From Phylloscopus collybita (lineage: Eukaryota > Chordata > Aves > Passeriformes > Phylloscopidae): 64,000 nt of DNA. Of this stretch, positions 1 to 64,000 are shown one piece after another. Both the position numbers and the translations under genes were made by a program. Where the stretch lies: positions 2,294,001-2,358,000 of the forward strand of contig JAJNNQ010000013.1 of assembly GCA_027886175.1 (NCBI GenBank), written 5' to 3'. How positions within the stretch are numbered: the first letter of the stretch is position 1; every line of letters starts with the position of its first letter. Below the pieces are notes generated by a model that saw nothing but the letters and a program-made list of their open reading frames with translations, ran no database searches and had not been told where the DNA came from.

Positions 1-46
1 TCATATCTCCTTTCCAGAGGGGTTGTTAGACTTTGTTCTCTGATTT

Positions 47-108
47 CAAGATTTCGTTCCCTTTCCTGAAAGGAAGACTTTCCTTTCAGGAAAGGGAACG
101 AAATCTTG
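47..108 (+). repeat. Representative 62-bp palindrome, perfect 29-bp stem
   Basis: The left arm begins CAAGATTTCGTTCCC and ends TGAAAGGAA, the spacer is GACT, and the right arm is the exact reverse complement of the left. The same structure recurs at every palindrome start listed for the blocks. By eye about 99 of 111 copies pair perfectly. Each arm also contains an imperfect inner dyad, CCTTTC-CT-GAAAGG, so alternative smaller hairpins are possible. As single-stranded DNA or RNA this would fold into a stable stem-loop, and as supercoiled DNA it could extrude a cruciform. Whether it does either in the cell is not shown by sequence. Confidence 0.98.
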
Positions 109-2308
109 CGAATTTAATGAGCATTAATTGGGCAAGCTTCCGTGCATTTCCCTGCACTTCTGGCCACCCCTGTCACTTTTATGGTTATCACTTGGTTTTG
201 TCATTTTTCCATGGTTTTTTTTCCATTTCATTTCTTAGACATCTTCCCCTATCTTTTGTTTTGCATGGCTTCCCTCATTCCTGGATTTAAATTGGAGTCA
301 TTTTTGGTAAGTCTTGGCCTTCTTCAGTGGCCCTCATTTCATCTCAGCCTGTTTGGTGGGAATCACTCCATTTCCAAATTTTCTCGGTTTTTTTCGCTCG
401 CGGAGTTTTGGGTCATATCTCCTTTCCAGAGGGGTTGTTAGACTTTGTTCTCTGATTTCAAGATTTCGTTCCCTTTCCTGAAAGGAAGACTTTCCTTTCA
501 GGAAAGGGAACGAAATCTTGCGATTTTAATGAGCATTAATTGGGCAAGCTTCCGTGCATTTCCCTGCACTTCTGGCCACCCCTGGCACTTTTATGGTTTT
601 CACTTGGTTTTGTTTTTTTTTTTTCCATGGTTTGATTTCAGTTTCATTTCTTAGACATCTTCTCCTATCTCTTGTTTTGCATCGTTTCTCCATTTCCAGG
701 ATTCAAATTAGAGTCATTTTTGGTAAGTCTTGGCCTTTTTCAGTGGCCCTCATTTCATCTCAGCCTGTTTGGTGGGAATCACTCCATTTCCAAATTTTCT
801 CAGTTTTTTTCGCTCGCGGAGTTTTGGGTCATATCTCCTTTCCAGAGGGGTTGTTAGACTTTGTTCTCTGATTTCAAGATTTCGTTCCCTTTCCTGAAAG
901 GAAGACTTTCCTTTCAGGAAAGGGAACGAAATCTTGCGATTTTAATGAGCATTAATTGGGCAAGCTTCCGTGCATTTCCCTGCACTTCTGGCCACCCCTG
1001 TCACTTTTATGGTTTTCACTTGTTTTTGTCATTTTTCCATGGTTTTTTTTCCATTTCATTTCTTAGACATCTTCCCCTATCTTTTGTTTTGCATCGCTTC
1101 CCTCATTCCTGGATTTAAATTGGAGTCATTTTTGGTAAGTCTTGGCCTTCTTCAGTGGCCCTCATTTCATCTCAGCCTGTTTGGTGGGAATCACTCCATT
1201 TCCAAATTTTCTCGGTTTTTTTCGCTCGCGGAGTTTTGGGTCATATCTCCTTTCCAGAGGGGTTGTTAGACTTTGTTCTCTGATTTCAAGATTTCGTTCC
1301 CTTTCCTGAAAGGAAGACTTTCCTTTCAGGAAAGGGAACGAAATCTTGCGATTTTAATGAGCATTAATTGGGCAAGCTTCCGTGCATTTCCCTGCACTTC
1401 TGGCCACCCCATTCACTTTTATGGTTTTCGCTTGCTTTTGTCATTTTTCCATGATTTTTTTTCCATTTCATTTCTTAGACATCTTCCCCTATCTTTTGTT
1501 TTGCATCGCTTCCCTCATTCCTGGATTTAAATTGGAGTCATTTTTGGTAAGTCTTGGCCTTTTTCAGTGGCCCTCATTTCATCTCAGCCTGTTTGGTGGG
1601 AATCACTCCATTTCCAAATTTTCTCGGTTTTTTTCGCTCGCGGAGTTTTGGGTCATATCTCCTTTCCAGAGGGGTTGTTAGACTTTGTTCTCTGATTTCA
1701 AGATTTCGTTCCCTTTCCTGAAAGGAAGACTTTCCTTTCAGGAAAGGGAACGAAATCTTGCGATTTTAATGAGCATTAATTGGGCAAGCTTCCGTGCATT
1801 TCCCTGCACTTCTGGCCACCCCTGTCACTTTTATGGTTTTCACTTGTTTTTGTCATTTTTCCATGGTTTTTTTTCCATTTCATTTCTTAGACATCTTCCC
1901 CTATCTTTTGTTTTGCATCGCTTCCCTCATTCCTGGATTTAAATTGGAGTCATTTTTGGTAAGTCTTGGCCTTTTTCAGTGGCCCTCATTTCATCTCAGC
2001 CTGTTTGGTGGGAATCACTCCATTTCCAAATTTTCTCGGTTTTTTTCGCTCGCGGAGTTTTGGGTCATATCTCCTTTCCAGAGGGGTTGTTAGACTTTGT
2101 TCTCTGATTTCAAGATTTCGTTCCCTTTCCTGAAAGGAAGACTTTCCTTTCAGGAAAGGGAACGAAATCTTGCGAATTTAATGAGCATTAATTGGGCAAG
2201 CTTCCGTGCATTTCCCTGCACTTCTGGCCACCCCTGGCACTTTTATGGTTTTCACTTGGTTTTGTTTCTTTTTTCCATGGTTTGATTTCAGTTTCATTTC
2301 TTAGACAT

Positions 2309-2378
2309 CTTCTCCTATCTCTTCTTTTGCGTCGCTTCTCCTTTTCCAGGATTCAAATTGGAATCATTTCTGGTAAGT
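2309..2378 (+). other. Splice-site-like signals in B-type monomers (example)
   Basis: A pyrimidine-rich run of about 40 nt ends in TTTTCCAG, followed by 23 nt (2,350-2,372) and then GTAAGT. This is the layout of an acceptor, a micro-exon and a consensus donor. B- and C-type family 1 monomers share it. A-type monomers keep the donor but have TTCCTGG in place of the acceptor, and family 2 has CCAG followed by a GCAAGT donor. No transcript is known from the sequence alone, so this is a pattern and not a called exon. Confidence 0.4.
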
Positions 2379-5300
2379 CTTGGCCTTTTTCAGTGGCCCT
2401 CATTTCATCTCAGCCTGTTTGGTGGGAATCACTCCATTTCCAAATTTTCTCGGTTTTTTTCGCTCGCGGAGTTTTGGGTCATATCTCCTTTCCAGAGGGG
2501 TTGTTAGACTTTGTTCTCTGATTTCAAGATTTCGTTCCCTTTCCTGAAAGGAAGACTTTCCTTTCAGGAAAGGGAACGAAATCTTGCGATTTTAATGAGC
2601 ATTAATTGGGCAAGCTTCCGTGCATTTCCCTGCACTTCTGGCCACCCCTGTCACTTTTACGGTTTTCACTTGTTTTTGTCATTTTTCCATGATTTTTTTT
2701 CCATTTCATTTCTTAGACATCTTCCCCTATCTTTTGTTTTGCATCGCTTCCCTCATTCCTGGATTTAAATTGGAGTCATTTTTGGTAAGTCTTGGCCTTT
2801 TTCAGTGGCCCTCATTTCATCTCAGCCTGTTTGGTGGGAATCACTCCATTTCCAAATTTTCTCGGTTTTTTTCGCTCGCGGAGTTTTGGGTCATATCTCG
2901 TTTCCAGAGGGGTTGTTAGACTTTGTTCTCTGATTTCAAGATTTCGTTCCCTTTCCTGAAAGGAAGACTTTCCTTTCAGGAAAGGGAACGAAATCTTGCG
3001 AATTTAATGAGCATTAATTGGGCAAGCTTCCGTGCATTTCCCTGCACTTCTGGCCACCCCTGTCACTTTTATGGTTTTTACTTGGTTTTGTTTCTTTTTT
3101 CCATGGTTTGATTTCAGTTTCATTTCTTAGACATCTTCTCCTATCTCTTGTTTTGCGTCGCTTCTCCTTTTCCAGGATTCAAATTGGAATCATTTCTGGT
3201 AAGTCTTGGCCTTTTTCAGTGGCCCTCATTTCATCTCAGCCTGTTTGGTGCGAATCACTCCATTTCCAAATTTTCTCGTTTTTTTTCGCTCGCGGAGTTT
3301 TGGGTCATATCTCCTTACCAGAGGGGTTGTTAGACTTTGTTCTCTGATTTCAAGATTTCGTTCCCTTTCCTGAAAGGAAGACTTTCCTTTCAGGAAAGGG
3401 AACGAAATCTTGCGATTTTAATGAGCATTAATTGGGCAAGCTTCCGTGCATTTCCCTGCACTTCTGGCCACCCCTGTCACTTTTATGGTTTTCACTTGTT
3501 TTTGTTATTTTTCCATGGTTTTTTTTCCATTTCATTTCTTAGACATCTTCCCCTATCTTTTGTTTTGCATCGCTTCCCTCATTCCTGGATTTAAATTGGA
3601 GTCATTTTTGGTAAGTCTTGGCCTTTTTCAGTGGCCCTCATTTCATCTCAGCCTGTTTGCTGGGAATCACTCCATTTCCAAATTTTCTCGGTTTTTTTCG
3701 CTCGCGGAGTTTTGGGTCATATCTCCTTTCCAGAGGGGTTGTTAGACTTTGTTCTCTGATTTCAAGATTTCGTTCCCTTTCCTGAAAGGAAGACTTTCCT
3801 TTCAGGAAAGGGAACGAAATCTTGCGATTTTAATGAGCATTAATTGGGCAAGCTTCCGTGCATTTCCCTGCCTTTCTGGCCACCCCTGTCACTTTTATGG
3901 TTTTCACTTGTTTTTGTTTATTTTCCATGTTTTTTTTTTCCATTTCATTTCTTAGACATCTTCCCCTATCTTTTGTTTTGCATCGCTTCTCCTTTTCCAG
4001 GATTCAAATTGGAGTCATTTCTGGTAAGACTTGGCCTTTTTCAGTGGCCCTCATTTCATCTCAGCCTGTTTGGTGGGAATCACTCCATTTCCAAATTTTC
4101 TCGGTTTTTTTCGCTCGCGGAGTTTTGGGTCATATCTCCTTTCCAGAGGGGTTGTTAGACTTTGTTCTCTGATTTCAAGATTTCGTTCCCTTTCCTGAAA
4201 GGAAGACTTTCCTTTCAGGAAAGGGAACGAAATCTTGCGATTTTAATGAGCATTAATTGGGCAAGCTTCCGTGCATTTCCCTGCACTTCTGGCCACCCCT
4301 GGCACTTTTATGGTTTTCACTTGTTTTTGTCATTTTTCCATGGTTTTTTTTCCATTTCATTTCTTAGGCATCTTCCCCTATCTTTTGTTTTGCATCGCTT
4401 CCCTCCTTCCTGGATTTAAATTGGAGTCATTTTTGGTAAGTCTTGGCCTTTTTCAGTGGCCCTCATTTCATCTCAGCCTGTTTGGTGGGAATCACTCCAT
4501 TTCCAAATTTTCTCGGTTTTTTTCGCTCGCGGAGTTTTGGGTCATATCTCCTTTCCAGAGGGGTTGTTAGACTTTGTTCTCTGATTTCAAGATTTCGTTC
4601 CCTTTCCTGAAAGGAAGACTTTCCTTTCAGGAAAGGGAACGAAATCTTGCGAATTTAATGAGCATTAATTGGGCAAGCTTCCGTGCATTTCCCTGCACTT
4701 CTGGCCACCCCTGTCACTTTTATGGTTTTCACTTGGTTTTGTTTCTTTTTTCCATGGTTTGATTTCAGTTTCATTTCTTAGACATCTTCTCCTATCTCTT
4801 GTTTTGCGTTGCTTCTCCTTTTCCAGGATTCAAATTGGAATCATTTCTGGTAAGTCTTGGCCTTTTTCAGTGGCCCTCATTTCATCTCAGCCTGTTTGGT
4901 GGCAATCACTCCATTTCCAAATTTTCTCGGTTTTTTTCGCTCGCGGAGTTTTGGGTCATATCTCCTTTCCAGAGGGGTTGTTAGACTTTGTTCTCTGATT
5001 TCAAGATTTCGTTCCCTTTCCTGAAAGGAAGACTTTCCTTTCAGGAAAGGGAACGAAATCTTGCGATTTTAATGAGCATTAATTGGGCAAGCTTCCGTGC
5101 ATTTCCCTGCACTTCTGGCCACCCCTGGCACTTTTATGGTTTTCACTTGTTTTTGTCATTTTTCCATGATTTTTTTTCCATTTCATTTCTTAGACATCTT
5201 CCCCTATCTTTTGTTTTGCATCACTTCCCTCATTCCTGGATTTAAATTGGAGTCATTTTTGGTAAGTCTTGGCCTTTTTCAGTGGCCCTCATTTCATCTC

Positions 5301-8300
5301 AGCCTGTTTGCTGGGAATCACTCCATTTCCAAATTTTCTCGGTTTTTTTCGCTCGCGGAGTTTTGGGTCATATCTCCTTTCCAGAGGGGTTGTTAGACTT
5401 TGTTCTCTGATTTCAAGATTTCGTTCCCTTTCCTGAAAGGAAGACTTTCCTTTCAGGAAAGGGAACGAAATCTTGCGATTTTAATGAGCATTAATTGGGC
5501 AAGCTTCCGTGCATTTCCCTGCACTTCTGGCCACCCCTGTCACTTTTACGGTTTTCACTTGGTTTTGTTTCTTTTTTCCATGGTTTGATTTCAGTTTCAT
5601 TTCTTAGACATCTTCTCCTATCTCTTGTTTTGCGTCGCTTCTCCTTTTCCAGGATTCAAATTGGAATCATTTCTGGTAAGTCTTGGCCTTTTTCAGTGGC
5701 CCTCATTTCATCTCAGCCTGTTTGGTGGGAATCACTCCATTTCCAAATTTTCTCGGTTTTTTTCGCTCGCGGAGTTTTGGGTCATATCTCCTTTCCAGAG
5801 GGGTTGTTAGACTTTGTTCTCTGATTTCAAGATTTCGTTCCCTTTCCTGAAAGGAAGACTTTCCTTTCAGGAAAGGGAACGAAATCTTGCGATTTTAATG
5901 AGCATTAATTGGGCAAGCTTCCGTGCATTTCCCTGCACTTCTGGCCACCCCTGGCACTTTTATGGTTTTCACTTGTTTTTGTCATTTTTCCATGGGTTTT
6001 TTTCCATTTCATTTCTTAGGCATCTTCCCCTATCTTTTGTTTTGCATCGCTTCCCTCCTTCCTGGATTTAAATTGGAGTCATTTTTGGTAAGTCTTGGCC
6101 TTTTTCAGTGGCCCTCATTTCATCTCAGCCTGTTTGGTGGGAATCACTCCATTTCCAAATTTTCTCGGTTTTTTTCGCTCGCGGAGTTTTGGGTCATATC
6201 TCGTTTCCAGAGGGGTTGTTAGACTTTGTTCTCTGATTTCAAGATTTCGTTCCCTTTCCTGAAAGGAAGACTTTCCTTTCAGGAAAGGGAACGAAATCTT
6301 GCGAATTTAATGAGCATTAATTGGGCAAGCTTCCATGCATTTCCCTGCACTTCTGGCCACCCCTGTCACTTTTATGGTTTTTACTTGGTTTTGTTTCTTT
6401 TTTCCATGGTTTGATTTCAGTTTCATTTCTTAGACATCTTCTCCTATCTCTTGTTTTGCGTCGCTTCTCCTTTTCCAGGATTCAAATTGGAATCATTTCT
6501 GGTAAGTCTTGGCCTTTTTCAGTGGCCCTCATTTCATCTCAGCCTGTTTGGTGCGAATCACTCCATTTCCAAATTTTCTCGTTTTTTTTCGCTCGCGGAG
6601 TTTAGGGTCATATCTCCTTACCAGAGCGGTTGTTAGACTTTGTTCTCTGATTTCAAGATTTCGTTCCCTTTCCTGAAAGGAAGACTTTCCTTTCAGGAAA
6701 GGGAACGAAATCTTGCGATTTTAATGAGCATTAATTGGGCAAGCTTCCGTGCATTTCCCTGCACTTCTGGCCACCCCTGGCACTTTTATGGTTTTCACTT
6801 GTTTTTGTTATTTTTCCATGGTTTTTTTTCCATTTCATTTCTTAGACATCTTCCCCTATCTTTTGTTTTGCATCGCTTCCCTCATTCCTGGATTTAAATT
6901 GGAGTCATTTTTGGTAAGTCTTGGCCTTTTTCAGTGGCCCTCATTTCATCTCAGCCTGTTTGGTGGGAATCACTCCATTTCCAAATTTTCTCGGTTTTTT
7001 TCGCTCGCGGAGTTTTGGGTCATATCTTCTTTCCAGAGGGGTTGTTAGACTTTGTTCTCTGATTTCAAGATTTCGTTCCCTTTCCTGAAAGGAAGACTTT
7101 CCTTTCAGGAAAGGGAACGAAATCTTGCGATTTTAATGAGCATTAATTGGGCAAGCTTCCATGCATTTCCCTGCACTTCTGGCCACCCCTGTCACTTTTA
7201 TGGTTTTCACTTGGTTTTGTTTCTTTTTTCCATGGTTTGATTTCAGTTTCATTTCTTAGACATCTTCTCCTATCTCTTGTTTTGCGTCGCTTCTCCTTTT
7301 CCAGGATTCAAATTGGAATCATTTCTGGTAAGTCTTGGCCTTTTTCAGTGGCCCTCATTTCATCTCAGCCTGTTTGGTGGGAATCACTCCATTTCCAAAT
7401 TTTCTCGGTTTTTTTCGCTCGCGGAGTTTTGGGTCATATCTCCTTTCCAGAGGGGTTGTTAGACTTTGTTCTCTGATTTCAAGATTTCGTTCCCTTTCCT
7501 GAAAGGAAGACTTTCCTTTCAGGAAAGGGAACGAAATCTTGCGATTTTAATGAGCATTAATTGGGCAAGCTTCCGTGCATTTCCCTGCACTTCTGGCCAC
7601 CCCTGGCACTTTTATGGTTTTCACTTGTTTTTGTCATTTTTCCATGGTTTTTTTTTCCATTTCATTTCTTAGGCATCTTCCCCTATCTTTTGTTTTGCAT
7701 CGCTTCCCTCCTTCCTGGATTTAAATTGGAGTCATTTTTGGTAAGTCTTGGCCTTTTTCAGTGGCCCTCATTTCATCTCAGCCTGTTTGGTGGGAATCAC
7801 TCCATTTCCAAATTTTCTCGGTTTTTTTCGCTCGCGGAGTTTTGGGTCATATCTCCTTTCCAGAGGGGTTGTTAGACTTTGTTCTCTGATTTCAAGATTT
7901 CGTTCCCTTTCCTGAAAGGAAGACTTTCCTTTCAGGAAAGGGAACGAAATCTTGCGAATTTAATGAGCATTAATTGGGCAAGCTTCCGTGCATTTCCCTG
8001 CACTTCTGGCCACCCCTGTCACTTTTATGGTTTTCACTTGGTTTTGTTTCTTTTTTCCATGGTTTGATTTCAGTTTCATTTCTTAGACATCTTCTCCTAT
8101 CTCTTGTTTTGCGTTGCTTCTCCTTTTCCAGGATTCAAATTGGAATCATTTCTGGTAAGTCTTGGCCTTTTTCAGTGGCCCTCATTTCATCTCAGCCTGT
8201 TTGGTGGCAATCACTCCATTTCCAAATTTTCTCGGTTTTTTTCGCTCGCGGAGTTTTGGGTCATATCTCCTTTCCAGAGGGGTTGTTAGACTTTGTTCTC

Positions 8301-10368
8301 TGATTTCAAGATTTCGTTCCCTTTCCTGAAAGGAAGACTTTCCTTTCAGGAAAGGGAACGAAATCTTGCGATTTTAATGAGCATTAATTGGGCAAGCTTC
8401 CGTGCATTTCCCTGCACTTCTGGCCACCCCTGGCACTTTTATGGTTTTCACTTGTTTTTGTCATTTTTCCATGATTTTTTTTCCATTTCATTTCTTAGAC
8501 ATCTTCCCCTATCTTTTGTTTTGCATCACTTCCCTCATTCCTGGATTTAAATTGGAGTCATTTTTGGTAAGTCTTGGCCTTTTTCAGTGGCCCTCATTTC
8601 ATCTCAGCCTGTTTGCTGGGAATCACTCCATTTCCAAATTTTCTCGGTTTTTTTCGCTCGCGGAGTTTTGGGTCATATCTCCTTTCCAGAGGGGTTGTTA
8701 GACTTTGTTCTCTGATTTCAAGATTTCGTTCCCTTTCCTGAAAGGAAGACTTTCCTTTCAGGAAAGGGAACGAAATCTTGCGATTTTAATGAGCATTAAT
8801 TGGGCAAGCTTCCGTGCATTTCCCTGCACTTCTGGCCACCCCTGTCACTTTTACGGTTTTCACTTGTTTTTGTTATTTTTCCATGGTTTTTTTTCCATTT
8901 CATTTCTTAGACATCTTCCCCTATCTTTTGTTTTGCATCGCTTCCCTCATTCCTGGATTTAAATTGGAGTCATTTTTGGTAAGTCTTGGCCTTCTTCAGT
9001 GGCCCTCATTTCACCTCAGCCTGTTTGGTGGGTATCACTCCATTTCCAAATTTTCTCGGTTTTTTTCGCTCGCGGAGTTTTGGGTCATATCTCCTTTCCA
9101 GAGGGGTTGTTAGACTTTGTTCTCTGATTTCAAGATTTCGTTCCCTTTCCTGAAAGGAAGACTTTCCTTTCAGGAAAGGGAACGAAATCTTGCGATTTTA
9201 ATGAGCATTAATTGGGCAAGCTTCCGTGCATTTCCCTGCACTTCTGGCCACCCTTGGCACTTTTATGGTTTTCACTTGTTTTTGTTATTTTTCCATGGGT
9301 TTTTTTCCATTTCATTTCTTAGACATCTTCCCCTATCTTTTATTTTGCATCGCTTCCCTCATTCCTGGATTTAAATTGGAGTCATTTTTGGTAAGTCTTG
9401 GCCTTTTTCAGTGGCCCTCATTTCATCTCAGCCTGTTTGGTGGGAATCACTCCATTTCCAAATTTTCTCGGTTTTTTTCGCTCGCGGAGTTTTGGGTCAT
9501 ATCTCCTTTCCAGAGGGGTTGTTAGACTTTGTTCTCTGATTTCAAGATTTCGTTCCCTTTCCTGAAAGGAAGACTTTCCTTTCAGGAAAGGGAACGAAAT
9601 CTTGCGATTTTAATGAGCATTAATTGGGCAAGCTTCCGTGCATTTCCCTGCACTTCTGGCCACCCCTGTCACTTTTATGGTTTTCACTTGGTTTTGTTTC
9701 TTTTTTCCATGGTTTGATTTCAGTTTCATTTCTTAGACATCTTCTCCTATCTCTTGTTTTGCGTCGCTTCTCCTTTTCCAGGATTCAAATTGGAATCATT
9801 TCTGGTAAGTCTTGGCCTTTTTCAGTGGCCCTCATTTCATCTCAGCCTGTTTGGTGGGAATCACTCCATTTCCAAATTTTCTCGGTTTTTTTCGCTCGCG
9901 GAGTTTTGGGTCATATCTCCTTTCCAGAGGGGTTGTTAGACTTTGTTCTCTGATTTCAAGATTTCGTTCCCTTTCCTGAAAGGAAGACTTTCCTTTCAGG
10001 AAAGGGAACGAAATCTTGCGATTTTAATGAGCATTAATTGGGCAAGCTTCCGTGCATTTCCCTGCACTTCTGGCCACCCCTGTCACTTTTACGGTTTTCA
10101 CTTGTTTTTGTTATTTTTCCATGGTTTTCTTTCCATTTCATTTCTTAGACATCTTCCCCTATCTTTTGTTTTGCATCGCTTCCCTCATTCCTGGATTTAA
10201 ATTGGAGTCATTTTTGGTAAGTCTTGGCCTTCTTCAGTGGCCCTCATTTCACCTCAGCCTGTTTGGTGGGTATCACTCCATTTCCAAATTTTCTCGGTTT
10301 TTTTCGCTCGCGGAGTTTTGGGTCATATCTCCTTTCCAGAGGGGTTGTTAGACTTTGTTCTCTGATTT

Positions 10369-10430
10369 CAAGATTTCGTTCCCTTTCCTGAATGGAAAGT
10401 CTTCCTTTCAGGAAAGGGAACGAAATCTTG
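10369..10430 (+). repeat. Palindrome with inverted spacer
   Basis: Here the centre reads GGAAAGTCTTCC instead of GGAAGACTTTCC, which is its exact reverse complement, so the GACT spacer has become AGTC. The left arm also has one change (TGAATGG for TGAAAGG), leaving one unpaired position. The flanking monomer is otherwise ordinary family 1. Confidence 0.95.
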
Positions 10431-13400
10431 CGATTTTAATGAGCATTAATTGGGCAAGCTTCCGTGCATTTCCCTGCACTTCTGGCCACCCTTGGCACTT
10501 TTATGGTTTTCACTTGTTTTTGTTATTTTTCCATGGTTTTTTTTCCATTTCATTTCTTAGACATTTTCCCCTATCTTTTATTTTGCATCGCTTCCCTCAT
10601 TCCTGGATTTAAATTGGAGTCATTTTTGGTAAGTCTTGGCCTTTTTCAGTGGCCCTCATTTCATCTCAGCCTGTTTGGTGGGAATCACTCCATTTCCAAA
10701 TTTTCTCGGTTTTTTTCGCTCGCGGAGTTTTGGGTCATATCTCCTTTCCAGAGGGGTTGTTAGACTTTGTTCTCTGATTTCAAGATTTCGTTCCCTTTCC
10801 TGAAAGGAAGACTTTCCTTTCAGGAAAGGGAACGAAATCTTGCGATTTTAATGAGCATTAATTGGGCAAGCTTCCGTGCATTTCCCTGCACTTCTGGCCA
10901 CCCCTGTCACTTTTATGGTTTTCACTTGTTTTTGTCATTTTTCCATGATTTTTTTTCCATTTCATTTCTTAGACATCTTCCCCTATCTTTTGTTTTGCAT
11001 CGCTTCCCTCATTCCTGGATTTAAATTGGAGTCATTTTTGGTAAGTCTTGGCCTTTTTCAGTGGCCCTCATTTCATCTCAGCCTGTTTGCTGGGAATCAC
11101 TCCATTTCCAAATTTTCTCGGTTTTTTTCGCTCGCGGAGTTTTGGGTCATATCTCCTTTCCAGAGGGGTTGTTAGACTTTGTTCTCTGATTTCAAGATTT
11201 CGTTCCCTTTCCTGAAAGGAAGACTTTCCTTTCAGGAAAGGGAACGAAATCTTGCGATTTTAATGAGCATTAATTGGGCAAGCTTCCGTGCATTTCCCTG
11301 CCTTTCTGGCCACCCCTGTCACTTTTATGGTTTTCACTTGTTTTTGTTTATTTTCCATGTTTTTTTTTTCCATTTCATTTCTTAGACATCTTCCCCTATC
11401 TTTTGTTTTGCATCGCTTCTCCTTTTCCAGGATTCAAATTGGAGTCATTTCTGGTAAGACTTGGCCTTTTTCGGTGGCCCTCATTTCATCTCAGCCTGTT
11501 TGGTGGGAATCACTCCATTTCCAAATTTTCTCGGTTTTTTTCGCTCGCGGAGTTTTGGGTCATATCTCCTTTCCAGAGGGGTTGTTAGACTTTGTTCTCT
11601 GATTTCAAGATTTCGTTCCCTTTCCTGAAAGGAAGACTTTCCTTTCAGGAAAGGGAACGAAATCTTGCGATTTTAATGAGCATTAATTGGGCAAGCTTCC
11701 GTGCATTTCCCTGCACTTCTGGCCACCCCTGTCACTTTTATGGTTTTCACTTGTTTTTGTCATTTTTCCATGATTTTTTTTCCATTTCATTTCTTAGACA
11801 TCTTCCCCTATCTTTTGTTTTGCATCGCTTCCCTCATTCCTGGATTTAAATAGGAGTCATTTTTGGTAAGTCTTGGCCTTTTTCAGTGGCCCTCATTTCA
11901 TCTCAGCCTGTTTGGTGGGAATCACTCCATTTCCAAATTTTCTCGGTTTTTTTCGCTCGCGGAGTTTTGGGTCATATCTCCTTTCCAGAGGGGTTGTTAG
12001 ACTTTGTTCTCTGATTTCAAGATTTCGTTCCCTTTCCTGAAAGGAAGACTTTCCTTTCAGGAAAGGGAACGAAATCTTGCGATTTTAATGAGCATTAATT
12101 GGGCAAGCTTCCGTGCATTTCCCTGCATTTCTGGCCACCCCTGTCACTTTTATGGTTTTCACTTGTTTTTGTTTATTTTCCATGGGATTTTTTCCATTTC
12201 ATTTCTTAGACATCTTCCCCTATCTTTTGTTTTGCATCGCTTCCCTCATTCCTGGATTTAAATTGGAGTCATTTTTGGTAAGTCTTGGCCTTTTTCAGTG
12301 GCCCTCATTTCATCTCAGCCTGTTTGGTGGGAATCACTCCATTTCCAAATTTTCTCGGGTTTTTTCGCTCGCGGAGTTTTGGGTCATATCTCCTTTCCAG
12401 AGGGGTTGTTAGACTTTGTTCTCTGATTTCAAGATTTCGTTCCCTTTCCTGAAAGGAAGACTTTCCTTTCAGGAAAGGGAACGAAATCTTGCGATTTTAA
12501 TGAGCATTAATTGGGCAAGCTTCCGTGCATTTCCCTGCACTTCTGGCCACCCCTGTCACTTTTATGGTTGTCACTTGTTTTTGTTATTTTTCCATGGTTT
12601 TTTTTCCATTTCATTTCTTAGACATTTTCCCCTATCTTTTGTTTTGCATCGCTTCCCTCATTCCTGGATTTAAATTGGAGTCATTTCTGGTAAGTCTTGG
12701 CCTTTTTCAGTGGCCGTCATTTCATCTCAGCCTGTTTGGTGGGAATCACTCCATTTCCAAATTTTCTCGGTTTTTTTCGCTCGCGGAGTTTTGGGTCATA
12801 TCTCCTTTCCAGAGGGGTTGTTAGACTTTGTTCTCTGATTTCAAGATTTCGTTCCCTTTCCTGAAAGGAAGACTTTCCTTTCAGGAAAGGGAACGAAATC
12901 TTGCGATTTTAATGAGCATTAATTGGGCAAGCTTCCGTGCATTTCCCTGCACTTCTGGCCACCCCTGTCACTTTTATGGTTTTCACTTGTTTTTGTTTAT
13001 TTTCCATGGGTTTTTTTCCATTTCATTTCTTAGACATCTTCTCCTATCTCTTGTTTTGCATCGCTTCTCCTTTTCCAGGATTCAAATTGGAGTCATTTCT
13101 GGTAAGTCTTGTCCTTTTTCAGTGGCCCTCATTTCATCTCAGCCTGTTTGGTGGGAATCACTCCATTTCCAAATTTTCTCGGTTTTTTTCGCTCGCGGAG
13201 TTTTGGGTCATATCTCCTTTCCAGAGGGGTTGTTAGACTTTGTTCTCTGATTTCAAGATTTCGTTCCCTTTCCTGAAAGGAAGACTTTCCTTTCAGGAAA
13301 GGGAACGAAATCTTGCGATTTTAATGAGCATTAATTGGGCAAGCTTTCGTGCATTTCCCTGCACTTCTGGCCACCCCTGTCACTTTTATGGTTTTCACTT

Positions 13401-16213
13401 GTTTTTGTTTATTTTCCATGGGTTTTTTTCCATTTCATTTCTTAGACATCTTCCCCTATCTTTTGTTTTGCATCGCTTCCCTCATTCCTGGATTTAAATT
13501 GGAGTCATTTTTGGTAAGTCTTGGCCTTTTTCAGTGGCCCTCATTTCATCTCAGCCTGTTTGGTGGGAATCACTCCATTTCCAAATTTTCTCGGTTTTTT
13601 TCGCTCGCGGAGTTTTGGGTCATATCTCCTTTCCAGAGGGGTTGTTAGACTTTGTTCTCTGATTTCAAGATTTCGTTCCCTTTCCTGAAAGGAAGACTTT
13701 CCTTTCAGGAAAGGGAACGAAATCTTGCGATTTTAATGAGCATTAATTGGGCAAGCTTCCGTGCATTTCCCTGCACTTCTGGCCACCCCTGTCACTTTTA
13801 TGGTTTTCACTTGGTTTTGTTTATTTTCCATGGTTTTTTTTCCATTTCATTTCTTAGACATCTTCCCCTATCTTTTGTTTTGCATCGCTTCCCTCATTCC
13901 TGGATTTAAATTGGAGTCATTTTTGGTAAGTCTTGGCCTTTTTCAGTGGCCCTCATTTCATCTCAGCCTGTTTGGTGGGAATCACTCCATTTCCAAATTT
14001 TCTCGGTTTTTTTCGCTCGCGGAGTTTTGGGTCATATCTCCTTTCCAGAGGGGTTGTTAGACTTTGTTCTCTGATTTCAAGATTTCGTTCCCTTTCCTGA
14101 AAGGAAGACTTTCCTTTCAGGAAAGGGAACGAAATCTTGCGATTTTAATGAGCATTAATTGGGCAAGCTTCCGTCCATTTCCCTGCACTTCTGGCCACCC
14201 CTGTCACTTTTATGGTTTTCACTTTTTTTTGTTTATTTTCCATGTTTTTTTTTTCCATTTCATTTCTTAGACATCTTCCCCTATCTTTTGTTTTGCATCG
14301 CTTCTCCTTTTCCAGGATTCAAATTGGAGTCATTTCTGGTAAGTCTTGGCCTTTTTCAGTGGCCGTCATTTCATCTCAGCCTGTTTGGTGGGAATCACTC
14401 CATTTCCAAATTTTCTCGGTTTTTTTTCGCTCGCGGAGTTTTGGGTCATATCTCCTTTCCAGAGGGGTTGTTAGACTTTGTTCTCTGATTTCAAGATTTC
14501 GTTCCCTTTCCTGAAAGGAAGACTTTCCTTTCAGGAAAGGGAACGAAATCTTGCGATTTTAATGAGCATTAATTGGGCAAGCTTCCGTGCATTTCCCTGC
14601 ACTTCTGGCCACCCCTGTCACTTTTATGGTTTTCACTTGGTTTTGTTTATTTTCCATGGTTTTTTTTCCATTTCATTTCTTAGACATCTTCCCCTATCTT
14701 TTGTTTTGCATCGCTTCCCTCATTCCTGGATTTAAATTGGAGTCATTTTTGGTAAGTCTTGGCCTTTTTCATTGGCCCTCATTTCATCTCAGCCTGTTTG
14801 GTGGGAATCACTCCATTTCCAAATTTTCTCGGTTATTTTCGCTCGCGGAGTTTTGGGTCATATCTCCTTTCCAGAGGGGTTGTTAGACTTTGTTCTCTGA
14901 TTTCAAGATTTCGTTCCCTTTCCTGAAAGGAAGACTTTCCTTTCAGGAAAGGGAACGAAATCTTGCGATTTTAATGAGCATTAATTGGGCAAGCTTCCGT
15001 CCATTTCCCTGCACTTCTGGCCACCCCTGTCACTTTTATGGTTGTCACTTGTTTTTGTCATTTTTCCATGGTATTTTTTTTCCATTTCATTTCTTAGACA
15101 TCTTCCCCTATCTTTTGTTTTGCATCGCTTCCCCTTTTCCAGGATTCAAATTGGAGTCATTTTTGGTATGTCTTGGCCTTTTTCAGTGGCCCTCATTTCA
15201 TCTCAGCCTGTTTGGTGGGAATCACTCCATTTCCAAATTTTCTCGGTTTTTTTCGCTCGCGGAGTTTTGGGTCATATCTCCTTTCCAGAGGGGTTGTTAG
15301 ACTTTGTTCTCTGATTTCAAGATTTCGTTCCCTTTCCTGAAAGGAAGACTTTCCTTTCAGGAAAGGGAACGAAATCTTGCAATATTTATGAGCATTAATT
15401 GGGCAAGCTTGAGTCCATTTCCTTGCACTTCTGGCCACCCCTGTCACTTTTATGGTTTTCACTTGTTTTTGTTTATTTTCCATGGGTTTTTTTCCATTTC
15501 ATTTCTTAGACATCTTCCCCTATCTTTTCTTTTGCATTGCTTCTCCTTTTCCAGGATTCAAATTGGAGTCATTTCTGGGAAGTCTTGGCCTTTTTCAGTG
15601 GCCCTCATTTCATCTCAGCCTGTTTGGTGGGAATCACTCCATTTCCAAATTTTCTCGGTTTTTTTCGCTCGCGGAGTTTTGGGTCATATCTCCTTTCCAG
15701 AGGGGTTGTTTAGACTTTGTTCTCTGATTTCAAGATTTCGTTCCCTTTCCTGAAAGGAAGACTTTCCTTTCAGGAAAGGGAACGAAATCTTGCGATTTTA
15801 ATGAGCATTAACTGGGCAAGCTTCCGTGCATTTCTCTGCACTTCTGGCCACCCCTGTCACTTTTATGGTTTTCACTTGTTTTTGTTTCTTTTTTCCATGG
15901 TTTTTTTTCCATATCATTTCTTAGACATCTTCCCCTATCTTTTGTTTTGCATCGCTTCCCTCATTCCTGGATTTAAATTGGAGTCATTTTTGGTAAGTCT
16001 TGGCATTTTTCAGTGGCCCTCATTTCATCTCAGCCTGTTTGGTGGGAATCACTCCATTTCCAAATTTTCTCGGTTTTTTTCGCTCGCGGAGTTTTGGGTC
16101 ATATCTCCTTTCCAGAGGGGTTGTTAGACTTTGTTCTCTGATTTCAAGATTTCGTTCCCTTTCCTGAAAGGAAGACTTTCCTTTCAGGAAAGGGAACGAA
16201 ATCTTGCGATTTT

Positions 16214-19200
16214 AATGAGCATTCATTGGACAAGCTTGCGTCCATTTCCTTGCACTTCTGGCCACCCCAGTCACTTTTATGCTTTTTTGCTTGCTTTTAG
16301 CATTTTTCCTATTTTTTATATTTTTTGTCATTTACACAATATATTCTTCTGTCTTATTGTTTGAATTTCTTTCCTGATTCCAGGATTTAAATTGGAGCCA
16401 TTTTGGCAAGTCAAGGCCATTTTAAGTGTCCCTCTTTTGATTTCAGTCCGTTGACAGGGAATCACTCCATTTCCAAAATTTTTGGTTTTTTTCGCATGCG
16501 CTGTTTTGGGTCATATCTCCTTTCCAGAGGGGTTGTTAGACTTTGTTCTCTGATTTCAAGATTTCGTTCCCTTTCCTGAAAGGAAGACTTTCCTTTCAGG
16601 AAAGGGAACGAAATCTTGCGATTTCAATGAGCATTCATTGGGCAAGCTTCCATGCATTTCCCTGCACTTCTGGCCACCCCTGTCACTTTTATGCTTTTTT
16701 GCTTCCTTTTAGCATTTTTCCTATTTTTTATATTAGTTTTCATTTACACAATATATTCTTCTGTCTTATTGTTTGAATTTGTTTCCTGATTCCAGGATTT
16801 AAATTGGAGCCATTTTGGCAAGTCAAGGCTTTTTTAATTGTCCCTCTTTTGAATTCAGGCCGTTGACAGGGAATCACTCCATTTCCAAAATTTTTGGGTT
16901 TTTTCTCATGCGCTGTTTTGGGTCATATCTCCTTTCCAGAGGGCTTGTTAGACTTTGTTCTCTGATTTCAAGATTTCGTTCCCTTTCCTGGAAGGAAGAC
17001 TTTCCTTCCAGGAATAGGAACGAAATCTTGCGATTTCAATGAGCATTCATTGGACAAGCTTGCGTCCATTTCCTTGCACTTCTGGCCACCCCAGTCACTT
17101 CTATGCTTTTTGCTTGCTTTAAGCATTTTTCGTAATTTTTATATTAGTTTTCATTTACACAATATATCCTTCAGTCTCATTCTTTGAATTTGTTTCCTCA
17201 TTGCAGGATTTAAATTGGAGTCATTTTGGCAAGTCAAGGCCTTTTCCAGTGATCCTAATTTCACCTCAGTCGGTTGAGAGGGAATCACTCCATTTTCAAA
17301 TTTTTCAGATTTTTGTTTTCGCATGCGCTGTTTTGGGTCATATCTCCTTTCCAGAGAGGTTGTTAGACTTTGTTCTCTGATTTCAAGATTTCGTTCCCTT
17401 TCCTGGAAGGAAGACTTTCCTTCCAGGAAAGGGAACGAAATCTTGCGATTTCAATGAGCATTCATTGGACAAGCTTGCGTCCATTTCCTTGCACTTCTGG
17501 CCACCCCTGTCACTTTTATGCTTTTTTGCTTGCTTTTAGCATTTTTCCTATTTTTTATATTTTTTGTCTTTTACACAATATATTCTTCTGTCTTATTGTT
17601 TGAATTTCTTTCCTGATTCCAGGATTTAAATTGGAGCCATTTTGGCAAGTCAAGGCCATTTTAAGTGTCCCTCTTTTGATTTCAGTCCGTTGACAGGGAA
17701 TCACTCCATTTCCAAAATTTTTGGTTTTTTTCGCATGCGCTGTTTTGGGTCATATCTCCTTTCCAGAGGGCTTGTTAGACTTTGTTCTCTGATTTCAAGA
17801 TTTCGTTCCCTTTCCTGGAAGGAAGACTTTCCTTCCAGGAAAGGGAACGAAATCTTGCGATTTCAATGAGCATTCATTGGACAAGCTTGCGTCCATTTCC
17901 TTGCACTTCTGGCCACCCCAGTCACTTCTATGCTTTTCGCTTGCTTTTAGCATTTTTCGTATTTTTTTTATTAGTTTTCATTTATACAATATATCCTTCG
18001 GTCTCATTTTTTGAATTTGTTTCCTCATTGCAGGATTTAAATGGGAGCCATTTTGGCAAGTCAAGGCCTTTTCCAGTGATCCTAATTTCACCTCAGTCGG
18101 TTGAGAGGGAATCACTCCATTTTCATATTTTTTGGGGTTTTTTTTCAATTGCGCTGTTTTGGGTCATATCTCCTTTCCAGAGGGCTTGTTAGACTTTGTT
18201 CTCTGATTTCAAGATTTCGTTCCCTTTCCTGGAAGGAAGACTTTCCTTCCAGGAAAGGGAACGAAATATTGCGATTTCAATGAGCATTCATTGGACAAGC
18301 TTGCGTCCATTTCCTTGCACTTCTGGCCACCCCAGTCACTTTTATGCTTTTTTGCTTGCTTTTAGCATTTTTCCTATTTTTTATATTTTTTGTCATTTAC
18401 ACAATATATTCTTCTGTCTTATTGTTTGAATTTCTTTCCTGATTCCAGGATTTAAATTGGAGCCATTTTGGCAAGTCAAGGCCATTTTAAGTGTCCCTCT
18501 TTTGATTTCAGTCCGTTGACAGGGAATCACTCCATTTCCAAAATTTTTGGTTTTTTTCGCATGCGCTGTTTTGGGTCATATCTCCTTTCCAGAGGGCTTG
18601 TTAGACTTTGTTCTCTGATTTCAAGATTTCGTTCCCTTTCCTGAAAGGAAGACTTTCCTTTCAGGAAAGGGAACGAAATCTTGCGATTTCAATGAGCATT
18701 CATTGGACAAGCTTGCGTCCATTTCCTTGCACTTCTGGCCACCCCAGTCACTTTTATGCTTTTTGCTTGCTTTAAGCATTTTTCGTATTTTTTATATTAG
18801 TTTTCATTTACACAATATATCCTTCTGTCTCATTCTTTGAATTTGTTTCCTCATTGCAGGATTTAAATTGGAGTCATTTTGGCAAGTCAAGGCCTTTTCC
18901 ATTGGTCCTAATTTCACCTCAGTCGGTTGAGAGGGAATCACTCCATTTTCATATTTTTTGGGGTTTTTTTTCGATTGCGCTGTTTTGGGTCATATCTCCT
19001 TTCCAGAGGGCTTGTTAGACTTTGTTCTCTGATTTCAAGATTTCGTTCCCTTTCCTGAAAGGAAGACTTTCCTTTCAGGAAAGGGAACGAAATCTTGCGA
19101 TTTCAATGAGCATTCATTGGACAAGCTTGCGTCCATTTCCTTGCACTTCTGGCCACCCCAGTCACTTTTATGCTTTTTTGCTTGCTTTTAGCATTTTTCC

Positions 19201-19837
19201 TATTTTTTATATTTTTTGTCATTTACACAATATATTCTTCTGTCTTATTGTTTGAATTTGTTTCCTGATTCCAGGATTTAAATGGGAGCCATTTTGGCAA
19301 GTCAAGGCCATTTTAAGTGTCCCTCTTTTGATTTCAGTCCGTTGACAGGGAATCACTCCATTTCCAAAATTTTTGGTTTTTTTCGCATGCGCTGTTTTGG
19401 GTCATATCTCCTTTCCAGAGGGCTTGTTAGACTTTGTTCTCTGATTTCAAGATTTCGTTCCCTTTCCTGAAAGGAAGACTTTCCTTTCAGGAAAGGGAAC
19501 GAAATCTTGCGATTTCAATGAGCATTCATTGGGCAAGCTTGCGTCCATTTCCTTGCACTTCTGGCCACCACAGTCACTTCTATGCTTTTTGCTTGCTTTT
19601 AGCATTTTTCGTAATTTTTTTATTAGTTTTCATTTGCATAATATATCCTTCTGTCTCATTCTTTGAATTTGTTTCTTGATTCCAGGATTTAAATTGGAGT
19701 CATTTTGGTATGTCAAGGCCTTTTCCAGTGAACCTAATTTCATCTCTGTCCGTGGAGGGGGAATCACTCCATTTTCAAATTTTTCGGATTTTTGTTTTCG
19801 CATGCGCTGTTTTGGGTCATATCTCCTTTCCAGAGGG
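16214..19837 (+). repeat. Satellite family 2, block 1 (9 palindromes)
   Basis: Family 2 monomers are recognised by ATTCATTGGACAAGCTTGCG, CTTTTAGCATTTTTCCTA, ACACAATATAT, GGCAAGTCAAGG and TTTCGCATGCGCTG. Palindromes start at 16145 (shared with the family 1 side), 16557, 16969, 17384, 17796, 18210, 18622, 19036 and 19448. There are subtypes: one with TTTAAGTGTCCCTC and CCGTTGACAGGG, one with CCAGTGATCCTAATTTCACC and GGTTGAGAGGG, and one with CCAGTGAACC and CCGTGGAGGGGG (monomer from 19,434). The copy from 16,543 carries a family 1-like patch just after its palindrome. Several copies have the G-C form of one palindrome stem pair. The region from the palindrome start leftwards is nearly identical to family 1. 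Confidence 0.93.
17384..17445 (+). repeat. Palindrome with paired stem change
   Basis: In this copy the left arm reads CCTGGAAGG and the right arm CCTTCCAGG, against CCTGAAAGG and CCTTTCAGG in most copies. The A-T pair has become a G-C pair and the 29-bp stem stays perfect. The same paired form occurs at 17796, 34724, 35136, 40086, 40501 and 42562, and at 18210 and 35550 with an unrelated defect near the arm end. Half-changed forms exist at 39674 (left arm only) and 41738 (right arm only). Confidence 0.95.
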
Positions 19838-19848
19838 GTTGTTAGACT

Positions 19849-22326
19849 TTGTTCTCTGATTTCAAGATTTCGTTCCCTTTCCTGAAAGGAAGACTTTCCT
19901 TTCAGGAAAGGGAACGAAATCTTGCGATTTTAATGAGCATTAATTGGGCAAGCTTCCGTGCATTTCCCTGCACTTCTGGCCACCCCTGGCACTTTTATGG
20001 TTTTCACTTGTTTTTGTCATTTTTCCATGGGTTTTTTTCCATTTCATTTCTTAGGCATCTTCCCCTATCTTTTGTTTTGCATCGCTTCCCTCCTTCCTGG
20101 ATTTAAATTGGAGTCATTTTTGGTAAGTCTTGGCCTTTTTCAGTGGCCCTCATTTCATCTCAGCCTGTTTGGTGGGAATCACTCCATTTCCAAATTTTCT
20201 CGGTTTTTTTCGCTCGCGGAGTTTTGGGTCATATCTCGTTTCCAGAGGGGTTGTTAGACTTTGTTCTCTGATTTCAAGATTTCGTTCCCTTTCCTGAAAG
20301 GAAGACTTTCCTTTCAGGAAAGGGAACGAAATCTTGCGATTTTAATGAGCATTAATTGGGCAAGCTTCCATGCATTTCCCTGCACTTCTGGCCACCCCTG
20401 TCACTTTTATGGTTTTTACTTGGTTTTGTTTCTTTTTTCCATGGTTTGATTTCAGTTTCATTTCTTAGACATCTTCTCCTATCTCTTGTTTTGCGTCGCT
20501 TCTCCTTTTCCAGGATTCAAATTGGAATCATTTCTGGTAAGTCTTGGCCTTTTTCAGTGGCCCTCATTTCATCTCAGCCTGTTTGGTGGGAATCACTCCA
20601 TTTCCAAATTTTCTCGTTTTTTTTCGCTCGCGGAGTTTTGGGTCATATCTCCTTACCAGAGCGGTTGTTAGACTTTGTTCTCTGATTTCAAGATTTCGTT
20701 CCCTTTCCTGAAAGGAAGACTTTCCTTTCAGGAAAGGGAACGAAATCTTGCGATTTTAATGAGCATTAATTGGGCAAGCTTCCGTGCATTTCCCTGCACT
20801 TCTGGCCACCCCTGTCACTTTTATGGTTTTCACTTGTTTTTGTTATTTTTCCATGGTTTTTTTTCCATTTCATTTCTTAGACATCTTCCCCTATCTTTTG
20901 TTTTGCATCGCTTCCCTCATTCCTGGATTTAAATTGGAGTCATTTTTGGTAAGTCTTGGCCTTTTTCAGTGGCCCTCATTTCATCTCAGCCTGTTTGGTG
21001 GGAATCACTCCATTTCCAAATTTTCTCGGTTTTTTTCGCTCGCGGAGTTTTGGGTCATATCTTCTTTCCAGAGGGGTTGTTAGACTTTGTTCTCTGATTT
21101 CAAGATTTCGTTCCCTTTCCTGAAAGGAAGACTTTCCTTTCAGGAAAGGGAACGAAATCTTGCGATTTTAATGAGCATTAATTGGGCAAGCTTCCATGCA
21201 TTTCCCTGCACTTCTGGCCACCCCTGTCACTTTTATGGTTTTCACTTGGTTTTGTTTCTTTTTTCCATGGTTTGATTTCAGTTTCATTTCTTAGACATCT
21301 TCTCCTATCTCTTGTTTTGCGTCGCTTCTCCTTTTCCAGGATTCAAATTGGAATCATTTCTGGTAAGTCTTGGCCTTTTTCAGTGGCCCTCATTTCATCT
21401 CAGCCTGTTTGGTGGGAATCACTCCATTTCCAAATTTTCTCGGTTTTTTTCGCTCGCGGAGTTTTGGGTCATATCTCCTTTCCAGAGGGGTTGTTAGACT
21501 TTGTTCTCTGATTTCAAGATTTCGTTCCCTTTCCTGAAAGGAAGACTTTCCTTTCAGGAAAGGGAACGAAATCTTGCGATTTTAATGAGCATTAATTGGG
21601 CAAGCTTCCGTGCATTTCCCTGCACTTCTGGCCACCCCTGGCACTTTTATGGTTTTCACTTGTTTTTGTCATTTTTCCATGGTTTTTTTTCCATTTCATT
21701 TCTTAGGCATCTTCCCCTATCTTTTGTTTTGCATCGCTTCCCTCCTTCCTGGATTTAAATTGGAGTCATTTTTGGTAAGTCTTGGCCTTTTTCAGTGGCC
21801 CTCATTTCATCTCAGCCTGTTTGGTGGGAATCACTCCATTTCCAAATTTTCTCGGTTTTTTTCGCTCGCGGAGTTTTGGGTCATATCTCCTTTCCAGAGG
21901 GGTTGTTAGACTTTGTTCTCTGATTTCAAGATTTCGTTCCCTTTCCTGAAAGGAAGACTTTCCTTTCAGGAAAGGGAACGAAATCTTGCGAATTTAATGA
22001 GCATTAATTGGGCAAGCTTCCGTGCATTTCCCTGCACTTCTGGCCACCCCTGTCACTTTTATGGTTTTCACTTGGTTTTGTTTCTTTTTTCCATGGTTTG
22101 ATTTCAGTTTCATTTCTTAGACATCTTCTCCTATCTCTTGTTTTGCGTTGCTTCTCCTTTTCCAGGATTCAAATTGGAATCATTTCTGGTAAGTCTTGGC
22201 CTTTTTCAGTGGCCCTCATTTCATCTCAGCCTGTTTGGTGGCAATCACTCCATTTCCAAATTTTCTCGGTTTTTTTCGCTCGCGGAGTTTTGGGTCATAT
22301 CTCCTTTCCAGAGGGGTTGTTAGACT
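19849..22326 (+). repeat. Six-monomer block, first copy (2,478 bp)
   Basis: Three A-B pairs form a unit that matches 5,814-8,292 and is repeated directly downstream at 22,327-24,804. Shared markers are TTAGGCATCTTCCCC with CCTCCTTCCTGG in the first A monomer, CATATCTCGTTTCC or CTTACCAGAGCGG at unit junctions, and GTTTTGCGTTGC in the last B monomer. Confidence 0.88.
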
Positions 22327-24804
22327 TTGTTCTCTGATTTCAAGATTTCGTTCCCTTTCCTGAAAGGAAGACTTTCCTTTCAGGAAAGGGAACGAAATCT
22401 TGCGATTTTAATGAGCATTAATTGGGCAAGCTTCCGTGCATTTCCCTGCACTTCTGGCCACCCCTGGCACTTTTATGGTTTTCACTTGTTTTTGTCATTT
22501 TTCCATGGGTTTTTTTCCATTTCATTTCTTAGGCATCTTCCCCTATCTTTTGTTTTGCATCGCTTCCCTCCTTCCTGGATTTAAATTGGAGTCATTTTTG
22601 GTAAGTCTTGGCCTTTTTCAGTGGCCCTCATTTCATCTCAGCCTGTTTGCTGGGAATCACTCCATTTCCAAATTTTCTCGGTTTTTTTCGCTCGCGGAGT
22701 TTTGGGTCATATCTCCTTTCCAGAGGGGTTGTTAGACTTTGTTCTCTGATTTCAAGATTTCGTTCCCTTTCCTGAAAGGAAGACTTTCCTTTCAGGAAAG
22801 GGAACGAAATCTTGCGATTTTAATGAGCATTAATTGGGCAAGCTTCCGTGCATTTCCCTGCACTTCTGGCCACCCCTGTCACTTTTATGGTTTTTACTTG
22901 GTTTTGTTTCTTTTTTCCATGGTTTGATTTCAGTTTCATTTCTTAGACATCTTCTCCTATCTCTTGTTTTGCGTCGCTTCTCCTTTTCCAGGATTCAAAT
23001 TGGAATCATTTCTGGTAAGTCTTGGCCTTTTTCAGTGGCCCTCATTTCATCTCAGCCTGTTTGGTGCGAATCACTCCATTTCCAAATTTTCTCGGTTTTT
23101 TTCGCTCGCGGAGTTTTGGGTCATATCTCCTTACCAGAGCGGTTGTTAGACTTTGTTCTCTGATTTCAAGATTTCGTTCCCTTTCCTGAAAGGAAGACTT
23201 TCCTTTCAGGAAAGGGAACGAAATCTTGCGATTTTAATGAGCATTAATTGGGCAAGCTTCCGTGCATTTCCCTGCACTTCTGGCCACCCCTGTCACTTTT
23301 ATGGTTTTCACTTGTTTTTGTTATTTTTCCATGGTTTTTTTTCCATTTCATTTCTTAGACATCTTCCCCTATCTTTTGTTTTGCATCGCTTCCCTCATTC
23401 CTGGATTTAAATTGGAGTCATTTTTGGTAAGTCTTGGCCTTTTTCAGTGGCCCTCATTTCATCTCAGCCTGTTTGGTGGGAATCACTCCATTTCCAAATT
23501 TTCTCGGTTTTTTTCGCTCGCGGAGTTTTGGGTCATATCTTCTTTCCAGAGGGGTTGTTAGACTTTGTTCTCTGATTTCAAGATTTCGTTCCCTTTCCTG
23601 AAAGGAAGACTTTCCTTTCAGGAAAGGGAACGAAATCTTGCGATTTTAATGAGCATTAATTGGGCAAGCTTCCATGCATTTCCCTGCACTTCTGGCCACC
23701 CCTGTCACTTTTATGGTTTTCACTTGGTTTTGTTTCTTTTTTCCATGGTTTGATTTCAGTTTCATTTCTTAGACATCTTCTCCTATCTCTTGTTTTGCGT
23801 CGCTTCTCCTTTTCCAGGATTCAAATTGGAATCATTTCTGGTAAGTCTTGGCCTTTTTCAGTGGCCCTCATTTCATCTCAGCCTGTTTGGTGGGAATCAC
23901 TCCATTTCCAAATTTTCTCGGTTTTTTTCGCTCGCGGAGTTTTGGGTCATATCTCCTTTCCAGAGGGGTTGTTAGACTTTGTTCTCTGATTTCAAGATTT
24001 CGTTCCCTTTCCTGAAAGGAAGACTTTCCTTTCAGGAAAGGGAACGAAATCTTGCGATTTTAATGAGCATTAATTGGGCAAGCTTCCGTGCATTTCCCTG
24101 CACTTCTGGCCACCCCTGGCACTTTTATGGTTTTCACTTGTTTTTGTCATTTTTCCATGGTTTTTTTTCCATTTCATTTCTTAGGCATCTTCCCCTATCT
24201 TTTGTTTTGCATCGCTTCCCTCCTTCCTGGATTTAAATTGGAGTCATTTTTGGTAAGTCTTGGCCTTTTTCAGTGGCCCTCATTTCATCTCAGCCTGTTT
24301 GGTGGGAATCACTCCATTTCCAAATTTTCTCGGTTTTTTTCGCTCGCGGAGTTTTGGGTCATATCTCCTTTCCAGAGGGGTTGTTAGACTTTGTTCTCTG
24401 ATTTCAAGATTTCGTTCCCTTTCCTGAAAGGAAGACTTTCCTTTCAGGAAAGGGAACGAAATCTTGCGAATTTAATGAGCATTAATTGGGCAAGCTTCCG
24501 TGCATTTCCCTGCACTTCTGGCCACCCCTGTCACTTTTATGGTTTTCACTTGGTTTTGTTTCTTTTTTCCATGGTTTGATTTCAGTTTCATTTCTTAGAC
24601 ATCTTCTCCTATCTCTTGTTTTGCGTTGCTTCTCCTTTTCCAGGATTCAAATTGGAATCATTTCTGGTAAGTCTTGGCCTTTTTCAGTGGCCCTCATTTC
24701 ATCTCAGCCTGTTTGGTGGCAATCACTCCATTTCCAAATTTTCTCGGTTTTTTTCGCTCGCGGAGTTTTGGGTCATATCTCCTTTCCAGAGGGGTTGTTA
24801 GACT
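22327..24804 (+). repeat. Six-monomer block, second copy (2,478 bp)
   Basis: Tandem duplicate of the preceding 2,478 bp. It shares the same series of markers with a few private changes, for example TTTGCTGGGAATC in its first monomer. Copy 1 of the super-repeat has this block only once, at 5,814-8,292. Confidence 0.88.
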
Positions 24805-27800
24805 TTGTTCTCTGATTTCAAGATTTCGTTCCCTTTCCTGAAAGGAAGACTTTCCTTTCAGGAAAGGGAACGAAATCTTGCGATTTTAATGAGCATTAAT
24901 TGGGCAAGCTTCCGTGCATTTCCCTGCACTTCTGGCCACCCCTGGCACTTTTATGGTTTTCACTTGTTTTTGTCATTTTTCCATGATTTTTTTTCCATTT
25001 CATTTCTTAGACATCTTCCCCTATCTTTTGTTTTGCATCACTTCCCTCATTCCTGGATTTAAATTGGAGTCATTTTTGGTAAGTCTTGGCCTTTTTCAGT
25101 GGCCCTCATTTCATCTCAGCCTGTTTGCTGGGAATCACTCCATTTCCAAATTTTCTCGGTTTTTTTCGCTCGCGGAGTTTTGGGTCATATCTCCTTTCCA
25201 GAGGGGTTGTTAGACTTTGTTCTCTGATTTCAAGATTTCGTTCCCTTTCCTGAAAGGAAGACTTTCCTTTCAGGAAAGGGAACGAAATCTTGCGATTTTA
25301 ATGAGCATTAATTGGGCAAGCTTCCGTGCATTTCCCTGCACTTCTGGCCACCCCTGTCACTTTTACGGTTTTCACTTGTTTTTGTTATTTTTCCATGGTT
25401 TTTTTTCCATTTCATTTCTTAGACATCTTCCCCTATCTTTTGTTTTGCATCGCTTCCCTCATTCCTGGATTTAAATTGGAGTCATTTTTGGTAAGTCTTG
25501 GCCTTCTTCAGTGGCCCTCATTTCACCTCAGCCTGTTTGGTGGGTATCACTCCATTTCCAAATTTTCTCGGTTTTTTTCGCTCGCGGAGTTTTGGGTCAT
25601 ATCTCCTTTCCAGAGGGGTTGTTAGACTTTGTTCTCTGATTTCAAGATTTCGTTCCCTTTCCTGAAAGGAAGACTTTCCTTTCAGGAAAGGGAACGAAAT
25701 CTTGCGATTTTAATGAGCATTAATTGGGCAAGCTTCCGTGCATTTCCCTGCACTTCTGGCCACCCTTGGCACTTTTATGGTTTTCACTTGTTTTTGTTAT
25801 TTTTCCATGGGTTTTTTTCCATTTCATTTCTTAGACATCTTCCCCTATCTTTTATTTTGCATCGCTTCCCTCATTCCTGGATTTAAATTGGAGTCATTTT
25901 TGGTAAGTCTTGGCCTTTTTCAGTGGCCCTCATTTCATCTCAGCCTGTTTGGTGGGAATCACTCCATTTCCAAATTTTCTCGGTTTTTTTCGCTCGCGGA
26001 GTTTTGGGTCATATCTCCTTTCCAGAGGGGTTGTTAGACTTTGTTCTCTGATTTCAAGATTTCGTTCCCTTTCCTGAAAGGAAGACTTTCCTTTCAGGAA
26101 AGGGAACGAAATCTTGCGATTTTAATGAGCATTAATTGGGCAAGCTTCCGTGCATTTCCCTGCACTTCTGGCCACCCCTGTCACTTTTATGGTTTTCACT
26201 TGGTTTTGTTTCTTTTTTCCATGGTTTGATTTCAGTTTCATTTCTTAGACATCTTCTCCTATCTCTTGTTTTGCGTCGCTTCTCCTTTTCCAGGATTCAA
26301 ATTGGAATCATTTCTGGTAAGTCTTGGCCTTTTTCAGTGGCCCTCATTTCATCTCAGCCTGTTTGGTGGGAATCACTCCATTTCCAAATTTTCTCGGTTT
26401 TTTTCGCTCGCGGAGTTTTGGGTCATATCTCTTTTCCAGAGGGGTTGTTAGACTTTGTTCTCTGATTTCAAGATTTCGTTCCCTTTCCTGAAAGGAAGAC
26501 TTTCCTTTCAGGAAAGGGAACGAAATCTTGCGATTTTAATGAGCATTAATTGGGCAAGCTTCCCTGCATTTCCCTGCACTTCTGGCCACCCCTGTCACTT
26601 TTATGGTTTTCACTTGTTTTTGTCATTTTTCCATGATTTTTTTTCCATTTCATTTCTTAGACATCTTCCCCTATCTTTTGTTTTGCATCGCTTCCCTCAT
26701 TCCTGGATTTAAATTGGAGTCATTTTTGGTAAGTCTTGGCCTTTTTCAGTGGCCCTCATTTCATCTCAGCCTGTTTGGTGGGAATCACTCCATTTCCAAA
26801 TTTTCTCGGTTTTTTTCGCTCGCGGAGTTTTGGGTCATATCTCCTTTCCAGAGGGGTTGTTAGACTTTGTTCTCTGATTTCAAGATTTCGTTCCCTTTCC
26901 TGAAAGGAAGACTTTCCTTTCAGGAAAGGGAACGAAATCTTGCGATTTTAATGAGCATTAATTGGGCAAGCTTCCGTGCATTTCCCTGCCTTTCTGGCCA
27001 CCCCTGTCACTTTTATGGTTTTCACTTGTTTTTGTTTATTTTCCATGTTTTTTTTTTCCATTTCATTTCTTAGACATCTTCCCCTATCTTTTGTTTTGCA
27101 TCGCTTCTCCTTTTCCAGGATTCAAATTGGAGTCATTTCTGGTAAGACTTGGCCTTTTTCGGTGGCCCTCATTTCATCTCAGCCTGTTTGGTGGGAATCA
27201 CTCCATTTCCAAATTTTCTCGGTTTTTTTCGCTCGCGGAGTTTTGGGTCATATCTCCTTTCCAGAGGGGTTGTTAGACTTTGTTCTCTGATTTCAAGATT
27301 TCGTTCCCTTTCCTGAAAGGAAGACTTTCCTTTCAGGAAAGGGAACGAAATCTTGCGATTTTAATGAGCATTAATTGGGCAAGCTTCCGTGCATTTCCCT
27401 GCACTTCTGGCCACCCCTGTCACTTTTATGGTTTTCACTTGTTTTTGTCATTTTTCCATGATTTTTTTTCCATTTCATTTCTTAGACATCTTCCCCTATC
27501 TTTTGTTTTGCATCGCTTCCCTCATTCCTGGATTTAAATAGGAGTCATTTTTGGTAAGTCTTGGCCTTTTTCAGTGGCCCTCATTTCATCTCAGCCTGTT
27601 TGGTGGGAATCACTCCATTTCCAAATTTTCTCGGTTTTTTTCGCTCGCGGAGTTTTGGGTCATATCTCCTTTCCAGAGGGGTTGTTAGACTTTGTTCTCT
27701 GATTTCAAGATTTCGTTCCCTTTCCTGAAAGGAAGACTTTCCTTTCAGGAAAGGGAACGAAATCTTGCGATTTTAATGAGCATTAATTGGGCAAGCTTCC

Positions 27801-30800
27801 GTGCATTTCCCTGCATTTCTGGCCACCCCTGTCACTTTTATGGTTTTCACTTGTTTTTGTTTATTTTCCATGGGATTTTTTCCATTTCATTTCTTAGACA
27901 TCTTCCCCTATCTTTTGTTTTGCATCGCTTCCCTCATTCCTGGATTTAAATTGGAGTAATTTTTGGTAAGTCTTGGCCTTTTTCAGTGGCCCTCATTTCA
28001 TCTCAGCCTGTTTGGTGGGAATCACTCCATTTCCAAATTTTCTCGGGTTTTTTCGCTCGCGGAGTTTTGGGTCATATCTCCTTTCCAGAGGGGTTGTTAG
28101 ACTTTGTTCTCTGATTTCAAGATTTCGTTCCCTTTCCTGAAAGGAAGACTTTCCTTTCAGGAAAGGGAACGAAATCTTGCGATTTTAATGAGCATTAATT
28201 GGGCAAGCTTCCGTGCATTTCCCTGCACTTCTGGCCACCCCTGTCACTTTTATGGTTGTCACTTGTTTTTGTTATTTTTCCATGGTTTTTTTTCCATTTC
28301 ATTTCTTAGACATTTTCCCCTATCTTTTGTTTTGCATCGCTTCCCTCATTCCTGGATTTAAATTGGAGTCATTTCTGGTAAGTCTTGGCCTTTTTCAGTG
28401 GCCGTCATTTCATCTCAGCCTGTTTGGTGGGAATCACTCCATTTCCAAATTTTCTCGGTTTTTTTCGCTCGCGGAGTTTTGGGTCATATCTCCTTTCCAG
28501 AGGGGTTGTTAGACTTTGTTCTCTGATTTCAAGATTTCGTTCCCTTTCCTGAAAGGAAGACTTTCCTTTCAGGAAAGGGAACGAAATCTTGCGATATTTA
28601 TGAGCATTAATTGGGCAAGCTTCCGTGCATTTCCCTGCACTTCTGGCCACCCCTGTCACTTTTATGGTTTTCACTTGTTTTTGTTTATTTTCCATGTTTT
28701 TTTTTCCCATTTCATTTCTTAGACATCTTCCCCTATCTTTTGTTTTGCATCGCTTCCCCTTTTCCAGGATTCAAATTGGAGTCATTTTTGGTATGTCTTG
28801 GCCTTTTTCAGTGGCCCTCATTTCATCTCAGCCTGTTTGGTGGGAATCACTCCATTTCCAAATTTTCTCGGTTTTTTTCGCTCGCGGAGTTTTGGGTCAT
28901 ATCTCCTTTCCAGAGGGGTTGTTAGACTTTGTTCTCTGATTTCAAGATTTCGTTCCCTTTCCTGAAAGGAAGACTTTCCTTTCAGGAAAGGGAACGAAAT
29001 CTTGCGATATTTATGAGCATTAATTGGGCAAGCTTCCGTGCATTTCCCTGCACTTCTGGCCACCCCTGTCACTTTTATGGTTTTCACTTGTTTTTGTTTA
29101 TTTTCCATGGGTTTTTTTCCATTTCATTTCTTAGACATCTTCCCCTATCTTTTCTTTTGCATTGCTTCTCCTTTTCCAGGATTCAAATTGGAGTCATTTC
29201 TGGGAAGTCTTGGCCTTTTTCAGTGGCCCTCATTTCATCTCAGCCTGTTTGGTGGGAATCACTCCATTTCCAAATTTTCTCGGTTTTTTTCGCTCGCGGA
29301 GTTTTGGGTCATATCTCCTTTCCAGAGGGGTTGTTTAGACTTTGTTCTCTGATTTCAAGATTTCGTTCCCTTTCCTGAAAGGAAGACTTTCCTTTCAGGA
29401 AAGGGAACGAAATCTTGCGATTTTAATGAGCATTAATTGGGCAAGCTTCCGTGCATTTCCCTGCACTTCTGGCCACCCCTGGCACTTTTATGGTTTTCAC
29501 TTGTTTTTGTTTCTTTTTTCCATGGTTTATTTTCCATTTCATTTCTTAGACATCTTCCCCTATCTATTGTTTTGCATCGCTTCCCTCATTCCTGGATTTA
29601 AATTGGAGTCATTTTTGGTAAGTCTTGGCCTTTTTCAGTGGCCCTCATTTCATCTCAGCCTGTTTGGTGGGAATCACTCCATTTCCAAATTTTCTCGGTT
29701 TTTTTCGCTCGCGGAGTTTTGGGTCATATCTCCTTTCCAGAGGGGTTGTTAGACTTTGTTCTCTGATTTCAAGATTTCGTTCCCTTTCCTGAAAGGAAGA
29801 CTTTCCTTTCAGGAAAGGGAACGAAATCTTGCGATTTTAATGAGCATTAATTGGGCAAGCTTTCGTGCATTTCCCTGCATTTCTGGCCAGCCCTGTCACT
29901 TTTATGGTTTTCACTTGTTTTTGTTTATTTTCCATGGGATTTTTTCCATTTCATTTCTTAGACATCTTCCCCTATCTTTTGTTTTGCATCGCTTCCCTCA
30001 TTCCTGGATTTAAATTGGAGTCATTTTTGGTAAGTCTTGGCCTTTTTCAGTGGCCCTCATTTCATCTCAGCCTGTTTGGTGGGAATCACTCCATTTCCAA
30101 ATTTTCTCGGGTTTTTTCGCTCGCGGAGTTTTGGGTCATATCTCCTTTCCAGAGGGGTTGTTAGACTTTGTTCTCTGATTTCAAGATTTCGTTCCCTTTC
30201 CTGAAAGGAAGACTTTCCTTTCAGGAAAGGGAACGAAATCTTGCGATTTTAATGAGCATTAATTGGGCAAGCTTCCGTGCATTTCCCTGCACTTCTGGCC
30301 ACCCCTGGCACTTTTATGGTTTTCACTTGGTTTTGTTTATTTTCCATGGTTTTTTTTCCATTTCATTTCTTAGACATCTTCCCCTATCTTTTGTTTTGCA
30401 TCGCTTCCCTCATTCCTGGATTTAAATTGGAGTCATTTTTGGTAAGTCTTGGCCTTTTTCAGTGGCCCTCATTTCATCTCAGCCTGTTTGGTGGGAATCA
30501 CTCCATTTCCAAATTTTCTCGGTTTTTTTCGCTCGCGGAGTTTTGGGTCATATCTCCTTTCCAGAGGGGTTGTTAGACTTTGTTCTCTGATTTCAAGATT
30601 TCGTTCCCTTTCCTGAAAGGAAGACTTTCCTTTCAGGAAAGGGAACGAAATCTTGCGATTTTAATGAGCATTAATTGGGCAAGCTTCCGTCCATTTCCCT
30701 GCACTTCTGGCCACCCCTGTCACTTTTATGGTTTTCACTTGTTTTTGTTTATTTTCCATGTTTTTTTTTTCCATTTCATTTCTTAGACATCTTCTCCTAT

Positions 30801-33553
30801 CTCTTGTTTTGCATCGCTTCTCCTTTTCCAGGATTCAAATTGGAGTCATTTCTGGTAAGTCTTGTCCTTTTTCAGTGGCCCTCATTTCATCTCAGCCTGT
30901 TTGGTGGGAATCACTCCATTTCCAAATTTTCTCGGTTTTTTTCGCTCGCGGAGTTTTGGGTCATATCTCCTTTCCAGAGGGGTTGTTAGACTTTGTTCTC
31001 TGATTTCAAGATTTCGTTCCCTTTCCTGAAAGGAAGACTTTCCTTTCAGGAAAGGGAACGAAATCTTGCGATTTTAATGAGCATTAATTGGGCAAGCTTT
31101 CGTGCATTTCCCTGCACTTCTGGCCACCCCTGTCACTTTTATGGTTTTCACTTGTTTTTGTTTATTTTCCATGGGTTTTTTTCCATTTCATTTCTTAGAC
31201 ATCTTCCCCTATCTTTTGTTTTGCATCGCTTCCCTCATTCCTGGATTTAAATTGGAGTCATTTTTGGTAAGTCTTGGCCTTTTTCAGTGGCCCTCATTTC
31301 ATCTCAGCCTGTTTGGTGGGAATCACTCCATTTCCAAATTTTCTCGGTTTTTTTCGCTCGCGGAGTTTTGGGTCATATCTCCTTTCCAGAGGGGTTGTTA
31401 GACTTTGTTCTCTGATTTCAAGATTTCGTTCCCTTTCCTGAAAGGAAGACTTTCCTTTCAGGAAAGGGAACGAAATCTTGCGATTTTAATGAGCATTAAT
31501 TGGGCAAGCTTTCGTGCATTTCCCTGCACTTCTGGCCACCCCTGTCACTTTTATGGTTTTCACTTGTTTTTGTTTATTTTCCATGTTTTTTTTTTCCATT
31601 TCATTTCTTAGACATCTTCCCCTATCTTTTGTTTTGCATCGCTTCTCCTTTTCCAGGATTCAAATTGGAGTCATTTCTGGTAAGTCTTGGCCTTTTTCAG
31701 TGGCCGTCATTTCATCTCAGCCTGTTTGGTGGGAATCACTCCATTTCCAAATTTTCTCGGTTTTTTTCGCTCGCGGAGTTTTGGGTCATATCTCCTTTCC
31801 AGAGGGGTTGTTAGACTTTGTTCTCTGATTTCAAGATTTCGTTCCCTTTCCTGAAAGGAAGACTTTCCTTTCAGGAAAGGGAACGAAATCTTGCGATTTT
31901 AATGAGCATTAATTGGGCAAGCTTCCGTGCATTTCCCTGCACTTCTGGCCACCCCTGTCACTTTTATGGTTTTCACTTGGTTTTGTTTATTTTCCATGGT
32001 TTTTTTTCCATTTCATTTCTTAGACATCTTCCCCTATCTTTTGTTTTGCATCGCTTCCCTCATTCCTGGATTTAAATTGGAGTCATTTTTGGTAAGTCTT
32101 GGCCTTTTTCATTGGCCCTCATTTCATCTCAGCCTGTTTGGTGGGAATCACTCCATTTCCAAATTTTCTCGGTTATTTTCGCTCGCGGAGTTTTGGGTCA
32201 TATCTCCTTTCCAGAGGGGTTGTTAGACTTTGTTCTCTGATTTCAAGATTTCGTTCCCTTTCCTGAAAGGAAGACTTTCCTTTCAGGAAAGGGAACGAAA
32301 TCTTGCGATTTTAATGAGCATTAATTGGGCAAGCTTCCGTCCATTTCCCTGCACTTCTGGCCACCCCTGTCACTTTTATGGTTGTCACTTGTTTTTGTCA
32401 TTTTTCCATGGTATTTTTTTTCCATTTCATTTCTTAGACATCTTCCCCTATCTTTTGTTTTGCATCGCTTCCCCTTTTCCAGGATTCAAATTGGAGTCAT
32501 TTTTGGTATGTCTTGGCCTTTTTCAGTGGCCCTCATTTCATCTCAGCCTGTTTGGTGGGAATCACTCCATTTCCAAATTTTCTCGGTTTTTTTCGCTCGC
32601 GGAGTTTTGGGTCATATCTCCTTTCCAGAGGGGTTGTTAGACTTTGTTCTCTGATTTCAAGATTTCGTTCCCTTTCCTGAAAGGAAGACTTTCCTTTCAG
32701 GAAAGGGAACGAAATCTTGCAATATTTATGAGCATTAATTGGGCAAGCTTGAGTCCATTTCCTTGCACTTCTGGCCACCCCTGTCACTTTTATGGTTTTC
32801 ACTTGTTTTTGTTTATTTTCCATGGGTTTTTTTCCATTTCATTTCTTAGACATCTTCCCCTATCTTTTCTTTTGCATTGCTTCTCCTTTTCCAGGATTCA
32901 AATTGGAGTCATTTCTGGGAAGTCTTGGCCTTTTTCAGTGGCCCTCATTTCATCTCAGCCTGTTTGGTGGGAATCACTCCATTTCCAAATTTTCTCGGTT
33001 TTTTTCGCTCGCGGAGTTTTGGGTCATATCTCCTTTCCAGAGGGGTTGTTTAGACTTTGTTCTCTGATTTCAAGATTTCGTTCCCTTTCCTGAAAGGAAG
33101 ACTTTCCTTTCAGGAAAGGGAACGAAATCTTGCGATTTTAATGAGCATTAACTGGGCAAGCTTCCGTGCATTTCTCTGCACTTCTGGCCACCCCTGTCAC
33201 TTTTATGGTTTTCACTTGTTTTTGTTTCTTTTTTCCATGGTTTTTTTTCCATATCATTTCTTAGACATCTTCCCCTATCTTTTGTTTTGCATCGCTTCCC
33301 TCATTCCTGGATTTAAATTGGAGTCATTTTTGGTAAGTCTTGGCGTTTTTCAGTGGCCCTCATTTCATCTCAGCCTGTTTGGTGGGAATCACTCCATTTC
33401 CAAATTTTCTCGGTTTTTTTCGCTCGCGGAGTTTTGGGTCATATCTCCTTTCCAGAGGGGTTGTTAGACTTTGTTCTCTGATTTCAAGATTTCGTTCCCT
33501 TTCCTGAAAGGAAGACTTTCCTTTCAGGAAAGGGAACGAAATCTTGCGATTTT

Positions 33554-36376
33554 AATGAGCATTCATTGGACAAGCTTGCGTCCATTTCCTTGCACTTCTG
33601 GCCACCCCAGTCACTTTTATGCTTTTTTGCTTGCTTTTAGCATTTTTCCTATTTTTTATATTTTTTGTCATTTATACAATATATTCTTCTGTCTTATTGT
33701 TTGAATTTCTTTCCTGATTCCAGGATTTAAATTGGAGCCATTTTGGCAAGTCAAGGCCATTTTAAGTGTCCCTCTTTTGATTTCAGTCCGTTGACAGGGA
33801 ATCACTCCATTTCCAAAATTTTTGGTTTTTTTCGCATGCGCTGTTTTGGGTCATATCTCCTTTCCAGAGGGGTTGTTAGACTTTGTTCTCTGATTTCAAG
33901 ATTTCGTTCCCTTTCCTGAAAGGAAGACTTTCCTTTCAGGAAAGGGAACGAAATCTTGCGATTTCAATGAGCATTCATTGGGCAAGCTTCCATGCATTTC
34001 CCTGCACTTCTGGCCACCCCTGTCACTTTTATGCTTTTTTGCTTCCTTTTAGCATTTTTCCTATTTTTTATATTAGTTTTCATTTACACAATATATTCTT
34101 CTGTCTTATTGTTTGAATTTGTTTCCTGATTCCAGGATTTAAATTGGAGCCATTTTGGCAAGTCAAGGCTTTTTTAATTGTCCCTCTTTTGAATTCAGGC
34201 CGTTGACAGGGAATCACTCCATTTCCAAAATTTTCGGGTTTTTTCTCATGCGCTGTTTTGGGTCATATCTCCTTTCCAGAGGGCTTGTTAGACTTTGTTC
34301 TCTGATTTCAAGATTTCGTTCCCTTTCCTGGAAGGAAGACTTTCCTTCCAGGAATAGGAACGAAATCTTGCGATTTCAATGAGCATTCATTGGACAAGCT
34401 TGCGTCCATTTCCTTGCACTTCTGGCCACCCCAGTCACTTCTATGCTTTTTGCTTGCTTTAAGCATTTTTCGTAATTTTTATATTAGTTTTCATTTACAC
34501 AATATATCCTTCAGTCTCATTCTTTGAATTTGTTTCCTCATTGCAGGATTTAAATTGGAGTCATTTTGGCAAGTCAAGGCCTTTTCCAGTGATCCTAATT
34601 TCACCTCAGTCGGTTGAGAGGGAATCACTCCATTTTCAAATTTTTCAGATTTTTGTTTTCGCATGCGCTGTTTTGGGTCATATCTCCTTTCCAGAGAGGT
34701 TGTTAGACTTTGTTCTCTGATTTCAAGATTTCGTTCCCTTTCCTGGAAGGAAGACTTTCCTTCCAGGAAAGGGAACGAAATCTTGCGATTTCAATGAGCA
34801 TTCATTGGACAAGCTTGCGTCCATTTCCTTGCACTTCTGGCCACCCCTGTCACTTTTATGCTTTTTTGCTTGCTTTTAGCATTTTTCCTATTTTTTATAT
34901 TTTTTGTCTTTTACACAATATATTCTTCTGTCTTATTGTTTGAATTTCTTTCCTGATTCCAGGATTTAAATTGGAGCCATTTTGGCAAGTCAAGGCCATT
35001 TTAAGTGTCCCTCTTTTGATTTCAGTCCGTTGACAGGGAATCACTCCATTTCCAAAATTTTTGGTTTTTTTCGCATGCGCTGTTTTGGGTCATATCTCCT
35101 TTCCAGAGGGCTTGTTAGACTTTGTTCTCTGATTTCAAGATTTCGTTCCCTTTCCTGGAAGGAAGACTTTCCTTCCAGGAAAGGGAACGAAATCTTGCGA
35201 TTTCAATGAGCATTCATTGGACAAGCTTGCGTCCATTTCCTTGCACTTCTGGCCACCCCAGTCACTTCTATGCTTTTCGCTTGCTTTTAGCATTTTTCGT
35301 ATTTTTTTTATTAGTTTTCATTTATACAATATATCCTTCGGTCTCATTTTTTGAATTTGTTTCCTCATTGCAGGATTTAAATGGGAGCCATTTTGGCAAG
35401 TCAAGGCCTTTTCCAGTGATCCTAATTTCACCTCAGTCGGTTGAGAGGGAATCACTCCATTTTCATATTTTTTGGGGTTTTTTTTCAATTGCGCTGTTTT
35501 GGGTCATATCTCCTTTCCAGAGGGCTTGTTAGACTTTGTTCTCTGATTTCAAGATTTCGTTCCCTTTCCTGGAAGGAAGACTTTCCTTCCAGGAAAGGGA
35601 ACGAAATATTGCGATTTCAATGAGCATTCATTGGACAAGCTTGCGTCCATTTCCTTGCACTTCTGGCCACCCCAGTCACTTTTATGCTTTTTTGCTTGCT
35701 TTTAGCATTTTTCCTATTTTTTATATTTTTTGTCATTTACACAATATATTCTTCTGTCTTATTGTTTGAATTTGTTTCCTGATTCCAGGATTTAAATGGG
35801 AGCCATTTTGGCAAGTCAAGGCCATTTTAAGTGTCCCTCTTTTGATTTCAGTCCGTTGACAGGGAATCACTCCATTTCCAAAATTTTTGGTTTTTTTCGC
35901 ATGCGCTGTTTTGGGTCATATCTCCTTTCCAGAGGGCTTGTTAGACTTTGTTCTCTGATTTCAAGATTTCGTTCCCTTTCCTGAAAGGAAGACTTTCCTT
36001 TCAGGAAAGGGAACGAAATCTTGCGATTTCAATGAGCATTCATTGGGCAAGCTTGCGTCCATTTCCTTGCACTTCTGGCCACCACAGTCACTTCTATGCT
36101 TTTTGCTTGCTTTTAGCATTTTTCGTAATTTTTTTATTAGTTTTCATTTGCATAATATATCCTTCTGTCTCATTCTTTGAATTTGTTTCTTGATTCCAGG
36201 ATTTAAATTGGAGTCATTTTGGTATGTCAAGGCCTTTTCCAGTGAACCTAATTTCATCTCTGTCCGTGGAGGGGGAATCACTCCATTTTCAAATTTTTCG
36301 GATTTTTGTTTTCGCATGCGCTGTTTTGGGTCATATCTCCTTTCCAGAGGGCTTGTTAGACTTTGTTCTCTGATTT
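33554..36376 (+). repeat. Satellite family 2, block 2 (7 palindromes)
   Basis: Palindromes start at 33485 (shared junction monomer), 33897, 34309, 34724, 35136, 35550 and 35962. The block matches 16,214-19,837 almost base for base at an offset of 17,340 up to about 35,770, including the same rare changes: an altered right arm in the copy from 34,295 and GAAATATTGCG after the palindrome in the copy from 35,536. Two monomers present in the first copy (18,608 and 19,022) are missing as separate units. The right junction to family 1 lies between a family 2 base at 36,352 and a family 1 base at 36,445, so it brackets the palindrome. Confidence 0.93.
35536..35947 (+). repeat. Chimeric monomer at a two-monomer deletion
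   Basis: The left part carries GAAATATTGCG, otherwise seen only in the monomer from 18,196. The right part carries GAATTTGTTTCC and TTTAAATGGGAGCC, as in the monomer from 19,022. In the first super-repeat copy those two monomers are 826 bp apart. The chimera therefore marks an exchange that removed exactly two monomers, with a breakpoint between about 35,606 and 35,773. Confidence 0.88.
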
Positions 36377-38436
36377 CAAGATTTCGTTCCCTTTCCTGAA
36401 AGGAAGACTTTCCTTTCAGGAAAGGGAACGAAATCTTGCGATTTTAATGAGCATTAATTGGGCAAGCTTCCGTGCATTTCCCTGCACTTCTGGCAACCCC
36501 TGTCACTTTTATGGTTTTCACTTGTTTTTGTTTATTTTCCATGGTTTTTTTTCCATTTCATTTCTTAGACATCTTCCCCTATCTTTTGTTTTGCATCGCT
36601 TCCCTCATTCCTGGATTTAAATTGGAGTCATTTTTGGTAAGTCTTGGCCTTTTTCAGTGGCCCTCATTTCATCTCAGCCTGTTTGGTGGGAATCACTCCA
36701 TTTCCAAATTTTCTCGGGTTTTTTCGCTCGCGGAGTTTTGGGTCATATCTCCTTTCCAGAGGGGTTGTTAGACTTTGTTCTCTGATTTCAAGATTTCGTT
36801 CCCTTTCCTGAAAGGAAAGTCTTCCTTTCAGGAAAGGGAACGAAATCTTGCGATTTTAATGAGCATTAATTGGGCAAGCTTCCGTGCATTTCCCTGCACT
36901 TCTGGCCACCCCTGTCACTTTTATGGTTTTCACTTGGTTTTGTTTATTTTCCATGGTTTTTTTTCCATTTCATTTCTTAGACATCTTCCCCTATCTTTTG
37001 TTTTGCATCGCTTCCCTCATTCCTGGATTTAAATTGGAGTAATTTTTGGTAAGTCTTGGCCTTTTTCAGTGGCCCTCATTTCATCTCAGCCTGTTTGGTG
37101 GGAATCACTCCATTTCCAAATTTTCTCGGGTTTTTTCGCTCGCGGAGTTTTGGGTCATATCTCCTTTCCAGAGGGGTTGTTAGACTTTGTTCTCTGATTT
37201 CAAGATTTCGTTCCCTTTCCTGAAAGGAAGACTTTCCTTTCAGGAAAGGGAACGAAATCTTGCGATTTTAATGAGCATTAATTGGGCAAGCTTCCGTGCA
37301 TTTCCCTGCACTTCTGGCCGCCCCTGTCACTTTTATGGTTTTCACTTGGTTTTGTTTATTTTCCATGGTTTTTTTTCCATTTCATTTCTTAGACATCTTC
37401 CCCTATCTTTTGTTTTGCATCGCTTCCCTCATTCCTGGATTTAAATTGGAGTCATTTTTGGTAAGTCTTGGCGTTTTTCAGTGGCCCTCATTTCATCTCA
37501 GCCTGTTTGGTGGGAATCACTCTATTTCCAAATTTTCTCGGTTTTTTTCGCTCACGGAGTTTTGGGTCATATCTCCTTTCCAGAGGGGTTGTTAGACTTT
37601 GTTCTCTGATTTCAAGATTTCGTTCCCTTTCCTGAAAGGAAGACTTTCCTTTCAGGAAAGGGAACGAAATCTTGCGATTTTAATGAGCATTAATTGGGCA
37701 AGCTTCCGTCCATTTCCCTGCACTTCTGGCCACCCCTGTCACTTTTATGGTTTTCACTTGTTTTTGTTTATTTTCCATGGTTTTTTTTCCATTTCATTTC
37801 TTAGACATCTTCCCCTATCTTTTGTTTTGCATCGCTTCTCCTTTTCCAGGATTCAAATTGGAGTCATTTCTGGTAAGTCTTGGCCTTTTTCAGTGGCCCT
37901 CATTTCATCTCAGCCTGTTTGGTGGGAATCACTCCATTTCCAAATTTTCTCGGTTTTTTTCGCTCGCGGAGTTTTGGGTCATATCTCCTTTCCAGAGGGG
38001 TTGTTAGACTTTGTTCTCTGATTTCAAGATTTCGTTCCCTTTCCTGAAAGGAAGACTTTCCTTTCAGGAAAGGGAACGAAATCTTGCGATTTTAATGAGC
38101 ATTAATTGGGCAAGCTTCTGTGCATTTCCCTGCACTTCTGGCCACCCCTGTCACTTTTATGGTTTTCACTTGTTTTTGCTTATTTTCCATGGTTTGTTTT
38201 CCATTTCATTTCTTAGACATCTTCTCCTATCTCTTGTTTTGCATCGCTTCTCCTTTTCCAGGATTCAAATTGGAGTCATTTCTGGTAAGTCTTGGCCTTT
38301 TTCAGTGGCCCTCATTTCATCTCAGCCTGTTTGGTGGGAATCACTCCATTTCCAAATTTTCTCGGTTTTTTTCGCTCGCGGAGTTTTGGGTCATATCTCC
38401 TTTCCAGAGGGGTTGTTAGACTTTGTTCTCTGATTT
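36377..38436 (+). repeat. Satellite family 1, block 3 (5 palindromes)
   Basis: Five family 1 monomers separate two family 2 blocks. Palindromes start at 36377, 36789, 37201, 37613 and 38025. The second has its 4-nt spacer inverted. The copies from 37,599 and 38,011 use the C-type ending with CTTCTCCTTTTCCAGG. The left junction is bracketed by 36,352 and 36,445, and the right junction by 38,412 (family 1 base) and 38,505 (family 2 base). Both intervals contain the palindrome, so the exact switch point cannot be placed within it. Confidence 0.92.
36789..36850 (+). repeat. Second palindrome with inverted spacer
   Basis: The centre again reads GGAAAGTCTTCC, with both arms otherwise perfect. Its monomer differs from the one at 10,355 elsewhere (TTTGTTTATTTTCCATGG and GGAGTAATTTTTGG), so the two inversions are either independent or have since been moved by conversion. 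Confidence 0.95.
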
Positions 38437-41400
38437 CAAGATTTCGTTCCCTTTCCTGAAAGGAAGACTTTCCTTTCAGGAAAGGGAACGAAATCTTGCG
38501 ATTTCAATGAGCATTCATTGGGCAAGCTTGAGTCCATTTCCTTGCACTTCTGGCCACCCCAGTCACTTTTATGCTTTTTTGCTTGCTTTTAGCATTTTTC
38601 CTATTTTTTATATTAGTTTTCATTTACACAATATATTCTTCTGTCTTATTGTTTGAATTTGTTTCCTGATTCCAGGATTTAAATGGGAGCCATTTTGGCA
38701 AGTCAAGGCCATTTTAAGTGTCCCTCTTTTGATTTCAGTCCGTTGACAGGGAATCACTCCATTTCCAAAATTTTTGGTTTTTTTCGCATGCGCTGTTTTG
38801 GGTCATATCTCCTTTCCAGAGGGCTTGTTAGACTTTGTTCTCTGATTTCAAGATTTCGTTCCCTTTCCTGAAAGGAAGACTTTCCTTTCAGGAAAGGGAA
38901 CGAAATCTTGCGATTTCAATGAGCATTCATTGGGCAAGCTTGCGTCCATTTCCTTGCACTTCTGGCCACCCCAGTCACTTCTATGCTTTTTGCTTGCTTT
39001 AGGCATTTTTCGTATTTTTTTTATTAGTTTTCATTTACACAATATATCCTTCAGTCTCATTCTTTGAATTTGTTTCCTCATTGCAGGATTTAAATTGGAG
39101 TCATTTTGGCAAGACAATGCCTTTTCCAGTGATCCTAATTTCACCTCAGTCGGTGGAGAGGGAATCACTCCATTTTCATATTTTTTGGGGTTTTTTTCGA
39201 TTGCGCTGTTTTGGGTCATATCTCCTTTCCAGAGGGCTTGTTAGACTTTGTTCTCTGATTTCAAGATTTCGTTCCCTTTCCTGAAAGGAAGACTTTCCTT
39301 TCAGGAAAGGGAACGAAATCTTGCGATTTCAATGAGCATTCATTGGGCAAGCTTGCGTCCATTTCCTTGCACTTCTGGCCACCCCAGTCACTTTTATGCT
39401 TTTTTGCTTCCTTTTAGCATTTTTCCTATTTTTTATATTAGTTTTCATTTACACAATATATTCTTCTGTCTTATTGTTTGAATTTGTTTCCTGATTCCAG
39501 GATTTAAATTGGAGCCATTTTGGCAAGTCAAGGCCATTTTAATTGTCCCTCTTTTGAATTCAGGCCGTTGACAGGGAATCACTCCATTTCCAAAATTTTT
39601 GGTTTTTTTCTCATGCGCTGTTTTGGGTCATATCTCCTTTCCAGAGGGCTTGTTAGACTTTGTTCTCTGATTTCAAGATTTCGTTCCCTTTCCTGGAAGG
39701 AAGACTTTCCTTTCAGGAAAGGGAACGAAATCTTGCGATTTCAATGAGCATTCATTGGGCAAGCTTCCATGCATTTCCCTGCACTTCTGGCCACCCCTGT
39801 CACTTTTATGCTTTTTTGCTTCCTTTTAGCATTTTTCCTATTTTTTATATTAGTTTTCATTTACACAATATATTCTTCTGTCTTATTGTTTGAATTTGTT
39901 TCCTGATTCCAGGATTTAAATTGGAGCCATTTTGGCAAGTCAAGGCCATTTTAATTGTCCCTCTTTTGAATTCAGGCCGTTGACAGGGAATCACTCCATT
40001 TCCAAAATTTTTGGTTTTTTTCTCATGCGCTGTTTTGGGTCATATCTCCTTTCCAGAGGGCTTGTTAGACTTTGTTCTCTGATTTCAAGATTTCGTTCCC
40101 TTTCCTGGAAGGAAGACTTTCCTTCCAGGAAAGGGAACGAAATCTTGCGATTTCAATGAGCATTCATTGGACAAGCTTGCGTCCATTTCCTTGCACTTCT
40201 GGCCACCCCAGTCACTTCTATGCTTTTTGCTTGCTTTAAGCATTTTTCGTAATTTTTATATTAGTTTTCATTTACACAATATATCCTTCAGTCTCATTCT
40301 TTGAATTTGTTTCCTCATTGCAGGATTTAAATTGGAGTCATTTTGGCAAGTCAAGGCCTTTTCCAGTGATCCTAATTTCACCTCAGTCGGTTGAGAGGGA
40401 ATCACTCCATTTTCAAATTTTTCGGATTTTTGTTTTCGCATGCGCTGTTTTGGGTCATATCTCCTTTCCAGAGAGGTTGTTAGACTTTGTTCTCTGATTT
40501 CAAGATTTCGTTCCCTTTCCTGGAAGGAAGACTTTCCTTCCAGGAAAGGGAACGAAATCTTGCGATTTCAATGAGCATTCTTTGGACAAGCTTGCGTCCA
40601 TTTCCTTGCACTTCTGGCCACCCCAGTCACTTTTATGCTTTTTTGCTTGCTTTTAGCATTTTTCCTATTTTTTATATTTTTTGTCATTTACACAATATAT
40701 TCTTCTGTCTTATTGTTTGAATTTCTTTCCTGATTCCAGGATTTAAATTGGAGCCATTTTGGCAAGTCAAGGCCATTTTAAGTGTCCCTCTTTTGATTTC
40801 AGTCCGTTGACAGGGAATCACTCCATTTCCAAAATTTTTGGTTTTTTTCGCATGCGCTGTTTTGGGTCATATCTCCTTTCCAGAGGGCTTGTTAGACTTT
40901 GTTCTCTGATTTCAAGATTTCGTTCCCTTTCCTGAAAGGAAGACTTTCCTTTCAGGAAAGGGAACGAAATCTTGCGATTTCAATGAGCATTCATTGGGCA
41001 AGCTTGCGTCCATTTCCTTGCACTTCTGGCCACCCCAGTCACTTTTATGCTTTTTTGCTTCCTTTTAGCATTTTTCCTATTTTTTATATTAGTTTTCATT
41101 TACACAATATATTCTTCTGTCTTATTGTTTGAATTTGTTTCCTGATTCCAGGATTTAAATTGGAGCCATTTTGGCAAGTCAAGGCCATTTTAATTGTCCC
41201 TCTTTTGAATTCAGGCCGTTGACAGGGAATCACTCCATTTCCAAAATTTTTGGTTTTTTTCTCATGCGCTGTTTTGGGTCATATCTCCTTTCCAGAGGGC
41301 TTGTTAGACTTTGTTCTCTGATTTCAAGATTTCGTTCCCTTTCCTGGAAGGAAGACTTTCCTTCCAGGAATAGGAACGAAATCTTGCGATTTCAATGAGC

Positions 41401-44400
41401 ATTCATTGGACAAGCTTGCGTCCATTTCCTTGCACTTCTGGCCACCCCAGTCACTTCTATGCTTTTTGCTTGCTTTAAGCATTTTTCGTATTTTTTATAT
41501 TAGTTTTCATTTACACAATATATCCTTCAGTCTCATTCTTTGAATTTGTTTCCTCATTGCAGGATTTAAATTGGAGTCATTTTGGCAAGACAAGGCCTTT
41601 TCCAGTGATCCTAATTTCACCTCAGTCGGTGGAGAGGGAATCACTCCATTTTCATATTTTTTGGGGTTTTTTTCGATTGCGCTGTTTTGGGTCATATCTC
41701 CTTTCCAGAGGGCTTGTTAGACTTTGTTCTCTGATTTCAAGATTTCGTTCCCTTTCCTGAAAGGAAGACTTTCCTTCCAGGAAAGGGAACGAAATCTTGC
41801 GATTTCAATGAGCATTCATTGGACAAGCTTGCGTCCATTTCCTTGCACTTCTGGCCACCCCAGTCACTTTTATGCTTTTTTGCTTGCTTTTAGCATTTTT
41901 CCTATTTTTTATATTTTTTGTCATTTACACAATATATTCTTCTGTCTTATTGTTTGAATTTCTTTCCTGATTCCAGGATTTAAATTGGAGCCATTTTGGC
42001 AAGTCAAGGCCATTTTAAGTGTCCCTCTTTTGATTTCAGTCCGTTGACAGGGAATCACTCCATTTCCAAAATTTTTGGTTTTTTTCGCATGCGCTGTTTT
42101 GGGTCATATCTCCTTTCCAGAGGGGTTGTTAGACTTTGTTCTCTGATTTCAAGATTTCGTTCCCTTTCCTGAAAGGAAGACTTTCCTCCCAGGAAAGGGA
42201 ACGAAATCTTGCGATTTCAATGAGCATTCATTGGGCAAGCTTCCATGCATTTCCCTGCACTTCTGGCCACCCCTGTCACTTTTATGCTTTTTTGCTTCCT
42301 TTTAGCATTTTTCCTATTTTTTATATTAGTTTTCATTTACACAATATATTCTTCTGTCTTATTGTTTGAATTTGTTTCCTGATTCCAGGATTTAAATTGG
42401 AGCCATTTTGGCAAGTCAAGGCCATTTTAATTGTCCCTCTTTTGAATTCAGGCCGTTGACAGGGAATCACTCCATTTCCAAAATTTTTGGTTTTTTTCTC
42501 ATGCGCTGTTTTGGGTCATATCTCCTTTCCAGAGGGCTTGTTAGACTTTGTTCTCTGATTTCAAGATTTCGTTCCCTTTCCTGGAAGGAAGACTTTCCTT
42601 CCAGGAAAGGGAACGAAATCTTGCGATTTCAATGAGCATTCATTGGACAAGCTTGCGTCCATTTCCTTGCACTTCTGGCCACCCCAGTCACTTCTATGCT
42701 TTTTGCTTGCTTTAAGCATTTTTCGTAATTTTTATATTAGTTTTCATTTACACAATATATCCTTCAGTCTCATTCTTTGAATTTGTTTCCTCATTGCAGG
42801 ATTTAAATTGGAGTCATTTTGGCAAGTCAAGGCCTTTTCCAGTGATCCTAATTTCACCTCAGTCGGTTGAGAGGGAATCACTCCATTTTCAAATTTTTCG
42901 GATTTTTGTTTTCGCATGCGCTGTTTTGGGTCATATCTCCTTTCCAGAGGGCTTGTTAGACTTTGTTCTCTGATTTCAAGATTTCGTTCCCTTTCCTGAA
43001 AGGAAGACTTTCCTTTCAGGAAAGGGAACGAAATCTTGCGATTTCAATGAGCATTCATTGGACAAGCTTGCGTCCATTTCCTTGCACTTCTGGCCACCCC
43101 AGTCACTTTTATGCTTTTTGCTTGCTTTAAGCATTTTTCGTATTTTTTATATTAGTTTTCATTTACACAATATATCCTTCTGTCTCATTCTTTGAATTTG
43201 TTTCCTCATTGCAGGATTTAAATTGGAGTCATTTTGGCAAGTCAAGGCCTTTTCCATTGGTCCTAATTTCACCTCAGTCGGTTGAGAGGGAATCACTCCA
43301 TTTTCATATTTTTTGGGGTTTTTTTTCGATTGCGCTGTTTTGGGTCATATCTCCTTTCCAGAGGGCTTGTTAGACTTTGTTCTCTGATTTCAAGATTTCG
43401 TTCCCTTTCCTGAAAGGAAGACTTTCCTTTCAGGAAAGGGAACGAAATCTTGCGATTTCAATGAGCATTCATTGGACAAGCTTGCGTCCATTTCCTTGCA
43501 CTTCTGGCCACCCCAGTCACTTTTATGCTTTTTTGCTTGCTTTTAGCATTTTTCCTATTTTTTATATTTTTTGTCTTTTACACAATATATTCTTCTGTCT
43601 TATTGTTTGAATTTGTTTCCTGATTCCAGGATTTAAATGGGAGCCATTTTGGCAAGTCAAGGCCATTTTAAGTGTCCCTCTTTTGATTTCAGTCCGTTGA
43701 CAGGGAATCACTCCATTTCCAAAATTTTTGGTTTTTTTCGCATGCGCTGTTTTGGGTCATATCTCCTTTCCAGAGGGCTTGTTAGACTTTGTTCTCTGAT
43801 TTCAAGATTTCATTCCCTTTCCTGAAAGGAAGACTTTCCTTTCAGGAAAGGGAACGAAATCTTGCGATTTCAATGAGCATTCATTGGGCAAGCTTGCGTC
43901 CATTTCCTTGCACTTCTGGCCACCACAGTCACTTCTATGCTTTTTGCTTGCTTTTAGCATTTTTCGTAATTTTTTTATTAGTTTTCATTTGCATAATATA
44001 TCCTTCTGTCTCATTCTTTGAATTTGTTTCTTGATTCCAGGATTTAAATTGGAGTCATTTTGGTATGTCAAGGCCTTTTCCAGTGAACCTAATTTCATCT
44101 CTGTCCGTGGAGGGGGAATCACTCCATTTTCAAATTTTTCGGATTTTTGTTTTCGCATGCGCTGTTTTGGGTCATATCTCCTTTCCAGAGGGCTTGTTAG
44201 ACTTTGTTCTCTGATTTCAAGATTTCGTTCCCTTTCCTGAAAGGAAGACTTTCCTTTCAGGAAAGGGAACGAAATCTTGCGATTTCAATGAGCATTCATT
44301 GGACAAGCTTGCGTCCATTTCCTTGCACTTCTGGCCACCCCAGTCACTTTTATGCTTTTTGCTTGCTTTAAGCATTTTTCGTATTTTTTATATTTTTTGT

Positions 44401-45444
44401 CATTTACACAATATATCCTTCTGTCTCATTCTTTGAATTTGTTTCCTCATTGCAGGATTTAAATTGGAGTCATTTTGGCAAGTCAAGGCCTTTTCCAGTG
44501 GTCCTAATTTCAGCTCAGTCGGTTGAGAGGGAATCACTCCATTTTCATATTTTTTGGGGTTTTTTTTCGATTGCGCTGTTTTGGGTCATATCTCCTTTCC
44601 AGAGGGCTTGTTAGACTTTGTTCTCTGATTTCAAGATTTCGTTCCCTTTCCTGAAAGGAAGACTTTCCTCTCAGGAAAGGGAACGAAATCTTGCGATTTT
44701 AATGAGCATTCATTGGACAAGCTTGCGTCCATTTCCTTGCACTTCTGGCCACCCCAGTCACTTTTATGCTTTTTGCTTGCTTTAAGCATTTTTCGTATTT
44801 TTTATATTAGTTTTCATTTACACAATATATCCTTCTGTCTCATTCTTTGAATTTGTTTCTTGATTCCAGGATTAAAATTGGAGTCATTTTCGTATGTCAA
44901 GGCCTTTTCCAGTGAACCTAATTTCATCTCTGTCCGTGGAGGGGGAATCACTCCATTTTCAAATTTTTCGGATTTTTGTTTTCGATTGCGCTGTTTTGGG
45001 TCATATCTCCTTTCCAGAGGGCTTGTTAGACTTTGTTCTCTGATTTCAAGATTTCGTTCCCTTTCCTGGAAGGAAGACTTTCCTCCCAGGAAAGGGAACG
45101 AAATCTTGCGATTTCAATGAGCATTCATTGGACAAGCTTGCGTCCATTTCCTTGCACTTCTGGCCACCCCAGTCACTTTTATGCTTTTTTGCTTGCTTTT
45201 AGCATTTTTCCTATTTTTTATATTTTTTGTCATTTACACAATATATTCTTCTGCCTTATTGTTTGAATTTGTTTCCTGATTCCAGGATTTAAATTAGAGC
45301 CATTTTGGCAAGTCAAGGCCATTTTAAGTGTCCCTCTTTTGAATTCAGTCCGTTGACAGGGAATCACTCCATTTCCAAAATTTTTGGTTTTTTTCGCATG
45401 CGCTGTTTTGGGTCATATCTCCTTTCCAGAGGGCTTGTTAGACT
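38437..45444 (+). repeat. Satellite family 2, block 3 (to the array edge)
   Basis: Family 2 monomers run to the array edge. Palindromes start at 38437, 38849, 39262, 39674, 40086, 40501, 40913, 41325, 41738, 42150, 42562, 42977, 43391, 43803, 44218, 44632 and 45047, with one more in the edge monomer at 45459. Subtypes with TTTTAATTGTCCC, TTTTAAGTGTCCC and CCAGTGATCC alternate irregularly. Palindrome defects are enriched here: 39674, 41325, 41738, 42150, 43803, 44632 and 45047 each have one or more unpaired positions. More variation towards the edge is the usual pattern for satellites, where unequal exchange homogenises the interior more than the ends. Confidence 0.92.
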
Positions 45445-45782
45445 TTGTTCTCTGATTTCAAGATTTCGTTCCCTTTCCTGAAAGGAAGACTTTCCTTTCA
45501 GGAAAGGGAACGAAATCTTGCGATTTCAATGAGCATTCATTGGGCAAGCTTGCGTCCATTTCCCTGCACTTCTGGCCACCCCAGTCACTTCTATGCTTTT
45601 CGCTTGCTTTTAGCATTTTTCCTGGTTTTTTTATTACATTTCATTTCGTCAACATCTTTTTCTGTCTCTTGTTTTCATTTTCTTCTCTGAGTCCAGGATT
45701 TATATTGGAGTCACTATGCAAGTCTAGGCCTTTTTAAGTGGTCCTCATTTTACTTCTGTCCGTTTAGGAGGAATCACTCCAT
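45445..45782 (+). repeat. Diverged, truncated edge monomer
   Basis: The last unit has an intact palindrome (45,459-45,520) but its downstream half differs from both families. It starts like family 2 (CATTGGGCAAGCTTGCGTCC), yet its middle resembles family 1 (TTTCATTTCGTCAACATC against TTTCATTTCTTAGACATC, and CTGTCTCTTGTTTTC). It keeps CCAGGATTTATATTGGAGTC and GAGGAATCACTCCAT, then repeat similarity stops at about 45,782. About 75 bp of monomer, including the CpG-containing end, are missing. It may be an old monomer frozen at the boundary or a mosaic of both families. Confidence 0.9.
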
Positions 45783-48206
45783 CAACGTCCGTGTTCCCTA
45801 CCAACTACTACCAGTACTAGTAGAGATCATTGGAGTGTCCCTGGGTGTTTAGAACTGTGTTTCCTAACTTTGCTTCCCAGCTTAAACTGGTTTTGTGATA
45901 GCATGCCTGAATTTTCACTTCTACAATTGTTCGTTTTGCACACATGTTCACCTAAGAAACTCTGTTTATGCACCAACTGAGTAAGAGTTAAGCTCAGGCT
46001 AAGGAGCTAAGGATAAAAGAAATACTTAACCAGATCACTATCCATTTATCAGTTTATAGCCATTTAAATTTATACATTGTAAAATATATATGTATCTGAA
46101 TTTTTCAACTGAAAAAACCAAATCTTAGTATTTTCATGCTTTATAGCAAAGTCACAAGGTCTAATCCATGAAAGTGTGAAGTGTGATAAGGTCCTCAGGT
46201 AGAAGACCGCTCGGAGAATTTATTTGAAAGTACAGGAAATGATCTGAACAATTAATGGGAGGGAAATACCCTCTGTTTCACTCTATTAGGATGAATGGCA
46301 TTTTGCCTGGAATATGAGTCATGAAAAACATTATAATCTGAGTGTAAAACATGGCTAGGCAAGAAAGAAGGTGGAATAGTAATCTGGAGGATAAATTTCA
46401 GGAAGAAATAACTAAGAATACATTGAGGTGTATCTTAATGCATGAATAGCTACTGTAAGATTAAATGCTCAGTTGTATCTTACTACTTTGAAAGTCATTC
46501 AAGTTAAAAGACTCCAGAATTCTGCTGAGAGAATTAATCACACCTCAAAGCCTGTCAGCACAGCGTGTGAGAGCATAGGACAATGCATTCTCAGTCTGGG
46601 ACACCTGCCTCTGGAAAGCATTTTCATTACAGTTTTGATGAATCTGTCAGATTCAGTCAGAGCTTTCCTGAGTCATTGCAAAACCTTCATTAGGTTTCAG
46701 ACCCAAATGAACATTTGCAATACTAACTGAAACTCACAGCTGTCCCGCAGAACAATGAAGGTTTAGCAGAAACAGCCTGGTCCAGTACAAAGCTTTGAAG
46801 AAAGTGAAATGTGAGAAAAGCCAGAGACCCAGAATTGAAACCTTATTCATTGCTTCTATAAAGAATCCCCCAGATTTATTGATGGCACATTCATCTTCTC
46901 TGGTCACATGTAGACATTTCATTGGTACTTAGACAAGTACTTTGGCAAAATGACAGTAGCAGTGCTGGCACCTCTCACCACACACAGTAGTCTCAGATTG
47001 TGGTGGCAGCAGTTTCTGTTCTCTCTTCTTTTTGTGGACTAGGGTCACTCTGGTACCACAGGGTATTGCTGTTATCATCAGCAGTGAGCATTCAAAAGGA
47101 AGGACACCAGAAACACAAAAGCATGTCAGGACTGAGATGGGGAAAGCTGTGGGCATATTTTAGTGACAGTAGGAAAAAGCAGACAAGCTTCCAGTGCACA
47201 ATGACTACATTTTACCCAAACTGCTTGCCAAATGCAGGTCTGTACACTGTCATTAACAGACTCCAGTCTTAATAAATGTCATTTGTGTAGAGCTTTTGCA
47301 GGCCTTGATTTGACACATACTGACATCACACAAGTCCTGCTTTGAGGAATTTCTGATTGAATGTGCTGATACAGACTGCATCCAAAGCTATTTCCAGAGG
47401 ATTTTTGGGAAAATATTGCTTGCAGCAATAACCTGGACAAATGATGCATCCAGTATGGTTTATACATTACATAGCAAAAAAATACATGGAATAATTTGAT
47501 TTGCTGCTATAGTTGAATCTACTCACTTATGCTATCAGCATAAAAACAACTCACACACACACACTTAGATGCACTCTGCCTAGTTTTTTTGTGCTACTGT
47601 GCACGTGGCCTCTGAATTTTGGCTTGGTAATAAGCTTGGCAGCTTATTACCTAGAACCTCTTGTTAAGGCTATCAGCTTTATTTAATTATATTCAGATTT
47701 TAAATTCATGGCTTTGATTTTTGTGTCTTGATTCAATGCCACTGAAGTCAGTGGAAAGTTCTTATGGACATAAAAGGAAGTTGTTTGAGGCACTTTTGTG
47801 TGCCTGGTTTGATTTGACATTAAAGTTCTTTAAATATGTTCCCCATATTTAAAATGGGTTTGGAACTGTCACAACGTACTGAATTGTTTTCTGAATGCAG
47901 AGAAGTGACTAAAGAGCACTGCTTGTGAGAGCCTGCCCCAGCTCTCACTGAGATCAGCAGGAGCTGTTTCATTTACTGCAGGGGAAGATGAGCTAGAGCT
48001 GAAAATCAGAATAACATTTATTCCAGGATTTATTCCAGAGAGTGAAAACCGAATATAAAAACCAGATTTTTTTTTCCCATTCTGGGTCTTTATTGAGTTG
48101 GAGAGAATGTAGGATCCCAGTGCTGGCCACAACTGAATGAATTTAGTTAAATGAAATCCGTGGTTTTAAATTTCCAGAGTTCTGTGAAACTCTCCACTTT
48201 AATATC
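45783..48206. other. Non-repetitive flank, no gene recognised
   Basis: AT-rich DNA without satellite similarity begins immediately after the edge monomer. I see only short chance open frames on both strands and a short (CA)6 run at 47,552-47,564. No mobile element remnant or coding exon could be supported. Confidence 0.6.
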
Positions 48207-48237
<31 letters not shown>

Positions 48238-48273
48238 ACCACAAAAAAAAAAACCACCACAAAAAAAAAAACC
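48207..48273 (+). repeat. Poly(A) with CCACCAC interruptions
   Basis: A run of 29 A is followed by CCACCAC, 11 A, CCACCAC, 11 A and CC. The A11-CCACCAC unit of 18 nt is repeated. It could be an expanded poly(A) tail of an old retrocopy, but no body of such an element is recognisable upstream. Confidence 0.9.
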
Positions 48274-49884
48274 AAACTGATTTTGAAACTACAGAGAAAG
48301 GTGGAAAACCATAAATCCTAAGAGCTCAGAAATAAGAAGGGCAAGTCCCTCCTCACAGAATGATCTGTGGTAAAATGCTATGATTTTTATATCAGCTTCA
48401 TAATTTGGAGGACTGATTCACTTTGAAAGGCTTGGTGTCATTAATGCCTCTGTCTCACTATGCTGGATAGTTATTCTCTGGGCCATGATATTTCTCTCAA
48501 CAGAATCAGCACTCCAGTAATGCCAGAGGCTGTCCAAAAAGTCAAATTTCAAAAGGGAAAAGTCATGCAAGCATGTTATCAAAATGAGTTTTATCATGAA
48601 CTCATATACAAATGTATTAAATTGGGTGTTAAAGCTACAACATTAGTTTGCCTTGTTCTTTGTATAAAATCAAAGTGGAAGACAGGTTAGGAGACCTTCT
48701 GCAAAACTCTGTAAGAATGCACCAGATCACATTTTTTTTTTCTGGAGGGAAGCCTGTGTCATGTACAGAATACCATATATCTTTGGCAAATGGATGCTGT
48801 TTGGAATTCCAAGGCTCTGTTACTGATACAAGAATTATTACTGACAACCCTAATTCTGTATGTGATCTGCTGCCCATGGCTGTACCCAGATTTCTTCAAC
48901 ACAGACACTCTTGCAAGAGCAGCTATATCACATCCTGCTCATGAAATGCCTGAGTGCTTTATCAGCTCTGCACACCTCCTTATCTTACTCTGCTCTGCTG
49001 TTCACAAGGAAAATTCTTGTTGTTTTCTCAGCTCTGAACATCTTCAGGACCTTCTCTCCCCTTTGTCTCCTGCAGTAGGTGAAACAAGCCCTACAGCCCT
49101 GAGCTGTGAGATTTTAACAAGTGCCTGCTAAGGCCAGGAAAATCAGACATTCCTAATAGGAAGGATGCAGCCAGTGGCTGGCTGCTTTCCTCTTCTCTTA
49201 AAGCACCATATTTCCACTTCTTGAGAAACCATTTTTACTTAATGAGATATGCTCTTGCTAAAATGGCCTATTAAACCTCATGGGTCTGCCACATCAGATG
49301 TAGAAAGAATCTTTCTCGTGGAAAAAAAATTTCTTTTTTAAAAGGTCCTGCTTCTAAAAGCCAGAGGGGTTTTATAATTTTATGAATCCCCCAGATTTTA
49401 TTTTCTTTTCTCCATTTTAATAACATGGATAATAAATAATTTAAACTTTAATCCCACAGATTACATTTGTAAGCTTTAAAATCTTAATTTTTCTTTGGAA
49501 ACCCTTTGCATACATTACTGCTATGACTGCCACTGCTGGCTGTTTTTAATTCTGAATATTCACATAGCAGTTGGTTAGAAAATTCTCCTATTATTACTTT
49601 TGTTGAAAGTATGTCAAGGATAAGCCTTTTAGTAGGGACCTTTATGAGTCAGTATTTAAAGACCAGATAAAAAAGCCATCATCATGCACAGAGAAAAATC
49701 AGCAAATAGCTACAAACACATTGGTCATGAATGAAATGAAAAGAAGAACAAACAACAACGTACCCAATTTCGTTTATCATCTGAGAACCTGTTCCAGTGC
49801 CACCTTTTAAGATGCTTCCCTTTCAATTGCATGTAACAATTTGATACCATAACCAAAGGCCAGATCTTGGAAGTGTCCACATGT
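48274..49884. other. Non-coding interval, nothing recognised
   Basis: The longest open frame is 113 codons with an ATG (48,790-49,131). It has no recognisable domain and no supporting splice context, so I treat it as chance. No repeat element was identified. Confidence 0.55.
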
Positions 49885-49889
49885 AGGTA

Positions 49890-50496
49890 TGTCCTAGGTT
49901 ACAATGTAAAATTGTGCCCAAGGTATGTATTCTATTCCCATGAGCCCTTGGAGCCAAGGTGGGGCAGTGTTTTCCTTATCTTCTGTTAACGAGCCTAACA
50001 ATGCCTTGCCACATGACTCACAGATAACTTCCTCAGGGAGTTATCTCTGGTTAATGGGCCATCAAGGACCCACTGCATGACTCATAGAATGAGATCATCC
50101 CATTGTGAGATGCTCCCCCCAGGGGGAGGAGCCAAGCATTCCCACCTGGATATAATCCAGGGTTTGAGACATCGCAAGCAGCTTCTATCCACTGAACTCT
50201 CAGAGGAGACAAGAGCTATCAGATGGAATTGCTGCTTTGACAAGAACATCTCATCTGGTTCCTCTGGATTCCTGGAGGAAGACTGGACCCTTCTCTCTCA
50301 GGATCATCTCTACTCCAACAGAACCACATCTGCCACTCAAGGAGGACTTACTTTTGGACTGCTTCAAACACCCTGACCAACAGGGTGTCAGGTTGTATTG
50401 TTCCATTTATTTTATTTTTCCTTTTTTCCCTCTCTTCTCCTATTAAATTGTATCTCTGACTGGGAGTCTCACTGGTTTTGCTTTCAAACCAGCACA
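49890..50496 (+). mobile_element. Solo LTR of an endogenous retrovirus, 5-bp target duplication
   Basis: The element starts TGTCCTAGG and ends CCAGCACA, giving the TG...CA ends of an LTR over 607 bp. It is flanked on both sides by AGGTA (49,885-49,889 and 50,497-50,501), a 5-bp target-site duplication. A TATA-like TATAAT lies at 50,151 and ATTAAA, a possible poly(A) signal, at 50,442, so the LTR reads on this strand. No internal viral sequence is present, so it is a solo LTR left by recombination between two LTRs. A 5-bp duplication is typical of the ERVL class; that class assignment is inference. Confidence 0.9.
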
Positions 50497-50501
50497 AGGT
50501 A

Positions 50502-51751
50502 TTATCTCTGGAATTTGCCTGGGCTGAGATGATTGAAGTGATGGTGGTCCTGAGGTGTTCACTTGGCCAGGTCATACAGCAGGGCAGAAGGGACTCACAG
50601 ACAACCATCTTAAGAGCAAAGAAACATCCAGGAGCAGTTTAAAAGAAATGAACACTCAGAGTGTGATGAGAAGAGAGATTTGCAGAGCTCATCCTTCATA
50701 CTTAGCCTGACCATGCTTTCCCTTTCTTTTGCTAAGGCCTTCTGGGATTCAGCTCTATTTTTGCCCTGGCAAGGTGCTCAGCTCTTTGGGCAGTTAAAGG
50801 CTATGATAATACAGTAACTTCATTAATAATTGGTAAAAGCATTTTTAGGGAGCACTGCAGCAATGACTGAAGGACTTGAATGAAGGAAGTGGAAGACAGT
50901 GCAGGAAAGAAGTGTGCACAGAAGAAAGGTACTTTATGGAAAGTGTGAAAAATGCTTTACTCAGAAAAATCTCTTTCAATAAATTGCATCCTCTGCTCAC
51001 TTTCTCTAATACTGGAAAAATTTCCTTTTTTATCACTGCTTTCTGGGCTGAACGCTTTTATTTGTGAAAGAATGATTTATCCAGTGCTTTTGCTGTGACT
51101 CACATTTCATTTGGGGATCACAGCTTCTATGTGTCACCTTGATTTTGCTCTTATTGTAATTCAAATGTCTGCAAAGAGTTTCCTCTACTGCTGCAATGCA
51201 TGGGAGATCTATTTTCTCATCCCCATGATCACTACTTGTAAACTTGGGGTTCTAGTTTGATTTTTCACCGTTTATTTGATTTTTTTTCTATATAATAAAC
51301 CCATGTAAGTTTTTCCATATTTTGAAAATATACTAAGTATTTTAAGACTTCACATTTAGAAGGGCCTGATTTGCAATCAGTAAAAGTTAAATAAAGTTTA
51401 ACCCTAGAAATTTATCACATTGTGACTGGGACAGAACTCAAATTTTGTGCAACATTCAGATCCAGGTGAAAAGTTAAGACTGTAAATGTACCTGAGTCAC
51501 AGGTTTGCACCCAGAGGAGAATTCTCACTTTCTTGAATGGAGGGAAAAAGGAAAGAGCAGGTCTGGATGCAAACCCTCATTTCCTTTTAGCACAACTGTG
51601 CCCTCAGAGTAACTCCAAAGGTTAACTGCAGGTTTCTTCATTAAATCTGTTTCCAAGGGCTGGGATGGGCACCTGTATTTCCCATTTGGCAAATTTCTCT
51701 TTGACTCTTTGGGCTGTATGGGTCATTTGTTGCATTACAAACCATAAATCC
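50502..51751. other. Non-coding interval, nothing recognised
   Basis: AT-rich sequence without recognisable gene or element. Short open frames of 60-90 codons occur on both strands and overlap one another, as expected by chance. Confidence 0.55.
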
Positions 51752-51779
51752 CTTTAGAGCAGAGTTTTCTGCTCTAAAG
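51752..51779. repeat. Perfect 12-bp inverted repeat, 4-nt loop
   Basis: CTTTAGAGCAGA and TCTGCTCTAAAG are exact reverse complements separated by GTTT. The stem is too short for a typical microRNA precursor and there is no T-run after it. It could be a chance palindrome or a small structured site. Confidence 0.85.
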
Positions 51780-54700
51780 TCAGGTATTTCCTTTCCTGTA
51801 AAAGCTTTCATGGGCACTTAGTGATGCTGCCTTGATAAAGGTCTCGATGAGATGATGACCATCAAGGATGCTGACAGGCTGACCCTATATAAATACAACT
51901 TACTCCCCTTCATTACTTACTGTCCAGCTCTTTATGGAAAAAAAATCTGTTTTCAGAGTCTTGGATGCTGTATTGAATAAAAGGAAATAGAAAGGGAGAT
52001 AATAGTACAGATAATAAAGGAGGAAAAATTTGCTGTGACCTCTTACTGTCCAGGGAGGTAAACCAGAAAATAAAACACTCATCCTTGAAGGGATATGTTA
52101 AACTGTAACTTCTTAAGAAGATAGTTTGGAGAGCAAAAAATGTGAAAGTTGTTGTATCTGTGGCATAAAGCAGTCCAGGGCTGGTCAGTGTAGATATCCT
52201 CCAAGAGTGAGTTACATTTATTTCTGTGGTTAAATAGCTGAAAGCTGATGGCCTAGGAAGAGGTGAAGCTGCTGCTCTCCTTCAGGCATTCACAATCCCC
52301 ACAGAAGTTAATGACTGCAGGGCAGGTATTGCTCATGCAAACACTATGCAAACTACACCAAGGGTCTCTACCTGAAGTCAGAAAAGCTTAATCCAAAATT
52401 TGCATTCATTGGCTTGATCTTCAGATCCTTCCACACTCCTGCTGCATTTATTTGCTATTTAAACTATTTTTTTTTTCTAACCAGTAGAACTTTCTTCTTT
52501 TTTTTTTTACCTTCAGCCCTACAGTTTTTCTATGTACACAGTGCTTAGGCTACAGCATGGCCGCAGTACTTACTCCATATGAAACTCTGGCAGCTTGAAT
52601 GACTTGGAATATGCAAAAATATACCTACCTGCTTTAGCAAAAATCCTGCTTCTAATCCAGACTTGCATAAACTGCACCTCAAAATAGACTGATTAATAAT
52701 CTGAATCACTGTTTTAGTTATGATTTAATACAGCAAATGGAAATTCCTGACTTGGATCATTTATGGTTTTCCATTTCCATGGGTTTTTTTAACTCACAGA
52801 AGTAGTTGGATTCTCATTGATTAGTATGTAGTGTTCATTTGCAGCAGAACATAGCCTTTATATTACATTGGGGCTTCTTTTTGCTAATCAGTAAGACATG
52901 TTCTTGTCATACACAATCACTTAGCATGGCATGCATTTATTCAGATTTATGTCTATATTTTATGCTAGAAAAAAGTAACTGCTATTAAGAGTCAATTTAT
53001 TTTTGATTCCTGATTAGTGTTAAGCTATGCTTACACTCAAATTGGAATTCAAATAGATTAAAAACATTCAGAACATTAAAGTAGTGCTTTACTAGCTGAA
53101 TAAAATCAGCTTGAATACCCAGCTATGGGAATAAAAAGGCTTTTCAAAATAAATTTCCATTTAAACTGCCACCTTGTCTTTGTGAGATGGATGATTGTTC
53201 CTGGGCATTCCATCCTTCACACTGTTATGAAGGTAAGGTTACTTTGAAACTGGAGAGGATTAAGTTTCTCAGCTCCTTAGCATCTCACCTGTAAAATACC
53301 TCTACATGTGCCCTGTTTACAGCTACTAGGCTCTGTTTCAGATGCAGTAGTGAATCTCCTATTGCTATTGCTGGGAAGACATGCAAGCTTCAAGACCACA
53401 GTGAAGCATGTAGGAGCTCAGTGTTTGCAGTTTCTGATTTGTACCTATACTGCTCTGATCAGAGCCCACCCCACAAATTTAGCTGGCGCAGAAGTCCTCT
53501 TTGCTCATTACTTTGTTTAAACTTCACCTTTCCTCCTAGGATCACTCCTTGTAGTTATTCAGCAGTTAGACCCTTTTCTTTTTGCAGGTGCCTCCTCTGA
53601 GTCTTGACAAAAGTAACAGATAAAAAGCTCTGCATTGCTTCCCAACCTGACAAAGAAAGATGAGCAGGGAGCAGCTGCAAGGCACATAGGTGAAACTCCA
53701 TCTCCACATCAAGTTCTGAGAATACTTTCCCCTTCTCAAGGCAAGGCTCTTTCACAGACAATAACAGACTGTGATTTGTTTAAACCAATAACAAAGACTA
53801 CGTCAGAGCTTTTTTTTTTTTTTTTGTAGGAAATGACAGTTTACATAATATGATTTTATTATCATTTATATGGTTAATCGCAGCTTTTTATTGGCAGGGC
53901 TGTTTCATGCCACAGAAATGCTGTTTTTTGTGACAGCATTTCTCAATCAGACTTCTTGAAAGCTTGCACACAAAACACTTGCCATCATCTACAAGCAGAA
54001 AGATTGGCAGGAGGGTGTTCTGTGTGAGAAGTTCCTAATTGAGGAGTTGGCACCTCACACTGAACTGAAATAGCTTCAAGGGCATGCTGCAAATACTTTC
54101 CTATTGCCCAGACTTCTCAGTGGGTAGGGAGTTGGCAGGAAGCTGAGGCTGTGAAGGGAGGTTCTGTGGTCTGCTTAGTTAAGATCTAACCAGCATACGT
54201 ACATATTTTACTGGCAGCTGCTGATGGCCTTGCTGGACCTCTGCTAGGTTTGCCAGATTACTTTTGCAAACAAACCAAGGATACCTCTACCTTCCAGACT
54301 GGTGCCTCTTTCTGGGTAGTAAAAAAGATTTCTGACAATAGAGGAGTTCTCCTTTCTGTTGAAAGGGCTGATGCTATCAAATAATGAGCATACTCCCTAC
54401 ATTTGAAAAAATGGTCCACGTACCCCAAAGCCAAAAATAACACTTGCCAGTGACCCTACTGTATTCCTACTGTAACTGCAACAAATGGACTATGATATTG
54501 GAGATTGCTTTATGACTGTGATGGCAAGGCTGGTGAGGCACTGGGAATAGATCACACTGGTAAAATAAGATCTCTTTGCTGTGGTTGATAGATACCTTAC
54601 AGAAAAAAAAAAGAAAGGCTTTCATCTGTTGACCTTAGAAGATTAGAAAAATTATTAATGTTCAAAATATGTATTAAAATAAGTGGGTGCTGGTTTAACT

Positions 54701-55261
54701 CTGGCCTCATAGACTTGGCCAGAGAGGAGGAGCAAATGGGTTCAACCACAGCTGAGCTGCAGAAAGTGAGGCATGTATTTCACTGCCTTACACAAATGGG
54801 ACTGGGAGCCCCTAATGCCTTCTTCAAATGCACCCCAGAACTGCCACAGTAGTCACATTAGCTAAACTGTAACAGCAGCTGAGTATTTTTTAAACAAGAG
54901 CATTTTGAGAGATAATTCTTCAAAGAATATAGCAGTGGTAACTAGCACATAGAATACTATGAATAGGCTGGAATGTCTTTTTTGTCAGATTAGATATGGT
55001 GATGTACAATCATTTGTATTTCCAGCCCAGTACTCCTCATTAGTACTATACTTACTGGCTTTTTAAAACATTAAACAGATCCTTTTAGCACAATAGCTCA
55101 CTTCATTACTTGGTGTTCAAATGTGATGGCATGTGCCTGAAGCACAGCAGGACCATCTCCATGCTACTTCACAAATACAAGCTGCCAAAGCTGATTTTGG
55201 ACCCAGATCTCCTGACCTCGGTGGAGTCATTTGCAGCTAGCTCCACAGAGGAGAGACAGAG
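51780..55261. other. Non-coding interval, nothing recognised
   Basis: A long AT-rich interval with homopolymer T runs (52,469-52,477, 52,497-52,509 and 53,811-53,826) but no recognisable exon, RNA gene or transposon. A donor-like site on the minus strand at 53,289 follows a short open stretch and was judged too weak to call. Confidence 0.5.
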
Positions 55262-55360
55262 TGTAGCCCTGGTTCGTGCCTGAGATGTTTTGGTTTTCTG
55301 AAACTCTCTTCCCAGAGTTTGCTGTAAACAAGAGAGATCTCAGCACGAACCAGGGCTACA
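55262..55360. repeat. Long inverted repeat, hairpin-forming
   Basis: The left arm 55,262-55,286 (TGTAGCCCTGG... to GAGAT) is the reverse complement of 55,337-55,360 apart from one extra C. Inside it, CTCTCTT (55,304-55,310) pairs with AAGAGAG (55,330-55,336), leaving a 19-nt loop and a one-sided bulge. The RNA of either strand would form a hairpin of about 100 nt. This could be a microRNA-like precursor or the remains of a foldback insertion, and the sequence does not decide between them. Confidence 0.85.
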
Positions 55361-55630
55361 ACAGAGGTGCTCCAGTGCTTCATTTTAGGCTGATTCACGT
55401 GCAATGGCATATTCAGCCTTGAGATTGGCACTGCTGCTTATCTGCACAAAGGTGCATTGCAGAGCTGTTCCCAAAGGTTTAGAATGATACTGCTGTTAGT
55501 CTTAGTCCAGACGTAATACTCTAGAATATTAAACTCAGACTGAAGATTTAACAAATCACTTTATGGATGCATATGAGTTGTATGTGAGTGTTGACAAACA
55601 GCAGGAGAGTCACCAGCATCATTAAGGGTA

Positions 55631-55887
55631 AATGGCCTGAAGTTGCACCAAGGGACTTTCAGGCTGGATATTAGGAAAAATGTCTTCACTGGAAGCATTT
55701 TTAAGCATTGGAACAACCTGCCCAGGGAAGCTGTGGAGTCACACTCCCTGGAAGTGTTCAAAATACAAGCAGACCTAGTCTTTTGTTATATAGTTTAGTG
55801 GGCATGGTTGTATTTGGTCAAAGTTTGGACTTGAAGACCTTGAGGATTTTTCCACCCCTAATTGTTTCTGATTGTTCTGTTGTTCTA
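55631..55887 (+). mobile_element. CR1 LINE, 3' end fragment
   Basis: The series AATGGCCTGAAGTTGCACCA, TTCAGGCTGGATATTAGG, GGAACAACCTGCCCAGGGAA, GTGGAGTCACACTCCCTGG and GGACTTGAAGACCTTGAGG follows the 3' untranslated region of avian CR1 elements in order. It ends in degenerate copies of the terminal octamer (ATTGTTTCTGATTGTTCTG). The element is 5'-truncated, as nearly all CR1 copies are, and too diverged to be active. No coding part of the reverse transcriptase is included. Confidence 0.92.
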
Positions 55888-58361
55888 CTCCTCAATTCTA
55901 TTTTGCAGTCTTGCAAGGAGGTTCAAAATCCAAGGAAGAAATTTCTCATGCTGATCAAGAATTAAATGGAAACAGACTCCAACAGTTTGACAGCACCAAC
56001 AGTAAAAACAATTGCCAGACACTAGAGCTACCATATGTGGTGTTTGTGTTATGTTTGGAGAAACTCTATCAGAGAAACAGCTACTTCACAGCTTTGTTCT
56101 CACATTCTCTTAGCACCTTGCAGTCTCCCAAAATCCTTGCTAGAGAATAAAAGTGTTTAATTCATAGCTACCCAACAAAAAACAGATGAGGTGTTCTCTC
56201 ACTGTTCCCAGCATAATGCCACTGTAACATTTTACTGTCAGAATCTAAAACCACCTACTCATTCCCACACAAGAAATCAAAAACAAACTCATCCCACATG
56301 CTAACAAAGCGTACAGAGAAAAAACTTAACTACATATTCCCAAAGACACACAGGCATTAACCACGTGCCAAGAACTGGATGACCAAACATCCTTGAGGAC
56401 TCAGACCACTAAGCCCTGCTCTTTAGTGAGGATTCAGCCCCACTTCAAAGGACTCTATGGGTTGTTTTCTAAAAGGTGCCTTGATTAAACAAGGTCTCCC
56501 CAGACAGCATCCTGCCTATGAACAACGAGAAAATACAAGATTGATTTTTTTTTTGCTTCTTCACTGTCTTCTATCTGGCTGGCAGAATTAGGGTGGAAGC
56601 TAAAATTCCCAGCTGACATGGTTAGAAAAAACATGCCACAGCACTTCAGAAAGAGCTGCCTGCTAAGCTGCCCTTTGGAATTCATGGCCCACCACAAAAA
56701 CAGCAAGGCAATTATGTGCCCATACCTAAAAGTCACCAGCTGGAATTTGCTTAAGTGGACTACAATAAAATATGGATATGTAGTTGTGGAGAGCCATTCT
56801 CCTCCAGAACTGTCCCTTTCCTCCACAGAAATGCTTCTATATCCTGAAATTAGGACTCTCTAATACATGGAAATGTTATGGGGCCTTCTGCAGAATCCAA
56901 AGAAGAGGACCAACCTGTATTTGTTTAGCCCTCAAAAAACATTTTAAATTCTTTTCCTTAATGGGAAGCAATTTTCTAAAACCACTTTGAGAAGGGTTGA
57001 ATGATAGACTGTACCATGCAATGAAGTACCATGCAATGTGTATCAGTACTGCACTTTCAGCCTGTTTTGATGCATCAAATTGCTCAGTCACCAGTTAGCA
57101 GGCTGCCTGGTTCCTCCAGTCAAGGCAATTTATTTACCAATAGCTAGAAATTCCAGCTCAGAAACAGTTTCCCACTTTTTGAAGGGAACACAGAACCAAC
57201 AAGGTAATACAGAAAAAAAATAATCTTCTATTGTATCACTATATACCCACTAATGGCAAATTGAATTTTTATTAAAATTTTACTGGAAAGAAACCTGCAG
57301 TAACAGTAAATCAGATGGTGATGGTATATAAAAAATACCACTTGTTCTCACATTTTGCACCTTACACATAGTGTGCAGTACCTTATTACACACCTTGATG
57401 TGAGCACTCATTCTCAATTAAATAAATTTAATGGGAATTACTCCCTAACTACCTTTAGATATTTGTACCTCTAAACCAAATAAGGAGCCACTGGGAGAAC
57501 GAGGTACTATACTGCATCAAGAAATGCAACAAAATCTGACTGTTAATTTGAATTTGAATCAAAATTTTGTCTTCTATAGATTTTGGGGTGTTTTTTCCTA
57601 TCAGATTATTGATTTATTCAGCATTCCTAGTTTTACGAATACAACATTTTTCAAATGCAAATGTACTTTCAGATATAGTTGTTCTTCAAAGCACTGTAAT
57701 CCTGTTGAGCCATCTTCTTGACAAAATGCCCAACAACAAGCTGGATATGCCTTAATCTTTGGCAGAACTGGGATAATATATCATAGCCCATATGTGCTCA
57801 AGTAAGAACAAATTGAACTGATAGTTTATGTATGAAATGTTCAATCAATGTCAAAATTCCCATCTAATCAATGCTGAAAGCTGACCAGTTATACAGAGGA
57901 AATGTTTACACAAAGAAAACAGATGCACAGCCTGAAGTATTAAGTGCTTGCCACATATAGTCACATACTGGAAAGGATTTGAAACTTTTAATTATTTGCT
58001 TAAGTAAACATTTACTTTTAAAAAAAAGTGTCCCTGGCCCCCAGGTTTTTCTGAAAAAAACCAAACCAAAACACAACACAATCTTCAGAAATATTTCATA
58101 GAATAAAAAGGCATGGAGATTGCAAGCTGGTTTATAATCTTAATATTTGCATGATCATTTGTTTTCAATTAATAAGACAAATAATTTTAAAAGTTTTCTC
58201 TTTTATAAAGAATGTGACAGTCTTTAAAAACTTTTTTTTTTTTTTAATTCACGTGTCATAATACCTGGTCATCTATTTTTCCCTCAGTGCAACTACCAGT
58301 ACTGCACTTACTCAAAGTTCACCAGTAACAAATGCTTGTATGTTACCCAGGAAATCTGGAT
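55888..58361. other. Non-coding interval, nothing recognised
   Basis: AT-rich sequence. An open frame of 113 codons on the minus strand (56,485-56,826) lacks an ATG at its 5' end and has no recognisable domain. A 15-bp imperfect tandem duplication (GTACCATGCAATG...) lies at 57,011-57,040. No gene or mobile element was supported. Confidence 0.5.
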
Positions 58362-58390
58362 CCCCTCCCCCGAAAAAGGGGGGGAAAGGG
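58362..58390. repeat. C-run and G-run mini-hairpin
   Basis: CCCCTCCCCC is followed by GAAAAA and GGGGGGGAAAGGG. The C and G runs can pair over at least five bases. Low-complexity sequence; no function is suggested. Confidence 0.7.
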
Positions 58391-59710
58391 TTGCAAATAT
58401 TAGCTGCAAAAACTTGAGAAATAAATTGCATTTACTGTTCTCTACAAAGTTTTCCTAGAAGTTTTCAAAAGATTCACTAACATAGTTCACTGTTTGTACT
58501 GTTTTAGAATTTGCCACAGAAATGAAATTTGAATACTTTGACTTCTAGAACCTGAATTCTGCTGCCCTCACTAGCAACACATTTTTCTTCAGCTACTGCC
58601 AGGAGTTTCTCTGCCCAGTGCCTCCTCAACAGCACTGCAGGATGCCACATGGACTGAGTACATGATGCCTCCTTCTTCACCTCCAGGGCAGCCCTACCAA
58701 ATTATGTAAATCCATACTGGTTTACTTACCTGTCCACAATTTCTAAGCTAGGCTGGGAAATGTGCCAGTTTGGCGAGTCTCTGAATTTATATTTCATATA
58801 TTCTGTTGATAAGGCAGCAATTAGTGTTGCTAATATCTTAATATCCAAACAAAAATCTATTTTAAGGTAGAGCAACTCAGTCACAGCTTCAGGCTCACTT
58901 CAAATACAGGCTGACAACACTTCATAAACAAAATACACCTGATCTTTTGAAGTTTCTTTGGAACTCTAATAAACAAACCAAACCAATCTGAAAATCACTA
59001 GAATAACTGTTTCCTTATATAATTTTTTTTTTTACTTCTCACCCTTTAGGAAACAATGCTTTTGAAAGCCATAAAATGAAAGCTCTTCATCACTGAAATG
59101 TCACGTCATCACTTTTTCAAAAGCCTCCCACAGAAAGACAGACAATGTAAGATGTCAGAGTAAAGTCTGCTTAATCCAATTAGCATTTAAATATTTTAAT
59201 CAATAAAAGATGACAATTGGACTGGGCTAGAAGCCAACTCCCTGAGAGCCACGCCTTTTGTCACACATAGTCTTAATTGCACTGCTGTGTTACTGAACAG
59301 TAGTAAACATATCAGAACAGTAAATACCCATGAGACAATCTGGGAGCTGCATCAACTTAAAACCTTTATTTTCTATAGCAGCAAAAGGAGCAACCAAAAA
59401 TTAACTGCAAGTAATGATTTCCTGGAGACTGGGCTGGTAATGATATATTTAAGATGCATGTGATGGGACCCATTAGCCAGTAGAAAAATGGCAAATGGGA
59501 GTTCTGTGTGTTTGCATGTGACCTGAAACAGTTAACAATACTGATATTGAATCATCAGCACTGTGATGGCACAGAAAACAAACCCTCCTCAACATTTGTT
59601 TTCCCAATGGCACTTGGCAGATGAGCACACAGCAAGTGCATTTGCTGGAAGTGCTGATGCCTAATGAGTCACCAACATTGCAAAGTTCAGTCTTCATCTT
59701 TTAGTGCAGA
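58391..59710. other. Interval with one weak exon-like stretch
   Basis: A minus-strand stretch from 58,896 to 58,730 stays open for 55 codons and ends at an excellent donor, ACAG|GTAAGT. An acceptor-like CTTATCAACAG would start a 73-nt exon at 58,802. The encoded peptide is not recognised and neighbouring exons were not found, so it is not called as a gene. The rest of the interval shows nothing. Confidence 0.35.
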
Positions 59711-59730
59711 GAGAGCCAGAGAGAGCCAGA
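59711..59730 (+). repeat. 10-bp tandem duplication
   Basis: GAGAGCCAGA occurs twice in direct succession. Short, possibly slippage-derived. Confidence 0.85.
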
Positions 59731-59838
59731 AGGGAAGGAGGAGTTTTGAGAAGTTTTCCACTAGAAAGCCAGTCTGGAAATGGGTGCCTGATTAGGTGGT
59801 TATTTGGTCACTGAGTCACCGGTGCCTGAAAAAATCTA

Positions 59839-59870
59839 CTTGCTGGTTATCACACTTGCTGGTTATCACA
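59839..59870 (+). repeat. 16-bp tandem duplication
   Basis: CTTGCTGGTTATCACA occurs twice with no mismatch, consistent with a recent replication-slippage duplication. Confidence 0.95.
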
Positions 59871-61192
59871 AATGAATGGCATCAAGGCAAAAAATCAAAT
59901 GTCAGTAGTGTCTTCCTGAGCAAAAAGTAACATTTTACTAGCAATACCCACACGGAGAATACTTCATCCATCTCTTTCTTCAGTTGCTTGGCAAGATTTC
60001 GGATTCTTCCAGGTTCCTTGAACACAGCTTTTCCTGTTGCCCTTAAGTGCAAGAAGTGAGCACTCCCTGACAACAGAGCACTTGCATTTTCTGCATTAGC
60101 CAGACATGAACACACGTTCTGCAAAGTGAACTATGACCCCTCCCAGAAAAGTTGATAAAAAACCAGTTCCTGATGAATTTCAGATGACAACTTCGCCCAC
60201 AAAAGCACACATCTGGGAGGAAGACAAGCAGTTCAAAACCAACTGGTCCTCATATGCGGCACACCTATAACTCCCACAAAAACAAACGTGGGTTTGTTAT
60301 TTGTAAGGGCTGCCATCAGGCTTCCTCATATTGTCCAACCAGCTCTGCTGATTGGGAAAGCAAAAATACTTTTACTTAATAGCAAACCTCACCTGTGATG
60401 CAGCAATGTTTTCATTTTCTCGTGATATTCAGGGAGAGTTTTCCTGTCACCACTATTCCCTTTTACACCTGGCCACATCTAATTTCTAAACCAGTGATCT
60501 AGTGAGAAACTCTTAAGCAAAGGAGATATGTTCATGATGCCATGCTGGACCAGTGCTCACTGAATAGACAGTTCTATTGAGCAACTGTAGGTCAGTGCCT
60601 GGGGAGCAATATGCCAAAAACCACGCTTGGATTCTCCAACATTCAAAGCAAATGACAGAAAAAGGTCCATCTTTAGGCTGTATATACTCACACAAAATCA
60701 GGAAGCCCAGCTCCAATGCAGGAAAAGCAATGATTTGTCAAGGGGATTTCTAAAGACTTTGGTAGCTCCAGAATATTACCCACAGCATAGAGGCCCTATC
60801 ATAAACTAAATTTTGTCATTATAGATGTAAAGAGCTTGTGCTCTTGGCTATCATCTTTCAGTGAATAATGAATCTCTCATGCAGGGGAATCTTTTGTATC
60901 TAGGAAACTTTGTATTGGGAAAATAAAGCAACATGGTTCATTGCACTACTTTGAACAGCCGTGTTTCAACTTTTGCACATAGCTTTAAAGATCACTGATA
61001 AATACCAATACAGCCATCCTTGCCCAGAACTGCAGGGAGATTGGCAGAGGGTCATGGCCTAAGTGTCTTTGGGTGGAGCAGAACTGGAAGAGTTGTACAA
61101 CCTGAGCCACTGCAGAGAGAAGGGCTGATGATAGGAGTGATGCCAGAACAAGCAGGTGTAACAGACTTGCCATTTGTGCATCCCTTATTTTG
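59871..61192. other. Non-coding interval, nothing recognised
   Basis: No element or gene recognised. Open frames of up to 80 codons on the minus strand have no recognisable similarity and no splice support. Confidence 0.5.
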
Positions 61193-61239
61193 AAAAAAAA
61201 AACAAAACTATATATTATATTATATATATATATATATAT
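61193..61239 (+). repeat. Poly(A) followed by a (TA)n microsatellite
   Basis: Ten A residues and ACAAAAC are followed by TATATATTATATTA and an uninterrupted TA run to 61,239. It is a low-complexity tract likely to vary in length between individuals. Confidence 0.9.
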
Positions 61240-63813
61240 GGCACAAGTCTGGGCCATTTTCAAGAAAAACTGAATGCCTGAATGCAAAGTGGTCAGGGAC
61301 ATCCTTGTATAGAAGATGAACTCTTTCTGGTTATTATTCTGCTGATGAAGGAACAGAATGAACCAAAGAGGGAAAACACCACCACCATCACATTTCTACA
61401 AGTAAACAATTAAAACAGTCTCAATGCTTTGGAACAGCATTGCCAAATGATCATTCTTGGATGGTCCCAGCTTTTGCAGCAGGAAGAACAGGGTTAAAAA
61501 AATAAAACAACTTGGGAAACAATGGGAGAACACCTGACACAAGGACCCTTTAACAGTTCCTGTTTAATTTTCATCTGATTGGCTTCTCCAGTTACAGTGA
61601 CCTTATGTAGCTAATCTGTTCTCTTAGTGCTCTGCACCAAAATGTTGCTTACACTTAGCTCAGTAATAGTTCTGGACAATGAACACACAAAGGAACAGCA
61701 AGGACAGTATAAGAATTCAGCAGTACTGAGGAAAATTCTAATCCTAAATTTGGCAGCACAAAACTCTTATGTAACCTGTGATTTAGAGGACAGGCTGATC
61801 ATCTGGGAATATTACTGTGCTCTACCTCAGTACATTAAACAAAATTGGCAATATTCCACTACAAATTTTCTTTTGTTTTTCACTGCATGATATCTTAGGA
61901 AAGATATCCCATGCTTACAAAACATTTTTAGCATCAACAATATGTTTTTTATGACAATTCAATTATACTGAGGGTGTATATAAGTTTAATAGCTACCCTT
62001 AAGTGCTTCTCTGCCAAGGCTCCTTGAACTGTGGTAGATCTCTGAGGTTCAGGAGATGGATGGCTTGTGATCTAAATTTAAAGCAGTGAGACTTCAAAAT
62101 AATGCTTGGAAAATGAGCTTTTCTGAAAGTTGAGCATTATATCAGCAAATTTTACAGATCTCTGGAGCTGATACTCTCATAAAGCTGAGGAGCTTTGAGA
62201 GCTACGGATGAAAGATCCTGGGCATGTAAAAACCACTAGAAAAACAGAAGGGTTTGTATCCACCATGAAAAAAACCTCACCAAATCAAAACCTGTCCTTT
62301 TACAAAAAAAAACCCCAGATTCTAACATGCAAAAGCAGCTGTCCAGTAATAGAACACAAATGTACAAAAGCTAAATTCACAAAATAATTATGAACCAAGC
62401 ATTACATTATTTAAATTCCTGTTGTTCAATCTCCAATACTTCCTTCAAAAGGAGGTATTCATTCAGTGCCAATATTTATAGAGTGCAATAAACATTCAAT
62501 TCATGCAAATTCACTCAAGAACTATGAAGTCATGCTTTTGAAATAGAGATACTGACCAGTTTTAGGAAGAGAAGTTTTATTCACAGAATGATAAAACTCT
62601 ATCAGTCTTACAGCACATATCCATAAAGGGTGAAGAGTTCAGGGATTTTTGGAGAACCTGCCACCTGAAATTGTCACACACTGCTGACAAGATTTGCTGC
62701 AAAACTTGAAGCCAATTACAGACATTTTCTTCTCACCCACATAAGGGCTGTGTCATAGAAATATACACTAATATGGAATCCCTTGATGTGTTTGGAAACA
62801 AGTGGCCAGCACCAAGCTACCACCAGCTAGCCAACCCATGTACCTCCATGCAGTTGTTACAGTAGGAGAAGCTTTTACAATAAAAAGCAGCAGCATTCCT
62901 CTCTTCTTTTGGGAGGCCCAGCTCATTCCACTATCCTGACCAGCTTCTCAGCAAATATAAAACACCAAAAATAATTACCTCTTTAGCAACTGCAGGAAGC
63001 CAACACATTTAAACAAGAAACTTTGGTGATAAATGCTTAACAATGGACAGTTAAGGATGATAGGAAATGTCAGACAATCCCCTTCAGAGGGCCACTTGCA
63101 GCACAACCACAGCATGGCAGGAAGGCAACAGCAAAGAGGATAACTGTATGCCCAGTGTTCTTCCTTTTGCCCCACAGAAAGAACAGCAATTTTTTCAGTT
63201 TCCATTAGCCATGCAATTTCCTCTGTAATCATGAGAACAAAAGGAAACCCAAACCAGAGTATCTGTTCATAGGGAAATTCCTATTGATAGTTTTTCTGTT
63301 ACAGTTGAAAGACAGTTGCAGAAGCATGAACTTGCCAAGAGGAGGTTGCAGGGAGGAGTAAACACTTAAATAGGTCTAGTAAATACTTCACCATGAATTA
63401 AGAATGAATAATTCTTTGCCTTAAATTAAGAATGAATTAAAAATTAACCATAAATTAGAATGCATAATTCTTTTTTCTTAAAATACATGCAAAGGGAGCA
63501 ATTATTATGCTCCATAACAGAAACTGCTTTAATATGTAGCAACTAAGCAAAGGACAAAAGAATTGCAGAGCCAGTCAGCCTCTCATGTTCAGAGACTAAC
63601 TTCTTGTATCAAAGCAGAGCTGAAAAGCAGGCAGCTTGCTTTGATCTGTTAAATTTGACATGTATATAAGCAATTACATCATAGAATTCACACCAAGTAT
63701 TAAAAAAAAAGACAGACTAACTTAGAAAATTATGAGACACAGATATTCAGAAATTTTTTATTGCCTTGGGCCACCTGATACCATTTGTAAAGTCTTCTTG
63801 GAGACCTAATGCC
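61240..63813. other. Non-coding interval with a local duplication
   Basis: No gene recognised. At about 63,393-63,476 related AT-rich segments recur (GAATTAAGAATGAATAATTC and AAATTAGAATGCATAATTC), an imperfect local duplication. The remainder appears single-copy. Confidence 0.5.
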
Positions 63814-64000
63814 TGTGCTGGTTTTGGATGGAGTTAGTTTTTTTCACTGTTAGTGGCCTGTTGGGGCTGTGTTCTGGATTTGTGCTGAACACAGAGCTGA
63901 TAACACAGAGATGTGTTTGTTATTGCTGAGCAATAACAAAAAAAGATCCAAGGCCTTTTCTGCCTTTTGTACTGCCACTCTGGCAAGGAAGCTGGGGCTG
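63814..64000 (+). mobile_element. Start of a second endogenous retroviral LTR, cut by the window end
   Basis: The segment starts TGTGCTGGTTTTGG and continues with GGGGCTGTGTTCTGGATTTG, GCTGATAACACAGAGATG, TTGTTATTGCTGAGCAATAA and CCAAGGCCTTTTCTGCC. This is the order of motifs at the 5' end of an LTR family I associate with songbird and other neoavian genomes. The family match is from memory of such sequences and not from a search. Only the first 187 bp are in the window, so the 3' end, target duplication and any internal region cannot be judged. Confidence 0.75.

What the first reader, a model, noticed from the sequence alone, without database searches (positions are those of the whole stretch)
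1..45782. A satellite in which every monomer carries a 62-bp near-perfect palindrome
All 111 monomers contain the same two 29-nt arms around a 4-nt spacer, and about 99 pair perfectly by eye. The roughly 110 bp from TCATATCTCC to the end of the palindrome have essentially one fixed difference between families 1 and 2, while the rest of the monomer differs by many substitutions and indels. Conservation focused on a palindrome inside a fast-evolving repeat suggests either selection on a structure (cruciform, protein-binding site or RNA hairpin) or conversion concentrated there.
Basis: partly seen in the sequence, partly recalled or inferred. Interest (0 to 1): 0.75.

Follow-up and report, generated by a model that had tools for sequence, protein, structure and literature searches.

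The report
Bird satellite with self-flipping hairpin palindrome
A tandem DNA repeat in a bird genome carries in nearly every copy a 62-letter palindrome whose four-letter centre has been turned around in a few percent of copies, which suggests that the palindrome folds back on itself and copies its own arms; a conserved stretch beside it probably does a job that is not yet known.

Summary
Window 1-45784 holds 111 monomers of 412-416 bp. Each carries a 29+4+29 bp palindrome; 99 of 111 pair perfectly, 91 are identical. Genome-wide there are at least 9208 palindromes with up to 3 mismatches, on at least five contigs. The conserved part is a ~110-bp box, not the palindrome alone: 1 fixed family difference in 109 columns against 67 in 303 (p 5e-9), and the 46 bp left of the palindrome are less diverse than the arms. 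New: the spacer GACT is exactly inverted to AGTC in 252 copies against 8779 uninverted, with 0 for a reversed-spacer control, and three arm pairs show compensated changes. These are known marks of template switching at inverted repeats. Best reading: the pairing is kept by mutational self-copying plus array amplification, not by strict selection (105 of 603 sampled copies mispair; a 5-bp arm deletion has spread). The box is probably under sequence constraint, perhaps a protein-binding site. Recurrence of flips and a centromere role are unproven. New variant of a known kind.

The parts
1..45784 (+). satellite array, 111 monomers of 412-416 bp, head to tail; right-hand part of a ~59-kb array whose left end lies 13.7 kb before the window
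1..412 (+). monomer 1, showing the layout: columns 1-46 conserved left flank, 47-108 palindrome, 109-180 moderately conserved, 181-280 T-rich variable part, 281-412 variable part
1..46 (+). conserved left flank of the box (first copy); lower diversity than the arms in both families
47..108 (.). palindrome (first copy): arms 47-75 and 80-108, spacer GACT 76-79
10369..10430 (.). palindrome of monomer 26: spacer inverted to AGTC (10398-10401), plus an unpaired A25T
36789..36850 (.). palindrome of monomer 90: spacer inverted to AGTC (36818-36821), arms intact
17338..18163 (+). monomers 43-44 of family 2: compensated arm change A23G/T40C, perfectly paired
45001..45412 (+). monomer 110: A23G/T40C with an extra uncompensated T39C
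16923..34262 (+). one period (~17.3 kb, 42 monomers) of a recent long duplication inside the array; monomers 34-45 and 76-87 differ by 0-4 columns each
45785..64000 (.). flank without satellite remnants (nhmmer --max), without Rfam or tRNA match, and without Pfam match in the 26 of 45 open frames scanned

Best explanation
This is a large satellite family of a bird whose monomer has a ~110-bp conserved box: a 46-bp flank plus a 62-bp palindrome. The palindrome can form a hairpin. Now and then a replicating strand switches template between the two arms, copies arm and spacer from the other strand, and switches back. This turns the spacer around (GACT to AGTC) and carries arm mutations across to the partner arm, so the arms stay largely matched without each pair being selected. 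Array amplification then spreads the results. The 46-bp flank cannot be kept this way, so it is probably held by constraint on its sequence, most simply a protein-binding or nucleosome-phasing site in satellite chromatin. Shown: the sequence facts, the inversions, the compensated changes, the lower divergence of the box, no leak of family-2 arm alleles into family 1. Inferred: template switching as the event, constraint as the cause of the box. Unknown: the binding protein, and whether the arrays are centromeres.
For: Oriented 73-mer with up to 2 mismatches: GACT 8779 copies, AGTC 252, TCAG control 0. All four bases change; no partly inverted spacer was seen among 603 sampled palindromes. Flips sit on backgrounds 1.3-24.5% away from the family-1 consensus outside the box, including one family-2 copy (L009:7588), although family-2 arm alleles are not seen in family 1. 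Three distinct compensated arm pairs (A23G/T40C, C20G/G43C, T21G/A42C) against 0.21 expected from random placement, P 0.001; all lie 6-9 bp from the loop. Single-side forms of A23G, T40C and C20G exist. Abraham and Hazkani-Covo (PMC8604942; abstract and one results section read) describe these two marks, arm homogenisation and inversion of 2-5 bp spacers, as template switching in yeast; Monttinen and Loytynoja (PMC8794818; abstract, first paragraphs and outline seen) report the same process making and maintaining hairpins in RNA genes. Box: 1 of 109 against 67 of 303 fixed differences.
Against: Many independent flips are not proven. On a tree of 635 copies the 29 flips need 18 changes (shuffled labels 28.7 on average), and per copy point variants scatter as much or more (C53T 12 for 19, A25C 9 for 12, T8C 9 for 11, spacer GACG 10 for 14); one old flip spread by exchange could give much of the pattern. 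Flips were seen in 7 of 10 sampled arrays, which 2 of 96 point variants of similar frequency reach (2 of 29 once those mostly private to the window's array are set aside), but I had chosen several stretches because flips were listed there, so this comparison is biased. The 5-bp deletion is spread as widely. Only three compensated pairs stand against 29 distinct arm changes without a compensated partner, and the chance estimate treats 17 related haplotypes as independent. Cutting and rejoining of a cruciform could also turn the spacer. The low divergence of the box might reflect a lower mutation rate.
Confidence: 0.6

Rival explanations
1. Selection for a structure: the cruciform or hairpin itself (or its RNA) is functional, for instance as a signal for CENP-A loading, and mispaired copies are removed.
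For: 99 of 111 monomers pair perfectly; compensated changes; very stable hairpin. Talbert and Henikoff (PMC8997354, passages read) review that many centromeres, chicken included, are rich in short dyad symmetries predicted to extrude cruciforms.
Against: 105 of 603 sampled palindromes mispair and 50 further copies have a 5-bp deletion. Imperfect forms have been amplified: C53T (18 sampled copies) and the 5-bp deletion (126 exact copies). Arms are more diverse than the unpaired left flank. The dyads reviewed for those centromeres are short (<10 bp).
Confidence: 0.2
2. Conversion or breakage concentrated at the palindrome homogenises the box between families.
For: Palindromes are prone to breakage (established knowledge; cf. 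the listing), and the palindrome lies within the conserved box. Column 22 shows some shared alleles: family-2 state in 7 of 594 family-1 copies, family-1 state in 11 of 56 family-2 copies.
Against: A23G (29 of 56 family-2 copies) and T40C (23 of 56) occur in 0 of 87 and 0 of 86 family-1 copies of the same array and 0 of 508 and 0 of 459 elsewhere.
Confidence: 0.12
3. No function: the pattern is a low mutation rate in part of the monomer plus neutral amplification, and the palindrome is a frozen accident of the founding monomer.
For: Satellite amplification alone keeps copies alike; columns 181-280 are T-rich and probably prone to slippage.
Against: Columns 281-412 have 25 fixed differences in 132 against 1 in 109 (p 1.4e-6). 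The more diverse family 2 shows the same contrast within itself (0.014 in columns 1-46 against 0.10 in 281-412). This view alone does not produce spacer inversion.
Confidence: 0.2
4. The flipped spacers are assembly or sequencing artefacts of a hairpin-prone template.
For: Palindromes are hard templates.
Against: Flipped copies recur in blocks (9 of 15 sampled monomers at C6:139801-146000, several identical to each other outside the palindrome), as inherited amplified variants do, and the TCAG control is 0. Reads were not available.
Confidence: 0.04

Closest known systems
Inverted-repeat spacer inversion by template switching in yeast genes (Abraham and Hazkani-Covo 2021, PMC8604942; abstract and one section read)
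   Same: short perfect arms, 2-5 bp spacer turned around as a unit, arms homogenised, flips recurrent at some loci
   Different: single-copy coding genes with arms of 10-16 bp; here 29-bp arms repeated thousands of times in a vertebrate satellite
Template switching that makes and keeps RNA hairpins (Monttinen and Loytynoja 2022, PMC8794818; abstract, first paragraphs and outline seen)
   Same: compensated changes in a stem explained by one copying event
   Different: RNA genes, where structure is also selected
Satellites with long dyads inside the monomer: Tribolium madens TmSat2, with Trichogramma brassicae and T. brevicornis cited in the same paper (PMC13081366; passages read)
   Same: an inverted repeat inside the monomer of an abundant satellite
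   Different: arms of 80 bp (T. brassicae) and about 300 bp, imperfect (TmSat2); no spacer flipping in the passages read
Chicken CNM (41 bp) and W-linked sate-21 with conserved dyad symmetry (PMC9974502; passages read)
   Same: bird satellites with a conserved dyad
   Different: short monomers; sate-21 has a very short dyad (TTTTCnnnnnGAAAA); the passages show no sequence like this one
Minute inversions at chloroplast hairpins (recalled; one search listed papers that use the term, none read)
   Same: hairpin loop turned around while the stem stays
   Different: organelle DNA, single loci

Membership tests
satellite DNA | long head-to-tail arrays of a non-coding monomer, homogenised within the genome | tested here: met
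   111 monomers in the window; at least 9208 palindromes genome-wide; arrays spanning 59 kb on C13 and at least 295 kb on C40 (the latter sampled, not read through)
satellite with an intramonomeric palindrome | inverted repeat inside the monomer in nearly all copies | tested here: met
   9785 left flanks (28-mer, up to 3 mismatches) against 9208 palindromes with up to 3 mismatches
template-switch inverted repeat | spacer inverted as a unit with intact arms | tested here: met
   252 AGTC, 8779 GACT, 0 TCAG
template-switch inverted repeat | arm homogenisation (compensated changes above chance) | tested here: met
   3 distinct pairs, 0.21 expected, P 0.001; small numbers, related haplotypes
template-switch inverted repeat | recurrent independent flips | tested here: inconclusive
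   several backgrounds, one in family 2, but tree scatter no greater than that of point variants
centromeric satellite | binds CENP-A, lies at the primary constriction | not testable with these tools
   no ChIP or FISH data; contigs C6, C7, C13 and C40 carry arrays at or within a few kb of their starts and C24 near its end, but C7 has three arrays in 19 Mb and C13 and C40 two each, which argues against a centromere-only location
CENP-B box satellite | NTTCGNNNNANNCGGGN motif | tested here: not met
   best match in the consensus 7 of 9 fixed bases, outside the box
known RNA family | Rfam match at gathering score | tested here: not met
   0 matches in the window; the 25 matches are all below their gathering scores, mostly microRNA hairpin models

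The most novel reading that the evidence does not exclude
The 46-bp flank and the palindrome form one centromere or heterochromatin module. A sequence-specific protein opens the palindrome into a cruciform in every monomer, the cruciform recruits the chromatin loader, and the same extrusion causes the template switches that keep the arms matched, so that the spacer orientation records how often copies have been opened.
Probability: 0.1. Interest if true: 0.85.

Novelty: new variant of a known kind. Interest (0 to 1): 0.5.

Why it matters
Thousands of copies of one palindrome in one genome, each with an asymmetric 4-bp spacer that shows which way round it is, could serve as a natural counter for hairpin-mediated template switching in a vertebrate germ line. 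It also shows how a palindrome in a satellite may stay matched without selection on each pair, so that perfect pairing alone is weak evidence for a functional cruciform. The unpaired 46-bp neighbour, better conserved than the arms, is the more promising place to look for a bound protein.

Tried and rejected

Sampling notes. Loci L001-L008 (cut out) overlap other stretches and were left out of the counts from then on; L011 and L028 gave no monomer hit. Of 674 monomer hits in the final set, 21 were cut by stretch ends and 50 had an internal 5-bp gap in the palindrome; 603 were counted. L029-L033, L040 and L041 were fetched because flips were listed there, so 30 of 603 overstates the flip rate; 252 of 9031 (2.8%) is the genome-wide figure for copies within 2 mismatches of the 73-mer. 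The numbers of changes per haplotype in the chance simulation were typed by hand (a slip was corrected).

Full report
What is there. The window is C13:2294001-2358000 of an unnamed 1.247-Gb assembly in 517 contigs, a bird by its alpha-A globin (species of the matched chains recalled). Tandem Repeats Finder gives one array, 1-45782, period 412. A profile search cuts it into 111 monomers, all on the + strand, ending at 45784. The array runs 13.7 kb further left, to C13:2280307. Its two ends fall at nearly the same monomer phase (column 376 on the left; 373 on the right), as if a whole number of monomers had been put in at one place.

The palindrome. It is 62 bp, columns 47-108, arms of 29 and spacer GACT. 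As single-stranded DNA it folds at -33.8 kcal/mol, z -12.3.

The box. Average linkage gives families of 77 and 34 monomers. Their consensus sequences differ at 1 of 109 columns from 1 to 109 and at 67 of 303 beyond (p 5e-9; against columns 281-412 alone, 25 of 132, p 1.4e-6; against 110-180, 7 of 71, p 0.007). In the larger sample (616 family-1 and 56 family-2 copies) the mean between-family difference is 0.024 in columns 1-46, 0.027 in the arms, 0.097 in 110-180, 0.40 in 181-280 and 0.19 in 281-412. Within families the left flank is less diverse than the arms (0.0052 against 0.0071 in family 1; 0.0144 against 0.0317 in family 2). So conservation is not focused on the palindrome; columns 31-60, which straddle its left border, are the quietest of the stretches compared. 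All 56 family-2 copies lie in the window's array, so the between-family test rests on one array.

Size and place. The 62-mer with up to 3 mismatches occurs 9208 times, the backward control 0 times. The 28-mer of the flank occurs 9785 times. Arrays were seen on C6 (from its start), C7 (start, 6.5-6.95 Mb, and near its 19.0-Mb end), C13 (start and the window's array), C24 (within its last 0.25 Mb) and C40 (start and 5.36-5.65 Mb). The lists show only the first 100 places, so other contigs may carry it. Several contigs begin in an array, as expected of long satellites, but two or three arrays per contig argue against a location at centromeres only.

The flipped spacer. Monomers 26 and 90 carry AGTC, the reverse complement of GACT, with all four bases changed. 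Genome-wide, the oriented 73-mer (11 bp of flank plus palindrome) with up to 2 mismatches gives 8779 GACT, 252 AGTC and 0 for the reversed spacer TCAG. In the sample of 603 complete palindromes the spacers are GACT 547, AGTC 30, GACG 14, GAAT 6, GCCT 5, GAGT 1; no half-turned form occurs. Flipped copies come in blocks and several are identical outside the palindrome at C6, so they look inherited and amplified rather than read errors. They lie on monomers 1.3 to 24.5% away from the family-1 consensus outside the box, one of them of family 2.

Arms. 498 of 603 pair perfectly. Three pairs show compensated double changes: A23G/T40C (in the sample only in the window's array; ten exact 73-mers in the genome, all there), C20G/G43C and T21G/A42C (one copy each). 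Random placement of the same numbers of changes gives 0.21 (P 0.001; related haplotypes counted as independent). All three lie 6-9 bp from the loop. But 29 other distinct arm changes have no compensated partner; the most frequent arm haplotype, C53T, and G54A, G10A and C9T are at CpG sites; and a 5-bp deletion in the right arm has 126 exact copies on at least five contigs.

Mechanism. An exact inversion of the spacer with intact arms, together with arm changes carried over to the partner, is what template switching between inverted repeats leaves. PMC8604942 reports ten such spacer inversions in yeast genes, only with arms over 9 bp, recurrent in four genes, and PMC8794818 reports that the same process can create and maintain hairpins. 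I therefore take template switching, or another hairpin-mediated exchange, as the most likely event (about 0.75 on its own), with array amplification spreading its products. Whether the 252 flips are many events or few is open: on a tree of 635 copies the 29 flips need 18 changes (28.7 with shuffled labels), but point variants scatter alike, and my stretches were partly chosen for flips.

What the box does. Hairpin copying cannot keep the left flank. Exchange between families is not a good answer, since A23G and T40C, in 29 and 23 of 56 family-2 copies, are in 0 of 595 and 0 of 545 family-1 copies that have the column; column 22 does show a little sharing. Constraint on the sequence is the simplest reading (about 0.5), with a lower mutation rate as alternative. 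No CENP-B box and no RNA family were found. A link to cruciforms at centromeres (reviewed in PMC8997354, passages read) is possible but untested.

Comparison. Satellites with long intramonomeric dyads are known from insects (PMC13081366, passages read), and chicken satellites have short dyads (PMC9974502, passages read). Among the papers listed by searches (12 of 45, 15 of 61 and 8 of 449; open-licence papers only, titles, term counts and starts of abstracts seen) none was seen to describe spacer flipping in a satellite.

Noticed in passing
L009:6307 and window 45784: The C13 array begins at monomer column 376 and ends at column 373, nearly the same phase, as if a circle or whole-number block had been inserted. 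The C40 array ends at column 321 instead.
   Followed up: partly
window 14000-36000: A recent ~17.3-kb duplication (42 monomers) inside the array: monomers 34-45 and 76-87 differ by 0-4 columns each.
   Followed up: partly
window 1-45784 against 45785-64000: CpG observed/expected is 0.52 in the array and 0.07 in the right flank; the array is either young or little methylated in the germ line.
   Followed up: no
C6, C7, C13, C24, C40 (126 exact places, 100 listed): A 5-bp deletion in the right arm recreates there the word CTTTCCTGAAAGG of the left arm; it may itself be a template-switch or slippage product.
   Followed up: partly
window 1-45784: Strong strand asymmetry of the array (AT skew -0.33 to -0.44 in 2-kb windows, T-rich + strand) that stops at the array edge.
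   Followed up: no
L009:5950-6025: An AAGAG-type simple repeat lies about 280 bp before the left end of the array.
   Followed up: no
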